64,000 bases of DNA from Bradyrhizobiaceae bacterium. GTDB lineage: Bacteria > Pseudomonadota > Alphaproteobacteria > Rhizobiales > Xanthobacteraceae. Positions 1-64,000 of this stretch are shown in pieces. The notes below the pieces were generated by a model, which ran no database searches, was not told the origin of the DNA, and saw nothing but the letters and a program-made list of their open reading frames with translations. The position numbers and the translations under genes are program-made. The stretch lies in assembly GCA_003963435.1 (NCBI GenBank), contig RXJC01000071.1:1-64000 (forward strand). Reading direction: 5' to 3'. The first letter of the stretch is position 1; every line of letters begins with the position of its first letter.

Positions 1-435
1 CGACAGGCGCCGACGTGTTCGGGGGCGGCTGCGGTCACCTCGTAGGCGAAGCCGAAGAGGTCGCACGCTTGCGTAGCGAACCCCTTGCGGGTTGATCGTA
101 GAAGGCCGCACCAGAACCAAGGAAAGCCCATTCGAGAGCGGGGCTGGTCCTTCTCCGAAAGCATCGTGTGCCGAACTGCACATTTTTCATCCGCGGGCCC
201 TTGCCGACAAGATCGCGACGCGAGAACAAGTGTGATCCTTTTTGTTGAAGCAGCGAAGGCGCGTTCGATGCCTACGAACGAGCGTTGGTCAGCTTGACAG
301 GCGTGGGTTCGGAGTTAGCGCGGTGAGAATAGCGCTGGTTTGCCTTGTCCTACCGGATCGCTGCTGACCGACCAGAGCGTGAATGAAAAGCTAGTGTCGG
401 CAAAACTAGTCTGATCGGCGTGGCAAGCGGTTGTG
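1..435. other. Left-edge stretch, no supported gene
   Basis: I see no recognisable complete gene here. On the minus strand the first ~110 bases read as a plausible coding fragment running off the window edge, with the phrase FGFAYEV, but it is too short to identify and its frame is broken further right. It may be the decayed or truncated start of a gene lying left of the window. Confidence 0.3.
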
Positions 436-1897
436 TTAGACAAGATCGAAGAAGCGTGTGAACTCACCTTGAAAGGTCATGGCCACAGTTCCGGTCGGAC
501 CGTGCCGCTGCTTAGCAATGATGACCTCCGCTTTGCCGCGCGCGTCGCTCATCTCTGATTCCCAAGCGAGGTACTCATCGGTGCCGGGCTTCGGCTCTTT
601 GTTCTTCAGATAATATTCTTCACGAAACACAAACAACACGACGTCGGCATCTTGTTCAATCGATCCTGATTCTCGAAGATCTGAGAGCTGCGGGCGTTTT
701 TCATCGCGGTTCTCGACCAACCGTGAAAGCTGGGATAGCGCAATGACTGGCACATTGAGTTCTTTGGCCAGCGCCTTCAACCCGGTCGTGATCTCAGTGA
801 TCTCCTGCACACGATTCTGCGCCGCACGCGGTGACTTGCCATGCATGAGCTGGATATAGTCGACGATAACGAGATGCAGTCCTCGTTGTCGTTTCAAGCG
901 GCGCGCGCGGGCCGCGAGCTGAGCGATGGACACGGCTCCGGTTTGGTCAATGAATAGCGGCAGCCGGCGCATTTTCTGGCGGCAATCGAGCAGCTTGCCG
1001 AACGCTGGCTCGTCGATTTCGCCACGCCTGATGTCGGAGGAGGGGATCTCCGTCTGCTCGGAGATTACGCGAGTGGCAAGTTGCTCCGACGACATCTCCA
1101 GAGAAAAGAAAGCGACGATGCCGCCGGCCACGGGTTTAGCCGAGCCGTCGACCTGCTGTGCCGCATCGTAGGCGCTGGCGACATTGAACGCTATGTTGGT
1201 GGCTAAAGATGTCTTCCCCATGCCTGGTCTGCCAGCGATGATGATGAGGTCTGTTGGCTGAAGACCTCCCATTTTGGCGTCGAGGTCCTTGAGGCCGGTT
1301 GCAAGGCCAGAAAGCCTGCCATCGGACTGGTACGCTTGTGCGGCTCTATCAATGGCGCTGTCGAGTGCGGACTCGAACGTCTCGAAGCCCCCGCCATAGC
1401 GGCCCGTTTCGGCAATTTCATATAGAAGCTGCTCGGCGTACTGGATCTGGTCCGCTGGAGCGCAATCGATGGGCGCTTCAAATGCGCCATTGAGCATGTC
1501 CTCGGCGATCCTTATCAACTCGCGTCGCACCGCAAGATCGTACACGGTCCGGCCGTAATCGACCGCGTTGATGATCGTTGTCGCCTCCGCGGCCAGACGC
1601 GCGAGATACTGCGCAATCGACATTCCAGCGACATCAAGAGTGGCGGGAAAGAAGGTCTTAAGCGTGATCGGATTGGCCACTTTGTTTGAGCGGATCAGCT
1701 CGCTGATCATCTCAAAGATGGCCACCGTGCAGCGGCTCGAAGAAATGATTCGCCTTCAGGAAGTCAGCAACACGATGGAAAGCTTCGTTGTTGATCAGGA
1801 TGGCGCCGAGCAGCGCTTGCTCAGCTTCGATGTTGTGCGGCGGCTCGCGGTAGGATGGAGTCTCCAACGATTTCAGTTTGAATGCTGCTTCGGCCAC
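436..1897 (-). pseudogene. dnaB: Replicative DNA helicase DnaB-like, frameshifted
   Basis: DnaB is the hexameric helicase that unwinds DNA at replication forks. The N-terminal domain (NIEAEQALLGAIL, then FFEPLHG) is read from 1897 to about 1720, and the rest from about 1725 to 436 in another frame. The larger part holds Walker A (GRPGMGKT), the DYIQLM motif and the C-terminal RecA-like core with SGSIEQDADVV. Removing one G in the GGTGGCC run near 1718 restores the expected HGAIFEM junction, giving a normal ~487-residue protein. This is therefore a full-length gene with one frameshift; the 429-residue part could still start at a GTG at 1725. It is probably an element-borne second copy. A sequencing error is the main alternative. 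Confidence 0.8.
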
Positions 1898-2106
1898 GTA
1901 CGTCCCCCGCCGACCCGATGTTGAAGTGCAGGACCTACGAAGAACAAAGGATCATGCCAAGGGATAGGCGACGAATCGCCCTCCAGTGATGAAGTGTACC
2001 GCCAATAAGGGCAAAACCAATCGATTCGCACCTTTCCAGATCTGGGCAGCCCTTTGTGGGTGGGCCGCGCCGCCCGTTTGCGTCAGGGATGGCAGCCCGC
2101 CAGGGG

Positions 2107-2128
2107 GAAGACCCGCTTGCGGGGCTTC
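2107..2128. other. Hairpin in a GC-rich structured stretch
   Basis: GAAG/CTTC and CCCG/CGGG arms form a stem with one symmetric mismatch and a four-base loop. It sits inside a GC-rich block of nested short inverted repeats (about 2050-2170) with no convincing gene. The stretch 1898-2268 holds nothing else I can name. It could be a structured RNA or a transfer-related DNA element, but no function can be assigned from sequence alone. Confidence 0.3.
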
Positions 2129-2268
2129 AGCGCAGCCAACAGCCCGGCCCGCAGGGCGACGCCGGATTCCCTCTTCCCATCTGGAGGTAATCGATCGGCA
2201 ATATTCACCGGCAGGCACGCAGGCACCTTCTCTGGCTATAACACAATCAAAAGCTGATTTTTCGCGTT

Positions 2269-3099
2269 TCACCGATCGTACAGACGGACGCCGACAACGG
2301 AATGACCCTGAATTTTGTCCAGTATCTGTACCGTGGCGCGTTCGAATGCAGCTTCACGTAACTCCGAAGGAAGGTTTCCAGTATTTTGCTCCTGAATGCG
2401 ACGCCCGGCGATCCGCGAGCTGATGCCAACTATTCCCGCCTTGCTCGCTTTCATGTCGGCGCCATCAGCTTGCAACGCCAGCTTTGCGGGAGTTAGGTCG
2501 AGCGGGGCGAGTGTGCCATTGGGCAGCACCTCTTGAACCGAGAACGCTGAGTTTTTCATCCAGCCAACAATTGCTTCCCCTTCAACAACTGCGGAGAGGT
2601 ATGCGGAAATCACCGCACCGCCCGGTGAACAACGATCCGTGGCTCCAAGCGCTTTGTTCACGCTTATGGGCATCCAGCGGTTACCTCGCAGCAACAAGTG
2701 GCAACCAGCAATGCGGCGGCCCTGACTGGTCATGAGATCCTCGCACTGAGTTTCGACGTGGGTTTGTTCGAGCCGGTTGGCTATCTGTTCGCGCGCAGCG
2801 TGAGACCTTGCACGAAAGTTATTTCTCGTAGACACTCGGACGGTTGCAGCGCTGGTGGCTTTGGAGCACCTCGCTAGGGCTGGCGTCGAGTCTTGCCCAA
2901 TCAACCGACATCGCCTGACCAGCCCAACTGCTCTGCTCCATCCCAAACGCCGCCCTGGCGACCCCCAACGTTCAGCTTCCGCTCTCACCCGCGAAATAGA
3001 CATGCGGGCGCCGGCCTCACATCGCGACGCCTTCGCGATCCTCCTTGGCACCTCACCATGCTCAAATGGCCGACCTGATGGCGCCTCGTGCCGAAGCAC
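2269..3099 (-). CDS. Hypothetical protein
   Basis: This is an open frame of 276 codons directly downstream of luxR on the same strand. I do not recognise a family. The C-terminal half (from the internal Met of MTSQGRR, about 150 residues) looks more protein-like, with alternating hydrophobic and charged residues ending in VVGVRLYDR. The N-terminal part is Arg-rich and may not be translated. An opposite-strand frame of similar length overlaps it, so the call is weak; it could be a decayed gene of the conjugative element. Confidence 0.3.
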   Translation of the reverse strand: MLRHEAPSGRPFEHGEVPRRIAKASRCEAGARMSISRVRAEAERWGSPGRRLGWSRAVGLVRRCRLIGQDSTPALARCSKATSAATVRVSTRNNFRARSHAAREQIANRLEQTHVETQCEDLMTSQGRRIAGCHLLLRGNRWMPISVNKALGATDRCSPGGAVISAYLSAVVEGEAIVGWMKNSAFSVQEVLPNGTLAPLDLTPAKLALQADGADMKASKAGIVGISSRIAGRRIQEQNTGNLPSELREAAFERATVQILDKIQGHSVVGVRLYDR

Positions 3100-3115
3100 A
3101 ATGGCAGTTCCGCAA

Positions 3116-3847
3116 TTATGGAAGCAATCCCTGACGAAGCGCGAGGGCTACAGCGTGCGGAAGCGTCAACGCAGCAAGATTTCGCCTGGCATTGTCCAGA
3201 TGAAACTTCACCCCACGCTGCGAAACCCCGAGAAGCTGAGCAATATCCTGCATCGTCTTGCCGTCGGAGATACAGGCCAGACACTGCCGTTCGCGTTGAG
3301 TCAGCAGGCTCCCTCGCTGACTGTCCGGGGGCGTGCATCCGATCCTGGCGGCGCTCACATGCGCATGAAAAATGAGACCCACCCTTTCCAACATGTCTTG
3401 CGAGGTCTCGATGAAGCGATCGAGGCCAAGGCTTCGGTCGTCCACCGCCAGCGTGAACGCCGCGAGCCGGTTTTGGCTTGCGGGAATGCGAATGGTAAGG
3501 CCGGTCCTGATCTTGAAGCTGAGAGCATCGTCAAACAGACGGCGCTCTTTCGCCGACTTTGCGCTTCGCGCCTCACGTCCATCCCACAGGAACACCCGGC
3601 TCGTATTTCGCGGCTCCTGAAGAACGGGGTCGATGTTGTGATATCCTTCCCGAAAATAGTGGCTAGTCCAACTCTTCGGATAAGATGAGATCAGATTGGG
3701 GCCATTCGCGCGCTGACCAAAATAGGCGAACCACCGAAATCCCAATGCATGCGCGGCTCGTTCTGCGACGCGCCGAAAATCATCTTCCGTATGGGCAGAG
3801 TGAAGACAATCGACAAATTCGTCGCACGCTCGTTTGACGTCCTTCAT
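3116..3847 (-). CDS. luxR: LuxR-family quorum-sensing transcriptional regulator
   Basis: This 243-residue protein has the two-domain layout of acyl-homoserine-lactone receptors. Residues ~15-165 form the autoinducer-binding domain, with the aromatic and acidic positions of the ligand pocket (FAYFGQ, the Y...DP region, W in FLWDGR). Residues ~175-235 form the LuxR/GerE helix-turn-helix (LTQRERQCL, IAQLLGVSQRGVKFHLDNARR). It is divergent from a luxI homologue 204 bp away, and a perfect lux-box palindrome lies between the two. In TraR-type conjugative elements such a pair makes transfer depend on cell density. A regulator and synthase side by side is strong support. Confidence 0.92.
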   Translation of the reverse strand: MKDVKRACDEFVDCLHSAHTEDDFRRVAERAAHALGFRWFAYFGQRANGPNLISSYPKSWTSHYFREGYHNIDPVLQEPRNTSRVFLWDGREARSAKSAKERRLFDDALSFKIRTGLTIRIPASQNRLAAFTLAVDDRSLGLDRFIETSQDMLERVGLIFHAHVSAARIGCTPPDSQRGSLLTQRERQCLACISDGKTMQDIAQLLGVSQRGVKFHLDNARRNLAALTLPHAVALALRQGLLP

Positions 3848-3968
3848 TGCACCACTTCGTCACTTCGCAGTCCTTAGAACGCGAATAATTTGACGATTCG
3901 CGCTCCACGTGCAGGCCATGTATTGCGGAGTTGCGGCAGCTTTGCGGCACAGACAGTTCCATAACGCC

Positions 3969-3984
3969 CTGTCAGAACTGACAG
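3969..3984. promoter_or_regulatory. lux box (CTG-N10-CAG palindrome)
   Basis: CTGTCAG and CTGACAG are perfect inverted 7-mers separated by AA. They match the CTG-N10-CAG form of LuxR/TraR operators. The site is 66 bp upstream of the luxI start and 121 bp from the luxR start, in the only intergenic space between the two genes. It is the likely activation site for luxI and the T4SS operon behind it. Confidence 0.75.
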
Positions 3985-4050
3985 CGCAACGCCGTGACCG
4001 CGCCTGCTTTCTTGATCTCGACGCTGTGATTCGTAAGTTTGAGGTTAAGA

Positions 4051-4686
4051 ATGAAGGTCCTTGTGCGTACCCGTCCGGCGCTCCTGCATGACTCCGATCT
4101 GACAATAGCAATGCATCGCCTACGAGGGCGCGTGTTCAAAGATCGGCTGGACTGGGACGTTTCCGTCTCCGACGGATTGGAGATTGATCAGTACGACACA
4201 TTTGAGCCGACATATCTCCTGGCACTTGAACGGAGCGACGTGGTTGGTTGTGTTCGGCTGCTGCCCACCACTGCACGCAACATGCTCGCGGATACGTTCC
4301 CGGTGTTGCTGGATGGCCACGCGGCACCCAGAGCAGCCCGGATCTGGGAGAGCTCGCGGTTCTGCGTTGACACTAAGAACGTCACGGCGACAGCCGAGAA
4401 TGGCTTGCGGGAAGCAACGTTCCTGCTCTTTGCCGCAATGATTGAATGGGGTCAGCAGCGCGATCTTCAAGCCATCGCAACCGTCACTGATCTGCGCATG
4501 GAGCGCATCCTGCGCCGAGCCGGATGGCACCTCGACCGCCTGGGCACACCTCGTCAAATCGGGGCGACCAAAGCCGTGGCTGGACTACTGCCGATCAGCA
4601 ATGACGCTCTCGGCGCGATTCGAGTGGCCGGAAAGATTTCCGGACCTGTCATTGACACGCCGTCAAGCCTGCCACTCGCGGCTTAG
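4051..4686 (+). CDS. luxI: LuxI-family acyl-homoserine-lactone synthase
   Basis: The protein makes an acyl-homoserine lactone from S-adenosylmethionine and an acyl-ACP or acyl-CoA. The LuxI pattern is complete: MHRLRGRVFKDRLDW, then EIDQYDTFEPTYLLAL, GCVRLLPT, and WESSRFCVD, which cover the usual Arg, Phe, Trp, Asp, Glu and Arg catalytic positions. The start at 4051 is chosen because GAGGT lies 5 bases upstream; an in-frame TTG at 4039 is less likely. It is the first gene of the virB operon, so its own signal should amplify transcription of the conjugation genes. The acyl chain cannot be predicted. Confidence 0.93.
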   Translation: MKVLVRTRPALLHDSDLTIAMHRLRGRVFKDRLDWDVSVSDGLEIDQYDTFEPTYLLALERSDVVGCVRLLPTTARNMLADTFPVLLDGHAAPRAARIWESSRFCVDTKNVTATAENGLREATFLLFAAMIEWGQQRDLQAIATVTDLRMERILRRAGWHLDRLGTPRQIGATKAVAGLLPISNDALGAIRVAGKISGPVIDTPSSLPLAA

Positions 4687-4723
4687 CATCGAACGTCTCA
4701 GCTCCGGATAAGAAGGCTCAACA

Positions 4724-5299
4724 ATGGATCCTGCTGCATTTGCGGCTCTGGTCGAACAGTGCGCTCCAGCGCCGGACCTGGTGCGCCCGCTGACGGCGAT
4801 AGTGCGACAGGCGAGTTCGTTCGAGCCGCTGCTCATCACAATTCAGGGGCGGAAACAGATTCCGATCCGGGCAAGCGACCGTGACGAAGCCATCCAGCTC
4901 GCGATCGAGGCCCTCGCCACCGGTCAGGAGGTCCGGACTGGTCTTGCTCAACTTGATGCCGCGGAAACAAAGCAGGCCGGGCTGACGCCTGCGACGACCT
5001 TCGACGCGTGTCAGCATATCGCTGGCCTTGGTAGATTGTTTGACGCGCGACTGAAAGCGGCCAGCATCAAAAGCTCAGACCGCGACCAGGTGATTGTCCG
5101 CGTTGTCGCAAGCTTCGCGGCGAGGGCTCCCAACCAAACAGCCGAGCCTAGCATCCAGCCGACCGCGTCCGCCGACACTGAGCGTTCCACTAGCGACGTG
5201 TCGACAATCAATCCAGCTGCACCGTTGGTCAGCGAGCATCCTCGCTGGGACGTCTATCGCTCAGGACGGGGCACATCAGCCTTCGTCTATGAACGATAG
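4724..5299 (+). CDS. virB1: VirB1-like protein lacking the catalytic glutamate
   Basis: Position (first T4SS gene) and layout match VirB1, the lytic transglycosylase that opens peptidoglycan for the secretion channel. The fold signature runs from IVRQASSFEPLLI through AIQLA, TGLAQLDA, LTPATTFDACQHI to GLGRLFDARL, and the tail WDVYRSGRG resembles VirB1 tails. In active enzymes the motif before SSF or SGF contains the catalytic Glu (ESSF); here that residue is Ala30. No signal peptide is evident. It may be a degenerate or non-enzymatic scaffold version. It starts 37 bp after luxI. Confidence 0.7.
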   Translation: MDPAAFAALVEQCAPAPDLVRPLTAIVRQASSFEPLLITIQGRKQIPIRASDRDEAIQLAIEALATGQEVRTGLAQLDAAETKQAGLTPATTFDACQHIAGLGRLFDARLKAASIKSSDRDQVIVRVVASFAARAPNQTAEPSIQPTASADTERSTSDVSTINPAAPLVSEHPRWDVYRSGRGTSAFVYER

Positions 5300-5375
5300 G
5301 GATCGCCATTCTCAATCTCAACTCAATACGTGGTCCGACCCTAGGTCCGGCTGCAATGCCAATCGGAGCCGTGTC

Positions 5376-5672
5376 ATGACTTCTTCTCTTAAACACTCCG
5401 CCGCCCTGCTTTGCATGGGGGCCGTTCTCAGCATCGCCTTGGTAGAGCCGGCGCTGGCGCAGACCGCGAACATCGAGGGCGTGTTGCAGAACATCGTCAA
5501 CATGTTGACGGGCAACGTTGCGCGCCTGCTGGCGACGCTGGCGGTCATCATCGTCGGCATCGCCTGGATGTTTGGCTACCTCGATCTGCGCAAGGCCGCC
5601 TATGTCGTGCTCGGTGTCGCTATCACATTCGGCGCCTCCGAGGTGGTCTCGACCCTGACCGGAGGTCATTGA
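5376..5672 (+). CDS. virB2: T4SS pilin VirB2/TrbC
   Basis: This is the major pilus subunit of the conjugation channel. The 98-residue product has a cleavable signal peptide ending in ALAQ (about residue 28), then a short loop and two hydrophobic helices (LLATLAVIIVGIAWMFG and YVVLGVAITFGASEVV), the VirB2 architecture. The start at 5376 is preceded by CGGAG at a 7-base spacing; a longer in-frame extension upstream is unlikely. The stop codon overlaps the virB3 start. Confidence 0.9.
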   Translation: MTSSLKHSAALLCMGAVLSIALVEPALAQTANIEGVLQNIVNMLTGNVARLLATLAVIIVGIAWMFGYLDLRKAAYVVLGVAITFGASEVVSTLTGGH

Positions 5673-6010
5673 TGACCGAGGCCGCGCGTCTCACGGAGGA
5701 CACCTTGTTCCTCGCCTGCACGCGTCCGGCCATGATTGCCGGCGTCACCATGGAAGCCATGGCGCTCAACGTGATGTTTTCCTGCATCCTGTTTCTGATG
5801 GCCGGGAGCATCGTCTACGGTCTGGTCGCGATTCCTATCCATGGTCTTTGCCGCATCATCTGCCGGCACGACCCCAACATGTTCCGGATTCTGCTGGCCT
5901 GGATCGAAACGCGAGGACGTGCGCGCAACGCCACATTCTGGGGTGGATCGTCCTGCACCCCGCTCAAACTCATCAGGCGATATCGAACCAGGGACCTCGG
6001 TTATGCGTAA
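5672..6010 (+). CDS. virB3: T4SS inner-membrane protein VirB3
   Basis: VirB3 is a small inner-membrane component that works with VirB4. The 112-residue product has the typical LACTRPAMIAGVTMEAM opening followed by a membrane segment (FSCILFLMAGSIVYGLVAIPIH) and the HDPNMFRILLAWIETR tail. Its ATG overlaps the virB2 stop and its end overlaps the virB4 start, so the three genes are translationally coupled. The C-terminal ~25 residues are less conserved in style. Confidence 0.9.
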   Translation: MTEAARLTEDTLFLACTRPAMIAGVTMEAMALNVMFSCILFLMAGSIVYGLVAIPIHGLCRIICRHDPNMFRILLAWIETRGRARNATFWGGSSCTPLKLIRRYRTRDLGYA

Positions 6011-8369
6011 CGCGGGGCTTAAAACCCGGGAGGTCGAGCCCGATGTCTATCTGCCTTTCGGCCGGCATGTCACAGACACTGTGATCAGCCTTACAACAAG
6101 AGCCTTGCTTACGGTGATCCGGATCGAGGGTACCTCGTTCGAGACTGCCGAAATCTCGGATCTGAATGATCTTCACAGCAAGCTGAATCTCACCTTGCGC
6201 AATGTCGCAGACCCGCGCCTCGCGCTCTGGACTCATCTGGTGCGCCGCCGAACGTCGGTCTATCCGGACGGCACCTTCCGGTCGACCTTTGCAGCGGCAC
6301 TTGACGCACAGTATCGCGAACAGCTTCAGAAAGAGGCGCTGTTTCGGAATGATCTCTATCTGACACTGGTTTGTCATCCCAGTCGCGCGGCGACGGATAC
6401 GGCGGCCGCGTTCTTCAGGCGGCTTCGCCAAAGCGCCGGGCACTCCGTCGAAGTCGACCGCGAGGCCCTGAAGCGGCTTAACGATGCCACGCGCGATATT
6501 GTCGCGGCACTCGACCGTTACGGCGCCCGTGCGGTCCGATTGGCTGAGCGCGACGGCATTATCTTCTCAGAACCGATGGAGCTGCTCCATGCGCTCGCCT
6601 CCGGCGAATGGATACCGATGCCGTTGCCGCAAGGCCCGATCGGCTCCGCGCTTTACTCAAATCGAGTCATCTTCGGCCGCGAAGCTCTTGAGATTCGGGG
6701 GGCCGGCGGTTCGCGATTCGCTGGCATGTTCGGACTCAAGGAATACCCGGCGTCTACCCAGCCTGGGCTGTTGAATGCGCTACTCTCGGCGCCTTTTGAG
6801 CTCATCCTCACGCAATCGTTCGCGTTTTTGGCGAAAGCCGACGCCAAGACCGTCCTGACGCGCAAGCAGAACCAGCTGGTTTCGGCTCAGGATCCGGCCG
6901 CCTCGCAGATCGACGAGCTCTCTGACGCCCTCGACGATCTCGAATCCAACCGATTCGTGCTCGGAGATCATCACCTCTCGCTCCTGGTCTACGCCGACAC
7001 GCCTTCGCAGCTGCAGGGACACATGAGCGTCGCGCGGCGCGCGCTGGCCGATGCGGGAGCGGTGGTCGCCCGGGAAGATCTTGGACTTGAAGCCGCCTAT
7101 TGGGCCCAACTTCCTGGGCTCTTCAAATACCGGGCGCGCACTGGCGCGATCAATTCGCGAAATTTCGCGGCGTTCTCTCCATTTCATACGTATCCCACCG
7201 GACAGCCAACGGGCAACCACTGGGGACCGGCGGTAGCGATGCTCAAGACCGCGTCGGGCTCGCCCTTCTACTTCTCCTTTCATCATGGCGATCTCGGCAA
7301 CACCTTCATCTGCGGTCCCTCGGGATCCGGCAAGACCGTCGTACAGAACTTCCTGCTGTCGCAGGCCGAGCGGTTAGGGGCCTCCTACGTATTCTTCGAC
7401 AAGGACCGTGGCGCCGAGATTTTCGTGTGCGCCGCTGGCGGCACCTATCTGACCTTGCGCAATGGCATCCCGACCGGCTGCGCGCCGCTCAAGGCGCTGG
7501 AGCTTACGCCAGCGAACCTTTCTTTCCTGGGCGAACTGGTTCGGAAACTCGTCACGCCGGATGACCGCCCGCTGACGGTGATCGAGGAGGAGCGGATCGA
7601 TTCCGGATTGCGAGCGCTCGGTCAGCTGCGGCAGGCGGAACGTTCGTTCGGGACGCTGCGGGCTTTTCTCGGCCAGCAGGACCGCGAGGGCATTGGTGCG
7701 CGGCTCGAGCGATGGTGCCGGGGCGCGCCTTTCGGCTGGGTGCTGGATGGCGAAGAGGACGCCATTGGCTTGGACGCCCGGTTCATCGGTTTTGACATGA
7801 CCGATCTCTTGGACCACCCCACGGTTCGCACGCCGCTCATGATGTATCTGTTCCATCGCGTCGAGCGGCTGATCGATGGCCGGCGCCTCATCATCGACAT
7901 CGACGAATTCTGGAAGGCGCTTGGGGATGAGGCGTTCCGAGATCTTGCGAACAACAAGCTTAAAACCATCCGCAAGCAGAATGGTGTCATGGTGTTCGGC
8001 ACGCAGTCGCCGCGCGATGCGCTGGCCTCGCCGATCGCGCACACCATCGTCGAGCAATGCCCGACCCAAATCTTCCTGCCGAACGCGCGGGGAACGCGCT
8101 CGGACTATGTCGACGGCTTCCATCTGACCGACACGGAATTCCGCCTGATCAAGGAGGAACTCGCTCCTGAAAGTCGGCGCTTCCTGGTCAAGCAAGGGCA
8201 CAATTCGGTGGTGGCGGAACTTGATCTCAGTGGTTTCGACGACGCGCTCGCCGTCTTGTCGGGACGGACGGAAACCGTCGAGCTGCTCGATCGCATTCGC
8301 AACCAGGTCGGTGACGACCCCGCGCAGTGGCTGCCGGTGTTTCACGCCGAGCGGAGGAGGGGCCAATGA
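6003..8369 (+). CDS. virB4: T4SS ATPase VirB4
   Basis: VirB4 is the AAA-type ATPase that powers pilus assembly and substrate transfer at the inner membrane. The 788-residue product carries the CagE/VirB4 N-terminal domain, Walker A GPSGSGKT at residues 438-445 and Walker B IIDIDEFW with Asp634/Glu635, followed by the FGTQSPRDAL segment. The start at 6003 overlaps virB3 by 8 bases and gives the usual family length. Its stop overlaps the virB5 start (ATGA). Confidence 0.95.
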   Translation: MRNAGLKTREVEPDVYLPFGRHVTDTVISLTTRALLTVIRIEGTSFETAEISDLNDLHSKLNLTLRNVADPRLALWTHLVRRRTSVYPDGTFRSTFAAALDAQYREQLQKEALFRNDLYLTLVCHPSRAATDTAAAFFRRLRQSAGHSVEVDREALKRLNDATRDIVAALDRYGARAVRLAERDGIIFSEPMELLHALASGEWIPMPLPQGPIGSALYSNRVIFGREALEIRGAGGSRFAGMFGLKEYPASTQPGLLNALLSAPFELILTQSFAFLAKADAKTVLTRKQNQLVSAQDPAASQIDELSDALDDLESNRFVLGDHHLSLLVYADTPSQLQGHMSVARRALADAGAVVAREDLGLEAAYWAQLPGLFKYRARTGAINSRNFAAFSPFHTYPTGQPTGNHWGPAVAMLKTASGSPFYFSFHHGDLGNTFICGPSGSGKTVVQNFLLSQAERLGASYVFFDKDRGAEIFVCAAGGTYLTLRNGIPTGCAPLKALELTPANLSFLGELVRKLVTPDDRPLTVIEEERIDSGLRALGQLRQAERSFGTLRAFLGQQDREGIGARLERWCRGAPFGWVLDGEEDAIGLDARFIGFDMTDLLDHPTVRTPLMMYLFHRVERLIDGRRLIIDIDEFWKALGDEAFRDLANNKLKTIRKQNGVMVFGTQSPRDALASPIAHTIVEQCPTQIFLPNARGTRSDYVDGFHLTDTEFRLIKEELAPESRRFLVKQGHNSVVAELDLSGFDDALAVLSGRTETVELLDRIRNQVGDDPAQWLPVFHAERRRGQ

Positions 8370-9088
8370 TGGTTCGACGCATGAAGGCGGTGCTCACCTC
8401 CCTCTCAGTCATGACCCTGCCGATAACGTCACCTGCAGGGGCGGAGATCGTGTTCGACCCGAGCGTATATGCGCGGCAGTTTGAGCAGCTGACGGAACTG
8501 AAGAAGCAGGTCGACACCCTGACGTCGCAGCTCAAGGTCGCACAGGATCAGTTGAGCCAGGCCAAGCAACTCTATGACAGCTTCAACAAGCGGACCAACG
8601 CCAACGACATTGGAGCGCTCCTCAACACGCCACAGTTCCGGAAAGTCTTGCCCCAACAGTTCTCGGATATCGAACGTCTTGTCGCGGGGCAGGGCGGCGG
8701 TAACTTCGCCGACGCTATCAACCATTATCTTTCGCAGAACCGCGCGTACGCCGGCAACAGCGGCAACTCCTATTACCAGAGCGAGCTCGATCGGATCGCC
8801 CGGCAAACCGGCGCAAAGCACTCCATGGGTCAGGCGGTATATGACACGGCCTCGCAGCGCATCGACGCACTTGAGGAGCTCAGAGCTCGCATCAGCTCGG
8901 CGACCGACGCCAAGGAGATTCTCGATCTCTCAGCACGGCTGCAGGCGGAACAGGCGCTCCTGCAGAACGACGTGCTCCGAATGCAGGGTCTGGCCATGAT
9001 CCAGCAGGCCCGCATGGACATGGATGGCCAGCGGGAGCGCGAGAAACAGGAGCAATTGATCGATGAAATGAAAGCGGCCCTGCAATGA
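8366..9088 (+). CDS. virB5: T4SS minor pilin VirB5
   Basis: VirB5 is a periplasmic, pilus-tip associated protein. The 240-residue product starts with a signal peptide (cleavage near AGAE), followed by the VFDPSVYARQFEQL motif common at the mature start of VirB5/TrbJ-like proteins and then long helices rich in Gln, Glu and Lys (coiled-coil-like). The start at 8366 has GGAGGAGGGG upstream; 8369 is an equal alternative. It overlaps virB4 upstream and the EexN-like lipoprotein downstream by 4 bases each. Confidence 0.9.
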   Translation: MMVRRMKAVLTSLSVMTLPITSPAGAEIVFDPSVYARQFEQLTELKKQVDTLTSQLKVAQDQLSQAKQLYDSFNKRTNANDIGALLNTPQFRKVLPQQFSDIERLVAGQGGGNFADAINHYLSQNRAYAGNSGNSYYQSELDRIARQTGAKHSMGQAVYDTASQRIDALEELRARISSATDAKEILDLSARLQAEQALLQNDVLRMQGLAMIQQARMDMDGQREREKQEQLIDEMKAALQ

Positions 9089-9330
9089 AGACGACACTTG
9101 CCATTTCTCTGGTCACAGTTGCCGCGGCTCTAGCGAGCTGCAACGACGCAGCCAAGCGTCAACAAGCCAACACCGTGGGCTGGTTTCTTGACCATCGGGA
9201 CGAGCTCGCAGCAACTCTGAAGGGTTGCAGCGACAACCCCGGAGAATTCGAGAAAACGCCGAATTGCATCAACGCGAACGAGGCGCGCAATCAAGTCACC
9301 GTTCAAGAGATGGAAGATGCCCTGAAGTAA
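9085..9330 (+). CDS. eexN: EexN-family entry-exclusion lipoprotein
   Basis: The 81-residue lipoprotein has a signal peptide ending in the lipobox LASC (Cys19). The mature part follows the EexN pattern: TVGWFLDHRDELAATLKGCSDNPGEF, then NCINANEAR. EexN proteins block redundant uptake of the same element and characteristically sit between virB5 and virB6, as here. Its ATG overlaps the virB5 stop. Confidence 0.88.
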   Translation: MKTTLAISLVTVAAALASCNDAAKRQQANTVGWFLDHRDELAATLKGCSDNPGEFEKTPNCINANEARNQVTVQEMEDALK

Positions 9331-9341
9331 GGATCGCCGCG

Positions 9342-10328
9342 ATGTCCATCAACGTATTTGACAGTTTCCTCAAAGAATTCGAGCAACCGATCACAACATT
9401 CGTGTCGACCTCGGTATCGAATCTCGCCTCCTACATTGACGGTCCCCTGCGTACGGCCGTGCTGCTCTATGTCGTTCTCTACGGCTTCGCGGTGATGCGA
9501 GGCGCGATCACTGAGCCGATCATGGAGTTCGCCTGGCGCGCGATGCGGATCGTGGTCGTGGTGCTGCTAGCGACCGATGCCAGCGCGTTCCAGCACTACG
9601 TCACCGGGCTCTTCTTTGATTCCTTGCCGAAGGAGATCGGTAATGCGTTGGCGGGCTCAGGACTAAATACTAACTCCGGCGCGCCGTTCGATCAGCTTCT
9701 GACCAAAGGCATTGACGTTGCGAACAAGATCTACAAACAAGCTGGCCTGACCAACATCGCGCCTGCACTGATTGCGGCCATTCTGCTGGTCTTTGTGGCC
9801 GTCGGGTCGTTCCTGCAATTTGCCATCCTGCTCTACGCCAAAGTGGGTCTTGGCGTCGTGATCGCGCTTGGACCAATCTTCATTGCGCTGGGACTATTTG
9901 AGGCAACGCGCCCGTTTACGGAAGCCTGGCTTCGGCAGCTCGCGAACTTCGTGATCCTACTTGTGCTGGTGGTCGCTCTGGTCGGGCTGATGTTAACAAC
10001 CGTCAGCGGCTTCATCGACAGGTTCGCGGCAAACGCTGGGACGGCCGGCGAGTTGGTCGTGGCCGCAATCGCCATCAGCGCGGTACTGGGTTTGTCCGGG
10101 TACATTGCGCTGCAATTGCCGATCGTCGCAGGCGGTCTCGCCGGGGGAGGGGCGTCGCTCGCGAGCCGGCTGGTCACTAGCCCACTGGTTGCCAATGCCA
10201 CGGCGGCGGCCGGAGGTGCCTATGCCGGCGCCCGCTGGTCAGCCAGCCAGGGTCTCGCCGCCATAAGGGCCGGCCGACAGGGCGGCAGCATGCGGCGCGC
10301 CCGATCGCAGGGGACGACGGCCGCCTAA
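9342..10328 (+). CDS. virB6: T4SS polytopic membrane protein VirB6/TrbL
   Basis: VirB6 forms part of the inner-membrane translocation pore. The 328-residue product has at least five membrane segments, among them AVLLYVVLYGFAVMRGA, IVVVVLLATDASAF, LIAAILLVFVAVGSFLQFAILLY, GVVIALGPIFIALGLF and LANFVILLVLVVALVGLML, and an Ala/Gly-rich C-terminal tail. The ATG at 9342 lies 11 bases after eexN. Upstream in-frame codons lie inside eexN and are unlikely to be used. Confidence 0.93.
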   Translation: MSINVFDSFLKEFEQPITTFVSTSVSNLASYIDGPLRTAVLLYVVLYGFAVMRGAITEPIMEFAWRAMRIVVVVLLATDASAFQHYVTGLFFDSLPKEIGNALAGSGLNTNSGAPFDQLLTKGIDVANKIYKQAGLTNIAPALIAAILLVFVAVGSFLQFAILLYAKVGLGVVIALGPIFIALGLFEATRPFTEAWLRQLANFVILLVLVVALVGLMLTTVSGFIDRFAANAGTAGELVVAAIAISAVLGLSGYIALQLPIVAGGLAGGGASLASRLVTSPLVANATAAAGGAYAGARWSASQGLAAIRAGRQGGSMRRARSQGTTAA

Positions 10329-10382
10329 ACAACAACAGTCGCCGGCAATCAGGCGACAGACAACGACAGGGGCATCAGAACG

Positions 10383-10676
10383 ATGTGGCGTCGACTATTC
10401 ATCATTTGCATCATCGCATGCCCGCTTGGTGGCTGCGGAACTTGGACAAAGGGACCGCCATCATGTGATGGCCTAGCTCGGCGGCCGCTCAATCGCTCCT
10501 TGTGGGATTGGGAGTCTGGCGCGCCGTCAACGACAGCCGAGCCGCCAGCTTCGCCATCCGCACCCATCATCCGGAAGGGCGAGGGGGACTCGTCCGCGCC
10601 TTCGACCCATCTCGCCGCGTCCGGCCGCTGGGCCATCATTGCGGCCTCTTATCGCGCCTGCGGCAAGGAGGCGTGA
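10383..10676 (+). CDS. virB7: VirB7-like small lipoprotein
   Basis: This 97-residue protein has a signal peptide with a lipobox (PLGGC, Cys18) and sits between virB6 and virB8, the place of VirB7, the outer-membrane lipoprotein that anchors VirB9. The mature sequence is Pro/Ser-rich and longer than classical VirB7, with little family signal, so the call rests on position and lipobox. It ends just before the virB8 start. Confidence 0.65.
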   Translation: MWRRLFIICIIACPLGGCGTWTKGPPSCDGLARRPLNRSLWDWESGAPSTTAEPPASPSAPIIRKGEGDSSAPSTHLAASGRWAIIAASYRACGKEA

Positions 10677-10677
10677 C

Positions 10678-11349
10678 ATGGTCGGGCATGATGACCTTAA
10701 GAGCTATTTCGAGAATGCGCGGCGATGGGAGCAGGACCTCTTGCTCTCGGCCCGTCGCTCACGGAGAACAGCGTGGGTGGTTGCCGCTGGCTCCTGCGTC
10801 TTGGCGGCTGCCTCTGTCGGTGCAGTCGCAGCACTGGCGCCGCTGAAGACGGTGGAGCCGTTCGTCATCCGGGTCGACAATGCCACTGGTATTGTCGACA
10901 CTGTCTCGGCCCTCAATTCGACGCCGGCGCGCTACGACGAAGCCGTCACCAAGTATTTTCTTGGACGTTACGTTCACGCGCGTGAAGGTTACAGCTATCC
11001 CGAAGCGGAAGCCAATTTTCGTACGATCTCGCTGCTTTCCGGTCAGGGCGAGCAAGCTCGCTTCGCCGCGTGGTACCGCGGCTCCAACCCCGAAAGCCCG
11101 CAAGTCGTTCAAGGCCGCTTCGGTGTCGCGACGGTTCGTATCAAGGCGATTTCACTGCTTGCCGACAATGTCGCGTCTGTGCGGTTCATGAAAGAGAGTC
11201 GCAAGGGCGAGGAAACCCATGTGACCCATTGGGTTTCGACCCTGACATTCTCATACGCCAACGCACCGATGTCCTCCGCCGACCGCCTGATCAATCCGCT
11301 CGGCTTTCTGGTTTCGGAATATCGCGCCGATCCGGAGGTCGTGCCATGA
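10678..11349 (+). CDS. virB8: T4SS assembly factor VirB8
   Basis: VirB8 is a bitopic inner-membrane protein that nucleates the channel. The 223-residue product has a cytoplasmic N-terminus (FENARRWEQD), one membrane helix (AWVVAAGSCVLAAASVGAVAALAPL) and a periplasmic domain starting KTVEPFVIRVDNATGIVD, with the late motif INPLGFLVSEYRADPEV typical of the family. The start is set at 10678, one base after the lipoprotein stop. Its stop overlaps virB9. Confidence 0.93.
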   Translation: MVGHDDLKSYFENARRWEQDLLLSARRSRRTAWVVAAGSCVLAAASVGAVAALAPLKTVEPFVIRVDNATGIVDTVSALNSTPARYDEAVTKYFLGRYVHAREGYSYPEAEANFRTISLLSGQGEQARFAAWYRGSNPESPQVVQGRFGVATVRIKAISLLADNVASVRFMKESRKGEETHVTHWVSTLTFSYANAPMSSADRLINPLGFLVSEYRADPEVVP

Positions 11350-12197
11350 AACGTTTCGCGCTCTGGATCACTTTAGCCGTGGGATTTGCAGGACCCGTGC
11401 TGGCGCTACAGCAACCAGCGCCGGGGCAACACGATGCGCGGGTGCGCACGGTAACCTACGACCCCTCCAATGTGGTCCGCCTCAATGGCGTCATTCGCGC
11501 CTCAACCCAGGTTGTCTTCGCCGATGACGAAGAGATCGCGCATGTCGCCATCGGTGACGCGATCGCATGGGAAGTTGCGCCGGCGGGTTCGATCCTGTTC
11601 CTCAAGCCGCGCGAAAAACATCCGCCGACCAATCTGCAGGTCGTCACCACTCGCCCGGACGGGCGCAAGCGCTCCTATCAGTTTGAGCTGTCGATCGCCG
11701 AGACGACACTTGCGGACAGCTACTTCGTGGTCCGCTTCGCCTATCCCGGTGACGAGCTCGAGCGTCGGCGCATTGAGGCGGCTGCTAGGGGCGCCGAGCG
11801 AGAGAGCGCCTTGATGGAGCAGACGTTTGAGCTGCATCATGCCTATGGCGCGCGCAACTGGCGCTTTTCCGCCCAGGGTTCGATCGACCTCGAACCCGAA
11901 GCCGTCTTCGACGACGGCAAGGAAACCACGTTCCGCTTTGCGGGCAATCGCGAGATCCCGGCGATCTACCTGATCAACTCGGACGGTTCTGAAAGTCTGG
12001 TACCCAAGGATGTCCGTGGCGAGCTCGTGGTGGTCCACGCCACAGCCCGGGAGTTTCGGCTGCGCAAGGGCGACATCGTGCTCTGCATCTTCAACGAAGC
12101 ATTCGATGCTGTCGGCGTCAATCCCGGCACCAACACCACGAGCCCCTCGGTCGAGAGGCGGGCGAAGAGGTCATCTCCAACCCTTAAGGCACAATAG
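11346..12197 (+). CDS. virB9: T4SS outer-membrane complex protein VirB9
   Basis: VirB9 forms the outer-membrane core with VirB7 and VirB10. The 283-residue product has a signal peptide (cleavage near VLALQQ), the N-terminal VirB9 domain (YDPSNVVRLNG, VFADDEEIAHVAIGD, LFLKPREKHPPTNL) and the C-terminal domain (DDGKETTFRFAGNREIPAIYL and LRKGDIVLCIFNEAFD). It overlaps virB8 by 4 bases and is followed after 11 bases by virB10. Confidence 0.93.
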   Translation: MKRFALWITLAVGFAGPVLALQQPAPGQHDARVRTVTYDPSNVVRLNGVIRASTQVVFADDEEIAHVAIGDAIAWEVAPAGSILFLKPREKHPPTNLQVVTTRPDGRKRSYQFELSIAETTLADSYFVVRFAYPGDELERRRIEAAARGAERESALMEQTFELHHAYGARNWRFSAQGSIDLEPEAVFDDGKETTFRFAGNREIPAIYLINSDGSESLVPKDVRGELVVVHATAREFRLRKGDIVLCIFNEAFDAVGVNPGTNTTSPSVERRAKRSSPTLKAQ

Positions 12198-12208
12198 GCG
12201 AGCGCAAC

Positions 12209-13354
12209 ATGACCGAGCTTGAAAATGAGACGCTTGTTGGCGAGCGCGGCATTACCCCGGTGGGGGGAGGGGACAACGGTCGAACAGCGATGCTCAAACG
12301 CGGCTTCGGCGCGCTCGCGCTCACCGCATTCGCCTTTCTGATCATCTGGGGGACCTGGAAAAGCGACAAGCCGGTCAGCGAGTCCGCCCGCAAGCTCATG
12401 ATCCGTCAAGCGGCGGCGTTTGAGCCCGCCGCGGAAGCACCCGCCGCACCCACCACCACGGCATCCATTCCGCTGGCACCTATCTCAGCCACGCCGGCGG
12501 CCCCCGCGCCGGTTCCCGACCAGATGCTCGAAAGCGCGCGGCGCGCACCGGTACTGGCCTATAATCGGCCGGTCGCATCAGGACGTCCGGCTCGTAACGT
12601 CCCGACCGGAGACGTCCCCGTTGATCCCTATGAGTTTGGCCGAGCTGAGCCACGCAACGAGCTTGCCGACAAGCTGAAACCGACGCCGATCGAGGGCGTG
12701 CGCGCGGCGCGGCTTCCCAATCGCAATCTTCTCGTCACCCAGGGCACATCGATCCCCTGTGTGCTCGAGACCGCGATGTCCTCGGATGTGGCTGGTTTTG
12801 TGTCCTGTGTCGTGCTGCGCGACGTGATGTCGGATTCGGGCAACGTGGTGCTCATGGAAAAGGGCACGCAAGTGGTCGGCGAATATCGCGGCAATGTCCG
12901 GCGCGGCTCCAAACGGATGTTCGTGCTATGGGCTCGCGCCAAGACGCCGACGGGGGTCATCGTGGCACTGGCCTCGCCCGCCACCGATGCACTCGGCCGG
13001 GCCGGGTTCGACGGCGACATCGACACGCATTTCTGGGAGCGCTTCGGTTCGGCGCTGTTGCTGTCGATCGTCAGCGATGCCTCCTCGATCGGGCGCCAGC
13101 AACTGCAAGACGGCTCGATCCAGATCAACAACACGGCTGGCGCGACCAACACCGCCGCCGGCATCGCCGTCGAGCAATCGATCAACATCCCGCCGACGCT
13201 GAGCAAGAACCAGGGCGAGCTCGTCAACATCTTTGTCGCGCGCGACCTCGATTTCTCATCGGTCTATCAACTCAAACGGATCGAAAGCCGCACCCAGATT
13301 CTCGACCGCACCCTGCCCGGAGGCATCGTGGGCCCGGCCGTGGTGACGAAATGA
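12209..13354 (+). CDS. virB10: T4SS channel protein VirB10
   Basis: VirB10 spans from the inner to the outer membrane and senses ATP energy. The 381-residue product has a cytoplasmic N-terminus, one membrane helix near residues 33-48 (GFGALALTAFAFLIIWG), a long Pro/Ala-rich periplasmic linker, and the conserved beta-barrel TrbI domain (LLVTQGTSIPCVLETAM, SGNVVLMEKGTQVVGEY, GSALLLSIV, NIPPTLSKNQGE, VARDLDFSSVY). Its stop overlaps the virB11 start by 4 bases. Confidence 0.95.
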   Translation: MTELENETLVGERGITPVGGGDNGRTAMLKRGFGALALTAFAFLIIWGTWKSDKPVSESARKLMIRQAAAFEPAAEAPAAPTTTASIPLAPISATPAAPAPVPDQMLESARRAPVLAYNRPVASGRPARNVPTGDVPVDPYEFGRAEPRNELADKLKPTPIEGVRAARLPNRNLLVTQGTSIPCVLETAMSSDVAGFVSCVVLRDVMSDSGNVVLMEKGTQVVGEYRGNVRRGSKRMFVLWARAKTPTGVIVALASPATDALGRAGFDGDIDTHFWERFGSALLLSIVSDASSIGRQQLQDGSIQINNTAGATNTAAGIAVEQSINIPPTLSKNQGELVNIFVARDLDFSSVYQLKRIESRTQILDRTLPGGIVGPAVVTK

Positions 13355-14382
13355 GCGCCGGCGCATCGATCGATCACGATGGAGGGCGGCTGGTGCTGGC
13401 GCGTTACCTCGAGCCGCTGGCGCCCTACCTGGCCGACGACACCCTCACTGAAATCGTCGTCAACCGTCCCGGCGAGATTCTTGTGGAAGGACCTGACGGC
13501 TGGACACGGCATGAGGCAGCAGCCCTCACGCAAACGTATCTCTCACACCTTGCGACCGCGGCCGCCGGTCACACCCGCCAAGACATCGGACCGGAACACC
13601 CGGTGGTTTCGACTAGCCTGATCGGCGAGGAGCGTTGTCAAATCGTTGTGCCGCCCGCGGTCCCCGCGGGCATGATCAGTCTCACGATCCGCAAGCCGTC
13701 AACACTGACCATGAACCTGGACGCGCTTGAGCGGGTCAAACTGTTCGATGAGGTCTGCTCAGCCAGTGACGAGTTGGATGCCAATGAACATCAATTGCTC
13801 GCCCTAAAGGAAGGCGGCCGCTGGCGCGAATTCCTCGAACTTGCGGTGCGCAGTCGCCGCAACATCCTGATTTCGGGGGCAACCGGGTCGGGCAAGACCA
13901 CATTGTCCAAGGCGCTGATCGCGGCGATTCCGACCCATGAGCGACTCATCACCATCGAGGATACCGTCGAACTCGCAATCCCACATCAGAACTCGGTCCG
14001 GCTGCTCTATGCCAAAGACGGGCAGGGCATGGCCAAGATCGGCCCTCGCGAGCTCCTTGAATCGTCCTTGCGCATGCGACCCGACCGCATCCTGCTGCAG
14101 GAGCTGCGTGACGGGACCGCCTTCTTTTACCTCAGAAATGTGAATTCGGGCCACCCGGGATCGATCACGACGGTTCACGCGGATAGCGCACGCCTCGCCT
14201 TCGAACAGATGACGCTGTTGGTCAAGGAAAGTGCCGAAGGACGTGACCTCCATCGGGACGATATCCGCTCACTTTTGCTGCATCTCGTCGACGTCGTCGT
14301 CCAGATGCAGAAGCGCGACGGCCGCTACCGCATCTCGGAAATCTACTATGACCCCGTTCGCAAACGCGGCCACGCCCGCTAA
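13351..14382 (+). CDS. virB11: T4SS hexameric ATPase VirB11
   Basis: VirB11 is the cytoplasmic hexameric ATPase that drives pilus assembly and substrate transfer. The 343-residue product has an N-terminal domain (LTEIVVNRPGEILVEG) and the RecA-like core with Walker A GATGSGKT (176-183), Asp box RLITIEDTVEL, Walker B RILLQELRDG and His box GHPGSITTVHA. The start at 13351 overlaps virB10. The 3' end overlaps virD4 by 35 bases. Confidence 0.96.
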   Translation: MSAGASIDHDGGRLVLARYLEPLAPYLADDTLTEIVVNRPGEILVEGPDGWTRHEAAALTQTYLSHLATAAAGHTRQDIGPEHPVVSTSLIGEERCQIVVPPAVPAGMISLTIRKPSTLTMNLDALERVKLFDEVCSASDELDANEHQLLALKEGGRWREFLELAVRSRRNILISGATGSGKTTLSKALIAAIPTHERLITIEDTVELAIPHQNSVRLLYAKDGQGMAKIGPRELLESSLRMRPDRILLQELRDGTAFFYLRNVNSGHPGSITTVHADSARLAFEQMTLLVKESAEGRDLHRDDIRSLLLHLVDVVVQMQKRDGRYRISEIYYDPVRKRGHAR

Positions 14383-16294
14383 GGCCGCAAAGGGCGCGGC
14401 GCTTGCGCTCGTGGCCGGCGCAGTATTCCTGCTGGTCGCCTCGAACGTTCTGCTACTCGGGCTCAGACTTCACGATGGCGGCTTTCACTGGTCGGAGATC
14501 GCCACGGGCTGGCCCCACTACGGCGCCGACCCGCGTTTCGACCGCTGGCTGACTCTGTCGACCCTCACTGGGTTGATTGTGGTCTTTGGCTTGCTCGGCG
14601 CCATCCTCCGGCACCGGCCGCTTCCCCTTCACGGCAAAGCCCGTTTCGCTTCCGAGCGCGAGATCAAGGCCGCTGGCCTGCGATCCAACGAAGGTCTGCT
14701 GCTCGGCCGCAAGGATAGAAAAATGCTCTGCTTCGGCGGGTCTGAGCACGTCCTTCTCTACGCCCCAACCCGCGCCGGGAAGGGCGTGGGCTATGTGATT
14801 CCAAACCTGCTCAATTGGCCGGATTCGGTGGTTGCGCTCGATGTAAAGAAGGAGAACTGGGATCGTTCTGCCGGCTTTCGCTCCGCCCACGGGCAGGAGG
14901 TTCATCTATTCGATCCGCTCGACGAGACTGGTCGCACCGCACGCTACAATCCGCTGGGCTATGTGCGCAGCGATCCTACTGACCTTTATGACGATCTGCA
15001 GCGCATCGCGGTGATGCTGTTTCCGGCGGAAAGCCGCGGCGATCCGTTCTGGTTCGAGGCGGCTCGCTCTTCCTTTGTGGCAATCGGCGGCTACGTCGCG
15101 GAAACGCCTGGCCTGCCATTGACGATCGGTGAGATCCTGCGCCAGCTGTCGGCCACTCAGGATCTCAAGACCCACTTCGACAAGATCATCGCCGACCGCA
15201 AGGCGGGCCCTTCGCCGCTGTCGCGGCACTGCATCACGGCGCTGAACGATTTCCTCGCCGCCTCCGAGAACACGTTGAACTCGGTCCGCAAGACCGTGAC
15301 GGCACGGCTCGGCCTCTGGCTCAATCCCCGCATCGATGCCGCAACATCGAGTAATGATTTCGACCTGCGGCAGCTGAGGAGACGGCCGATGTCGATCTAT
15401 CTCGGGGTGACGCCTGACAATCTCGACCGCATGGCGCCGCTGCTCAATCTGCTTTTTCAACAGGTGGTAGATCTCAACACCCGCGAACTACCGGAACAAA
15501 ACCCCAAACTTGCTCGCAAGGTGCTGCTCTTGCTGGACGAATTTCCCGCGCTCGGCAATGTCAACGTGTTGGCGAAATCGGTCGCCTTCATCGCCGGATA
15601 CGGCATCCGCCTTCTCACGGTGGTCCAGAGCCCGGCGCAGCTCCGCGCGATCTACGGGGTCGATGCTGCGCGTAACTTCATGACCAACCACGCCGTAGAG
15701 GTCGTGTTTGCGCCGAAGGAGCAGGATGTAGCGAACGAGCTCTCGGAGCGCATTGGCTACGAGACTGTCAATGCGCGGAGCCGCAGCGGACCAAAGGGAC
15801 TCGCCATGCGGTCCACCAGTGAGACGATCTCCGAGCATCGTCGCGCGCTGATGCTGCCACAAGAGCTCAAGCTACTTCCAAAATCCAAGGCCTTCATTCT
15901 CGGCACCGGCATTCCCCCCATCATCGCCGACAAGATAGTCTATTACGAAGATAAGTCTTTTCTGGAACGATTGCTGCCGGCGCCTGCCCCGCAGATGCCC
16001 AAAGGTCGTTCAAATGCGCTGCTCGACGCTGAGATCAAGGAGCTACGCTCCGAGATCGCCGAATTGCGCGTGGTACTGCGAGCGCGGCCCATGACCGATG
16101 AGGAGGTGGCCGACCCCTCCACGATTCCTTCCGGCGCCAGTTTCGATTTCGGTAACGTGGATGTCGACCTTGAAGGCCTCTCCGAAGACGCCCTGAAAGC
16201 CTGGACCCAGAACTACATCGACGCTCAGGTCATTCCGCCGACGCGCCGGACCGGCCGCAAGCAGAAGGGTGAGCAGCATGAACGTCAGGCATGA
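14348..16294 (+). CDS. virD4: Type IV coupling protein VirD4/TraG
   Basis: The coupling protein recruits the relaxase-DNA complex to the secretion channel. The 648-residue product has two N-terminal membrane helices (ALVAGAVFLLVASNVLLLG and LTGLIVVFGLLGAIL), Walker A APTRAGKG (139-146), a NLLNWPDSVVALDVKKENW segment, Walker B LLLLDEFPALGN and the TVVQSPAQL motif. The start at 14348 lies inside virB11; an upstream in-frame extension is unlikely. The 3' end overlaps the next gene by 17 bases. Confidence 0.95.
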   Translation: MTPFANAATPAKAAKGAALALVAGAVFLLVASNVLLLGLRLHDGGFHWSEIATGWPHYGADPRFDRWLTLSTLTGLIVVFGLLGAILRHRPLPLHGKARFASEREIKAAGLRSNEGLLLGRKDRKMLCFGGSEHVLLYAPTRAGKGVGYVIPNLLNWPDSVVALDVKKENWDRSAGFRSAHGQEVHLFDPLDETGRTARYNPLGYVRSDPTDLYDDLQRIAVMLFPAESRGDPFWFEAARSSFVAIGGYVAETPGLPLTIGEILRQLSATQDLKTHFDKIIADRKAGPSPLSRHCITALNDFLAASENTLNSVRKTVTARLGLWLNPRIDAATSSNDFDLRQLRRRPMSIYLGVTPDNLDRMAPLLNLLFQQVVDLNTRELPEQNPKLARKVLLLLDEFPALGNVNVLAKSVAFIAGYGIRLLTVVQSPAQLRAIYGVDAARNFMTNHAVEVVFAPKEQDVANELSERIGYETVNARSRSGPKGLAMRSTSETISEHRRALMLPQELKLLPKSKAFILGTGIPPIIADKIVYYEDKSFLERLLPAPAPQMPKGRSNALLDAEIKELRSEIAELRVVLRARPMTDEEVADPSTIPSGASFDFGNVDVDLEGLSEDALKAWTQNYIDAQVIPPTRRTGRKQKGEQHERQA

Positions 16295-17453
16295 CGCGAG
16301 CGAGGAATTCAGCCTGGAGCGGCAACATCGCGCCGCGCACGCTTCCGCCCGACAAAAGGGGGAAGACGAGTCCTTAGCAACAGCCCCGAACAAGCCCTCA
16401 TCCGCGGAGGTTGCCGATAGTGCGTTTCCGGACCGTATCCGTCGGAAATACTACGTAGTGGCCAGTGAATCCGAAAAGGATGGATCCGATCGCAACGCGC
16501 GGCTCTATGCTGATGAGCGGAGAGAGTATCTCGCGTTCAAGACCACTGACGATCGCCTGGTCACCCGCATAGCTGCCACTGAGGTGATCCGGGACATGGT
16601 CAGCGTGGCACAACATCGCCGGTGGGGCGCCCTTCACGTGCATGGCTCCGTCGAGTTCCGACGCGAGGCCTGGCTCGAGGCACGCGCGCGCTTCATGGAC
16701 GTGAAGGGCTACCAACCAAGTGAGCTCGATGGCCAGGCACTCGCTGACCGACGAGCCGCAATGGCTAGAGCCCACGCACAGACCAACGGTCGAGAGGCTC
16801 GCTCGCCCTCGGACAGGCCGCTGCATGCGGATAGGCTCGACTACGAAAAGGGCGTTTCCGGACGTCTGCTGGAGGTCGGTTATGGCACCTATCGCAACCG
16901 GCCCGACGCGGAGCCTTCAACCTATGTAGCGATCGAGCTCGACAATGGCCGGCGGCATCAGGTGTGGGGCGTTGGCCTAGAAAAGGACGTCGCTGATAGC
17001 GGCGCCAAGCCCGGCGACCGCATCTCTCTGCGCAGGGGTGACGTCGAACCCATCATCAGGGCGATCAAGTTCATAGACGCCGCCACAGGAAATGCTGGCA
17101 TTGAGCGACGGCAGATGTGGCGCAACAAGTGGAGTGTGACGGTAGAGGTACGCAGTGCAGACCGACCGGCGGCGGCCTCGCATGATTCCGACCTGCTCGC
17201 GGCCCAATCCCAGCTTGCCATCATCAACAAGCTTGTCGAGCGCGCTCTGCCGAACGATGAGAATGCCCGCCAGAGTATCATGGCTTTCGCCAAGGAGCGC
17301 ATCGCCCAGCATCTGGAGAAAGGGCATTCTTTTGCGCGAGCGACTGTCATTGAGCCTGTCCGCGACCGCCATGAACAATCCGTTCGCGCGAAGGAGGGCC
17401 CTCTCCGGAGCCAAAGCGGCGAACATATCAGATTGCGGGAGCAAGAGCGCTGA
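16278..17453 (+). CDS. LPD7-domain protein of the conjugation operon
   Basis: The central part (about residues 50-160: FPDRIRRKYYVVAS, RLYADERREYLAFKT, HRRWGALHVHGS) matches the large polyvalent protein-associated domain 7 seen in TraI-type relaxases and mobilisation proteins. No HUH relaxase motif with a histidine triad or catalytic Tyr is visible, so this is the accessory portion without a nuclease. A second region (LLEVGYGTYRNRPDAEPSTYVAIEL) resembles a beta-rich domain found beside LPD7. It overlaps virD4 and ends the operon. It may partner a relaxase encoded outside the window. Confidence 0.75.
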   Translation: MNVRHDASEEFSLERQHRAAHASARQKGEDESLATAPNKPSSAEVADSAFPDRIRRKYYVVASESEKDGSDRNARLYADERREYLAFKTTDDRLVTRIAATEVIRDMVSVAQHRRWGALHVHGSVEFRREAWLEARARFMDVKGYQPSELDGQALADRRAAMARAHAQTNGREARSPSDRPLHADRLDYEKGVSGRLLEVGYGTYRNRPDAEPSTYVAIELDNGRRHQVWGVGLEKDVADSGAKPGDRISLRRGDVEPIIRAIKFIDAATGNAGIERRQMWRNKWSVTVEVRSADRPAAASHDSDLLAAQSQLAIINKLVERALPNDENARQSIMAFAKERIAQHLEKGHSFARATVIEPVRDRHEQSVRAKEGPLRSQSGEHIRLREQER

Positions 17454-17590
17454 TTTCCGCCACTATCATGCCGGCAGTCCCGGCACCGACACAATGTTTT
17501 TACTCACTCGATCAGCTGAGCTTCAATGCGAAGAAAATCTCAATTGATCTTCCGTAGCATCAATTGTTCATCGATACCGCCCTCGGGATT

Positions 17591-17645
17591 GGGCCGCTGA
17601 CTCTTAATCAGCGGGTCCCAGGTTCGAGCCCTGGTGCGCGCACCA
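17591..17645 (+). tRNA. 3' half of tRNA-Lys(CTT); likely attachment-site scar
   Basis: The anticodon stem-loop (17596-17612, loop CTCTTAA, anticodon CTT), T-arm (17618-17634, loop TTCGAGC) and 3' acceptor strand TGCGCGC plus ACCA (17635-17645) are all perfect. The 5' acceptor strand (expected GCGCGCA) and a proper D-arm are missing upstream. A lone 3' half is what remains at one end of an element that integrated by recombination in a tRNA gene. It lies 138 bp after the last conjugation gene. The rest of 17454-18035 has no supported gene. Confidence 0.75.
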
Positions 17646-18035
17646 TATAAAGGCCTTCTTCTTCAATAAATTACGAGCAGGTCCGCCGAGAACGAAACGG
17701 GTCTCGTGCGACGTTTTTTGTGGTCAGACTTCGCACGGCCGGATAGCTGTTCGGCTTTTCCTTGCTTCTGTATCTTCACCCCATTCGATACAGCGCGCAG
17801 ATCCGATGGTACAGGCGATCACGTGCTCGTCGTAGAATAGGATATGAGGGCGAGCAAAACGGACAATCTGTTCTGCCCGTCGCCGGAGGGGCCGTTTGCT
17901 GCAGAACCAGAACCAGACGGTTCGGGTCGGGGGTGCGATTCTCTCCCCCGCTACCGATTCTACGATTTTCTATGCTGATCTACGATTTTCCGCGATTTCC
18001 TTCGCTCGATGGGTGAGGCCGTCGGTCACGTCCCA

Positions 18036-18584
18036 TCACAAGTCCCTCACTTCACCGCGCGCCGGGTAGTTGTTCTTCAGGACATAGTCGATGGCCGCAA
18101 GGATGTCGGAGAAGTGAGGGCGCGCGAACGGCATGGTCTGGACGCTGCCGAAGTAGAGTGTGCCGTCCGGCCGGATCAGATAGAGCGCCGGCTCGGAGAA
18201 GCGCTCAGGCTCTTCTACCCCTGCGGACGTCATTCCGCGGCCCGACGAGATGAACAAGCCCCAACTGCGCGCGGCGGCGAGGTCGAGGCCATAGCCGATG
18301 CGCAGCCGGGATAATTCCCAGGCTTCCCTGGTCTGCATAGCTCGTTGCTTCGTGTCGGACGACACCGCCACCACGGCAACGCCGCGCTTGTCGAACTCGT
18401 CGAGCTTTGACTCCAGTTCCCTGAGCTGGGTCTTGCAAATGGGGCAGTGAAGGCCGCGATAGAACACGACAAGCGTGAAATGCTGTGGCCCCTCGCTTCT
18501 GAGATCAAACAAGCCGCCGCCGACGAGCTTGACATGGAGCAGCGGAACGGGCTGCCGTGGAAACAGGGGTACGAATTCGGTCAT
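18036..18584 (-). CDS. Peroxiredoxin-like (AhpC/TSA) family protein
   Basis: The 182-residue thioredoxin-fold protein has the segment TLVVFYRGLHCPICKTQLREL, in which CPIC replaces the peroxiredoxin VCP motif, followed by VVAVSSDT and YLIRPDGTLYFG. It belongs to the AhpC/TSA-like group of cytoplasmic redox proteins. The start at 18584 has AAGGAT upstream; a longer frame exists but lacks a ribosome site. It is the last gene of the minus-strand bufferin/ECF operon, which suggests a role in metal-induced redox stress. The peroxidase substrate is unknown. Confidence 0.75.
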   Translation of the reverse strand: MTEFVPLFPRQPVPLLHVKLVGGGLFDLRSEGPQHFTLVVFYRGLHCPICKTQLRELESKLDEFDKRGVAVVAVSSDTKQRAMQTREAWELSRLRIGYGLDLAAARSWGLFISSGRGMTSAGVEEPERFSEPALYLIRPDGTLYFGSVQTMPFARPHFSDILAAIDYVLKNNYPARGEVRDL

Positions 18585-18646
18585 GTGAGTTATCCTTTCA
18601 GGCGGCTTCATCGATCGCGGCTGCTCTCGCGATGATGTCGTGTGCG

Positions 18647-19318
18647 CTAGTCTCGCGCGTACAGCGTTCGGGGCGCGACCCATCGGAACATTCTCCGGCC
18701 GAACACGCCTGCGAGCCCCACAAACAGGACTGCCGTGCCGAAGTTCCACATCAGGATCATTACGGTTGCGTCGATCGTGTGGAACAGCGACAGCGCCGTC
18801 GCCGTGATCGCCGCTACAGCCAGGCTGCCCGTGAAAGTCGCCGCGGTCGGACGGAGCGGAGCCGCATAGCGCAGCATCACCAGCATCGCGAGCGACAATG
18901 GCAGGCTGGTCAGCACGAGAGTCGCAAAGCAGCGCGCAGCCTCGCCAAGGCTGATACCGTCAGGGCCGATCGCGACCCACTCAACCAGGCACTGGTAGCC
19001 GACATTCGAGAGCCACACGGCCAGAGCCGGTACGGGCAGAAGAACCCAGAGGCGAGACCGGTCGGGGAGGCTGACCAGGAAGGCCGCAACGGCCGCCAGC
19101 ACGCCGGTGGAAAGCGCGGCTGCCATACTGACGGCAAAGGCCGGCTCCAGCAGCCGCTGAACCAGGTCGGGGCGAATTCCCTGGTTGATTGCCAGCAACG
19201 TCAGGACCACGGCTGCAAGCAGCAGCCAGCAGGCTGCCCGCATCACCGGCGGCCGCAGCCGCCGCACCGGCGTGGCGTTCGCTGCAAGCGATGCAATGAG
19301 ATCGGGTGTCTTGATCAC
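18647..19318 (-). CDS. nrsF: NrsF/DUF1109-family membrane anti-sigma factor
   Basis: The 223-residue protein has six predicted membrane helices and the DUF1109 layout: a short cytosolic N-terminus (KTPDLIASLAANATPV), the IRPDL loop after helix 1, a central CLVEW loop, and the ending ALSLFHTIDATVMILMWNFGTAVLF. NrsF proteins hold an ECF sigma factor at the membrane until metal or redox stress. Its start overlaps the ECF sigma gene by 4 bases, supporting a sigma/anti-sigma pair. Confidence 0.88.
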   Translation of the reverse strand: MIKTPDLIASLAANATPVRRLRPPVMRAACWLLLAAVVLTLLAINQGIRPDLVQRLLEPAFAVSMAAALSTGVLAAVAAFLVSLPDRSRLWVLLPVPALAVWLSNVGYQCLVEWVAIGPDGISLGEAARCFATLVLTSLPLSLAMLVMLRYAAPLRPTAATFTGSLAVAAITATALSLFHTIDATVMILMWNFGTAVLFVGLAGVFGRRMFRWVAPRTLYARD

Positions 19319-19950
19319 GGTTCGCTCCGATCGACCAGCATTTTCCGAAGGTTCTTTAGCGCGCGGTGAGCGTTGACCTTAAGGGAGGTGATGGACATGC
19401 CGCTCACCGTCGCAGCCTCCTTCAATGACATCTCCTTGAGCTTGAGCAGCCGGAGGGCTTGTTGCTGTGCCGGGGGGAGATGGTTGACCGCGCCCTCGAG
19501 CTCTTGCCGATCCGGGCTCTCTTCTAAGTTCGCTTGGGGCTCACAAAAGGTTTCATGCTCGGCGGTTAGAGGTATTTCCCGGTCGCGGCTGCGGCCTTGG
19601 CGGCGCAACCGATCAATGAAACGTCGGTTGGCGATCGCGACCAGCCATGGGGCAAACGGCCGGGTCGGATCGTAGGTCTGCCGGATCGAATGGATGGTCA
19701 GTAGGACGTCCTGGACCGCGTCCTCAATATCGTTCGGGTCACGGTGCCGCCGTGCGGCAAGAGAACGCAGATACGGCGTGATCTCCTGGAGCAGCCGAAG
19801 ATAGGCGGTTCGGTCGCCCTCCTGAGCGCGGGCCATCAGGATTGACCAATCGACATCTCTGGCGACCGATGCCGTCCCGAACGCACCGCTGCTGTCGTCC
19901 TTCCCGACGAGCCTCAGCGACGGTCCGCGGCCGCTTGGGTCATGCGTCAT
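19315..19950 (-). CDS. ECF sigma factor (SigF-like)
   Basis: The protein has region 2 (AYLRLLQEITPYLRSLA, PNDIEDAVQDVLLTIHSIRQTYDPTRPFAPWLVAIANRRFIDRLRR) and region 4 (LPPAQQQALRLLKLKEMSLKEAATVSGMSITSLKVNAHRALKNLRK). It matches the group of ECF sigmas paired with NrsF (Caulobacter SigF type), which recognise GTAACC-N16-CGAA promoters; such a site precedes bufA1. The start at 19950 is preferred (GGAG nine bases upstream); 19965 is an alternative. It lies downstream of DoxX in the same operon. Confidence 0.9.
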   Translation of the reverse strand: MTHDPSGRGPSLRLVGKDDSSGAFGTASVARDVDWSILMARAQEGDRTAYLRLLQEITPYLRSLAARRHRDPNDIEDAVQDVLLTIHSIRQTYDPTRPFAPWLVAIANRRFIDRLRRQGRSRDREIPLTAEHETFCEPQANLEESPDRQELEGAVNHLPPAQQQALRLLKLKEMSLKEAATVSGMSITSLKVNAHRALKNLRKMLVDRSEP

Positions 19951-20019
19951 CGGCGAAGACTCCATTGACCTGCCGGACCCGTACGTGGGCAGGGGCTAGC
20001 CTGACATGGAAAGCCGGCA

Positions 20020-20523
20020 TTACGCACCTCCGTGCTTCCAAGGGCGGGGCCGCTTTTCAAGAAAATGGTCGAGTGACAGCGGCCCGGGGCCAAGGGCAAT
20101 GAGGGCCAGGGCCAACCCCGCCCATGGCAGGTGAAAGTTCGCCCAACCTTCGGGCACCACGAGCTGAATGACGACGGTCATGATGAGAAGTGCCAGCGCG
20201 CTAAAGCGGGTCGCAAGGCCAACTATCAGCAGAACGGGCAGCACGATCTCCGCAATGCTGTCGAGGTATGCTGCCGCGGTGGGCAGGGGGAAATCGTAGG
20301 CCTCGCCGAAAATGTGCAGCTTGAACTCGTCCTCAAACAGGAACTCCGCAGCCGGCGACAGAGACAGGAAGCCATCCCATTTGGTCAGCCCGGACTTGAA
20401 GAAGGGCACAGCGAGCGCGATCCGCAGAACCGGCGGCGCCACGATCTGAGCAACGTGCGCAAGCCAGTCCTTGATATCGCGCAGGGCATTTTCGACCCTG
20501 GGGATGTTTACATGCGCAGTCAT
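20020..20523 (-). CDS. DoxX-family membrane protein of the bufferin operon
   Basis: The 167-residue protein has the DoxX pattern: an N-terminal membrane helix with LRIALAVPFFKSGLTKWDGF, then DSIAEIVLPVLLIVGLATRFSALALLIMTVVIQLVVPE and a C-terminal helix ALALIALGPGPLSLDHFL. DoxX proteins are often the last structural member of bufferin operons, where their role is unclear and may be quinone or redox linked. Its start overlaps the bufC stop by 4 bases. Confidence 0.88.
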   Translation of the reverse strand: MTAHVNIPRVENALRDIKDWLAHVAQIVAPPVLRIALAVPFFKSGLTKWDGFLSLSPAAEFLFEDEFKLHIFGEAYDFPLPTAAAYLDSIAEIVLPVLLIVGLATRFSALALLIMTVVIQLVVPEGWANFHLPWAGLALALIALGPGPLSLDHFLEKRPRPWKHGGA

Positions 20524-21308
20524 GCTTGCCTCGTGTCTGGCGCAAGGCGGTAACCGACGACGCCGCCTGCGCGCAGGAGATCGAAAAGATTGGCCGATAG
20601 GTCGAAACGAGGGTTAGCAATCAAGCCCGCTTCCAGCGCGGCGAGCACCGATCTTCCTTCCGTGAGCGCCTGGATGAATTCCAGGCTGCCCTTCGGAATA
20701 GATCTGACTTCAACGTCGGCTAACGGCCGAACGACGAGGATGTCCTCGCCGCCGGCGGCGAGATCGACCGGCGCCGGGATACCGCCCGCGACATTCATCT
20801 GCCAGATCGTGAGCGCCGGAAATTGCGATCGCACGATGCGAAGCGAAGGGTGGAGCGCAAGCTGGATAGCGGGAAGCTGGTCGGGGGCGATGACGGTGAA
20901 CGCGCCTGGATCAATCGGGGTGGCCTCGGGCGCGTGATACGCCTCTGTCCAGGCGCGCTCGATGCGCGCGACGTCTGTGAGATAGGGCTGCGTCGCAGCG
21001 GGCTCGAACTGGCTGATGAAATCGGGAAAGCCGGCTCCATAATCCAGCAGGATCGGCGAGCGTGGTGGCTCGACCGTGACGTAGGCACGCGCCATGGCCC
21101 GGAAGAAATCGGCCCCGACGATGCGGTAGACGGCCGGGAATGCATCCGTCAAAGTCTCGGTCAGGCCTACCACCACATTGTTTCTATAGACCGCAAACCG
21201 CTTAGGGCTTGGTTCACCGTCCGGACCGACAAGGCCATTGGGTATCGGCAGTCTGGAGTCCAAGAGAGCCGCAGCAAAACTGCCTTGCCTTTCAGCGAGC
21301 TGCTGCAT
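20520..21308 (-). CDS. bufC: BufC/DUF2063 partner of the bufferin-modifying enzyme
   Basis: The 262-residue product carries the DUF2063 N-terminal domain (FAAALLD, KRFAVYRNNVVVGLTETLTDAFPAVYRIVGADFFRAMARAYV, LLDYGAGFPDFISQFEP, DVARIERAWTEAYHA) and a C-terminal domain. In bufferin operons this family presents the precursor peptide to the BufB oxidase. The start at 21308 (MQQLAERQ) lies within the end of bufB, a 17-base overlap; longer frames upstream lie inside bufB and are rejected. Confidence 0.88.
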   Translation of the reverse strand: MQQLAERQGSFAAALLDSRLPIPNGLVGPDGEPSPKRFAVYRNNVVVGLTETLTDAFPAVYRIVGADFFRAMARAYVTVEPPRSPILLDYGAGFPDFISQFEPAATQPYLTDVARIERAWTEAYHAPEATPIDPGAFTVIAPDQLPAIQLALHPSLRIVRSQFPALTIWQMNVAGGIPAPVDLAAGGEDILVVRPLADVEVRSIPKGSLEFIQALTEGRSVLAALEAGLIANPRFDLSANLFDLLRAGGVVGYRLAPDTRQA

Positions 21309-22179
21309 GGCGCACGGCCTCCGATTTCGTTGCAAGCATGATCGCTTCGGCGCGTTCGGCCTCCTGCTTGAGCGTAGGCCAGGCCGGCACGTCGGCATCC
21401 CATTCGATCAGCGTGGGTATTGGACCGATGAGCTCGACAGCATGGGCGTAGAGATCCCAGACGATCTCATCGACCGGGCGGTTATGGGTATCGATCAGCA
21501 GCGGTCGTCCTTTGTCGTCGGCCTCTCTCGTGCAACCGGCCAGGTGAATCTCCTGGACGTGGGCGAGCGGATAGGCATCGATATAGGCGACCGGATCCCA
21601 CTGCTGATTGGTCGAGGCGACGTAGACATTATTGACGTCGAGAAGCAGGCCGCAGTCGGTGCGCCGCACCACTTCGGCGATGAAGTCGATCTCCGAATAG
21701 GTGCTTTCGGCGAAGGCCAGATAAGTGGATGGATTCTCCAGCAGCATTTGCCGGCCGAGCGCATCTTGGACCTGGTCGATGTGCTCGACGATGCGGGCGG
21801 GCGTCTCGGCGGTGTACGGCACCGGCAGCAAATCGTTCAGGAAGCCGGAGTCATGCGATGACCACGCCAGGTGCTCCGAAAACAGGCCCGGTCTGTATCG
21901 AAGGATTAACCGGCCAAGGCGTTTGAGATGATCCTTGTCGAGGGGCCGATCGGCACCGATCGAGAGCCCAACGCCGTGGAGCGACAACGGGTATTGCTCG
22001 CGAATGGCCGACAGGTAACGGTGCGGCGGGCCGCCCGCGCCCATGTAATTCTCCGCATGGACCTCGAAGAAGCCGATGTCGGGCTGCGTCTCGACAATCG
22101 TGCGGTAATGCTCGGCCTTCAGGCCGACCCCTCCACGCGCAGGGATGCGATCTTTTGCGCAAGATGATGGAAGCGGCAC
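21292..22179 (-). CDS. bufB: BufB, DUF692/MNIO multinuclear iron oxidase
   Basis: The 295-residue TIM-barrel protein belongs to the DUF692 family of multinuclear non-heme iron-dependent oxidases, which convert Cys residues of a precursor peptide into heterocycles. The sequence shows the conserved metal-ligand blocks: GFFEVHAENYMG, LSLHGVGLSIG, FSEHLAWS, LLENPSTYLAF, LLLDVNNVYV, EIHLAGC and LIEWDADVPAW. It follows the precursor gene bufA1 after a 62-base gap containing a perfect hairpin, and overlaps bufC. Confidence 0.93.
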   Translation of the reverse strand: MPLPSSCAKDRIPARGGVGLKAEHYRTIVETQPDIGFFEVHAENYMGAGGPPHRYLSAIREQYPLSLHGVGLSIGADRPLDKDHLKRLGRLILRYRPGLFSEHLAWSSHDSGFLNDLLPVPYTAETPARIVEHIDQVQDALGRQMLLENPSTYLAFAESTYSEIDFIAEVVRRTDCGLLLDVNNVYVASTNQQWDPVAYIDAYPLAHVQEIHLAGCTREADDKGRPLLIDTHNRPVDEIVWDLYAHAVELIGPIPTLIEWDADVPAWPTLKQEAERAEAIMLATKSEAVRHAAAR

Positions 22180-22204
22180 GGCAACCTCCAGTCAGAGTTG
22201 GGAG

Positions 22205-22230
22205 GGGCGGGCAATCGGCGTTGCCCGCCC
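22205..22230 (-). promoter_or_regulatory. Perfect 10-bp stem-loop between bufA1 and bufB
   Basis: GGGCGGGCAA and TTGCCCGCCC form a perfect 10-bp stem with a 6-base loop in the gap between precursor and enzyme genes. No U-tract follows on the minus strand, so it is not a classical intrinsic terminator. It may stabilise the bufA1 mRNA 3' end or partly stop transcription, giving more precursor than enzyme. Confidence 0.65.
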
Positions 22231-22241
22231 AGGCCACGCTA

Positions 22242-22589
22242 TCAAGCCTTCTTCGGTGTCAGGCTTCCCGGTCCCTTCGGCGTCTGCATGGTCGTGCATG
22301 TGCCTTTGGGTTCGAGCTTGAAAGCATTGCCCTGGTAGTCGACCGTGCTGGTCCCGGCGCAGGTCGTGCCCGCTCCCGCATAGCAGTCATTCTGGCCCTT
22401 GAGCGCCACGCCGAAGCACTTCTCGACCTTGCCGCCTTTCAGCGCTGCCATCGTCTTAGCTTGGTTTTCCTTCATCATCTTTTCCATCTCGCCCTTGCTC
22501 ATCTGCGCCATGGCGGGTGTGGCAGCGAACGATCCCGCGGCTGCGATGAAGGCACCGGCGACCAGTGCGGATAGCGTGCGATTGGACAT
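22242..22589 (-). CDS. bufA1: BufA1/DUF2282 bufferin precursor
   Basis: The 115-residue product is a DUF2282 (BufA1) peptide: a signal peptide ending in AMAQ and a mature part with four Cys in the contexts [17 protein letters not shown] and GTCTTM. In this RiPP family the two central Cys are modified by the MNIO enzyme and the periplasmic product chelates copper. The start at 22589 is set by GGAGGA upstream. It is the first gene of the operon and has its own GTAACC-N16-CGAA promoter. Confidence 0.92.
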
Positions 22590-22668
22590 TTTCGTTCCTC
22601 CGATTGCGGGTTTACCTTGCGACATGCGCAGTCGCTCTGGCGGGCGGTTCGGCTCGCCTCTCTGTCAA

Positions 22669-22694
22669 TTCGTCCTGACGGGCGGGAAGGTTAC
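22669..22694 (-). promoter_or_regulatory. ECF (SigF-type) promoter of the buf operon
   Basis: On the minus strand GTAACC (22694-22689) and CGAA (22672-22669) are separated by exactly 16 bases. This is the sequence reported for Caulobacter SigF targets as I recall it. It lies 80 bases upstream of the bufA1 start codon. The same motif with the same spacing occurs at 59004 and 60375, ahead of other ECF-linked genes. Confidence 0.8.
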
Positions 22695-22730
22695 GCTCCC
22701 GCTGCAAAATCCCGCGCCGCGCGACGGCTG

Positions 22731-23456
22731 CTATGGCCCCAGCCACCCGGCATAGAGGGCAGATTGATAGAGAAAATAGAGCGCGGCCACGAAGACGAGT
22801 GCGGCCCCGATTCGCTCGGCCCAAAGCGTGAATGCGCGCGTTTGCCGGAAATGTGCCGCGCTCCCGGCTACCGTGGCGGCGATCACGATCGGAATGCCGC
22901 GGGCGAGGCCGAACGTGGCCATGAGGATGGCGCCCATCAGCGGGCTGGCCGTGGCGGCTGCCGCCGCCACGACCGGGAACAGCATTGGGGTGCAGGCCGG
23001 ACAGGTCGAAAGGCCGAAAGGAAGGCCGAGCAGGTAGCTGCCGATGAAACCCCGGGTCGGCTTTGGGGATGGTGCAAGCGTGGGGAGGACGACGTGAATG
23101 ACGCGCAGGAGCGCCAATCCGACCACAATCAGAACGACCGCGAGCAGGAAATAGGTGAGAGCGAGATAGCGCGCCAGGACCCGCAACACTGCGAAGCCGG
23201 CGAATCCGAATGCGGCGCCGAGCGCGGTGTCAACGGTGGCGATGCCAAGCACGAATCCCAACGCGAGCCACAAGGCCTCGATGCGCCGCGCGCTCGGTGA
23301 CGTGGCCGCCCGGCCCGTTGCGAGGCCGGCGGCGACCGAGATGAGCGGGAATGAGCTCGGCGCGATTCCGACGATCAGACCGGCCAGCGCCACGAGTGCG
23401 ACGGCGTAGGGTGTCAGCGCCGTGATCTCCTGCAGCAATGGCTCGAGGTCAATCAT
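22731..23456 (-). CDS. CcdA-like (DsbD transmembrane family) protein
   Basis: The 241-residue protein has six membrane segments and the CcdA/DsbD-type signature in helix 4, LPFGLSTCPACTPMLFPV. CcdA proteins pass electrons from cytoplasmic thioredoxin across the membrane to periplasmic thiol partners. The start overlaps the end of the P-type ATPase gene by 8 bases, so it is coupled to it. It probably serves periplasmic metal or redox proteins of this island; the partner is unknown. Confidence 0.8.
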   Translation of the reverse strand: MIDLEPLLQEITALTPYAVALVALAGLIVGIAPSSFPLISVAAGLATGRAATSPSARRIEALWLALGFVLGIATVDTALGAAFGFAGFAVLRVLARYLALTYFLLAVVLIVVGLALLRVIHVVLPTLAPSPKPTRGFIGSYLLGLPFGLSTCPACTPMLFPVVAAAAATASPLMGAILMATFGLARGIPIVIAATVAGSAAHFRQTRAFTLWAERIGAALVFVAALYFLYQSALYAGWLGP

Positions 23457-25060
23457 GGCTTGGCTTCACCGGTTTGCCGACGCTCAGGATCGCCTGGAAG
23501 AACAGCGACGGGCGGCCCCACAGCGAGTTGAAGAAAATGGTGGTCACGCTCACCGCCATCGTGACCATCGCCCAGACCGGGTAGAGAAGGCCGGTGGCCG
23601 CGAGCGGCACGCCGACGCCGTTGAACAGGAAGGCGAGCGAAACATTCTGGACCATTTTGCGGTAGGCGCGTCGGCTGATCTCGCGGGCCGTCGCCACCGC
23701 GTCGAGGCGGTTGCTGAGGATGATGATGTCGGCAGAATCGATGGCGATGTCGGTGCCGCCGCCCATCGCGATGCCAACGTCCGCCTGCATCAGAGCCGGC
23801 GCGTCGTTGATGCCGTCGCCGACCATGGCGACGCGGCCGTGCTGCTGGAGCCGGCGGACCAACTCGGCCTTCTCGTCGGGCAGGATGCCGGCGTGGACCT
23901 GATCGATACCGAGTTCGGCCGCGACCCGGTGGGCGTTGCGCTCGTTGTCGCCGGTGATCAGCACGGTTCGGACGCCTGTTTGCTTGAGGGCTGCCACGGT
24001 CCCAGCGGCCTCTGCCCTGACGGTATCGGCCAAGGCGAGAAGGCCGACGGGTTGACCACCGCGGGCAACCGCGATCACCGTCCGCCCGACGCCTTCCAGC
24101 GCCCCGATGCGGCCGGCGAGCCGCCCCAGCTCAACGCCGCTTTCGGCGAGGAAGCGCGGATTGCCGACCAGAACGATCTCACCGCCGACCTGCGCCCGGA
24201 CGCCTTTGCCTGGCACCGCCTCGAACTGCTCGACCTCAGGCGGCGTGATGCGCCGCTCGAAGGCGGCCGCGACGATCGCATCGGCGAGCGGATGCTCAGA
24301 AGCGGCTTCGACTGCGGCGGCGAGCGCGATCAGGGCGTCCTGGGTGATGCCGGTCGATTCGATCTCGACGAGGTGCGGCCGCCCTTCGGTCAGCGTTCCG
24401 GTCTTGTCGAAGGCAACCTGCCTGACCAGCCGATAGCCCTGGAAGGCCTCGCCGGTGCGCATGAGGATGCCGCGCTCGGCAGCTTCACCGGCGCCACGCA
24501 CGATCGACAGTGGTGCGGAAATGCCGATCGCGCAGGGGTAGCCCATGACGAGCACGCTCAGGCCAGCGAACACCGCCCGCTGCAGGTCCGGATCGCTGCC
24601 GAGGAACCACGGGACCGCGACCCAGCCAAGCGTCGCCAGCGCGGCGACCGCAAGCACCGTCGGCGTATAGACGACGAGGATACGGTCGACGAGGTGCAGC
24701 AGGCCCGGCTTCAGCGCGCGGGCGTCCTCGACCTCGCGGGCGACCTGTTGCAGGAAGCTTGCTTCGCCCACGGCGGCAACCCGGACGAGCAGCGTGCCCG
24801 AGCCGTTCATCGATCCGCCGATGACGCTGTCCCCGGCGCTGCGCTCGACCGGGATCGGCTCGCCGGTGACGAGCGCCTGGTCAACCGAGGAATGGCCCTC
24901 GACGACCTCGCCGTCGACGGGCACGCGCTCGCCGGGGCGGATGCGCACGAGATCTCCGATCTTGACAGCCTCGATCCGAACCTCGTGTTCCCGTCTGTCG
25001 CGTAAGACGCGGGCGACGTCCGGCTGCAGATCGAGCAGGCGCTTTACCGCTTGCGAGCTG
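23449..25060 (-). pseudogene. Heavy-metal P-type ATPase, N-terminally deleted
   Basis: From SSQAVKRLLDLQPDVARV onward this is a P1B metal-exporting ATPase: actuator loop with TGEPIPVE, a metal-binding helix with GYPCAIG (Tyr in place of the usual first Cys of CPC), the DKTGTLT phosphorylation site, the P-domain (LITGDNERNA, MVGDGINDAPAL) and the last two membrane helices. Everything before the actuator domain (metal-binding domain and helices 1-4) is missing. Upstream sequence switches to a merR gene in another frame, so a deletion has joined the two. An open frame continues to 25254 but is out-of-frame merR sequence. It is very probably non-functional. Confidence 0.8.
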
Positions 25061-25363
25061 CGCAATCTTGCGGTCGACCTCGCCCCGCTTTGCCACGGCC
25101 TGGGCACGGACGTCGGCGCAATCGGCCGGCGGATCAGCTCGCAGTGAGAGGAGTTCCGCGATCTCGCGCAGGGAAAAGCCGAGTTCCTGCGCGTGCCGGA
25201 TGAAGCGAATGCGCTTGATGACATCGTTATCGTAGGAGCGATAACCGCCGCCACGCGGCCGCGGCGGCTGCTCGATCAGGCCGCGACGTTCGTAAAAGCG
25301 GATGGTCTCGACGCCGACGCCGGCCCGCTGGGCCGCGCGGCTGATGGTCACTCCGATTGTCAT
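25050..25363 (-). pseudogene. MerR-family regulator, 3' end lost
   Basis: The first ~100 residues are a typical MerR DNA-binding domain: GVTISRAAQRAGVGVETIRFYERRGLI, PPRPRGGGYRSYDNDVIKRIRFIRHAQELGFSLREIAELLSL, then C in ADCADVRAQAV and the start of the dimer helix (VDRKIAQLAS). Near 25060 it runs into P-type ATPase sequence out of frame, so the effector-binding end is missing. The intact MerR-type operator at 25384-25415 lies directly upstream. The remnant could still bind DNA but not sense metal. Confidence 0.82.
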
Positions 25364-25383
25364 GGCGACATCACTTCCAACAA

Positions 25384-25415
25384 ATTATGCCCTTCGTACC
25401 TTGGTACGGAGTCAA
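25384..25415 (-). promoter_or_regulatory. MerR-type operator/promoter before the merR fragment
   Basis: On the minus strand TTGACT (-35) and CATAAT (-10) are 20 bases apart, the overlong spacing that MerR regulators correct by bending. Perfect inverted 6-mers CGTACC/GGTACG sit in the spacer (25395-25408). It points at the truncated merR and ATPase remnant. Confidence 0.82.
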
Positions 25416-25464
25416 CAGCAGATCCCAATCGAAGATCCGAGCGCACGACCCGCTACGGGCAAAC

Positions 25465-27720
25465 TCACCCGGCGCAGCAGGACAGCCTGGCGACGTCCTT
25501 GCCGAACGACAATGCCGCGAGCTTCAGGCCCTCGACGGTGGTGAGATACGGAAAGATCGTCTCCGCGAGGTCGTCGACAGTGAGACCCTGCCGGATCGCG
25601 AGCGTCGCGGTCTGGACGCTGTCGGCACCTTCTGGGGCCAGGACATGCGCGCCGAGCAGCCGGCCGCTGCCGGCGTCAGCGACGAGCTTGATGAGCCCGC
25701 GGGTGTCACGCGCAGCGAGTGCGCGCGGCACCTGGTCGAGACCGATCGTCGAGACGTGAACCGCATGTCCGGCGGCGCGCGCCGCGGCCTCGGTCAGGCC
25801 GACGCTCGCCACTTGCGGATCGGTGAATACAATGGCGGGCATAGCTCTGTTGTCGTAACGCAGGCTGTCGCCGTTAAGGGCATTCTTGGCCGCGAGCTTG
25901 GCGCCATAGGCCGCCATGTAGACAAACTGGTCGCGGCCGATGACGTCGCCGGCGGCGTAGATGCCGCTAGCAGTGGTCCGCATGCGATCATCGACGACGA
26001 TGCCGCCCTTCGACGAGACAGCAATCCCGTGCTCGGAAAGCCCAAGACCTTCGATGTTGGGCGTGCGTCCCGTAGCGATCAGCACCTGATCGGCGTCGAT
26101 TGTGATGGTCTGGCCGTCGCATTCAATGTCGAGAGCAATCCCGTGTTCGGTCTTGCGGATTCCGCGGTAGGCGATACCAGGAATGACGGTGATCCCTTCC
26201 TCCTCGAAATATCCTGTCAGCGCCGCGCCGATCTCGGGCTCGGCCTCGGGAAGCAGACGGGACCGACATACGAGCGTCACAGGCACGCCGGCGCGGGCGA
26301 ACATCTGGGCGAGCTCCGCCCCGACATAGCCGCCGCCGATGACAAGCAATGATTGTGGGAGCTGCTCGAGATCGAGCGCCGTCGTGCTGGTCAAATACGG
26401 TACAGTCTCGATACCCGGAATGGCGGGCACTGCTGGCCGCGCACCGGTGGCGATGATGATCTTGCCGGCCGGAATCTGTCCGTCGTCCACTTCGACACTG
26501 CCATTTGCGAGGCGCGCTGCGCCCGCGCGATAGGCGATGCCGTTATAGGCCGACAGCAGGTCGACGTACTTGGCCTGACGCAGCTCGGCAACAAGGGTGT
26601 CCTTCTGCCGGACAGTTCCGCGCCAGTTGGTCAGTTCGGCCTCTGCCGTGATGCCGGCAAAACGGGCTGCCACGCGCGCATTGTGAAGCGTCTCGGCGGC
26701 GCGGATCAGGGTCTTCGACGGCACGCAGCCGATGTTGACGCAGGTGCCGCCGATCGTGCCGCTACCGATGAGCGCCACCTGCGCGCCCTGTTCGGCGGCC
26801 GTAATCGAGGCCGAGAAGCCTGCCGAGCCGGCGCCGATCACGACGAGATCGTAGGCGTCAGCATTGCGACGGTTCGCGCGGTTCGCTATTGCAGTGCTCT
26901 TGGATACGGGATCGATCGATGATCGTGGCGCCGCGTCGAGGCCCGAGAGGCTCGGCCCGAACAGAGCCCGACCGGCTTCCAACCCTTCCTCGATCGACAG
27001 TCGAAATCCCGCCCCGTTTGCTGAACACTCGCGGCGCCAGGCAGCGAGATGGTCGTCCGAACAGAAGAAGGCTGTCATCGCGCACAGTGAGGTCGCCGCG
27101 CACGCGCCGTCATAACGGACGCTTTGCCACATGACGGCTGTCGCCGGCTCGAGGTCGGCCAGCGCTCGTCCTTGGTGCCGGGTCGCAATCCGGATTGGCG
27201 CGCCGCAATGGCGGCAATGCGAGGCAATCGCGATGTCGCGATCGGTCATGGCCCCGATGCCAAGCGCGTCGACCGCGCACATGGCGTTGAGAATACGTCC
27301 GTCCAACGTGACCTGGTGGCCTGTATCGCGGTCGGTGAAGGGATAGGTGCCGACGATCCGCCCGCGGTCAAGAACGACCAGATCGCGGCGGCGGAGCTCT
27401 TCGAGCAGAGGCCGGATGTCCATCTCCCTCAACCCCGCGCGCTGCCCAAGCACGGCCAGGTGAGGTGCTCGTCCGTCTTCGGCGTAGAGCTGGAGCGCTG
27501 CGACACGAACACGGTCCGTCGCGGGATCGTAACCGCTCCACCGATTCAGGACATGATCGGAGCCGACCATAGCGAGCAGAGCCTCTATGACCACAGGCGA
27601 CGTGACCGCCGACCAGTCCGGAAACGTCACGCCGGGCCGCACGGTGTGGCGCGGCAGTGTCGCAGATGTGGATGTTGCAGCCGTGTTCCGGGGTGAAGAA
27701 GATGAGCAGCATTCGTTCAT
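25465..27720 (-). CDS. merA: Fused organomercurial lyase (MerB) - mercuric reductase (MerA)
   Basis: The 751-residue protein joins two mercury-detoxification enzymes. Residues ~25-265 match MerB, which cleaves the C-Hg bond: catalytic pair Cys148 and Asp151 (MCAVD) and the third Cys at 213 (LCAMTAFFC). Residues ~288-751 match MerA, the flavoenzyme reducing Hg(II) to Hg(0): FAD motif VIGAGSAG, redox pair Cys327/Cys332 (GTCVNIGC), NAD(P) motif VIGGGYVGAE, and the C-terminal vicinal pair SCC. The usual N-terminal MerP-like domain of MerA is absent and MerB takes its place. The start at 27720 overlaps the merF stop (ATGA). Intact and likely functional. Confidence 0.92.
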   Translation of the reverse strand: MNECCSSSSPRNTAATSTSATLPRHTVRPGVTFPDWSAVTSPVVIEALLAMVGSDHVLNRWSGYDPATDRVRVAALQLYAEDGRAPHLAVLGQRAGLREMDIRPLLEELRRRDLVVLDRGRIVGTYPFTDRDTGHQVTLDGRILNAMCAVDALGIGAMTDRDIAIASHCRHCGAPIRIATRHQGRALADLEPATAVMWQSVRYDGACAATSLCAMTAFFCSDDHLAAWRRECSANGAGFRLSIEEGLEAGRALFGPSLSGLDAAPRSSIDPVSKSTAIANRANRRNADAYDLVVIGAGSAGFSASITAAEQGAQVALIGSGTIGGTCVNIGCVPSKTLIRAAETLHNARVAARFAGITAEAELTNWRGTVRQKDTLVAELRQAKYVDLLSAYNGIAYRAGAARLANGSVEVDDGQIPAGKIIIATGARPAVPAIPGIETVPYLTSTTALDLEQLPQSLLVIGGGYVGAELAQMFARAGVPVTLVCRSRLLPEAEPEIGAALTGYFEEEGITVIPGIAYRGIRKTEHGIALDIECDGQTITIDADQVLIATGRTPNIEGLGLSEHGIAVSSKGGIVVDDRMRTTASGIYAAGDVIGRDQFVYMAAYGAKLAAKNALNGDSLRYDNRAMPAIVFTDPQVASVGLTEAAARAAGHAVHVSTIGLDQVPRALAARDTRGLIKLVADAGSGRLLGAHVLAPEGADSVQTATLAIRQGLTVDDLAETIFPYLTTVEGLKLAALSFGKDVARLSCCAG

Positions 27721-27950
27721 GGCTTCACGCCTTCCTTGGGGTCCACTGTTTTTGTCGGACGATGATGGATGGCCCACGCGACAAGAATGAAGCCCGCGGC
27801 TGTCAGTGGCAGCAACACCAAACCTGCACCCGCCAGCCGCGCGCCAAGACCGGCCAAGGGCAGACCGACGGAGAGGAGCGGCATCGCGCAGCAGATCACA
27901 GCGAGGACGCCGCCAACCGCGCTTGCACGGATCAGGGCGCGGTCGCTCAT
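27717..27950 (-). CDS. merF: MerF-like mercury transporter
   Basis: The 77-residue protein has two membrane helices and the vicinal cysteine pair in helix 1 (GVLAVICCAMPLLSV), as in MerF inner-membrane mercury importers. The second Cys pair expected near the C-terminus is absent (the tail is HHRPTKTVDPKEG). The start at 27950 lies one base after the merP stop. It feeds Hg(II) to the reductase encoded next. Confidence 0.8.
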   Translation of the reverse strand: MSDRALIRASAVGGVLAVICCAMPLLSVGLPLAGLGARLAGAGLVLLPLTAAGFILVAWAIHHRPTKTVDPKEGVKP

Positions 27951-27951
27951 C

Positions 27952-28245
27952 TCAACTGCCTTGCCGCACCGGATGGGCCGGATAGCCGGCATTCATGCTG
28001 GCGGCCGCGATGGCGTCTGGGTTCGTCTTCGCGTCATCGAAAGCCACGGTCGCGGTCTTCGCCTGGAACGACACAGCCACCTTTGCGACGCCGGGAACCG
28101 CCGCCATCGAGCTCTTCACGATGAACGGACACGAAGCGCAGGTCATATGGTCGACCGCGAAGGTGATGGTGCGTTCACCTGCCCAGGCAGTCGGGGCGAC
28201 CATCACCGAGCCGATCAGGGCGAGCGCGCTCAAATACTTGTTCAT
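27952..28245 (-). CDS. merP: Periplasmic mercury-binding protein MerP
   Basis: The 97-residue protein has a signal peptide ending in AWAG and a single heavy-metal-associated domain with the MTCASC motif (Cys36/Cys39). MerP captures periplasmic Hg(II) and passes it to MerT or MerF. It lies between merT and merF in the usual order. Confidence 0.95.
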   Translation of the reverse strand: MNKYLSALALIGSVMVAPTAWAGERTITFAVDHMTCASCPFIVKSSMAAVPGVAKVAVSFQAKTATVAFDDAKTNPDAIAAASMNAGYPAHPVRQGS

Positions 28246-28266
28246 AGGTGGGGTCTCCTCTTGGCG

Positions 28267-28695
28267 TCAGGCGCGAAGCAACAGCGGGGCGACGTAGTCG
28301 AAGGCGAAGGCGGCCACCACAAGCACTGTCGCGATCCAGAGCGCGAGTTGGACGAGGCGGCTGGGAATGCGGCGTGCACAGCCGGCACCCTCATCGGCGC
28401 AGGCTTGCCTTGGCTTCCAGTAGACGAGGTAAAAGCCGTAGCCGAGGACGCCGGCTGTTCCCGCCACGAAGAGCCGCTTGTAAGGCGCGAGCGCCGTCAG
28501 ATTGCCAATCCAGGCGCCGCCGATGCCAAGGCTGAACAGGATGAGCGGGATGATGCAGCAGCTCGAGGCGGCGAGTGCGCCGAGAATGCCGCCGACAGCG
28601 ACCAGGCGCTGTCGACCGCCCTCGTTCCGCTCGGCCCTCGCGAGCACCCTCGTGGCGGGCGCCGTATCTGCTGGTCCGGATTGCGATGCAGCCAT
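28267..28695 (-). CDS. merT: Mercuric transport protein MerT
   Basis: The 142-residue membrane protein has three helices, the vicinal Cys pair in the first (ALAASSCCIIPLILF) and the cytoplasmic-loop pair spread as CADEGAGC, as in MerT. It imports Hg(II) for reduction. The N-terminus is about 30 residues longer than typical MerT. It is the first gene of the mer operon, just downstream of the mer operator. Confidence 0.93.
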   Translation of the reverse strand: MAASQSGPADTAPATRVLARAERNEGGRQRLVAVGGILGALAASSCCIIPLILFSLGIGGAWIGNLTALAPYKRLFVAGTAGVLGYGFYLVYWKPRQACADEGAGCARRIPSRLVQLALWIATVLVVAAFAFDYVAPLLLRA

Positions 28696-28734
28696 GTACG
28701 ACCTCGCCTTCTTGCCGAAATCTCAACTGCGGCG

Positions 28735-28766
28735 TAGCGTGCAGTCTGTAGCGACTACAGGGTCAA
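28735..28766 (-). promoter_or_regulatory. mer operator/promoter between merT and merR
   Basis: On the minus strand TTGACC (28766-28761) and ACGCTA (28740-28735) are 20 bases apart. The spacer holds the perfect inverted repeat CTGTAG-CGA-CTACAG (28746-28760), the binding site of MerR. It serves merTPF-merBA and overlaps the divergent merR promoter region. Confidence 0.82.
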
Positions 28767-28779
28767 GAGGGTTTTGTTG

Positions 28780-29202
28780 ATGCGCGATCACGCGGTGGTG
28801 AAGGCTATGCAGCGGGCCGAGCTTGCCCAGCGCACGGGCTGCAATCTGGAGACGGTGCGCTATTACGAGAAGGTCGGTGTCCTGCCCGCGCCGCCGCGCA
28901 CGGCGGGCGGCTACCGCAGCTATGACACCATGCATGAACGGCGGCTTCGCTTCGCGCTCAGGGCGCGCGAGCTTGGCTTCTCGCTCGATGAAATCCGCGA
29001 ACTGCTGCGCCTTGTCGACGAGCGCGACCAGCCCTGCGCCGAGGCTCGCGCTGTCGCCGTCGCGCATCTCGACGACGTGCGAACGAAGATCGCCGATCTC
29101 AAGCGGATGGAACGGGTGCTCAAGGACGTGGTCGCGCGATGTGCTGACGGTACCCTGCCGGAATGCCCGCTGATCGAGACGCTGTTTGCCGGACGCAATT
29201 AG
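28780..29202 (+). CDS. merR: Mercury-responsive regulator MerR
   Basis: The 140-residue regulator has an N-terminal helix-turn-helix (LAQRTGCNLETVRYYEKVGVL, GGYRSYDTMHERRLRFALRARELGFSLDEIRELL), a dimerisation helix, and the three cysteines that bind Hg(II) across the dimer (QPCAEA, ARCADG, PECPLIE). The ATG at 28780 is preferred; two in-frame TTG codons precede it. It is divergent from merT over a shared operator. Confidence 0.95.
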   Translation: MRDHAVVKAMQRAELAQRTGCNLETVRYYEKVGVLPAPPRTAGGYRSYDTMHERRLRFALRARELGFSLDEIRELLRLVDERDQPCAEARAVAVAHLDDVRTKIADLKRMERVLKDVVARCADGTLPECPLIETLFAGRN

Positions 29203-29439
29203 CCGGAGCCAGTTTGGAACGGGCGGCTGATTTTTCTACAACTGCCAAAACCAAAATCCAGATCCGAAATTGGCCTCGCAGATCTCTACTGCGGCCGCGG
29301 TCGCTCGCTGCCACCGTTATCGTTCGGCCGTCACAAGGTCGTGAAGACGCACTACGAAGACGGTCAGACGAGACGCCGTGCACCAGCCGACGCCGCATAG
29401 GCTCTGGCAACGGCAATGCCCAGCGGTTATCCTACCGCC

Positions 29440-29805
29440 ATGCGTTGGTGGAACATCAGGCGGATGGTTGCGTCGCTGATGGCCCTGGTCATGGCCATCG
29501 GCCTCGCAACGCATGGGGTTGGCGGCCCGATGATCGTCAAGCCGACTATGACTATGGCCAGCGACATGCCCTTGTCGGGCGGCGAACCTATGCAGGGCAA
29601 GTGTAACGGGTGCGCGGGTGACGAGAAGGGCGTTGTGCCCGCGGCGTGCTCCGCCTTCTGCAACGCCGTGGCCACATTACCTGCAGTCAACGTCGACCTG
29701 TTCGCAGTTCTCGCTGAAACATTGATGCCGACGGTGGGACCAGAAGTGATTGGCTGGACTCATCCTCCGGATCCGTATCCTCCAAGAACGACCATCCTGA
29801 GTTAA
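29440..29805 (+). CDS. Small exported Cys-containing protein (DUF2946-like)
   Basis: The ~121-residue product has an N-terminal membrane or signal helix (MVASLMALVMAIGLATHG), then Met-rich sequence, a cysteine cluster (GKCNGCAGDEKG, AACSAFCNAV) and the ending DPYPPRTTIL. Such small proteins occur next to copper genes and have no firm function; DUF2946 is the nearest description I can offer. It precedes the multicopper oxidase on the same strand. The start is uncertain (29416 or 29440). Confidence 0.55.
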   Translation: MRWWNIRRMVASLMALVMAIGLATHGVGGPMIVKPTMTMASDMPLSGGEPMQGKCNGCAGDEKGVVPAACSAFCNAVATLPAVNVDLFAVLAETLMPTVGPEVIGWTHPPDPYPPRTTILS

Positions 29806-29934
29806 GCGCATCGCTTTTCCGGCGATAGCGCTTTGGTGCGCGCGTGTGACTGCAATGTCGCGCCGCGCGAGCGCTTTTTGGGGCTATGGCTTGAAACCAA
29901 GCGCATGGGCCCCTCCGACTTAGGATGCTAATTG

Positions 29935-31362
29935 ATGTCTGCTATTGTCGGTGCCGCGACTTGCCGCCGCTCATTCCTCGTCGGCGCGGCCGGCCTTCTC
30001 GTGGCCGGGACGTTCCCGAGGGCGTCGGCGGAAAGTTCGAAACCGCCCGGGCAATTCGCGCTGACTGCTGCCAAAGGCCGAGCTTCGCTCGTCGGCAAGG
30101 CCCATCCTGCAACAGGCGTCTGGTGCTATGGCGGCACTATCCCTGGCCCGATCATCCGCGCGCGGCAGGGTGAGCCCATCCGCATTGTCGTCGACAACAA
30201 CTTAAGCGAGGAGACCACGGTTCACTGGCACGGGATCAGGCTTCCCATTGGCATGGACGGAGTCCCGGGCATTTCTCAGCCGCCGATCGCGCCAGGTCAA
30301 CGCTTCACCTACGAATTCACGCCGCCTGATGCCGGAACGTTCTGGTATCACCCGCATGCGGACAGCTTGCAGCAGCTCGGGCGCGGCATGGCTGGTGCGT
30401 TAATCGTGGACGAGCCAGGGCCGATAGCCGTCGACCGTGATGTCCTCTGGATGCTGACGGACTGGCGGCTCACCGCGGACGCGCAGATCGCTTCGGGCTT
30501 TGGCAACAGCATGGACGCGGCGATGTCGGGCCGCGTCGGCAATACCGTGACGGTGAACGGAGCCGTCTCTAAAGAGGAGAGAGTGCGGGCCGGCGAGCGC
30601 GTCCGTTTGCGCCTCGTCAACAGCTCCCTTGCGCGCATCATGGCACTGCGCTTCGAGCAGCACCGGCCGCTGATCATTGCGATCGACGGCCAGCCCTGCG
30701 ATCCGCACGAGCCGGACGGTGGTCGGCTGCTCCTTGGCCCTGCAATGCGCATCGATCTTCTGCTCGACATGCAGGGCAAGCCCGGACGACGCTACAGGGT
30801 CATCGATGACTTCTATGACGGCCTCGCGTACTGGGTGACCAAGCTCGCCTACGAAGACAAGCCACCGCTGCGCGCGCATTCCCTCGATCCTCCGCCTGCG
30901 CTGCCGCGCAATCCGGTGCCCGAGCCGGACGTAACCACGGCGCAGCGGCAAGAGCTGCGCCTCCAGGGCGGCATGATGGGCGGCGGCGGGATGGCGGGCA
31001 TGGGCGGCATGTCCGACATGTCGCACGCGGCTTGGGCGATCAACGGCACCTCGATGACCGGCGATGGGCACGCAGGAATGGCACCGCTGCTGACGCTGCA
31101 ACTCGGGCGCAGCTACCTCTTCACGCTCCGCAACGACACGGCGTGGTGGCATCCGATGCACCTGCATGGTCACAGCTTTCGCGTGCTCAGCCGCAACGGC
31201 CGGCCGGTACCGCGTCAGCAATGGGCGGACACTGTGCTCGTTCCACCGAGAGAGACCGTCGATATCGCTTTTGTTGCAGACAATCCCGGTGATTGGATGC
31301 TGCACTGTCACGTTACCGATCATCAGGTGTCTGGAATGATGGCGATCCTTCGCATCGTTTGA
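29935..31362 (+). CDS. Multicopper oxidase (CueO/CopA type)
   Basis: The 475-residue enzyme has a twin-arginine signal (CRRSFLVGAAG) for export of the folded protein, and all four copper-binding blocks: HWHG, WYHPH, HPMHLHGH and HCHVTDHQVSGMM. A Met-rich loop (GGMMGGGGMAGMGGMSDM, about residues 342-360) resembles the substrate loop of cuprous oxidases. It probably oxidises Cu(I) in the periplasm. AGGA lies upstream of the ATG at 29935. Downstream genes run in the same direction as a copper-handling cluster. Confidence 0.92.
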   Translation: MSAIVGAATCRRSFLVGAAGLLVAGTFPRASAESSKPPGQFALTAAKGRASLVGKAHPATGVWCYGGTIPGPIIRARQGEPIRIVVDNNLSEETTVHWHGIRLPIGMDGVPGISQPPIAPGQRFTYEFTPPDAGTFWYHPHADSLQQLGRGMAGALIVDEPGPIAVDRDVLWMLTDWRLTADAQIASGFGNSMDAAMSGRVGNTVTVNGAVSKEERVRAGERVRLRLVNSSLARIMALRFEQHRPLIIAIDGQPCDPHEPDGGRLLLGPAMRIDLLLDMQGKPGRRYRVIDDFYDGLAYWVTKLAYEDKPPLRAHSLDPPPALPRNPVPEPDVTTAQRQELRLQGGMMGGGGMAGMGGMSDMSHAAWAINGTSMTGDGHAGMAPLLTLQLGRSYLFTLRNDTAWWHPMHLHGHSFRVLSRNGRPVPRQQWADTVLVPPRETVDIAFVADNPGDWMLHCHVTDHQVSGMMAILRIV

Positions 31363-31388
31363 ACCCAATATTGGAAAGGAGAGCTTTG

Positions 31389-31835
31389 ATGAAACGGCGT
31401 ACTTTCTGCATCGGTTGTTTGCTAGCTGCAATCAGCCCGGCGTTATCTGCCGTCGCGGCCGAACCAATCCGCGCCACCCTTTACAAGAACCCGCAGTGCA
31501 CGTGCTGCGAGGGTTACGCGACCTATTTGCGCAGCAACGGTTTCGAGGTCGATGTCAGGCCGACCAACGATCTCAATCAGATCAGTCAAAAGGCAGGCGT
31601 GCCCGAGAAATATCAGGGCTGCCATACGATGTTCGTCGGTGGCTACGTCGTCGACGGGCATGTGCCGGTGGAAACCGTCCGAAAGCTGCTCTCGGAGCGA
31701 CCGAAGATTGCCGGGATCACGCTTCCGGGCATGCCGATCGGTTCGCCAGGCATGTACGGCAAGAAGACGCAGCCTTTCGTCATCTATGCAGTGACGAAAG
31801 ATGGCAAAGCGCCGACGGTTTACGCCGAGGTGTGA
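31389..31835 (+). CDS. DUF411 periplasmic metal-binding protein
   Basis: The 148-residue protein has a signal peptide (ending near VAAEP) and the DUF411 core: YKNPQCTCCEGYATYLRSNGF, VPEKYQGCHTMFVGGYVVDGHVP and GITLPGMPIGSPGM. The C-x-CC and YxGCHT motifs suggest copper binding. Members are usually encoded near copper oxidases, as here, 26 bases after the multicopper oxidase. Ribosome site AAAGGAGAG fits the ATG at 31389. Confidence 0.9.
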   Translation: MKRRTFCIGCLLAAISPALSAVAAEPIRATLYKNPQCTCCEGYATYLRSNGFEVDVRPTNDLNQISQKAGVPEKYQGCHTMFVGGYVVDGHVPVETVRKLLSERPKIAGITLPGMPIGSPGMYGKKTQPFVIYAVTKDGKAPTVYAEV

Positions 31836-31906
31836 CCGACCTTCGAAATCGCGACCTACTGACGGGATCAGTTGTCCAGAAACAGACCCAGGAGGTTTAG
31901 GCGATT

Positions 31907-32578
31907 ATGAAAAGTGACGTAGGATCGACTTCTGGACGGACCGCTGTATACGCAGCAGCGCTGCTCGTCGCGTTGATGAGTGTGCAGCTCGGCGCCGCCC
32001 AAAGCCTTCCGAACAATTTCGTCGTTCACAATTCGCCGCGGCCACTCGCGAACCTTCAATTCGAAGATGACAGCGGGCAGGGTCGAAGCCTGACCGATTT
32101 CAAAGGCAAGGTCGTCGTACTGAACATCTGGGCGACCTGGTGCGTGCCATGCCGCCAGGAAATGCCGACCCTCGACCGGCTGCAGGCTGCGCTGAGTGGT
32201 CCAAACTTTCAAGTCGTTCCGGTCTCGATCGACCGCGGAGGCGTCGACACAATCCGCAAATTTTACGCCGAGATCGCCGTCCAACAGCTCGGGATATATG
32301 TGGACAAATCCGGCCAGGTCTTGCGCGGACTTGGCGCAATCGGCTTGCCGACAACGCTCATCATTGATCGCAGCGGACAGGAAGTTGCCCGCATCGTCGG
32401 GCCGGCCGAATGGGATTCGCGTGAGATCGTGCAATTCCTCCGGCCCATCGTCGACCAACCGGCAGGCAATAGAGCGAATGCGAAAACGGACCACGCCCGC
32501 GTTGTGGAGGCAGAACGTGACGCACCCGGCGCCCTGCAACGAGGGTTCGCGTGGCTGAAGGCACTTTTCCGCAGGTGA
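31907..32578 (+). CDS. TlpA-like periplasmic thioredoxin
   Basis: The 223-residue protein has an N-terminal signal or anchor helix and a TlpA/ResA-type thioredoxin fold with the active site WCVPC (Cys79/Cys82) and cis-Pro loop GLPTTLII. It likely reduces disulfides or copper sites in periplasmic cuproproteins such as the Sco1 and PCuAC encoded downstream. The C-terminal ~35 residues are an extra charged tail. Confidence 0.9.
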   Translation: MKSDVGSTSGRTAVYAAALLVALMSVQLGAAQSLPNNFVVHNSPRPLANLQFEDDSGQGRSLTDFKGKVVVLNIWATWCVPCRQEMPTLDRLQAALSGPNFQVVPVSIDRGGVDTIRKFYAEIAVQQLGIYVDKSGQVLRGLGAIGLPTTLIIDRSGQEVARIVGPAEWDSREIVQFLRPIVDQPAGNRANAKTDHARVVEAERDAPGALQRGFAWLKALFRR

Positions 32579-32590
32579 ACGGAGCGAGCT

Positions 32591-33019
32591 ATGGTAGCAA
32601 CAGAAACAACCAGAACAGCAAAGGTCTCCCAACAATGGAGGAGGTCCGACGTTGTCGGACGGCTGCTCGGAAGTCGCCAAGTCCTCGCGATCGCCTCAAT
32701 TCCGATCGCTGTCGGCGTGGTCGTTATCGCGGCGGCAAACTGGAGTTGGCTGCTAGCCAGCGGAATTGCCTCCATTCTCTTCAGTGTACTGCCATGTGTC
32801 GTGATGTGTGGCCTTGGGCTTTGCATATACAAATCTGGCAGCGGCGGGATCGGCGTTGAGCCAATCGGGTCGACAGCAACTGGCGAATCGACGGATTTAA
32901 CCCGTGTGCCTTCCGGCTCCTCTGCGACGGGCGATCTGAGCTGTTGCTCCTCAGCGCATCACCTCGGTTCCGCGACGGTTCCGACAAGATGCGTCCCTTC
33001 AACCACAGGAGAAGAATGA
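32591..33019 (+). CDS. Small membrane protein, Cys-containing tail
   Basis: The 142-residue product has two adjacent membrane segments (VLAIASIPIAVGVVVIAA and WLLASGIASILFSVLPCVVMCGLGLCIY) with three Cys in the second, and a Ser/Thr-rich tail containing CC. It resembles the small DUF2933-like membrane proteins found in copper clusters, but I am not certain. It starts 12 bases after the thioredoxin gene with GGAGCGAG upstream and overlaps the next start. Confidence 0.6.
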   Translation: MVATETTRTAKVSQQWRRSDVVGRLLGSRQVLAIASIPIAVGVVVIAAANWSWLLASGIASILFSVLPCVVMCGLGLCIYKSGSGGIGVEPIGSTATGESTDLTRVPSGSSATGDLSCCSSAHHLGSATVPTRCVPSTTGEE

Positions 33020-33285
33020 TGCGTAAGTCCGCCCGCGCGGCGCTGGGCGCCGCCTTCTTTACCGCCCTTACGTTCTCCGCTGCGGTTTATGCCAACTCCG
33101 AATCCCCATCCGGCTCGATGATAGGCGTGGGCATGATGGGCCGCCCAATGGGAAGCGGTGGCATGATGTCACGCATGAGCCGCATGATGGACGGTTGCAA
33201 CGCCATGATGCAAGGCGGCGCACGCAACGGCCGTCCAAACGAGCAGTGGCGCGACGTACGATCACCCCCCGATCGGGAAAGATGA
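33016..33285 (+). CDS. Small Met-rich exported protein
   Basis: The 89-residue product has a signal peptide ending in VYAN followed by a Met-rich stretch (MIGVGMMGRPMGSGGMMSRMSRMM) of the kind that binds Cu(I). No catalytic domain is present. It overlaps the upstream gene by 4 bases and is preceded by AGGAGAAG. It is similar in style to the Met-rich protein at 35469. Confidence 0.6.
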   Translation: MMRKSARAALGAAFFTALTFSAAVYANSESPSGSMIGVGMMGRPMGSGGMMSRMSRMMDGCNAMMQGGARNGRPNEQWRDVRSPPDRER

Positions 33286-33322
33286 TGGATCGGGCCGACT
33301 ACTAATCAGCGGGTGCGGTCCA

Positions 33323-33967
33323 ATGAACGATAAATTGTATTGGGCAATTGCCGGCTTATCGGCGCTGATCCTCGCAGCATTCTGCGTTGCAGCTGGGTTA
33401 TCGTTCCTGTTTTATCCAGAACCGATCGCCATCGAACCGCAAGGAATCACCAGGTTGGGGACGCCCGCCATCGGCGGCCCCTTTACGCTCGTTGCAACCG
33501 ACGGCCAGACGGTCACCGATCGGACCTACCGGGGCAAATGGCTTCTGATCTACTTCGGTTACACCTCCTGTCCTGACGCTTGCCCGACCGCGCTCAACAG
33601 CATGAGCGTCGCGCTGGAACAACTCGGCTCGCGTGCCGACGAGCTTCAGCCCCTCTTCGTCACGATCGACCCTCAGCGCGATTCGCGTGACGTAGTGGCC
33701 AACTACCTGACGTCATTCGACTCGCGAATCGTCGGCCTGACCGGGAGTGGGGATCAGATCGCCAGTATGATCAAGACGTACCGCTTGTACGTCTCGCGCG
33801 AGAAGCCGGATTCTGACGGAAAGGACTATTCCGTTTCGCATAGTTCTTTCCTCTACCTGATGGACCCGCAAGGAGCTTTCGTGAGCGCGATCCATAGCGA
33901 AGCAACGGGCGACGAGATCGCCACCCGGTTGCGCAAGGAAATGGCAATGGCTCGCGCCGACAGATGA
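33323..33967 (+). CDS. Sco1/SenC/PrrC copper chaperone
   Basis: The 214-residue protein has an N-terminal membrane anchor and a thioredoxin fold with the copper site CPDAC (Cys83 and Cys87) and a conserved His173 (SVSHSS). Sco proteins load copper into the CuA site of cytochrome oxidase or act in thiol redox. It is followed after 12 bases by a PCuAC gene, the usual partner. Confidence 0.92.
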   Translation: MNDKLYWAIAGLSALILAAFCVAAGLSFLFYPEPIAIEPQGITRLGTPAIGGPFTLVATDGQTVTDRTYRGKWLLIYFGYTSCPDACPTALNSMSVALEQLGSRADELQPLFVTIDPQRDSRDVVANYLTSFDSRIVGLTGSGDQIASMIKTYRLYVSREKPDSDGKDYSVSHSSFLYLMDPQGAFVSAIHSEATGDEIATRLRKEMAMARADR

Positions 33968-33979
33968 GAGAGGCCTGAG

Positions 33980-34483
33980 ATGAGATATTCGGCGAACGCA
34001 ATCGTTGCGGTTTTTCTTGTGCTTGCACTCGGCGTCGAGGTGCATGCACAGACGTCGGCGGCCGGTGGAGTTGTGATCGAGCAGCCCTGGGCGCGCGCGA
34101 CCCCCGGAGGGGCCAAGACGGGGGCAGCGTACATGACTGTGAAGAATAGTGGGGTGTCTCCCGATCGTCTCGTAAGTGCAACGACTTCAGTCGCCGACAA
34201 GGTCCAGTTTCACGAAGAGAGAGGGGAAAACGGCGTTTCGCGCATGCAGGAAGTGGCCAGCGTGAACGCGGAACCTGGAGCGCAGATCGTGTTCAAACCG
34301 GGCGGTATGCACATGATGATGGTGGGGCTCAAGCAGCCGCTGAAGGAAGGACAAACCTTTCAGATGACGTTGCAGTTCGAGAAGGCGGGGAGCATCGCAG
34401 TAGCAGTTCCGGTTGGAAAGGTCGGTGCAATGGAGCATGGAAACATGGGCTCAAAAGAGCACGATCACACGATGAAGAAATAG
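33980..34483 (+). CDS. PCuAC periplasmic copper chaperone
   Basis: The 167-residue protein has a signal peptide (VHAQ) and the DUF461/PCuAC core: PWARATPGGAKTGAAYMTVKN, then FHEER...RM and the GGMHMMMVGL block, giving the His and Met copper ligands of the H-x-M pattern. A His/Met-rich tail (MEHGNMGSKEHDHTM) adds possible copper sites. It works with Sco1 to deliver Cu(I) to oxidases or to buffer copper. Confidence 0.92.
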   Translation: MRYSANAIVAVFLVLALGVEVHAQTSAAGGVVIEQPWARATPGGAKTGAAYMTVKNSGVSPDRLVSATTSVADKVQFHEERGENGVSRMQEVASVNAEPGAQIVFKPGGMHMMMVGLKQPLKEGQTFQMTLQFEKAGSIAVAVPVGKVGAMEHGNMGSKEHDHTMKK

Positions 34484-34540
34484 GTTCACGATCTTCGAAG
34501 AGATGCCTGATCGGCAGCAGAAGGATAGATGGAGGGTAAT

Positions 34541-35339
34541 ATGGCAGACAGACCCTCGGCGCTACGCATGCTGGTGTGGGCTACATTGCCGGTGCTGATG
34601 CTCGGTGTTGAGGGCATCCGGTATGCAAAGCTGCCAAATTTGCATCTGGCAAACGCCGCCCTGGCAGCCGACGCGCCGCAGGATGAGTTTGAGCAACGTG
34701 TACGAAGCTATCTCGTTGCACATCCAGACGTGATCGCCGAAGCGCTCAACCGCCTGGAGGCCAAGCGAGGCGAGCAAGAGGCGACGGCAGCCAAAGCGGC
34801 ACTGAAGGCCCACAGCGCCGACGTGTTGCAAGACCCGGACAGTCCGGTCGAAGGAAATCCGAACGGCAATGTCACGCTGGTCGAGTTCTTTGATTACAAT
34901 TGTCCTTATTGCCGCGCCATGACGCCATTGATCGAGAAAGCTGGAGCTGCCGACCCGGAGCTACGCATCGTCTATAAGGAGTTTCCGATTTTGGGCGCGG
35001 GCTCGGTATTTGCGGCCAAGGCGGCGCTCGCGGCCAACAAGCAGGGCAAGTGTCGCCTTCCATCGCGCCCTCTACAAGATACGCGGGCAGATCGATGAGT
35101 CCAAAGTGCTCGAAGCCGCTGGGACACTAGGCATCGACGTCGCGCGCATGAAAATTGACATGCGGGATGCCGCGATCGAGGGAATGCTGGAAAGGAACAT
35201 CAAGCTCGCGGAAGTGCTGCGCATCAACGGAACGCCCGGTTTCGTCGTCGGCGACGAGGTCCGGACCGGCGCAGTAGATTTGAGCAGTCTCCAGGCTCTC
35301 ATCAGCAAAGGACGAGATGTCCGGCAGAGCGGCAAGTGA
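34541..35339 (+). pseudogene. DsbA/Com1-like thiol oxidoreductase, frameshifted
   Basis: The first frame gives an exported protein with FEQRVRSYLVAHPDVIAEAL (a Com1/DsbA-like N-terminal helix) and a thioredoxin fold with active site CPYC (FFDYNCPYCRAM). At about 35052 the frame breaks after KQGK. The rest of the fold (VAFHRALYKIRGQIDE, then INGTPGFVVGD with the cis-Pro) continues in another frame to 35339. Loss of two bases or gain of one explains it. The start at 34541 has GGAGGGT upstream. A sequencing error is possible. Confidence 0.8.
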
Positions 35340-35468
35340 GCAGATTGCGTAATGCAACGTGTCCGCTGCTCTCAGCGATCGGATGGTGAGAACCGAGGGA
35401 GCGACGGAGATTTGATCAAGATCGATGTGAGCGTAGTGCGGGTGGCGCCAATCAAGAGGAGAAATGAC

Positions 35469-35963
35469 ATGAACATGAGAGCGCTTCTTTTGGCGTCAGT
35501 TGTTGCCGCCAGTGCCGCGGCGGTCGCGGTCGAGCCCGCAACTGGGCAAGGTATGCGAAGCCAAATGGGGCCTGGCACGATGCAAGGCGGCATGGGCCAG
35601 CAGCCGAAGGGCCAAGGAATGACGCAAGGAGGGATGGGCTCGGACGTGATGTGCCCGATGATGCGACCCGGCATGATACAAGGCGGTATGATGGGTACTG
35701 AAATGATGGGTTCCGGTATGATGGGTGGCGGGATGAGCGCCTTGTTCGGATCGCGCGTCACACCAGTGATGAATCTGTCAGTCGATAATGTGCGCGGCTA
35801 CCTCGCCTCGCAACTCGAGCACCTTCACAACGAGCGACTGAAGCTTGGAGGCGTTAACAGTGGAGATGGGACGATCACTGCCGATATCGTCACCGTCGAC
35901 AATTCGCTCGTGCAACGACTGAAGGTCGATAGGCGTACTGGAGCGATAACCTATGAGAACTGA
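35469..35963 (+). CDS. Met-rich exported protein
   Basis: The 164-residue product has a signal peptide, then ~65 residues dominated by Met and Gly (GTMQGGMG, MMRPGMIQGGMMGTEMMGSGMMGGGM) and a compact C-terminal domain (VTPVMNLSVDNVRGYLASQLEHL, DRRTGAITYEN). The Met-rich part suggests Cu(I) binding in the periplasm. The C-terminal part resembles a PepSY-like or small oxidoreductase-associated fold but I cannot name it. AGAGGAG precedes the ATG. Confidence 0.65.
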   Translation: MNMRALLLASVVAASAAAVAVEPATGQGMRSQMGPGTMQGGMGQQPKGQGMTQGGMGSDVMCPMMRPGMIQGGMMGTEMMGSGMMGGGMSALFGSRVTPVMNLSVDNVRGYLASQLEHLHNERLKLGGVNSGDGTITADIVTVDNSLVQRLKVDRRTGAITYEN

Positions 35964-36066
35964 CCTTCGCGCGTTCATGCGGGATCCGAGGTCGGCGATA
36001 TTCGTGTTCGAGTGCGATGCCGCGACTTCGATGCGCGCCGTCTAAGTGACCAATTTCGGCGGAGCT

Positions 36067-36756
36067 ATGCGACTATACCTGATGACGGCACTTGCGGCAG
36101 CGAGCGTCTTGCACGGGGTTGCGGACGCATGGTCCGCCAATCCAGATGTCGGTCGCGGCCGGCGAGTCTTTGGCGCTTGCGCCGTCTGCCATTCGCTCGA
36201 TCCGAATCGAAGCATGACCGGACCGAGTCTGAGGGGGCTCTGGAACCGCAAAGCGGGAAGCCTGGCGAGCTTCCCGCGCTACTCCGATGCGCTGAAGTCG
36301 TCCAATATCGTGTGGAACGACAAGACTCTCGACGAATGGATCAAGGACCCTCAACATCTCGTCCCCGGCAATGAAATGACGTTTCCGGGCCTCAGGGACA
36401 ATCAGCAGCGGAAAGACCTGTTGGCGTTTCTTGAGCAGGCAACCCAAGCGGGCCACGCCCCGCCGCAAATGGGTGGAATGATGGGAGGCGGCGGCGATGT
36501 TGATCTTAAGACCGTGGGGCAAGAGCAGCGCGTACGCGCCGTGACCTATTGCCACGACACCTTCCGTGTGACCACGGCCGATGGCCACACACGCACATTC
36601 TGGGAGCGCAATCTGCGGCTCAAGGTCGATGGCAGCAAGGACGGCCCGGAGAGGGGGACGCCAGCACTGATGGGCGCCGGAATGATGGGCGATCGTGCCG
36701 ACGTGATCTTCGCCACTCCCGACGAAATAAGCGGTTTCATCAAGTCGGAATGTTGA
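36067..36756 (+). CDS. c-type cytochrome with Met-rich linker and extra C-terminal domain
   Basis: The ~229-residue protein has a signal peptide and a class I cytochrome c domain with haem motif CAVCH, the axial-Met region (PGNEMTFPGLRDNQQRKDLLAFL) and a Met-rich linker (MGGMMGGGGD). A second ~70-residue part follows (VRAVTYCHDTFRVTTADGHTRTFWERNLRL and ADVIFATPDEISGFI). The cytochrome part may accept electrons from the copper oxidase system. The start at 36067 has a short spacing to GGAG; 36046 (GTG) is an alternative. Confidence 0.85.
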   Translation: MRLYLMTALAAASVLHGVADAWSANPDVGRGRRVFGACAVCHSLDPNRSMTGPSLRGLWNRKAGSLASFPRYSDALKSSNIVWNDKTLDEWIKDPQHLVPGNEMTFPGLRDNQQRKDLLAFLEQATQAGHAPPQMGGMMGGGGDVDLKTVGQEQRVRAVTYCHDTFRVTTADGHTRTFWERNLRLKVDGSKDGPERGTPALMGAGMMGDRADVIFATPDEISGFIKSEC

Positions 36757-36807
36757 TCCACGAAAGCGAGCCGGCACCCAGCGGCCCGCAGACAATTTCA
36801 GCGCGTG

Positions 36808-37197
36808 CTACGCCCTTTCATGCGGAGGCCTATGACGCACCACCCAGAGTTCAACGGCCGCAATTGTTGAGACCGAGAGCCCAACTACCAAGTGAACTTC
36901 CATAGCCATCGTGTCGCCGTAGAAGCCGAGAGGCCAAGGGCACAACGCTAACCATAATCCGATAGCAAGCGTGAGCCATTCCTCAGTTTCGAAGAAATCG
37001 GAACCTGGAAGGGATGCAAAGAGGTCTCCAATTGAGCCGATTGCGACAATGCTGATCGCGGTCCCCGCTATCCACGATGTGTGCCATCCGAGATCGGACG
37101 TGAAGCCAAATATCCATGGCGATAGAAATAGGAATACACCCAGGGCGAGATTGATAAAGTCGACGAAAGCCTCGGTTTTCCTGCTCAGATTGAACAT
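36808..37197 (-). CDS. SPW-repeat membrane protein
   Basis: The 129-residue product contains two SPW-type repeats, each a pair of helices: LALGVFLFLSPWIFGF and LAIGLWLALCPWPLGFYG. SPW proteins are small membrane proteins of unknown function. The start at 37197 is set by AGGAGG five bases upstream. A one-mismatch FNR/FixK-like palindrome at 37232-37245 precedes it. A second SPW protein is at 44614. Confidence 0.82.
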   Translation of the reverse strand: MFNLSRKTEAFVDFINLALGVFLFLSPWIFGFTSDLGWHTSWIAGTAISIVAIGSIGDLFASLPGSDFFETEEWLTLAIGLWLALCPWPLGFYGDTMAMEVHLVVGLSVSTIAAVELWVVRHRPPHERA

Positions 37198-37439
37198 TGC
37201 GACCTCCTCATCGGGATCACGCAACGCAATTTTGACGGAAATCATAGTCCCGTTTGTCGAGAGGATTTCAGCGATTTCCCTGCCTTAGTCAATCGCTATC
37301 GTTACCGGTTACTGCCGCCGCCTCATATTCCGAACCAGCCGAGAAGATCGGGATCTGTCAGGGTGTATTCCCGAGCGACGAGCGACACCGCATCCAGGCG
37401 CGAAATTTCCCAAGAATGGCTGTGCGCTGCACAAATAGA

Positions 37440-37787
37440 TCAAAGGCGAGGTTCTATCGACGTCAGTTTCGATGACCGTCGGTCCGACGATGGCGGCAAG
37501 CCGTTAGACAACCAGACCTGATAGCAGCAGTCGCGAGGCGGCGAGTGCTGGCCGCCCATCGCTTCATCTGAGGGGTCAGGATAACAGGCTTCCTGCTCGC
37601 AACTTCTTATGTGGTCGGCGCGGCGCTGATCGTTGAGGCCGTCTTCGGAGTGCCAGGTCTGATACGAAGGATTTGTGACGTCCAAATCGAAGAAACCGTG
37701 GAGTGCGCCGAACAACAGATATGCAACCGTCAGCCACGTCGCGATCAGGCCAGCCCGGAACGCTGGACAAGGTAGGTGAAGTCCCAA
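37440..37787 (-). CDS. Hypothetical small membrane protein
   Basis: This open frame of 115 codons begins with a single hydrophobic helix (AGLIATWLTVAYLLFGALHGFF) followed by a hydrophilic tail with several Cys. I do not recognise a family. It is divergent from the next gene. The support is only the membrane segment and the open frame. Confidence 0.3.
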   Translation of the reverse strand: MGLHLPCPAFRAGLIATWLTVAYLLFGALHGFFDLDVTNPSYQTWHSEDGLNDQRRADHIRSCEQEACYPDPSDEAMGGQHSPPRDCCYQVWLSNGLPPSSDRRSSKLTSIEPRL

Positions 37788-37854
37788 GTTCCGGGCTTGG
37801 CCTTCGTCCGGTTTGCCGCTAGGGTTGCGGCGAATCTCGGACGGGAACCCGATA

Positions 37855-38331
37855 GTGTTGGTACGCTTGAGCAGTGCAGGACGATTGGTTGCGGCGCGGC
37901 TGCTCGCGCTCGCCTATCTGTTCTGCGTTCTGGCGCCCGCCCTGTCATTTGCTTGGGCGGACGGTGCTCGCGCGGCACCGTGCGTAACGGAAGACCAGCA
38001 TGGTATGCGCGTCGTGCATGTCCACGAACACGTGACTGGAGCCGCGCAACACGTGCATCCTGATGGACATTCGCATGATCATTCGGCGTTGGTCGCCGCG
38101 TCCGAAGCGGGGTATGGCGCCGGGACTGTCGCGCAGCCCATCTCGCCTGCCGGGGATCACCACAAGTCTGCAGGTGGGCAGTGCTGTGGCATGGTGTGCG
38201 TCAGCGCCTTGCCCGCTACTTTGACCGATATCGTCCGGCCGGCCGCGCCACGTTCCGTTTGTGTGTCGGCCAACTACAGGGCTATTGCGGACAACACGCC
38301 TCCGCAGCATTACCGTCCTCCCATAGCCTGA
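37855..38331 (+). CDS. Exported His/Cys-rich small protein
   Basis: The ~158-residue product has a signal helix (AARLLALAYLFCVLAPALSFA), a His-rich region (VVHVHEHVTGAAQHVHPDGHSHDHS) and a Cys cluster (GGQCCGMVCV). It looks like a periplasmic metal-binding protein of the type found beside copper-resistance genes. The start is uncertain: GTG at 37855 is chosen, with TTG at 37813 as alternative. Confidence 0.5.
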   Translation: MLVRLSSAGRLVAARLLALAYLFCVLAPALSFAWADGARAAPCVTEDQHGMRVVHVHEHVTGAAQHVHPDGHSHDHSALVAASEAGYGAGTVAQPISPAGDHHKSAGGQCCGMVCVSALPATLTDIVRPAAPRSVCVSANYRAIADNTPPQHYRPPIA

Positions 38332-38408
38332 GCTGACCGTCAAAACGCGGTGCCGTGCCCTAAATGGGCGCGCGTATCTGTAGTTCATCGTCAGTCCAGG
38401 GGAAAAGC

Positions 38409-38579
38409 ATGCGTGCGCAGTGTGGGGCGACATTCGCTGCCGTTCGTTCGGTGGCATTCAAGATCTATCTCAACAAAGCCAACGTTGCGGCAGGGGCGGT
38501 TCTGTTGGCGATGGGCGGCGTGGTGTCGGGATGCGCGGTGCCCGTGCACATGGCGCGGGTTGCTTGTCTCGGCGCTTGA
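38409..38579 (+). pseudogene. Truncated lipoprotein-like N-terminus
   Basis: The frame starts MRAQCGATFAAVRSV and continues to a helix and a lipobox-like VVSGC, then ends 14 residues later. It looks like the first ~50 residues of an outer-membrane lipoprotein (possibly an efflux TolC-type protein) cut off where methyltransferase sequence begins in another frame. It is probably a remnant of a deletion. Confidence 0.4.
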
Positions 38580-39114
38580 GCCGCGCCCCGAAGACGTCAT
38601 CCTGGATGTTGGTTGCGGCACTGGCACTTTGGCGATCATGATCAAACGTCAATGCCCGCACGCGCGCGTCATCGGGCTCGACCCGGATCCGGCGGTGCTG
38701 CGGGTCGCGCATCGGAAAGCGATCCACGCGGGCGTGGCCATCGAGCTGATCGAGGGGAGGGCGGATCGAATTCTTGATGTCGTTCCCAGAGGCGCGTCCA
38801 ACAAGGTCGTCTCAAGCCTGGTCTTTCATCACTTGCCATTGGCAGCGAAACGAACAGCTCTTAAAGCGATCTTTGCTATCCTGGCGCGCGGCGGCGGGCT
38901 CTACGTAGCCGATTACGGATGGCAGCGCACCTGGCTGATGCGCCGGCTCTTTCGCCTGGTGCAGCATCTCGATGGCTTCGAAACGACGCAGCCGAATGCC
39001 GATGGCGCCTTACCTGGGCTCATGGCCGAGACGGGGTTTGACGGCGTCATTGAAGCACACGTTGTCCTCACACCGACTGGGTCAATCTCGCTCTATGCCG
39101 CCCATCGATCCTGA
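38555..39114 (+). pseudogene. SAM-dependent methyltransferase, N-terminus missing
   Basis: The frame carries the class I methyltransferase core: motif I ILDVGCGTGTLAI, then VIGLDPDPAVLRVAHRKA, SSLVFHHLPLAAKR, and a C-terminal MAETGFDGV strand. The segment that should precede motif I (about 40 residues) is replaced by unrelated sequence, and no convincing start codon with a ribosome site exists; an open frame reaches back to 38350 but is not family-like. It may be expressed from an internal TTG near 38561. Its end overlaps the transporter gene by 20 bases. Confidence 0.65.
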
Positions 39115-40441
39115 TCTCTCCCCGCTAGACGGCCAAACCGTCGCCACGATGGTCCCGGCTCCGATTCAGGAGGCGATTCCGCCCGCCAAGAAGCGGTCGT
39201 TCCTGGGGTTCTTGGGCCCCGGGCTGATCACCGGTGCGGCCGATGATGATCCGAGCGGCATCGCGACCTACAGCCAGGCGGGGGCGCAGTTCGGACTGGG
39301 TCTCGCCTGGACCATGCTGTTCACCTTCCCGCTGCTGGCGTGCATCCAAGAGATCAGTGCACGCATCGGCCGAACGACCGGCCAAGGCATCGCGGCGAAC
39401 CTGCGCGACTTCTATCCGCGCCCGCTGCTGTTTGTCACCGTCGGTCTTTTGATGATTGCCAATACGATCAATCTCGGCGCTGATCTCGGCGCCATGGGCG
39501 AAGCGTTGAAGCTTCTGATGGGTGGCGCTGGCCATATCCACGTGATCGCGTTCGGACTATTCTGCGCCTCAATCCAGATCTTCATGCCCTACGGGCAATA
39601 CGTCAATTTCCTGAAATGGCTGACGCTTGCATTGTTGGCGTATGTCGCGACCCTTCTTGTCATCGAGGTCCCATGGACCGACGTCTTGCTGCGAACACTC
39701 GTACCTGCACCGACATTCGAGCGCGACTATCTCATCGGGGTCGTCGCCGTGTTCGGGACGACGATTGCTCCGTACCTCATCTTCTGGCAGGCCGCGGAAG
39801 AGGTCGATGAAATAGCACTGCACCCGGAATGCCGGTCACTGATCCTGTCGCCCGCCGCCGCGTCGCGCGAGTTCAGGCGAATCCGGCTCGATACCTATGT
39901 CGGGATCGGATTCTCGAATCTCGTCGGCCTGTGCATCATCATCACCACGGCGCTCACATTGCATGCAAGCGGGGTGACCACCATCGAGACCGCGGCCCAG
40001 GCGGCCGCGGCGCTGCGGCCGATTGCGGGTCCCTTGGCCTTCATCGCCTTCGCCGCCGGAATCGTCGGTACGGGTCTCCTGGCGGTTCCGGTTCTAGCCG
40101 GCTCCTCGGCCTATGCAATCGCGGAATCAATCAATCGTCCGGTCGGTCTCGGCCGCAAACCACGTGAAGCCCTCACGTTTTACAGCATCATCGCCGCCGC
40201 GACGCTGATCGGCGTTGCGATTCATTTCAGTCCGATTGATCCGATCAAGGCGCTGTATTGGAGCGCCGTCCTCAACGGCATCCTCTCGGTGCCGATCATG
40301 GCGGTCACCATGGTCATTGCCGTGCAGCCGCGCATCATGGGGAGGTTTGTCTTGCCGGCTTACTTGCGTTGGGGCGGTTGGATCTCGACCGCGATCATCG
40401 CGAGCATCGTCGTCGCCATGTTGGCGACCATGATCACATGA
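39095..40441 (+). CDS. NRAMP-superfamily divalent metal transporter
   Basis: The 448-residue protein has 11 or more membrane helices. Helix 1 carries ADDDPSGIATYSQAGAQFG, where the DPGN metal-binding motif of classical NRAMP Mn/Fe transporters is DPSG. GTTIAPYLIFWQAAEE and GIVGTGLLAVPVLAGSSAYAIAE are further family blocks; the Ala-x-x-Met motif of helix 6 is not obvious. Substrate may differ from Mn/Fe (Mg or other). The start at 39095 lies inside the methyltransferase end. Confidence 0.85.
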   Translation: MPPIDPDLSPLDGQTVATMVPAPIQEAIPPAKKRSFLGFLGPGLITGAADDDPSGIATYSQAGAQFGLGLAWTMLFTFPLLACIQEISARIGRTTGQGIAANLRDFYPRPLLFVTVGLLMIANTINLGADLGAMGEALKLLMGGAGHIHVIAFGLFCASIQIFMPYGQYVNFLKWLTLALLAYVATLLVIEVPWTDVLLRTLVPAPTFERDYLIGVVAVFGTTIAPYLIFWQAAEEVDEIALHPECRSLILSPAAASREFRRIRLDTYVGIGFSNLVGLCIIITTALTLHASGVTTIETAAQAAAALRPIAGPLAFIAFAAGIVGTGLLAVPVLAGSSAYAIAESINRPVGLGRKPREALTFYSIIAAATLIGVAIHFSPIDPIKALYWSAVLNGILSVPIMAVTMVIAVQPRIMGRFVLPAYLRWGGWISTAIIASIVVAMLATMIT

Positions 40442-40545
40442 TTCAGTCGGAAACTGCGAACGGGCGCAGCAAGATGGCGGCAAACATCAGCGAACGATCC
40501 GAAAGCGCGCCGACCGAAAACTGATCGTCTATCGAGGCCATCGCC

Positions 40546-41193
40546 ATGATGTCCCATGCCCTTACTCATAAAGCCGTGGCGTATCTCGACCGACCGGCGC
40601 ACGTGCCCTGGTTTCCGGTCCTCGTCGGCTTGTGCGCCTTCCTCGTCACGATCACGCTGACACTTCCGGTCGAGCTATTGGTGGTGGTCAGCGTTCTCAT
40701 CAAACCTGTGCGCTGGATTGCCATTGGTCTGTTTGCCGCGATCGGCAGTTCGCTGGCTTCCCTCGGCCTCTATCTCGCGTTTCATCACCTCGGTTGGGAT
40801 CTCCTGATCGAATGGTACCCCGACATCGCGAACTCCAAGCTATGGACCGACTCCACCCGGTGGTTGTCCGAATACGGCGTTATCGCCCTTTTTGTGCTGA
40901 TGGCCGTGCCGCTGCCCGTCCCGAAGACGCCCGCACTCGCCTTCGTCGCTATTTATCGTATGCCGATTTATGAGGTTATTCTGGCGATCGGCCTCGGCAA
41001 GCTCCTGAAATACTCTCTCTATGCGTATGTCGTCTCGCGATTCCCTCGCTGCTTCGTTCGCTGGTATGCTGCAGCGCTGCCAGGCCAGGTGACGGTTGCC
41101 GGCGAGGCAGGTACCGCCAGTGAGCCCGTATCGATCGAGAGCGTGCAAGAAATCAAGGTTCGCCGCTGGTGGGTGCGTCGAACGCCGCGGTAA
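40546..41193 (+). CDS. YqaA/DedA-like (VTT) membrane protein
   Basis: The 215-residue protein has four to five membrane helices (VLVGLCAFLVTITLTLPVELLVVVSVLI, WIAIGLFAAIGSSLASLGLYLAFHHLG, YGVIALFVLMAVPLPVPKTPALAFVAIY) with the amphipathic loop and Pro-rich turn of the VTT/SNARE-associated family. Members act in membrane homeostasis or lipid flipping. It lies 104 bases after the NRAMP-type gene on the same strand. Confidence 0.72.
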   Translation: MMSHALTHKAVAYLDRPAHVPWFPVLVGLCAFLVTITLTLPVELLVVVSVLIKPVRWIAIGLFAAIGSSLASLGLYLAFHHLGWDLLIEWYPDIANSKLWTDSTRWLSEYGVIALFVLMAVPLPVPKTPALAFVAIYRMPIYEVILAIGLGKLLKYSLYAYVVSRFPRCFVRWYAAALPGQVTVAGEAGTASEPVSIESVQEIKVRRWWVRRTPR

Positions 41194-41417
41194 TGCCTCT
41201 CTCGCGATCAAGCGCCCCTCCAGACCCTGCGTGCGCGGAATGGCTGCCGGAAGGCGCGGACGGGGTGCTGGGGAATGTCTTGCCCTCCATCGTTGCGGTT
41301 GGATGGGGAGGCGCGCAGCTTGCCACGCGCTGCGGATGGCAGCATCTGGATCCGAATAAAACGTCCTCTGCCGTTCGCGGATCGGCCGCCGTGCACGGTG
41401 CGGGCAAACCTAACCTG

Positions 41418-42098
41418 TCAGCTCAAATAGGCAGCAACGATGCCTGACAGGACGATGCCGTCGAACGTTCCGGCACCTCCGATGCTGACGACGCCGACCT
41501 CGATCTTCTCGACGTCCTTCAGGTGGAGAAGGTCTGCGCCGACCAGCGGGCCGATCACCCCGGCCACGTATGCGACCGGCGGCGCTTGATCAGGCGCGAC
41601 AAGCACCGCAAGCCCCGCCGCGACAACCGGAGAGACCAACCCGGGTATGGCGATGCCGATGCGCGGCACGGGCCGCGCGATCAGATAGCACACGACGGTG
41701 TTTACGACGCTGACAATACCAACTGCAAGGAGTGCCGGTCGCCCCATCGTGCTGAGGTACCAAAGTTCGTAGAGCGCGAGCCCGGTCGGGATCAGACATC
41801 CGCCGACGTTTACGGCAATGATAGTGTCCTGCCGGAGGCGCTGCAATCGCGGCCAATAATCCGAAAGCCCGATGATGGACAGTGGGTGATGGACAACCCC
41901 TTTCTCCCGACTGATCCGCTTGATCGGGATGTTGACGAATCCGGTCGCGAGCATGCCGAACAGGAGCAGCGACGCGGTCCCGGAGCTGATGTGCAGCTTG
42001 ATCAGACCGTGGATCACGAGATCGCCAAAAAGCAGCAGCGGGATCAGCGCCAGCGGGAACAGGAAAAGGAAGAAGGAAAGCCAGATCGGGAGTCGCAC
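41418..42098 (-). CDS. DUF1614-family membrane protein
   Basis: The 226-residue protein has about six membrane helices and the DUF1614 pattern: GTASLLLFGMLATGFVNIPIKRI, INVGGCLIPTGLALYE-like AVNVGGCLIPTGLALYEL, VVCYLIARPVPRIGIAIPGLVSPVVAAG and the ending VSIGGAGTFDGIVLSGIVAAYL. Function is unknown. It is divergent from ftsH, with 300 bases between them. Confidence 0.82.
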   Translation of the reverse strand: MRLPIWLSFFLFLFPLALIPLLLFGDLVIHGLIKLHISSGTASLLLFGMLATGFVNIPIKRISREKGVVHHPLSIIGLSDYWPRLQRLRQDTIIAVNVGGCLIPTGLALYELWYLSTMGRPALLAVGIVSVVNTVVCYLIARPVPRIGIAIPGLVSPVVAAGLAVLVAPDQAPPVAYVAGVIGPLVGADLLHLKDVEKIEVGVVSIGGAGTFDGIVLSGIVAAYLS

Positions 42099-42336
42099 GC
42101 GCGGTCAGCCTCTTCGGGAAGATGTGCGTCGGGCGCTAACCCTTGACGGCAAGCACGGCCGACATCGTCATGAGAAAAGCCCTCGATTACGAACCACAGC
42201 CTATCCGCATTCGCATGATGGAATCTTTGATCTGGTTTAAGGAGCGGTGCACCGGATCGTTCTCAAGTCGAAGCATAAGCTCGGCCGACCTACCGCATCC
42301 CTGCACGTCGGTCTCCGTGAGGTGGCCACCGTGACG

Positions 42337-42350
42337 TTGATGTGCATCAA
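42337..42350 (+). promoter_or_regulatory. Perfect FNR/FixK box upstream of ftsH
   Basis: TTGATGTGCATCAA is a perfect palindrome and matches TTGAT-N4-ATCAA, the operator of FNR/FixK/Anr regulators active at low oxygen. Its centre is 55 bases upstream of the ftsH start codon, leaving room for a -41.5 activator position. The rest of the 42099-42398 gap shows no gene. Confidence 0.75.
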
Positions 42351-42398
42351 GAGATGTGCGGCTGGTCTTGTTACCTAGAAATCGACCGGAGAATTGCC

Positions 42399-44384
<1,986 letters not shown>

Positions 44385-44613
44385 CCGTGGGCTGTGAGCA
44401 GTCGAGTCCCCGAGGTATCGATCTATCTTCCGATCTTGAGCGGGGACGGCTCTTGCCGTGCGCGCAGTGCCGCAACGACCACCAAACGCGCCAAGTCTTC
44501 GGTGTGGTCAAGGCCCGCCCCGCTGGGCGCGTTGGCAGGCTGTCATAGAGGCCTACAGAAAGATCGTCACAGCAAAGTCATGCTTGGATCGCCATCCATT
44601 GACGACGTATGCG

Positions 44614-45015
44614 TCACGTTCGGCTCTTGGTGTGTTCTTGCACGAGAACCCAAGCCGCCAGCACTGCAACGAGCTCACCCGTAACGACAGAATTCCACCG
44701 AAGTATTTCCGGGGCATCCAGATCCAAGACCCACGGGCAGACGAACAGCCAAAGACCCAGCGCCAAATTGATCCACTCCTGCCATGCGCTGAACGCGAGT
44801 ACCGCAAAGAGCGCAAATAGCGCGATCGCAGCACCGACGATGGCCATAGTCCACATCGCGGCGCTTCCCGGTGGAAGAGCCCCCGTAATTAAATGCCATG
44901 GCGCCGCGTTTGCCACTGCATGGCGAAGGAAGGCCGCCGCCGATACGAAGATCCACAATCCGAGACCCACGTTCGCGACGTCTTGCCAGTAGAATTTCCA
45001 CTCCGATTTCCCCAT
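44614..45015 (-). CDS. SPW-repeat membrane protein
   Basis: The 133-residue protein has four membrane helices in two SPW-like units: NVGLGLWIFVSAAAFLRHAVANAAPW and INLALGLWLFVCPWVLDLDAP, ending in a helix (VTGELVAVLAAWVLV). Function is unknown. The start at 45015 has GAGG five bases upstream. A one-mismatch FNR/FixK-like site (45095-45108) lies ahead of it. Confidence 0.8.
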   Translation of the reverse strand: MGKSEWKFYWQDVANVGLGLWIFVSAAAFLRHAVANAAPWHLITGALPPGSAAMWTMAIVGAAIALFALFAVLAFSAWQEWINLALGLWLFVCPWVLDLDAPEILRWNSVVTGELVAVLAAWVLVQEHTKSRT

Positions 45016-45162
45016 CCACGCCTCGTTGCCGGCTTGATGCGCCGGCTTTGAAGCGCGGCGCATCCTATTTGGCCACATTGGGAGGGGCACGACTTTAATG
45101 CACGTCAAACTTGCTTTCACCGCGATTCACGAACTCACCGTTGGCAGTACGCAAAGAAATCC

Positions 45163-46506
45163 TCACAACACCCGCGAAATCGCCTGAATGCCCTTCATGC
45201 CGCTGCCAAACCGCGCAATCGCGTCCCGATGCTTTTCGAGCTCGCCATAGGGCAGGAAGCGCACCTGCAGATCGGCGACGCGACTGAACGCCGGCCGCCG
45301 TAGTTGGATCCGAACCTCGTCCTCGCGCGCGTCCGGCGCTACCAGAAAGAGGCCGTCTGTTGCGTGCAATTCGCTGCTTAAGGCAAGATCGAGCATTCGG
45401 ACGATTCCGGAGTAGATCGACGTTGTATGCTCAACTTCGAAGGCCGCCGTCACGCGCGTACGATCATGGTCGATCCAGAGAATGTCGATCAGGCGGATCG
45501 ATTCTGCTCCGGGCGTGCCGTCGATCGAGACCGGCAGGCGGTCGAGGCACCCGGCGCCCAGCATCGCGCCGTTGTATGTGCGGCTTCGGTCATTGGCGGC
45601 GACCCACACGTGATAGCCGAGAGCCAGTCCCAGATCCCTGAGCCACGCCTGGACTTCGGTATGCGTCCGGTCGCCCTCTCGGTCGGCGGAGATTGATCCT
45701 TCGAATCGCTTGGCGGTCTCACGCGCTTTTGACAGCTCCGCGAGCCAGGCGTCGCGCGCCTCGCCCTCTTCAGCGACCGGCGGGGCGGAGAAACGGTCAA
45801 TGCCGACATCGAAGAGGAAGCCCGCGATCGCGCCGAGATCGTTCGATAAGAGATCACGGTAGGTCTGGTTCAGTCGCAGCATGCCGGCCCGCATCGCCAG
45901 ATATTGATCCCAGCGACCGAGCTTTACTTTCGACCCAGTGACGGCATTGAAACCATTGACGATGGCTGTATTGAACGGCGGCATCAGGGTTGGATGCAAG
46001 AAGTAGAGAAGGTTGGCGACCGCCGGTCCAAGGCCTTTGATGGCGAGCCTGTCGATCGTTTCGATCCCAATGATGATCTCCTGTTCTGTGCTGCAGCATG
46101 AGCAATGGTGCAGCAGGCGGCCGAACGCCCGCTGGTTTTCAGGGCTTTCGTAGATGTCCGGGATTCGAAGCTTGGGCTTCCACAGGAAGGCGTGGTCGGC
46201 GCCCTTGAAGATCTGCCGCTGCTCGGCGATCGATCCCACGATCGTCTCGAGCGAGGAGCCCTTATAGACGTTGCCAAATGTTCCTGCCTCGATCTCATCG
46301 ACGACCTGCGCGATCCCGCGCCGGATCGACCGGAAGTTCTTGAGCCGCTCCTCCCACAGAAACCACGTCCGATAGGTGGATCCTGGATCGTTCCGCCAGC
46401 GCTCGATCAAAACACGCAGCAGATCAGGCAAGAGAATCTCCATCCATTTCCATTCTTCTGCCGATATACCAGCAAATATCCAGCAAGTTGTCTCGACAAA
46501 TTGCAT
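45163..46506 (-). CDS. Putative endonuclease-like protein (HhH plus PD-(D/E)XK-like)
   Basis: I do not recognise this 447-residue protein with certainty. The middle has a helix-hairpin-helix-like segment (IETIDRLAIKGLGPAVANLLYFLHP) as in DNA-binding glycosylases and nucleases. The C-terminal third has ESIRLIDILWI, then VTAAFEVEHTTSIYSGIVRMLDL, which fits the D...E-x-E/K pattern of a restriction-type nuclease fold. A CSCCSTE cluster lies near residue 140. A decayed copy of its N-terminal part lies at 47880-48180. The start is uncertain (46506 or TTG 46530). Confidence 0.6.
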   Translation of the reverse strand: MQFVETTCWIFAGISAEEWKWMEILLPDLLRVLIERWRNDPGSTYRTWFLWEERLKNFRSIRRGIAQVVDEIEAGTFGNVYKGSSLETIVGSIAEQRQIFKGADHAFLWKPKLRIPDIYESPENQRAFGRLLHHCSCCSTEQEIIIGIETIDRLAIKGLGPAVANLLYFLHPTLMPPFNTAIVNGFNAVTGSKVKLGRWDQYLAMRAGMLRLNQTYRDLLSNDLGAIAGFLFDVGIDRFSAPPVAEEGEARDAWLAELSKARETAKRFEGSISADREGDRTHTEVQAWLRDLGLALGYHVWVAANDRSRTYNGAMLGAGCLDRLPVSIDGTPGAESIRLIDILWIDHDRTRVTAAFEVEHTTSIYSGIVRMLDLALSSELHATDGLFLVAPDAREDEVRIQLRRPAFSRVADLQVRFLPYGELEKHRDAIARFGSGMKGIQAISRVL

Positions 46507-46530
46507 GAGTTCTTGTGGACGCACCTGCAA

Positions 46531-47111
46531 TCGGCGGCCCGAGCCGGCTTATGGGCGCACGGCCATGGAGAAGGGGTCGATCACGATCTGCCGACCGGGG
46601 GTGGGTTGCCGATTGCCCAGGGCGCTCGAGCGTGCTCGGCATTGCCTGGCGCAGCGGCCCAAACATCACCGTCACGTGCCGCGGAAGCAATGACGCGAGC
46701 CCGATCGATGTCCCTGTCTTGACGGAACTGGTCACGGCAGCCCGCTACATGAGAACGGCATGCCGCGCCTGCCTGAAGTAGCGAGGCCTTCGAGGCTGAG
46801 CTATGCGGTGACCCCGTCCGAGGAACGCTCTTAATGGGACCCGGACGCCATGGACGGCCCGTTCCGAATGAATCAACGCAAGCCGCAAGACGCGAGAGCA
46901 GATCGGAGATTGTCGGAGGCTACCAGACGCTACAGCTCGCGTCGCGATATAGAAGTGCTCCTCGCGATATCGAGCACGCACCGGTGTTGAGACCCAACCT
47001 AGCGATCTGTGCAGCTGACGAAGATATCGAGCGCGGAGCTGACATACGGCAGCATCTTCGTCAGATCCATAGGCGCGCGTTCCATCGTCGCCGGGCCTAA
47101 GAACTTCTCGC
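46531..47111. other. Intergenic stretch without a supported gene
   Basis: Open frames here are short, overlap on both strands and match no family I know. Base composition is similar to the flanks. No repeat or RNA was recognised. It may be decayed sequence, like the pseudogene fragment found further right. Confidence 0.4.
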
Positions 47112-47525
47112 TTACAATGATCGCGATCTGCCGACCCGCACGATCGTGCCCGCAGCGATTTGCAGCGTGACTCCCAATAACCAACCCAACCCGATAACAA
47201 TCGACCAAACGTGACGCGCATCGACATCAAAGATGATGTAGTAGACCGATAATAGCGCAGCTACCGGTGCGAGAAATGTTCCGACGGCACTCAATGTTTC
47301 GACCGGAGTGGCCTCAGAGCGTCGTGCCGGAAGATCGATTCCCATATAGAAACCGATCGCACCGGATACCATCATGGCAAGTACGAACTCGGTTGAAGAC
47401 AGGCTTTCGACGCCCGCTTTCGCCAAATGTGCCGCGACAAACAATCCGGAGGACGCTCCCGCCGCGGCGAGACCGGTTCGTGCCATCACTTCGGCAAAGT
47501 TTCGTGTTTGAGAACCGATAGCCAT
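47112..47525 (-). CDS. Hypothetical membrane protein
   Basis: The 137-residue product has about four hydrophobic segments (LAAAGASSGLFVAAHLAKAG, FVLAMMVSGAIGFYMGI, LSAVGTFLAPVAALLSVYYIIF, HVWSIVIGLGWLLGVTLQIAAG). I do not recognise the family. The start at 47525 has AAGGAAA upstream. It stands alone between decayed sequences. Confidence 0.6.
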   Translation of the reverse strand: MAIGSQTRNFAEVMARTGLAAAGASSGLFVAAHLAKAGVESLSSTEFVLAMMVSGAIGFYMGIDLPARRSEATPVETLSAVGTFLAPVAALLSVYYIIFDVDARHVWSIVIGLGWLLGVTLQIAAGTIVRVGRSRSL

Positions 47526-47879
47526 CACTAATTTCCTTTTCGATTTACAAACCATGGGCTTTCGAGCAACCCTTGCCTGCTACTGTTGTCTCGTGACCGT
47601 AACTCTGGGCCGTTTGATAAGGGGCGCAGCATTACTTATGAATTCGGAACACGAAGCCGGGAGGTTACAAGCCGCGAAGACATTTCTTGGCAATCCCGGT
47701 AAGGGATTGGTCACTTGGCGCAACAAGCGACCGGTTCTGTGAGGCACAGTCGGCTACTCATTTGAAAAGTCGTCAACCCGGCGCATATTGCAGATACGTT
47801 CTGCGAGTTGTCGCGCAGGCCGCGGAGCTGCGACTGCAGCGGGGCGGATCGAATGACCCGATCGGTCACGTAATCCTAA

Positions 47880-48180
47880 CGTCTTGCTCGGTGCCGCAAC
47901 GACGGCACGAGCAATAGTGAAGCAGAGGCGCCTTCGAAGAGTTGCTGCGATTGAAGAGAGGACCTTTTGTAGACGTTGCCAAACCCGTTCCAGCCTCGAT
48001 CTTCGCGACGACGTGCGCAATTCCGCGGCGGACTGAACGAAATTCTTGAGTCGTTCCTCCTGCGGGAACCGTGTCCGATAAGCGACGAGCCGGGATTGTC
48101 CGCCGCCGCTCGATCAACACACCGCGGCAGATCAGCTACCGCCCTGAGATGTGCGCCTTCCGGAATGGAAATGGGGGCAC
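47880..48180 (-). pseudogene. Decayed partial copy of the gene at 45163-46506
   Basis: In three shifting frames the minus strand repeats landmarks of the upstream gene in the same order: DLPRC...DNPGSS (for DLLRV...NDPGST), FRSVRRGIAHVVAKIEAGT (for FRSIRRGIAQVVDEIEAGT), GFGNVYKRSSL (for TFGNVYKGSSL) and LLHYCSCRRCGTEQ (for LLHHCSCCSTEQ). It has frameshifts and internal loss, so it is a dead fragment. The rest of 47526-48258 has no supported gene. Confidence 0.8.
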
Positions 48181-48258
48181 GGCATTCGACCCTTCGGCGA
48201 AATTGGTTCAAGCGCCGCAGGTGTCCTCCTTGTAGCCGCCGACCTCGAATGCGCCAAG

Positions 48259-49083
48259 CTAGGTGGCAGTTTCAGCCGTCGACACCGCCTTGGGCAGATC
48301 CCCGCCCGCCGCGACACGGACCGTGAACACGAACGGCGAGTCCACCCCGCCGGCGATGATCTCGTTGTCCCCAAGGCGGAGCGGCGCTTCATCGGTGCCG
48401 AAGTGGTCGCCGATGGGACGGCCGTTTACGGTCGTCCCGAGGTGGCTGTGCAGGTCGCGTATGAACAAACACCCCTGACGTTGCATGATCGCGAAGTGGT
48501 CGCGCGACAGCCGAAGCGGTTCGCGGTCCAGGAGCTGAAGGTCCACCTTGAGCGCCCCCGACGGTTCGTGCGGGAGCGACGCGCGCCCAACCAGATATGG
48601 CGTCCTTTCGATCTCGACGACCTCGGCAAGCTGGTGACGCAGCTCGGGTGACGCCGCTGTGAGCGTGATGCCGGACGCGGGCTGGTGAGCGCCCAGTCCG
48701 CTGTCTCTCGGAACCGGCGGCCCGCCCGGTTGCTCATCGCTCACGATACGGTCTTCGGCATCGTGCAGGCGTTGACTGAGCCGGACGATAAGATCGCGCG
48801 CGGCCTCGGGCGCGCGGACGACCTCCTCGAGGAAGACCGCGACCGGGATGATCTCAGCTTCGACATCAGTCACCGCGCGCGCGGCGACACTGTGCGCAGA
48901 CCGATGCTCGATCGCGCCCATTTCGCCGATAAACTGGCCGGCGTCCACGACGCCAAGGACGATGGCGGCGGCGTGGCGCTCACGTATGATTTCGATGCGG
49001 CCTTTCAGGATCTTCAGCACACAGTCAATCGGATCGCCTTCGCGAAAGAGAAGATCGCCCTGGTGGAAAGACTTTCTGGTCAT
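48259..49083 (-). CDS. Cyclic-nucleotide-binding domain plus FHA domain protein
   Basis: The 274-residue protein starts with a cNMP-binding domain (FHQGDLLFREGDPIDCVLKILKGRIEI, LGVVDAGQFIGEMGAI) and ends with an FHA phosphopeptide-binding domain (LVGRASLP, LSRDHFAIMQRQGCLFIRDLHSHLGTTVNGRPIG, LRLGDNEIIAGG). No DNA-binding helix-turn-helix is visible, so it is not a CRP-type regulator itself. It may link a nucleotide signal to phosphorylated partners. A perfect FNR/FixK box lies 53 bases upstream. Confidence 0.85.
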   Translation of the reverse strand: MTRKSFHQGDLLFREGDPIDCVLKILKGRIEIIRERHAAAIVLGVVDAGQFIGEMGAIEHRSAHSVAARAVTDVEAEIIPVAVFLEEVVRAPEAARDLIVRLSQRLHDAEDRIVSDEQPGGPPVPRDSGLGAHQPASGITLTAASPELRHQLAEVVEIERTPYLVGRASLPHEPSGALKVDLQLLDREPLRLSRDHFAIMQRQGCLFIRDLHSHLGTTVNGRPIGDHFGTDEAPLRLGDNEIIAGGVDSPFVFTVRVAAGGDLPKAVSTAETAT

Positions 49084-49135
49084 CGCACGATCACGCGGTT
49101 GAGAGTCTTGCTTAAGTCATCGGACCAGAGGCGCA

Positions 49136-49149
49136 TTGACCCAAGTCAA
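49136..49149 (-). promoter_or_regulatory. Perfect FNR/FixK box upstream of the cNMP/FHA gene
   Basis: TTGACCCAAGTCAA is a symmetric TTGA-N6-TCAA site with outer arms TTGAC/GTCAA. It lies 53 bases ahead of the minus-strand gene, a fitting distance for low-oxygen activation. A weaker site with one mismatch, TTAACGTGGATCAA at 49374-49387, lies on the side of the divergent DUF3141 operon. The stretch 49084-49573 holds no supported gene. Confidence 0.7.
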
Positions 49150-49573
49150 ATCAAGCGCCGTCGCCGTCACGAGCGACATCATCGGGCACGCGACGACGCC
49201 GTTCACCACCGGCGTTCCAACAGAAGCGCATTGCGCTAATCGGCGCGAACGCGCTCGGACGCCGACAAGTACACGGCCGCGCGGGTGAACAGGGCGAACG
49301 CAGGTTCCGGTCCAGCAGCGCAAAGACCTGTACCTTCTTTGCGGGGGCCGAGCGGTCAAAGGCGGCGTTCCACTTAACGTGGATCAAAGAACTTCTGTTC
49401 GTGCGCGTGATTTAAGCACCGGTAAGAGCGAAGCGAAAAGGAACTATGCGCGGAAGTGATGGGTTGCGAGGGATTAACACATGCATTCGATGAATGCGTG
49501 ATCTCAATGCGGCGGGTGTTTATCGATCGAAAAATCCCACTTCCAGGCCCCTGATGAGAGAAGGAAATGGCTA

Positions 49574-51355
49574 ATGTCGCCTACTATCCCGTTAGAGCAG
49601 AAGAGGAGCGAAGACCTCGGTAGTGCTAAGGTCGCTCCGCCGATCGCGCTCGCAACTCGCCGAAAGGAAAAGCCTGATTCCGCGGAGCCGGACGGAGACG
49701 GGCAGACGGCTGTGCCGCTCAATCCGAGAGATGCATGGACCTATGCAACCGATGTTTGGCAGAGGTCCGTGCTGTTCTGGGACGTGCTGCGCCAGCGTGC
49801 CAACATCATGCTGGAGCACGACGAAGCGGGGATGCCACCCGTGCTCACGTTCCAGTACGAAATGTTGCTGGACGCGAGGCGCTTCGAGCGCCCGGCGAAT
49901 TACGCGCTGTTGCGCATCACGACGATCGGCGAGGCACACGCCGAGGAGTGTGTCGACCGTGACAAGCCGCCCGTCATCGTCATCGATCCGCGCGCTGGCC
50001 ATGGCCCCGGCATTGGCGGGTTCAAGCGCGAATCCGAGGTGGGGATTGCCTTGCGCGAGGGCTTTCCGGTCTATTTCGTGAGTTTCTTTCCCGCGCCGAG
50101 CCCGCATCAACGGCTTGTTGATGTCCTGCACGCCCTGCGGCGGTTCGTCGACGAGGTCATGGCGCGGCATCCGGGCAAGACCCCGGTCCTTTACGGCAAC
50201 TGCCAGGCTGGCTGGGCGGCCATGCTGGTGGCGATCCACTGCGAAGGCCCGGTCGGGAGCATCGTCCTCAATGGTTCGCCGCTGTCGTACTGGGCGGGCC
50301 AGTCCGGCGCCAACCCGATGCGGCTCGCCGGCGGTCTGCTCGGCGGCAGCTGGTTGACGAATTTCGTAGGCGATCTCGGCGACGGCCGGTTCGACGGCGC
50401 CTGGCTCATTCAGAATTTCGAGACCTTGAAGCCCGAGGCCGCCATCTGGGACAAATATGCCAATCTCTTCCTCGACGTCGACCGGGAAGAAGAGCGCTTC
50501 CTCGAGTTCGAGCGCTGGTGGAACGCCTGGTACAGCTTCAGCCGCGAGGAAATGGTCGAGATCGTCGATCATCTCTTCATCGGCAACGAGCTCGAGCAGG
50601 GCACGCTCAATCTTGGCGACGAGGTCAAGATCGATCTGCGCAATTTGAAGAGCCCGCTCGTGATCTTCGCCTCCTATGGCGACAACATCACCCCGCCGCA
50701 TCAGGCGTTGGCTTGGCTCAAGCCCGTCTACAAAACAACAGCCGCCCTCAAAGAGGCCGGACAGCGCATCGTCTACCTGATCAATCCGCATGTCGGGCAC
50801 CTCGGCATCTTCGTCTCGGCCTCGGTCGCCCGCTTCGAGCACCGTGCCATCCTGGAGAGCCTCAGCGACGTGGAAGCGCTTCCGCCGGGGCTCTACGAGA
50901 TGAAGATCTCCAACCCCACCGGCAATCCCGACTGTCATAAGCCCCAGTACAGTGTTGCGTTCGAGGAGCGCCGCGTCGAGGATCTGTTATTCGACTATCC
51001 GCGCAAGGCCTTCGAAAAGGTCCATCAGGTCTCGGACGCCAACGAGGCGCTCTATCGAACCTTCGTGAGCCCCTGGGTCCAGGCGGCCGCCACGCCATGG
51101 ACGGCGGCAATGCTGAAATGGCTGCATCCGATGCGCACCAGCCGCTATCTCGTGTCGGAGAAGTTCTTGCCGGGGATGCATGTCGTCGCCGCGCTGGCCA
51201 AACAGGTGCGCAAGAATCGCGTCAGCGTTCCTGACACCGACCCGCTGCGCGAGGCGGAGAGGGCATTCAGCAAGCAGGTAACGAAGGCCATCGAGACCGC
51301 CCGTCAGGCGCGCGACGACATTGAGGAGGAGGCCTTCCAACGCATCTACGGCTAG
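49574..51355 (+). CDS. DUF3141 alpha/beta-hydrolase-like protein (PHA-synthase related)
   Basis: The 593-residue protein belongs to the DUF3141 family, related to polyhydroxyalkanoate synthases. It shows an alpha/beta-hydrolase core with VIVIDPRAGHGPGIGGFKRESEVG, a nucleophile elbow with Cys (LYGNCQAGWAAML), SPLVIFASYGDNITPP (Asp position) and YLINPHVGHLGIFVS (His position). The reaction is unknown. It is the first gene of an operon with acetate kinase, phosphotransacetylase and FabI homologues, hinting at acyl-CoA or hydroxyacyl turnover. AAGGA precedes the ATG. Confidence 0.85.
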   Translation: MSPTIPLEQKRSEDLGSAKVAPPIALATRRKEKPDSAEPDGDGQTAVPLNPRDAWTYATDVWQRSVLFWDVLRQRANIMLEHDEAGMPPVLTFQYEMLLDARRFERPANYALLRITTIGEAHAEECVDRDKPPVIVIDPRAGHGPGIGGFKRESEVGIALREGFPVYFVSFFPAPSPHQRLVDVLHALRRFVDEVMARHPGKTPVLYGNCQAGWAAMLVAIHCEGPVGSIVLNGSPLSYWAGQSGANPMRLAGGLLGGSWLTNFVGDLGDGRFDGAWLIQNFETLKPEAAIWDKYANLFLDVDREEERFLEFERWWNAWYSFSREEMVEIVDHLFIGNELEQGTLNLGDEVKIDLRNLKSPLVIFASYGDNITPPHQALAWLKPVYKTTAALKEAGQRIVYLINPHVGHLGIFVSASVARFEHRAILESLSDVEALPPGLYEMKISNPTGNPDCHKPQYSVAFEERRVEDLLFDYPRKAFEKVHQVSDANEALYRTFVSPWVQAAATPWTAAMLKWLHPMRTSRYLVSEKFLPGMHVVAALAKQVRKNRVSVPDTDPLREAERAFSKQVTKAIETARQARDDIEEEAFQRIYG

Positions 51356-51416
51356 CCGCGTCTGCGAAGATGAGCCCAACGCCCGGCCGAGCACGTCCAA
51401 AGCGGGAAGGAATAGC

Positions 51417-52667
51417 ATGGTCGATTCAATGCCGCGTCACCCGGAAACGAGCCGGCCCGCCAGCGCCACGCGATCCTGTATCCTGGTGCTCAACGCAGGC
51501 TCGTCGAGCGTGAAGTTCGCGTTGTTTTCCACTGACCAAAGACCGTTGCGCCATCTTTCTGGCGCGGTCGATGGCATCGGCCACGATCAGGGACGCTTCC
51601 ATGCAAAGGACGAAACAGGTGGCGTCTGGGTCGACGAAAAACAGCGTGTCTCCAATCAGGAGGAGGCGATCGAACTGGTGTTATCCTCGGTGGAGCAGCG
51701 GGGCATCGGCTGGACGATCATAGCCGTCGGCCACCGCATCGTCCACGGCGGCCCCGATTGCGATTGTCCGAAATTGGTGACGCCCGAACTCGAGGCATGG
51801 CTCCAGAAGCTAGTTCCGCTCGCGCCATTACACATGCCGCACAACCTCGCCGGCGTTGCGTCGGTTCGAACCCGGCGGCCGCATCTGCCGCAGGTCGCCT
51901 GCTTCGACACCGCGTTTCATGAGACGTTGCCGAAGCTTTCGCGCATGACGGGTCTGCCCCGCGACATCGCCGGCCGCGACATCCGCCGCTACGGCTTTCA
52001 CGGGCTCTCCTACGAGTTCATCGTGGACGAGCTCCGGCGCACCCATGGCGCCGCCGTCGATAATGAACGCGTGATCGTGGCGCACTTGGGCAACGGCGCC
52101 TCGATGGCGGCAATCAAGCGCGGCCGCAGCGTCGAGACGACCATGGGCTTCAGCACGCTCGCAGGCTTGCCAATGGGCACGCGCAGCGGCGATCTCGACC
52201 CCGGAATCGTGCTCTACCTTATCCTCGAGAAGGGCCTCTCGGCTGAAGTGGTCCAGCATGTGCTCTACGAGCGGTCGGGTCTGTTAGGAATTTCGGGAGC
52301 AAGCTCCGATATGCAGGAACTCCTCAGTCAAGCGGACCGCCCGCACGTTGCCGAAGCGATCGATTATTTCTGCGCGCGGGCGCGTGCCTATATCGGCTCG
52401 CTCGCCACACCCCTTGGCGGTCTCGACCGCCTCGTCTTTACCGGCGGCATCGGCGCCAACGCACCGGAGATACGAGCCCGCATCTGCGAAGGGCTTGAGT
52501 TTCTTAGCATTGACCTCGACCCGGCTCGCAACCGTACGGGACAAGGGACAATATCCCGCGATGGGACCCCTGTCACTGTCGAGGCCATTCCGACCGATGA
52601 GGAACTCATGATCGCCCAGCACACGCTGGCGCTCATCCCGCTATCGGCCGAAGCCCGGAGGGCCTGA
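51417..52667 (+). CDS. ackA: Acetate kinase
   Basis: The enzyme interconverts acetyl phosphate plus ADP and acetate plus ATP. The 416-residue product has the family signatures VLNAGSSSVKFALF, VGHRIVHGG, RRYGFHGLSYEF, VIVAHLGNGASM, TMGFSTLAGLPMGTRSGDLDPG and FTGGIGANAPEIR. The start at 51417 has AAGGA upstream. The gene is followed after 3 bases by a phosphotransacetylase-like gene, making a Pta-AckA pair for fermentative ATP formation or acetate use. Confidence 0.95.
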   Translation: MVDSMPRHPETSRPASATRSCILVLNAGSSSVKFALFSTDQRPLRHLSGAVDGIGHDQGRFHAKDETGGVWVDEKQRVSNQEEAIELVLSSVEQRGIGWTIIAVGHRIVHGGPDCDCPKLVTPELEAWLQKLVPLAPLHMPHNLAGVASVRTRRPHLPQVACFDTAFHETLPKLSRMTGLPRDIAGRDIRRYGFHGLSYEFIVDELRRTHGAAVDNERVIVAHLGNGASMAAIKRGRSVETTMGFSTLAGLPMGTRSGDLDPGIVLYLILEKGLSAEVVQHVLYERSGLLGISGASSDMQELLSQADRPHVAEAIDYFCARARAYIGSLATPLGGLDRLVFTGGIGANAPEIRARICEGLEFLSIDLDPARNRTGQGTISRDGTPVTVEAIPTDEELMIAQHTLALIPLSAEARRA

Positions 52668-52670
52668 ACG

Positions 52671-53675
52671 ATGACAGGCGGAATGCGTATGCAAGGCTTG
52701 ATCGAGCAAGCCAAAACCAAAGGGCCGATCCGGCTCGCCGTCGTCGGCGCCGGTCAGGGCCTAGTCCTCGACGGCCTGCGACAAGCGAAATCCCTCGGCC
52801 TGGTCGAGCCCTGCCTGATCGGTAGTGCGCAAGCGATTGCGGCGCTCGCCAAGCAACATGGCTGGGATCCGAACGCCGTTTGCATCGCCGCGGTCAGCGG
52901 CGACTCCGCTGCGGCGGAGACGGCCGCTCGGCTCGCCCATGAGGGCCGCATCGACGCGATCATGAAGGGCCATATTCATACCGACGTCCTCATGCGCGCT
53001 CTGCTCCACGAGGCAGGCGGTCTGCGCGTCGCCGGCCGCCGCGCCAGCCATGTCTTTGTCGTCGAGGTTCCGACCTATCCGAAACTCCTGTGCATTACCG
53101 ATGCGGCCGTCAACATCGCGCCCGATCTCAATGCCAAGGCCCAGATCCTGCAGAATGCGGCAGAGGTCGCGCGCTCAATCGGGGTCGAAACGCCAAAAGC
53201 CGCGGTTCTCTCCGCCGTCGAGACGGTCAATCCCGCCATCGCTTCGACGCTGGATGCTGCCGCTCTCACGGTGATGGCGCGCCGCGGCCAGATTTCCGGA
53301 GTGCTGGTCGACGGACCGCTCGCCTTCGACAACGCAATTTCGGCGGTCGCCGCGCAAGAGAAGGGGATCGCCTCCGAGGTGGCGGGCGATGCCGATATTG
53401 TCCTCGTCCCGGACCTCGTCTCCGGCAACATGCTCGCGAAGAACCTCGAGTATCTGGCAAGCGCGACGCTGGCGGGGGTCGTCGTTGGCTTGACGGTGCC
53501 GGTGATCCTGACCTCGCGTGCCGATCCCGTACCGGCCCGTGTGGCCTCAATCGCGTTGGCGGTGCTGCTCCACGAGAGCGCCGCCCTGAAATCTCCCATG
53601 TGGCCTGCCGAAGCCGAACCGACGGTTCACGCCGCGCCGCAGCCGGAGACTGCCTGCTGTCCGCTCCCCGCGTAA
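52671..53675 (+). CDS. Phosphate acetyl/butyryltransferase-like enzyme
   Basis: The 334-residue protein matches the PTA/PTB family: AIMKGHIHTDVLMRALL, HVFVVEVPTYPKLLCITDAAVNIAPDL, VETVNPAI, ISGVLVDGPLAFDNAIS and the D-x-VLVPDLVSGNMLAKNLEYL block. It transfers an acyl group between CoA and phosphate, providing the substrate for the acetate kinase directly upstream. The length (~330) suits the single-domain type. Whether acetyl or a longer acyl group is used is not decided by sequence. Confidence 0.92.
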   Translation: MTGGMRMQGLIEQAKTKGPIRLAVVGAGQGLVLDGLRQAKSLGLVEPCLIGSAQAIAALAKQHGWDPNAVCIAAVSGDSAAAETAARLAHEGRIDAIMKGHIHTDVLMRALLHEAGGLRVAGRRASHVFVVEVPTYPKLLCITDAAVNIAPDLNAKAQILQNAAEVARSIGVETPKAAVLSAVETVNPAIASTLDAAALTVMARRGQISGVLVDGPLAFDNAISAVAAQEKGIASEVAGDADIVLVPDLVSGNMLAKNLEYLASATLAGVVVGLTVPVILTSRADPVPARVASIALAVLLHESAALKSPMWPAEAEPTVHAAPQPETACCPLPA

Positions 53676-53700
53676 CGAACTGGAGCACAAGAGCCCCGTC

Positions 53701-54483
53701 ATGGAAATCGTCGATCTTAGGGGACGCAAAGGCCTGGTCGTTGGCATTGCCAACGAGCACAGCCTGGCCTGGGCCGCCGCGCAGCACTTCCGGAGTGCCG
53801 GCGCCGAGCTCGCCGTCACCTATCGCAACGACAAGGCCAGGCCCTATGTCGAGCCGCTAGCGCGGACCGTCGAGGCGCCGATCTTCCTCCCCTGCAATGT
53901 CGCGACTGCGGGTCAGATCGAGGCCGTGTTCGCCACCATCAAGGACACCTGGGGCCGACTGGACTTCCTGTTTCATGCAGTCGCCTGGGCCCGCAAGGAT
54001 GCCCTTCTCGGCCGCCTGACCGATTGCTCCGCAGAACGCTTCGCGGAGTCGATGCTCGTGTCCTGCCACTCGTTCATCCGCATGGCGCAGCTGGCGGAGC
54101 CGCTGATGGACAAGGGTGGGAGCCTGATGACGCTAAGCTTCTACGGCGCCGAGAAGGTCGTCGACCACTACAACGTGATGGGCCCTGTCAAAGCTGCGTT
54201 GGAGGCGTCAGTGCGCTATCTCGCCCACGAGCTCGGGCCCAAACGAATCCGCGTCAACGCGATTTCCGCTGGCGCCGTTGCGACGCGTGCGGCCTCCGGC
54301 ATCGAACATTTCGATGAGCTCTTGAACGAGACCGCTCGTAAGGCACCGCTACGCCGCACGGTCGAGTCCGACGAAGTCGGCCGGACAGCGCTCTTGATCG
54401 CCAGCGACTATACGACAGCCATCACCGGCGAGGTGCTGCACGTCGACGGCGGTTTCCATATCGAAGGCATGGTGTTCCACTGA
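53701..54483 (+). CDS. fabI: Enoyl-ACP reductase FabI-like
   Basis: The 260-residue short-chain reductase has the FabI-type nucleotide motif (GLVVGIANEHSLAWAAA), the NADH-binding DFLFHAVAWA segment, the active-site Y-x6-K spread in YNVMGPVKAALEASVRYLA, and IRVNAISAGAVATRAASGI near the substrate loop. It reduces enoyl thioesters in fatty-acid synthesis. Its place after ackA and pta suggests a special role, such as reductive disposal of electrons or lipid remodelling, and it is likely a second copy. Confidence 0.92.
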   Translation: MEIVDLRGRKGLVVGIANEHSLAWAAAQHFRSAGAELAVTYRNDKARPYVEPLARTVEAPIFLPCNVATAGQIEAVFATIKDTWGRLDFLFHAVAWARKDALLGRLTDCSAERFAESMLVSCHSFIRMAQLAEPLMDKGGSLMTLSFYGAEKVVDHYNVMGPVKAALEASVRYLAHELGPKRIRVNAISAGAVATRAASGIEHFDELLNETARKAPLRRTVESDEVGRTALLIASDYTTAITGEVLHVDGGFHIEGMVFH

Positions 54484-54496
54484 GGAGCGAACGGCA

Positions 54497-54688
54497 ATGG
54501 CAATGCAAGTTACCGATCCCGTCTGCGACATGACGATCGACAGTGAACAGGCTGCTGCACGCGAGGTCTGGAAAGGGCAAACCTACTATTTCTGTTCCAA
54601 ATCGTGCCAGGAAAAATTCCGGGCAGCCCCTGACCGGTACGTCAAGAAGGCGGACGATCCGGGTGCTCACGGCTCGCACAACCGCTGA
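54497..54688 (+). CDS. YHS-domain protein
   Basis: The 63-residue protein is a bare YHS domain (VTDPVCDMTIDSEQA, YYFCSKSCQEKFRAAPDRYV), a small metal-binding fold found with copper ATPases and toluene-type oxygenases. The three Cys and the Tyr/Phe positions are intact. It follows fabI after 13 bases and precedes metal-transport genes. Confidence 0.9.
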   Translation: MAMQVTDPVCDMTIDSEQAAAREVWKGQTYYFCSKSCQEKFRAAPDRYVKKADDPGAHGSHNR

Positions 54689-54924
54689 GGATCGCGGACC
54701 GAGTACGCCGAAGTGGATCAGCGCGCGCCCGATTGACGCATGGCCAACGACTGTGCGGCCGGCAACCGCGCAGGGCCTGATTCCTCCCGTGTCGCTGACC
54801 CGATACGAGTCCGGCGAGGATCGAATTGATGTGGGTTAAAGACCTGCTCCACGAGGTCGCCTAGTGAAGTGCGATGCTATCGTGCCGGCAATTCCGCAGG
54901 CCGGTGACCAATAAGGAGTAGACA

Positions 54925-55128
54925 ATGTCCGCAAAACCCACGACCGACCCGAAAGTTCCGACCAGTGCCACCAGCGCTGCCAAGCACGGTTGCTGCGGAA
55001 GTGAGGCCGCGGCCCAGTCCCAAATCGACGCCACGACCGATCACGAGCATCGCGAGCACGCGGTGCCGTCCAAGGCCGCCGAGTCCTCCTGCTGCTGCGG
55101 AGGCAAAGACGGTCGAACTGCGACCTGA
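54925..55128 (+). CDS. Small Cys-rich protein, hypothetical metal binder
   Basis: The 67-residue product has no signal peptide and carries two cysteine clusters (HGCCGSE near residue 22 and SSCCCGG near residue 56) with a His-containing middle (DHEHREH). No family is recognised. It lies 51 bases before the P-type ATPase on the same strand with AAGGAG upstream, so it may hand metal to that pump. Confidence 0.6.
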   Translation: MSAKPTTDPKVPTSATSAAKHGCCGSEAAAQSQIDATTDHEHREHAVPSKAAESSCCCGGKDGRTAT

Positions 55129-55179
55129 AGTTCGCAGCGCCGGTCGTGGTGACGCTATTAAGAGTGTGAGGAGCGAGAA

Positions 55180-57630
55180 ATGAAAACAGCCACTCTTGAT
55201 GTGGGCGGCATGTTGTCGATGCTCGACTACCAAGGCGTCGAGAAGCAGCTTGGCCGGATCGCCGGCGTCCGGCGCGCGACCGCCAGCATCGCCTCGAACA
55301 GCGCGACGGTCGAGTATGACGAGACCGTCACCAGCTTGGCGGCGCTCAAGGACAAGATCAACGAGTGCGGCTTCCACTGCACCGGCGAGATCGTCCCCAA
55401 GCACGTCTGCGAACCACATGCTGGGCATGCCCAGGGCATCCACGCCGGTCGTGGGGCAGCGATGAAGCCGGCTGAATCGAAGCCTGGCGCACCGGCGGTG
55501 CAGGTAGCTCACGCGCACCATGTTCATACCGCGCATGCGCCGGCGGGAGCGCCCACTGCGGTAGCGCCGGCCATGCCGATGTCGCATGACATGGCGCACG
55601 AGATGGGCCACGGCGCCGGCATGGATATGGGGGATATGGTGCGCGACATGCGCAACCGTTTCTGGATCAGCCTGGTCTTCACTATACCGATCTTCGTCCT
55701 CCAGCCGATGGGCATGGACTTCATCCGTGTGAAGCCCCCCTTTGGGCTCGATCTCAATTTCGTGCTGTTTTTGCTGGCGAGCGCCGCCATCCTCTACCCA
55801 GTCTGGCCGTTCGTCGTTGCTGCCGTCCGAGCGCTGCGCAACGGCATTCTCAACATGGCCGTGCTGGTCATCCTCAGCGTCGGCACCGGTTATCTTTTCA
55901 GCGTCGGCGCTACCTTCTTTTTCAAGGGCGAGCAGTTTTACGAGGCTGCGGCCATTCTTCTTGTGTTCATCCTGCTCGGCCATTGGCTGGAGATGCGGGC
56001 GAGGGCCGGGGCGTCGGAAGCCATCCGTGCGCTGATGGACCTCGCGCCGCCGACAGCGATGGTTCTGCGCGACGGCCGCGAGGTCGAGGTCCCCACCGCC
56101 GAGGTTCTCGCAGGCGATACCGTTGTGATCCGTCCCGGCAACAAGATTCCGGTCGATGGCACGATCGTCGACGGCACGTCGCAGGTCGATGAATCAATGC
56201 TGACCGGCGAATCGATGCCGGTCGGCAAGAAACCCGGCGACACGGTGATTGGGGCGACGATCAACAAGAGCGGCACCTTCCGCTACACCGCCACCAAGGT
56301 CGGAGCGGATACGGCGTTGGCGCAGATCGTCAAGCTGGTGCAGGAGGCGCAGAACTCCAAGGCGCCGGCGCAGTTGCTCGCCGATCGCGCCTCGCAATGG
56401 CTTGTCCTCGCGGCAGCAGTGGTTGGCGTGCTCACCTTTGTCGCCTGGTTTTGGTGGCTGGGACAGCCTCTGCTGTTCGCGATGACGCTGATGATTACGG
56501 TGTTCGTCATTGCCTGTCCGGACGCGCTGGGCCTCGCTACGCCGATGGCCGTGATGGTCGGCACGGGGCTCGGCGCGATGAATGGAATTTTGTTCAAGAA
56601 TGCCGGAGCCCTGGAGGATGCGACGAAGCTCGACGTCGTCGTCATGGACAAGACCGGAACGCTGACATTGGGCCAGCCGCAGGTGGTAGACGTCGTAACC
56701 GGCAAAGGCCAGACCCAAGAAAGGGTGCTGACGACGGCGGCGGCGGTCGAGCAGGGATCCGACCACCCCCTTGCCCAGGCCATCGTGCGACGCACGGAAG
56801 GTCTCGTCATTCCGGTGCAGAAGGGCTTCGAAAACATCGAGGGTATGGGCGCGCGCGCCGAGATCGACGGTGAGCCCGTATTTCTCGGCAATCGCCGTCT
56901 GATGGATGCGCAGAAACTGGACCTTAGCGAGTTATCGCCGGACGCGCAGCGGCTGCAAGGTGCCGGCCGCACGGTGGTCCATGTGGCGCGCGCCGGCAAA
57001 GTGATCGGGCTCATCGCCATTGCCGATGCGCCGCGGCCGAACGCGGCAGCCGCCGTTGCCAAGCTGCGCGAGCGTGGGGTGCAGGTCGCCATGCTCACTG
57101 GCGACAACGCCGGTACTGCCCAGCGCATTGCCCAGGAACTCGGCGTCGAGATCGTGCTGGCGGACGTGCTGCCCGGACAGAAAGCCGCCAAGATCAAGGA
57201 GTTGCAAGGTCAGGGCAAGAAGGTCGGAATGGTTGGAGACGGCGTCAACGATGCCCCGGCGCTCACCCAGGCGGATGTCGGCTTCGCGATCGGTGCGGGC
57301 ACGGACGTCGCCATCGATAGCGCCGACGTGGTGCTGATGAAAAGCGATCCCTACGACGTCGTTGGCGCGATCGAGCTGTCGCGGGCAACTCTGCGCAAGA
57401 TGCACCAGAACCTGTGGTGGGCGGTCGGGTATAATGTGATCGCGTTCCCACTCGCGGCGGGTGTGCTCTATCCCTTCACGCTCAGTCCCGAGATCGCTGC
57501 CCTTGCCATGTCCGGCAGCTCCGCAATCGTCGCCATCAATGCGCTGATGCTCAAGCGCACCAAGCTCGCCGGTATCACACGGCGCAGCACGCTCCAGCCG
57601 ACGTTGCGCCCAGCTCACGCGGCGAGCTGA
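55180..57630 (+). CDS. P1B-type metal ATPase with CPD motif
   Basis: The 816-residue pump exports a transition metal. It has a degenerate N-terminal metal-associated domain (GGMLSML where GMTCxxC is expected), a His/Met-rich linker ([33 protein letters not shown]), actuator TGESMPVG, the membrane metal site ACPDALG (Cys446-Pro-Asp448), DKTGT (Asp490), SDHPLA and [13 protein letters not shown] in place of CPC or CPH points to an unusual metal preference. The neighbouring YHS and Cys-rich proteins fit copper, which remains an inference. Confidence 0.9.
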
Positions 57631-57644
57631 TCGGGGAGGTTCGG

Positions 57645-58910
57645 TTGCAGAGCCTGACTTGGTACGCGCTCTCCGCTGTGCTGCTCGCAATGTTCGCGAT
57701 CACCGTCGGCTATGGTATCGTGCTGCCGATCCTGCCGTTCCTGATTGAGCGCCTCGCCGGCACAACGGACGCCACTACCCAATCGTGGCATACCGGCCTG
57801 CTGACGGGAACCTATATCCTTGCCATTTTCCTGTTCGCTCCCTTATGGGGGAAGCTATCGGACCGGTGGGAGCGGCGGCCGGTGCTTCTTCTGGGACTCG
57901 CAGGCTTCGCCGCGACAGTAGCGCTATTCTCGTTCGCCGAGAGCCTGCCGCTGCTCTACCTCGACCGCTTCCTCGGCGGCGTTTTCGCGGCCGCGATTAC
58001 ACCGGTTGCCTACGCGCTCGTCGGCGATTATGCGCCGTCGAAGGAATGGCGGGCCCACCGCTTCGCCTTGATCAATGTCGCGGGCACGGCGGGGTTCTTT
58101 GTTGGGCCGCTGCTGGGAGGCCTCGTCTTGCGTGCAGGGCGCGAACTCTTCGTCGGAACGCCGGAGGGCGCCTTTTCTACGCCGCTCCTTGCGGCATCCA
58201 GCCTCGCGGTTCTGGCCGCGTTGGCGGTCTGGGGTCTCGTACCGCGTACCGCGCGGCACGAGGCAAGTCAGCTGTCCTCGACCGAAAAGCGACGCAACCA
58301 GCCGGTCATGGTACGTCTATGGGGCATCGCGTTCGTGACGGCTGTAGCCATCGGCGCATTCGAGGTCGGACTATCGTTACGCGGCAAGCAAATCCTTGGG
58401 ATGGATGCCTCTCGCATCGGCATGATGTTTGCCGAGTGCAGTCTTGTGATGTTCGTCGTTCAGGCGCTTGTATTTTCGCCGCTCATCAAGCCAGAGGTCA
58501 CGCGCTGGTTTGTTACGCCAGGACTTGCCATCCTGGCGATCGGTCTGGTGGTCGTTCCGTTTACCAGTACCTCCATCACGATGAGCATCGCCGTGGTATT
58601 GGTCGCCGCAAGCGCCGGCATCCTGTCGCCAATCGTCACTTACTGGATATCGCTTGGCGCCGGCGAGACGCAAGGCGCGGATCTCGGGCGTGCCACTGCG
58701 GCGGCAAGCCTCGGACAGGCTATCGGTTCCGCCGCCGGCGGCCTCTTGTTCGACCTTCCAATCCTGCCTGGTGCTGCTTTCACCGTCACCGCGATCGTTG
58801 TCCTGGCGGGTCTCGGTGCGAGTGTGGGGCTGCCCCAGCTTGTGATGTCGCCTCAGACAGCGGTCCGACCGAAGGTTGCCGAGCCGCCCTGCGCATTGCG
58901 CGGGCCTTGA
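57645..58910 (+). CDS. MFS transporter (12-helix, TetA-like)
   Basis: The 421-residue protein has twelve membrane helices with the MFS loop motif A (LWGKLSDRWERRPVLLLG) after helix 2 and AVAYALVGDY-like PVAYALVGDYAPSKEWRAHRFALINVAGTAGFFVGP in helix 4-5, as in drug/H+ antiporters. It uses a TTG start with GGGGAGG six bases upstream and follows the ATPase after 14 bases. The substrate is unknown; the position suggests a metal-chelate or a compound made under metal stress. Confidence 0.85.
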   Translation: MQSLTWYALSAVLLAMFAITVGYGIVLPILPFLIERLAGTTDATTQSWHTGLLTGTYILAIFLFAPLWGKLSDRWERRPVLLLGLAGFAATVALFSFAESLPLLYLDRFLGGVFAAAITPVAYALVGDYAPSKEWRAHRFALINVAGTAGFFVGPLLGGLVLRAGRELFVGTPEGAFSTPLLAASSLAVLAALAVWGLVPRTARHEASQLSSTEKRRNQPVMVRLWGIAFVTAVAIGAFEVGLSLRGKQILGMDASRIGMMFAECSLVMFVVQALVFSPLIKPEVTRWFVTPGLAILAIGLVVVPFTSTSITMSIAVVLVAASAGILSPIVTYWISLGAGETQGADLGRATAAASLGQAIGSAAGGLLFDLPILPGAAFTVTAIVVLAGLGASVGLPQLVMSPQTAVRPKVAEPPCALRGP

Positions 58911-59003
58911 TGCATGTGCGACATGCGGTCTGGCTGTGCAGAATAGCAAAGCTCGGCCGGTGTCTCCAACACGCCGCGCGTGCCCTCAATCGCTCCCGGG
59001 GCT

Positions 59004-59029
59004 GTAACCAACCGCCGGTTTCGTGCGAA
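59004..59029 (+). promoter_or_regulatory. ECF (SigF-type) promoter of the second ECF/NrsF pair
   Basis: GTAACC (59004-59009) and CGAA (59026-59029) are separated by 16 bases, 17 bases upstream of the chosen sigma gene start (59047). Motif and spacing are the same as those ahead of bufA1. This suggests autoregulation. Confidence 0.75.
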
Positions 59030-59046
59030 TAATAGAGATAGTGGAC

Positions 59047-59604
59047 ATGATAGCGAACGAGGCCGAGCTTAAAGCGCTCATGCTGGCGAGCCTTAACGGC
59101 GATGCGGCCGCGCATCGAAGCCTGCTGAACCAGCTGAGCGGTCGTTTGCGGGCTTATTACAGGGGCAAGCTTTCGCGCCTGGGGCGCGGCGCGACCGAGG
59201 CGGAGGATCTGGTGCAGGAGGCGTTGATTGCAATCCATACGCGGCGGCACACCTATGATCCGTCGGAGCCGCTGACGCCCTGGGTGCATGCCATCGCGCG
59301 TTACAAGCTCATCGATCACCTCCGCCAAACCCGGGCTTCAATGGCGGATGCTCCGATCGATGAAGCCGACGAGGTGCTGGCGCAAGACGATCATATTGGC
59401 GTGGAAAGTGCGTACGACATTCACAGGCTCTTGAACCAACTGCCGGAGAAGATGCGGCGCGCAATCCAGGCCGTGAAGCTTGATGGACTGAGTGTCGGCG
59501 AGACGGCGACCCGGTACGGTGTGACGGAATCGGCCGTCAAGGTCAGTGTGCATCGGGGGCTCAAGGCACTGGCCGCCTCGATCGCGCGGGAGAAGAAGGC
59601 ATGA
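59047..59604 (+). CDS. ECF sigma factor (second SigF-like copy)
   Basis: The 185-residue protein has region 2 (AAHRSLLNQLSGRLRAYYRGKL, EAEDLVQEALIAIHTRRHTYDPSEPLTPWVHAIARYKLIDHLRQ) and region 4 (LPEKMRRAIQAVKLDGLSVGETATRYGVTESAVKVSVHRGLKAL). The YDPSxPxxPW block is shared with the first ECF at 19.3 kb. The start is taken as ATG 59047; 59023 is an alternative but overlaps the promoter. It overlaps the NrsF-type gene by 4 bases. Confidence 0.9.
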   Translation: MIANEAELKALMLASLNGDAAAHRSLLNQLSGRLRAYYRGKLSRLGRGATEAEDLVQEALIAIHTRRHTYDPSEPLTPWVHAIARYKLIDHLRQTRASMADAPIDEADEVLAQDDHIGVESAYDIHRLLNQLPEKMRRAIQAVKLDGLSVGETATRYGVTESAVKVSVHRGLKALAASIAREKKA

Positions 59605-60242
59605 AGACGGATGACTTGATCGCCATGCTCAGCACAAATGTGGAGCAGGTCAACCGTCGACGGCTCGTGCAAATAGTCGCCGCGGCCATCGCGATCGGCG
59701 CCGCGCTGGTTATCGCTGCGGTGTTCGTCGTCCTTGGCATCCGTCCGGACCTGATGAAGACAGGTGCGCTTGCGTTCCTGTTCTTGAAGCTCGTCTTTAC
59801 ACTAACGGTCCTTGTCCCGGCGTCGGTGTTCTTGATCAGGCTTGCCCGGCCGGGTGGGGAGCGCAAAGCGCGTGTCGCCCTGCTCGTGCTGCCATTCGTT
59901 GGCATTATTGTTCTTGCCGCGGTCAGCCTTGCATTCACGCCGAGTTCGCATTGGGCGACGGTCGCCCTGGGGGACCAGTGGATCGAATGCCTCCTCTCCA
60001 TTCCGATCATTGCCATCGTGCCGTTTGCCGTGATCGTCTGGGCCGTGCGGCAGACGGCCCCCACTGACCTGACCCGGGCGGGAGCTCTCGCTGGTCTGGT
60101 CGCCGGGACTGTCAGCGCCATCGGCTACGCACTTCATTGCACCGACGACAGTCTGCCGTTCATTGCGCTTTGGTACGGAGGCACCATTGCGCTGTGTACC
60201 TTTGCCGGCGCCAAACTGGGGCCACGGCTCCTGCGCTGGTAG
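59601..60242 (+). CDS. nrsF: NrsF/DUF1109-family anti-sigma factor (second copy)
   Basis: The 213-residue protein has six membrane helices and the same signature order as the first copy: KTDDLIAMLSTNVEQV, the GIRPDLM loop, QWIECLLSIP, and YALHCTDDSLPFIALWYGGTIALCTFAG. It should hold the upstream ECF sigma at the membrane. The Cys pair in the CTDD and LCTF regions may be a sensing site. The gene is coupled to the sigma gene by a 4-base overlap. Confidence 0.9.
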   Translation: MKTDDLIAMLSTNVEQVNRRRLVQIVAAAIAIGAALVIAAVFVVLGIRPDLMKTGALAFLFLKLVFTLTVLVPASVFLIRLARPGGERKARVALLVLPFVGIIVLAAVSLAFTPSSHWATVALGDQWIECLLSIPIIAIVPFAVIVWAVRQTAPTDLTRAGALAGLVAGTVSAIGYALHCTDDSLPFIALWYGGTIALCTFAGAKLGPRLLRW

Positions 60243-60374
60243 GCGAGCTCGGCTCGGTCGATCCGAAAGTGCTCATTGTAAGGGGAAACGTCGGTCGACG
60301 TCTTGACCATGTTTCGTCAGACCAACCGCATCAATTGAGCTTCACATTACATCCATCATCACGCCGCGCACCCT

Positions 60375-60400
60375 GTAACCGACTAGCGGCTTTCTCCGAA
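60375..60400 (+). promoter_or_regulatory. ECF (SigF-type) promoter of the small exported protein
   Basis: GTAACC (60375-60380) and CGAA (60397-60400) are 16 bases apart, identical in form to the sites at 22669 and 59004. It stands 67 bases upstream of the ATG at 60468. Confidence 0.75.
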
Positions 60401-60467
60401 CTCATAAGTAGGCGCCAATCAAAGCGCTCTTTGAGATAGCGCAATCACGCGCAACGGGAGAAATACA

Positions 60468-60737
60468 ATGCCGGGATCGAAAACGGGTATCGTTCTTGCT
60501 CTTGCGTTTGCAATGGCGGGTACTGCGCCGACTTTTGCCGGGACCAATGGGACCGATTATCTCAACTACACGGGTGCGGCACGGCGCGGTCAGTCGAGCC
60601 TGCAGGCGCCGCAGCTGCGTGCCGAGCGGCAGGAAGCGTGGGCGAACGCTCGAGCGGCGCTGCCCCGCACGGCACCTGAAGCAGGCGACAGGCCGACCCC
60701 GCATCGTTACTACGGCGGTCCGAAATCGATGCATTGA
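60468..60737 (+). CDS. Small exported protein of the SigF-type regulon
   Basis: The 89-residue product has a signal peptide (cleavage near FAGT) and a mature part of ~65 residues without Cys: TNGTDYLNYTGAARRGQSSL, RAERQEAWANARAAL, ending RYYGGPKSMH. I know no family. GGGAG precedes the ATG. It has its own GTAACC-N16-CGAA promoter next to the second ECF/NrsF pair, so it is probably induced by the same stress as the bufferin operon. The following 60738-61090 has no supported gene. Confidence 0.7.
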   Translation: MPGSKTGIVLALAFAMAGTAPTFAGTNGTDYLNYTGAARRGQSSLQAPQLRAERQEAWANARAALPRTAPEAGDRPTPHRYYGGPKSMH

Positions 60738-61090
60738 CTCCGCGATATGCAGAAGCGGCTGAAACGATGCCGTGTCCCTCGATTTGGAAGCACGGCGTCG
60801 CCGCCGATTTCGCTGGGTTTTCTCGCCGTCCAGGATCGCTCAAGACGCGGTCACGGCGAAGCCAGCAAGATCGATGAAAGTTGCGGGAAAACCAGGTTGG
60901 CGTCGCCACATACCGGTCGCTTTGGCGAATGGAAGGTTAACAGGGAATCACGAAGGCAGGACTGATTTGCCGTGCGTTGGCCGGAGGTTGCGCCAGATCA
61001 ACGACATGCTCCCTCTATTGATGGTTAGTGGCAAAGGAGCTTGACGACTTGACCGGCGCATCCGATATGGACGGCAGGTGGATAGAACGA

Positions 61091-61474
61091 ATGCGGTTTG
61101 TTCGGACCATTTTGGCGCTGATAATCGCCCTGTCGGTGGCAATGCTGCCGGTGGCCGGGGCGGCCGCGCCGTTGCCCCGCACGCAAGCAACGACCGACAA
61201 GATCACCGTCCACTCGCACTCAATGTCCGAAATGGCTGAAGCGATGGAGTGTTGTGCGGACCAGGCGACCTCGCCCGGCGTGCGGCCTTGCGATCAGGCC
61301 AAAGGTCATTGCGATCCAATGGCGTTCTGTGCCGCCCAGTCGGTAAGCCTTGCAGATGCGGCCATCTTTCGGTTTGACCCTCCGAGGCTCGCGGGAAATG
61401 CACTTCCTGTGCCAGGTGATCAGGTCGTGTCTTTGCACGCCGGCAATCCACCCTTCCGACCTCCTCGCGTCTGA
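61091..61474 (+). CDS. Small exported Cys-rich protein (DUF2946-like)
   Basis: The 127-residue product has a signal helix (TILALIIALSVAMLPVAGAAA) and Cys/Met/His positions spaced through the mature part (HSHSMSEMAEAMECCADQ, RPCDQAKGHCDPMAFCAAQ), ending HAGNPPFRPPRV. It resembles the small proteins at 29440 and 37855 in layout. It leads the Cus-type efflux genes and may bind periplasmic copper. The start at 61091 is preferred over 61028. Confidence 0.6.
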   Translation: MRFVRTILALIIALSVAMLPVAGAAAPLPRTQATTDKITVHSHSMSEMAEAMECCADQATSPGVRPCDQAKGHCDPMAFCAAQSVSLADAAIFRFDPPRLAGNALPVPGDQVVSLHAGNPPFRPPRV

Positions 61475-61592
61475 TCGTCTCCCAAAACGCTGCCACCGCA
61501 AGAGCGCTGTTGCTCGCGCGGGATGACCGTTGCCGCGCGTCTTCGGCTGTCGCGAAGCCGTGGCTGAGATCAGATTACCAGGAGAAAGACCA

Positions 61593-61988
61593 ATGATTTT
61601 GAAGTTCACGCGCGTTGCGGCGCTCGCCGCAACCATGAATCTTGCCGGGTCCGCAGTTTTCGCTGCGGCGAGCGATTACGCCTTCGAGCCAGTCAGTGCG
61701 GAGATGAAGAAGGGCGATGACCTCACGGTCGCGGTACGCCTGACCAACAAGGTGACGGGAAAGCCGGTGGCCGATGCAGTGATCGTCCGCACCCGCGTCG
61801 ACATGGCGCCGGACGGAATGGCCGAGATGGAATCGCAAGTTGCCCCGCTGCCCGCACCGGAGCCGGGCATCTACGCCTTCAAGACCGACTTGCCGATGGC
61901 CGGGCGCTATCAGCTCAGCCTCTCCGCCAAGGTGCAGGGCGAGCCGGAGACCGTGACCGGCAAGGTCGTGATCAAGGCAAACAAGTGA
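61593..61988 (+). CDS. FixH/YtkA-like exported protein
   Basis: The 131-residue product has a signal peptide ending in VFAAA and a beta-sandwich of the YtkA/FixH type: MKKGDDLTVAVRLTNKVTGKPVADAVIV, GIYAFKTDLPMAGRYQLSLSAKVQG. In metal-efflux loci this domain stands before CusB and may act as a periplasmic metal or redox partner. AGGAGA precedes the ATG. It is followed 96 bases later by cusB. Confidence 0.8.
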   Translation: MILKFTRVAALAATMNLAGSAVFAAASDYAFEPVSAEMKKGDDLTVAVRLTNKVTGKPVADAVIVRTRVDMAPDGMAEMESQVAPLPAPEPGIYAFKTDLPMAGRYQLSLSAKVQGEPETVTGKVVIKANK

Positions 61989-62084
61989 GGCCTTGCCGAC
62001 GATTCGACCACGAGTCGTCAGCGGATCGCGTCTTCTCCTCCACCCTGGCTCGAACGCTCTGAGCGCCGCCATCATGGTGATACG

Positions 62085-63527
62085 ATGAACAAGAAGTTCG
62101 GAATTCTAGGAAAGTTTGCGCTGCTTATTGGACTGAGTGTCGCCAGCTATTGGTCGGCGCAACAGCCGCTGTTGTCGGAACTCTTGGACGCGGTGAGAAC
62201 GGCCGGCGCTGCCGAGCGCACTGTGCTTTACTACCGCGATCCGAGCGGCTTACCGTTCTGGTCGGTGGTTCCCAAGAAAGATAACCAAGACCGCGACTAC
62301 CTGCCGGTTTATGCCGACGAAGAGCCGTCGTTTGACCAGCCTACGTCGAAGCTGCGAGCAGCGGAGCCAGGGCGCAAGGTTCTCTATTATCGGAATCCAA
62401 TGGGACTTCCGGACACCTCGCCGGTGCCGAAGAAGGATCCGATGGGAATGAATTATGTTCCCGTTTACGAAGGCGACGAGCCCGACGACGGTTCGGTCAA
62501 GCTTTCGCCGGGTAAGATCCAGCGCACCGGTGTGAAGTCGGAACCGGCCGAGCGGCGCGTGATCCACACTTTGGTGAGGGCGCCCGGCACCATTCAGCTC
62601 GACGAACGTCGCATCTCCGTTATCGCGATGCGGGCCGAAAGCTATGTGCAAAAGGTCGCCGATGTCACTACGGGGGCGCGGGTCGCGGCAGGGCAGCCGC
62701 TGATGGAGATCTACAGTCCCGCCGTCGCAGCCGCCGCGGCGGAATATCTCTCGACCATCAACTCAAAGACGACAGGGGGAATCGAAGAGTACGGCCGCGG
62801 TTCGAGACAGCGGCTGATGAATCTAGACGTTCCGGAGCCGATCATCGTTGCGATGGAGAAGACCCATTCCTTCCCCATCGCCGTACAATGGTCCGCTCCG
62901 CGCCACGGCGTCGTGCTCGAACGCAACGCCGTCGAGGGTATGCGCGCGCAGCCTGGCGACGTGCTGTTTCGCATCGCCGACACCTCCGTCGTGTGGGCAT
63001 TGGTCGACGTAGCGGAGCGCGATCTCGGCGGCGTCGCAGTTGGTCAACCCGTTACGGTGCGCGCCCGCAGCTTTCCCGGCCGCGCGTTCAGCGGAAAGAT
63101 CAGTGTGACCTATCCGCAGGTCAATCGGGAGACGCGAACCGCGCGGGTTCGGATCGAACTGACAAACGCGGATCTTAGCTTGCTTCCGGACATGTATGTT
63201 GACGCCGAGATCGAGACCGGCAGCGGGGCGGCGGTCGTCGCCGTGCCCGACAGCTCTGTGCTCGATACGGGCACCCGGCAGGCCGTTCTGGTCGACAAGG
63301 GCGAGGGCCGCTTTGAACCGCGCCCGGTCAAGCTCGGACGCCGCGGCGATGGCTTTGTCGAGGTGAGGGATGGGTTGAGCGAGGGCGAGCCGGTCGTGAC
63401 GTCCGCCAACTTCCTGATCGATGCCGAGAGCAACCTAAAGGCTGCGTTGAAGAGCTTTGCGGAGGCTGGCAGCCCGCAGGAAAAGGTGGCGTCGAGCGGA
63501 ATGAAAGACACGGGGGAGCAGCAATGA
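62085..63527 (+). CDS. cusB: RND efflux periplasmic adaptor CusB-like
   Basis: The 480-residue adaptor links the inner-membrane pump to an outer-membrane channel. It begins with an anchor helix, then two copies of a ~35-residue metal-binding repeat (LYYRDPSGLPFWSVVPKKD and LYYRNPMGLPDTSPVPKKD), followed by barrel-sandwich, alpha-hairpin and beta-barrel parts (GTIQLDERRISVIAMRAESYVQKV, WALVDVAERDLGGVAVGQPVTVRA, NRETRTARVRIEL). Its stop overlaps the cusA start. Confidence 0.92.
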   Translation: MNKKFGILGKFALLIGLSVASYWSAQQPLLSELLDAVRTAGAAERTVLYYRDPSGLPFWSVVPKKDNQDRDYLPVYADEEPSFDQPTSKLRAAEPGRKVLYYRNPMGLPDTSPVPKKDPMGMNYVPVYEGDEPDDGSVKLSPGKIQRTGVKSEPAERRVIHTLVRAPGTIQLDERRISVIAMRAESYVQKVADVTTGARVAAGQPLMEIYSPAVAAAAAEYLSTINSKTTGGIEEYGRGSRQRLMNLDVPEPIIVAMEKTHSFPIAVQWSAPRHGVVLERNAVEGMRAQPGDVLFRIADTSVVWALVDVAERDLGGVAVGQPVTVRARSFPGRAFSGKISVTYPQVNRETRTARVRIELTNADLSLLPDMYVDAEIETGSGAAVVAVPDSSVLDTGTRQAVLVDKGEGRFEPRPVKLGRRGDGFVEVRDGLSEGEPVVTSANFLIDAESNLKAALKSFAEAGSPQEKVASSGMKDTGEQQ

Positions 63528-64000
63528 TCGCCCGCGTCATCGCCTGGTCGGCTCGCAATCTGCTGCTGGTGCTGTTCGGCACCGGCTTTGCTGCGGCAGC
63601 CGGCATCTACGCGCTCGTGCATCTGCCGCTCGACGCGATCCCCGATCTCTCCGACACGCAGGTAATCGTCTATACCGAGTATCCGGGGCAGGCGCCGCAG
63701 GTGATCGAGGATCAGGTCACCTATCCGCTGACGACGGCGATGCTGACCGTCCCGAAATCGAAGGTCGTGCGGGCCTTCTCGTTCTTCGGTGTCTCCTTCG
63801 TCTATGTGATCTTCGAGGACGGCACCGATATCTACTGGGCGCGCTCGCGCGTGTTGGAATTCCTCAACAGCGCCGCCTCGCGGCTGCCTGCGGGGGTCAC
63901 GCCGACCATCGGACCGGACGCGACCGGCGTCGGATGGGTGTACCAATACGCCGTGATATCAAAGGAATTGAACCTGGCGGACACCCGCACCATCCAGGAC
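63524..64000 (+). CDS. cusA: RND metal efflux pump CusA, 5' part (runs off window)
   Basis: The 159 codons visible encode the start of a heavy-metal RND pump: the first helix (LLLVLFGTGFAAAAGIYAL), LDAIPDLSDTQVIVYTEYPGQAPQVIEDQVTYPL, and FGVSFVYVIFEDGTDIYWARSRV, all characteristic of CusA/CzcA. The ATG overlaps the cusB stop. The family is about 1050 residues, so most of the gene lies beyond the right edge. Confidence 0.93.
   Translation, partial: MIARVIAWSARNLLLVLFGTGFAAAAGIYALVHLPLDAIPDLSDTQVIVYTEYPGQAPQVIEDQVTYPLTTAMLTVPKSKVVRAFSFFGVSFVYVIFEDGTDIYWARSRVLEFLNSAASRLPAGVTPTIGPDATGVGWVYQYAVISKELNLADTRTIQD

Follow-up and report, generated by a model that had tools for sequence, protein, structure and literature searches.

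The four exact copies of GTAACC-N16-CGAA that a pattern scan finds in the 64-kb window (the whole stretch of DNA analysed) are likely to serve two sister circuits, each consisting of an ECF sigma factor and an NrsF-type anti-sigma factor, rather than a single SigF regulon. Three of these sites, at 22669-22694 (minus strand), 59004-59029 (plus) and 60375-60400 (plus), had been predicted from the sequence; they are exact, and each is placed as a promoter would be relative to a plausible target, but a fourth, at 47643-47668 (minus), had been missed. The resemblance to Caulobacter was correct, as tGTAACC-N16-CGAA is the experimentally defined SigF promoter of this organism (PMC3511200, PMC3420878). 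Both ECF genes were also rightly given NrsF-type partners. The single SigF regulon then proposed is only partly supported: the SigF motif and these partners fit it, whereas the divergence of the two sigma factors, their placement in separate clades and the differences between their promoters speak against it.

Occurrence of the motif in the window and the genome

None of 100 dinucleotide shuffles of the window gave an exact GTAACC-N16-CGAA. The probability of at least four exact sites per 64 kb is about 1e-8 at the background given by the N13 and N19 counts (see below), and 2e-7 when the counts at the other eight spacings are averaged to give the background. The genome-wide scan suggested at that time gave 14 exact copies versus 5 for the reversed pattern (7.31 Mb, 724 contigs), the spacings N12 to N20 occurring 2, 1, 9, 3, 14, 11, 3, 4 and 10 times. 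The N14, N17 and N20 counts look raised by codon phase; the phase-mates of N16, N13 and N19, have only 1 and 4 copies. Once N12-N20 are pooled, the reversed pattern outnumbers the motif in this genome (111 vs 57), and the N15/16 total of eight relatives is likewise 128 for the motif versus 198 for the reversed control. Pooled genome counts therefore hold no signal, and a simple genome-wide count was rejected as proof; the signal is carried by the N16 spacing and by placement before homologous genes. These pooled totals are what favors the reading that all matches arose by chance and that other promoters serve these genes, which is nonetheless highly improbable given the probabilities above and the exact motif kept upstream of the gene for a small exported protein, the RYxGGPK family, in 19 of 29 relatives from other genomes.

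Eight of the 14 exact copies are found 0 to about 320 bp ahead of candidate genes, four on the window's contig (C172) and four on contig C512, which has a similar G+C; the remaining six, all on other contigs, are enclosed by ORFs of 212 to 1,004 aa. The ORF around the C570 copy is less sure, its third-position G+C being only 0.51. Gene calls around motif sites were mechanical ORFs; such ORFs (62 to 415 aa) also overlap seven of the eight gene-placed copies and are taken for spurious or over-long starts. The gene-placed sites of C512 adjoin genes for a paralogous ECF/NrsF pair, a second RYxGGPK protein, a thioredoxin-reductase-like protein and a His-rich exported protein. The assembly is 89.5% complete, with 4.25% contamination.

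Two sigma/anti-sigma pairs and their neighboring genes

On the minus strand, the site at 22669-22694, which carries GTAACCTTCC without CTCAT (flavor A), precedes a co-directional row of genes: bufA1, encoding a bufferin-1 precursor (DUF2282; 22242-22625, likely starting at 22589 by reading; PF10048, 82.5 bits), bufB for an MNIO enzyme (MbnB_TglH_ChrH; 21292-22179; PF05114, 358 bits), bufC for a DUF2063 partner protein (20520-21398; PF09836, 92 bits) and a gene for a DoxX-family membrane protein (20020-20523; PF07681, 63 bits). The second-last gene of the row encodes the sigma factor ECF-a (19315-19965; PF04542/PF08281) and the last its anti-sigma NrsF-a (18647-19318). The features of a Bufferin-1 cluster, i.e., a DUF2282 precursor with conserved cysteines, an MNIO, a DUF2063 protein and DoxX, are thus all present by Pfam matches, and four cysteines can be read in the precursor. 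Among the nine closest bufA loci fetched, the full order from bufA to NrsF-a is kept in six, from six genomes (L184, L185, L186, L187, L189 and L192), while L190 and L191 have bufA-B-C-DoxX without ECF-a. The bufA promoter of relatives is mostly GTAACCTTT, usually with N15.

The second pair is encoded on the plus strand. The site at 59004-59029 lies directly before ECF-b (59047-59604; Pfam match) and is likely its autoregulatory promoter. Because the listed start at 59023 overlaps the -10 element, a start at 59047 or later is likelier. In 8 of 15 ECF-b relatives the motif likewise stands here (of 19 loci, L087-L090, with 27-29% identity, were not counted as relatives). NrsF-b follows (59601-60242), and then the site at 60375-60400, which continues with CTCATAAGTA and precedes the gene for an 89-aa small protein (60468-60737), predicted to be exported from a signal-like N-terminus seen by reading. 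This protein has no Pfam or NCBIfam match. It belongs, as a divergent member, to the RYxGGPK family, which comprises at least 1,524 proteins in the database: a profile built without it matches it, its single-sequence match to the C512 copy is weak (E 0.125), and alignment, profile and synteny show the signal-like N-terminus, a D near the cleavage site, the C-terminal RYxGGPK and the position after an ECF-NrsF pair, the YWP element being absent. Around RYxGGPK relatives, 36 exact motifs occur in 92 kb. The downstream context (61028-63527, plus) comprises a Cys/Met/His-rich exported ORF (61028-61474, by reading), a YtkA-like protein (61530-61988) and a CusB-like RND adaptor (62085-63527).

ECF-a and ECF-b are only 31% identical and fall into separate well-supported clades (100/100 and 99/98, respectively), with a relative from a Caulobacter sp. 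MAG (L083) outside both, in a tree built without the Caulobacter SigF protein. NrsF-a and NrsF-b match the Pfam family NrsF/DUF1109 (PF06532, cut-off 26.8) with 114 and 212 bits, and neither passes the NCBIfam NrsF equivalog (31 and 96 bits; cut-off 300). Six long helices are predicted in both structures (pLDDT 76 for NrsF-a and 90.5 for NrsF-b). The cysteine counts, which left out proteins that were longer than 330 aa, scored no more than 60 bits at best or were identical to another, give Cys130 in 7/7 proteins of the NrsF-a set and 47/47 of the NrsF-b set. The sensory cysteine of the TM5-TM6 loop (C180 in NrsF-b) is present in 47/47 of the latter versus 0/7 of the former, and Cys110 is invariant in NrsF-a (7/7).

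Promoter flavors and the fourth site

Circuit-B promoters read GTAACC[GA], N16, then mostly CTCAT. After removal of identical duplicates, N16 was found at all 39 collected RYxGGPK or ECF-b sites, whereas five of the eight bufA sites have N15; a spacing of always exactly 16 was rejected, as it is true of class B only, and the bufA1 site of the window, with N16, has the spacing that is less usual in its class. When scored with models from other genomes, the bufA1 site is typed as A (A +5.4, B -7.5 bits vs background) and those of the small protein (B +14.5) and of a 147-aa membrane protein, the fourth site (B +6.5, A -4.4), as B. No clear type was obtained for the ECF-b site (B -1.6), which, like the C512 ECF site (-3.6), fits neither flavor. 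Since the GTAACC...CGAA core was the criterion for entering either set, they are silent on genes with other promoters.

A cross-gene test was used to compare the flavors. With training on bufA versus ECF-b sites, 9/9 circuit-A-region sites of other genes were nearer A and 18/18 RYxGGPK sites scored B, and shared descent of one promoter therefore cannot alone explain the split; with training on bufA versus RYxGGPK, only 13/21 ECF-b sites scored B. Leave-one-out typing was right for 12/12 A and 36/39 B sites, missing L079, L080 and L118, of which the first two, more distant ECF-b relatives, carry the TTT feature. The nine other circuit-A sites are all the exact-core sites of five ECF-a-linked regions and their extensions; they come from three genomes (G236, G040 and G043), and six of them form three orthologous pairs. 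An earlier set of seven had omitted three exact sites without TT after GTAACC. Five of the nine pass 4 bits for A against background, the others being L187:2436 (0.8), L189:8529 (-0.5), L230:4227 (-1.5) and L231:13436 (1.4). Three of the eight bufA training sites come from loci without a visible ECF-a: L188 is cut by the contig end, L191 has none in 10 kb, and L193 has a divergent ECF of another clade; L191 also contributed a thioredoxin-DsbD-like site to the set of seven, but not to the nine. The background set of 36 loci gave 34 scored (L220 and L228 have no readable site) and, less two training sites, 32, of which three pass 4 bits for either flavor: L204 and L212, which in G236 adjoin an RYxGGPK gene, and L224, on the bufferin contig of G040. 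L222, scored in this set, is the L189:8529 candidate. Neighbors in other genomes are named here by reading, presumably encoding thioredoxin, DsbD, MsrA, DUF2933, DUF427 and DUF1223 proteins.

These flavors bear on the main competitor of the two-circuit model, namely that either sigma reads every GTAACC-N16-CGAA, the flavors being local history and the two sensors feeding one copper/oxidant response. We regard this as possible but clearly less probable. In its favor, the -35 and -10 cores are identical at all four window sites, neither of the two ECF-b-type autoregulatory sites of the genome is clearly flavored, and loss of OsrA in B. japonicum also raised the paralogue ecfS, a hint of cross-talk (PMC3420878). 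However, besides the low identity of the two ECFs, the flavors are common to non-homologous promoters within a circuit and distinct between circuits, and both are found side by side in genome G236, with TTTC/N15 at bufA and thioredoxin-DsbD-like genes and [AG]/N16 at ECF-b and RYxGGPK.

The fourth site (47643-47668, minus) continues with TTCATAAGTA and ends 87 bp before the ORF of the 147-aa membrane protein of unknown function (47112-47555, minus), for which no Pfam or NCBIfam match was found, although it has 510 database relatives at E <= 0.01. A somewhat weaker competitor, rather unlikely in our view, holds that only the sites at 59004, 60375 and 22694 are real and that 47668 is a chance or decayed match before an unrelated gene. 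The motif, exact or relaxed, is found within 350 bp upstream of 0/29 fetched relatives of the 147-aa gene, which was thus rejected as a conserved target, and 98 kb around such relatives hold no exact motif. On the other hand, the site is one of only four exact GTAAC-N17-CGAANTCAT that the 7.3-Mb genome contains, each of them on C172 or C512, and its B score exceeds the 4 bits passed by only the three background sites above, all beside circuit genes.

Proposed circuits and related systems

In the two-circuit model, transcription of bufA1-bufB-bufC-DoxX-ECF-a-NrsF-a would start from the site at 22694 (circuit A); the target operon would therefore supply its own sigma and anti-sigma from its last genes, a form of in-line positive feedback that carries its own brake. 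In circuit B, the targets of ECF-b would be its own operon (59004), the RYxGGPK protein (60375) and the 147-aa membrane protein (47668), as well as, on C512, the paralogous ECF/NrsF pair, the second RYxGGPK gene, the thioredoxin-reductase-like gene and possibly the His-rich exported protein. Each NrsF would keep its sigma at the membrane until periplasmic stress, for which copper is the likeliest signal judging from the target genes, causes release. NrsF-b would signal via Cys130/Cys180, like the studied Caulobacter and Bradyrhizobium proteins, and NrsF-a would need another route, perhaps the invariant Cys110 beside Cys130, as suggested by conservation and by the model of lower pLDDT.

NrsF control of SigF is experimental in Caulobacter (PMC3511200), where the system responds to chromate, cadmium and copper, the regulon itself being copper-induced (PMC3511200, PMC8224329), and includes a DUF2282-DUF692-DUF2063-DoxX operon, CC2905-2907 and CC2748/msrPQ (PMC3511200, PMC8224329). 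The window shares with this ECF16 system the promoter, a six-helix anti-sigma of the NrsF family and a bufferin-type operon with DoxX as target. In contrast, it has two ECF/NrsF pairs and promoters of two flavors, its bufferin operon ends with its own sigma/anti-sigma genes, and none of the eight gene-placed sites is followed by an msrPQ-like gene as far as the genes were read. Of the cysteines C131 and C181 of Caulobacter NrsF, NrsF-b has both (C130, C180), while NrsF-a is without the second. Caulobacter sigF is reported not to be strongly autoregulated (PMC3511200), which was counted against the two-circuit model. EcfF-OsrA of B. japonicum (ECF16) is likewise an autoregulated ECF/NrsF pair with a GTAAC promoter and Cys129/Cys179 logic, and its targets include a thioredoxin/DsbD-type pair; its consensus GTAAC[g,a]-N14-15-[c,t]CG[t,a] differs from the GTAACC at the window's pairs (PMC3420878). 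Three further loci of this genome (C2, C447 and C600; GTAACA, N15/16) are closer to EcfF-type promoters. Buf1 clusters with DUF2282, MNIO, DUF2063, DoxX and sigma/NrsF genes have been reported (PMC12452194), to which the window may add the in-line order, the promoter flavor and the cysteine change of NrsF-a. Finally, the methionine-rich peptides MrpX/BcrX adjoin sigF-nrsF or bcrS-abcS, with BcrX under an ECF16 promoter (PMC4623255, PMC8315932). RYxGGPK proteins likewise are small, predicted to be exported and encoded beside ECF16-type sigma/anti-sigma genes. They differ from these peptides in composition: among the best 120 members, Met is 0.5% and Cys absent after residue 20, and an MrpX-like methionine sink was rejected.

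A broader reading, which we put forward tentatively, is that ECF-a/NrsF-a is a separate type with a moved redox switch, in which the periplasmic-loop cysteine was lost, invariant Cys110 (end of TM3, beside Cys130) was gained, the promoter became GTAACCTTTC-N15 and the pair became the last genes of a bufferin operon driven by ECF-a. One genome would thus hold two insulated copper-defense circuits on nearly identical promoters, A for the bufferin and a periplasmic thioredoxin/DsbD pair, B for RYxGGPK, CusF and YtkA-type periplasmic proteins. The common core could nonetheless let either sigma read all four sites, and bufferin and small protein may be induced together if copper acts on both circuits or the sigmas cross-read.

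Circuit A is likely to activate the bufferin operon, with its predicted role in copper buffering, and circuit B the predicted exported small protein. From a single promoter motif comes a model of periplasmic metal defense with two circuits, which can be tested and which names the residues and bases that would insulate one circuit from the other. The widespread, unnamed RYxGGPK family gains a first regulatory home, and the comparison suggests a way in which the sensing cysteine may have shifted within an anti-sigma family, a point of relevance to stress sensing by NrsF-type proteins.

Copies of the promoter motif in the window and the genome

All three GTAACC-N16-CGAA sites from which the original prediction had built one SigF-type regulon are present, upstream of the bufA1 operon (22669-22694, minus strand), of the sigma factor gene ECF-b (59004-59029, plus) and of a small exported protein (60375-60400, plus), but the count was too low: a fourth exact copy lies at 47643-47668 (minus), before the gene for a 147-aa membrane protein (47112-47555, minus). 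No exact copy occurred in 100 shuffles of the window. The motif was first assigned to Caulobacter SigF, and it is the same as the published one, which is backed by 5' RACE and reporters and whose targets include DUF2282-DUF692-DUF2063-DoxX operons, according to the available text of PMC3511200.

The window's own genome (7.31 Mb, 724 contigs) holds 14 exact copies, versus 5 for the reversed control. At spacings 12 to 20 the counts are 2, 1, 9, 3, 14, 11, 3, 4 and 10; the raised values at 14, 17 and 20 are consistent with codon phase; the phase-mates of spacing 16 have just 1 and 4 copies. With spacings pooled, the reversed control is the commoner (111 vs 57), and the excess of the motif is therefore tied to N16 and to position. 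Eight of the 14 copies precede candidate genes (four on the window's contig, C172, and four on C512). The remaining six fall within ORFs 212 to 1,004 aa long; whether one of these, on C570, is truly coding is doubtful. Perfect matches to the extended form GTAAC-N17-CGAANTCAT number four genome-wide, and each is one of the eight gene-placed sites. On C512, these sites are at 40027 (about 320 bp ahead of a His-rich exported ORF with no Pfam match), 50758 (a paralogous ECF, 70% identical to ECF-b), 52030 (a small exported protein ending in RYQGGPKGR) and 75277 (a thioredoxin-reductase-like gene, Pyr_redox_2). The GTAACC-N16-CGAA sites are very probably real promoters.

P-type ATPase genes lie near both sigma pairs of the window, at 55180-57630 (plus, with a heavy-metal domain) and 23449-25254 (minus); neither is directly preceded by GTAACC-N16-CGAA. 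A 770-aa ORF (25465-27777, minus) resembles a MerB-MerA fusion, with an alkylmercury lyase (MerB) domain and a pyridine-nucleotide-disulphide oxidoreductase in one frame, and an ORF at 48259-49083 (minus) carries a cyclic-nucleotide-binding and an FHA domain.

Two sigma/anti-sigma pairs and their cysteines

ECF-a (19315-19965), which with NrsF-a ends the bufA1-bufB-bufC-DoxX row (circuit A), and ECF-b (59047-59604), partner of NrsF-b (circuit B), are only 31% identical. In a tree of 38 rows, ECF-a and six relatives form one clade (support 100/100, branch 1.19), while ECF-b groups with twelve relatives in a separate one (99/98). Both anti-sigma proteins match PF06532, and both fall below the 300-bit cut-off of the NCBI NrsF equivalog (NrsF-a 31, NrsF-b 96 bits).

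Flanking sequence was fetched for the nine closest bufA loci (L184-L192). Six of them, each from a different genome, keep the window's order bufA-B-C-DoxX-ECFa-NrsFa; two (L190, L191) carry bufA-B-C-DoxX without ECF-a, and L188 ends at a contig end. In all seven more distant loci fetched (L193-L199), the ECF-NrsF pair belongs to another clade and is divergent from bufA, whose promoter is of the GTAACG type in five and GTAACC in two. The window's genome encodes seven NrsF-family genes. Those on contigs C2, C447 and C600 are preceded by GTAACA-N15/16-CGAA instead, nearer to the Bradyrhizobium EcfF consensus as it appears in the accessible part of PMC3420878. A motif scan recognised no ECF gene near NrsF on C2 or C447; the bufA-type operon of C2, with a GTAACA promoter, is about 14 kb away, and that of C447, with a GTAACG promoter, about 9 kb.

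The pairs also differ in their putative sensors. Caulobacter NrsF control involves C131 and C181 (PMC3511200, available text). Cys130 and Cys180 are invariant in 47/47 NrsF-b-type proteins, whereas all seven NrsF-a proteins, which come from six genomes including that of the window, keep Cys130, lack the second cysteine and share an invariant Cys110. Since the equivalent of Cys180 is required for sigma release in B. japonicum, as stated in the portion of PMC3420878 at hand, NrsF-a must work differently. The secondary structure of the predicted models (NrsF-a pLDDT only 76) puts Cys110 close to where TM3 ends and Cys130 close to where TM4 begins; counting helices, both would share a membrane side with the TM5-TM6 loop holding Cys180 of NrsF-b, and Cys110 may take over the role of the missing cysteine.

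Conservation and flavours of the promoters

The small exported protein (60468-60737, plus) was found by a profile of seven relatives, its single-sequence match to the C512 copy being weak (E 0.125). Members of this RYxGGPK family begin with a signal-like sequence and share a D-x-x-YWP element, which the copy in the window has lost. A C-terminal GGPK occurs in 122/122 aligned sequences (the best 120 database members plus the two genome copies); outside this alignment, it is replaced by GGPR in P0003 and is absent from two more paralogues, both on C1. A 10-row alignment matches at least 1,524 database proteins among the part of the candidates scored, and within the taxonomic family a member occurs in 31 of 248 genomes, that of the window among them. 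In 29 loci from other genomes (best match each, 30 such genomes matched), the exact motif lies within 350 bp upstream of the small-protein gene in 19 and a relaxed one in 24, with 36 exact motifs in 92 kb. The matched comparison of 29 loci (98 kb) of the 147-aa protein, found in 62 genomes, gave no exact motif and no relaxed motif upstream. For bufA (70 genomes matched), the exact N16 motif stands at 3/29 loci and a relaxed one at 20/29, and eight of the nine closest (71-86% identity) have GTAACC-N15/16-CGAA. Among 15 relatives of ECF-b taken from the named collection, the exact motif precedes the ECF in eight and the small protein in six.

Sites from other genomes with the GTAACC...CGAA core (8 bufA, 39 ECF-b or small-protein) fall into two flavours. 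The exact spacing of 16 initially claimed holds for 39/39 ECF-b or small-protein sites (flavour B) but not for bufA sites (flavour A), five of eight being N15. Base 7 is T in 7/8 bufA sites versus G or A in 37/39 of the others, and C/T-T-C/T-A/C-T comes directly after the 18 small-protein sites. Because orthologous promoters share descent, training on one gene and testing on another is fairer. With bufA against ECF-b, 9/9 circuit-A-region sites of other genes were nearer A and 18/18 small-protein sites B; with bufA against small-protein training, 9/9 were again nearer A but only 13/21 ECF-b sites B. These nine circuit-A sites are few, from three genomes, with three orthologous pairs among them. 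Relative to background, the bufA1 site of the window scores as flavour A (A +5.4, B -7.5), its small-protein site (B +14.5) and 147-aa site (B +6.5, A -4.4) are of flavour B, and its ECF-b site fits neither (B -1.6, A -7.0). For the C512 sites, flavour B scores +8.8 before the small protein, +6.2 before the thioredoxin reductase, +2.5 before the His-rich ORF and -3.6 before the ECF. The 147-aa gene is a candidate new, non-conserved target of circuit B.

We lean towards two related circuits with a common core, possibly overlapping, as a better reading than one SigF regulon. Only five of the nine circuit-A sites, from three genomes, pass a 4-bit mark against background, which slightly lowers our confidence in two circuits and slightly raises that in a single regulon, still the less likely reading.

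Possible further targets and the likely signal

By reading, circuit-A sites elsewhere lie ahead of genes for a periplasmic thioredoxin and a DsbD-like membrane protein, as well as other genes; the same arrangement is read at C203:1510 in the window's genome, a site scoring A +4.0. In L189 (8529, minus; genome G043), a GTAACCTTC site stands ahead of an ORF that looks exported and contains NPCAPK repeats; it may encode a Cys-repeat precursor. Exact sites in loci from two MAGs precede, by reading, an exported MsrA in both (L079, about 6190; L080, about 4920), a DUF1223-like protein in L079 and a Met-rich peptide in L080.

As far as the available text of the open-access literature searched goes, neither the in-line circuit nor the RYxGGPK family has been described there. 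Copper induces the Caulobacter SigF regulon and a sigF mutant is copper-sensitive (PMC8224329), and the group of such systems has been widened by PMC8315932 and PMC6180224, as far as the accessible sections of these papers go. Two reports, in their available parts, count against easy transfer of the Caulobacter picture: the bufferin-type gig operon of Cupriavidus metallidurans comes without direct evidence linking the neighbouring sigma RpoQ (PMC10304878), and the RpoE7 target tested in Sinorhizobium meliloti was not induced by H2O2, cadmium or chromate (PMC6180224). Near circuit-B genes of two other genomes (G169, G188), exact sites precede CusF (PF11604) and a YtkA-like protein (PF13115), and in the window the small protein is directly followed by genes for a YtkA-like protein and a CusB-like adaptor. 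These neighbours point to copper as the probable signal for both circuits.
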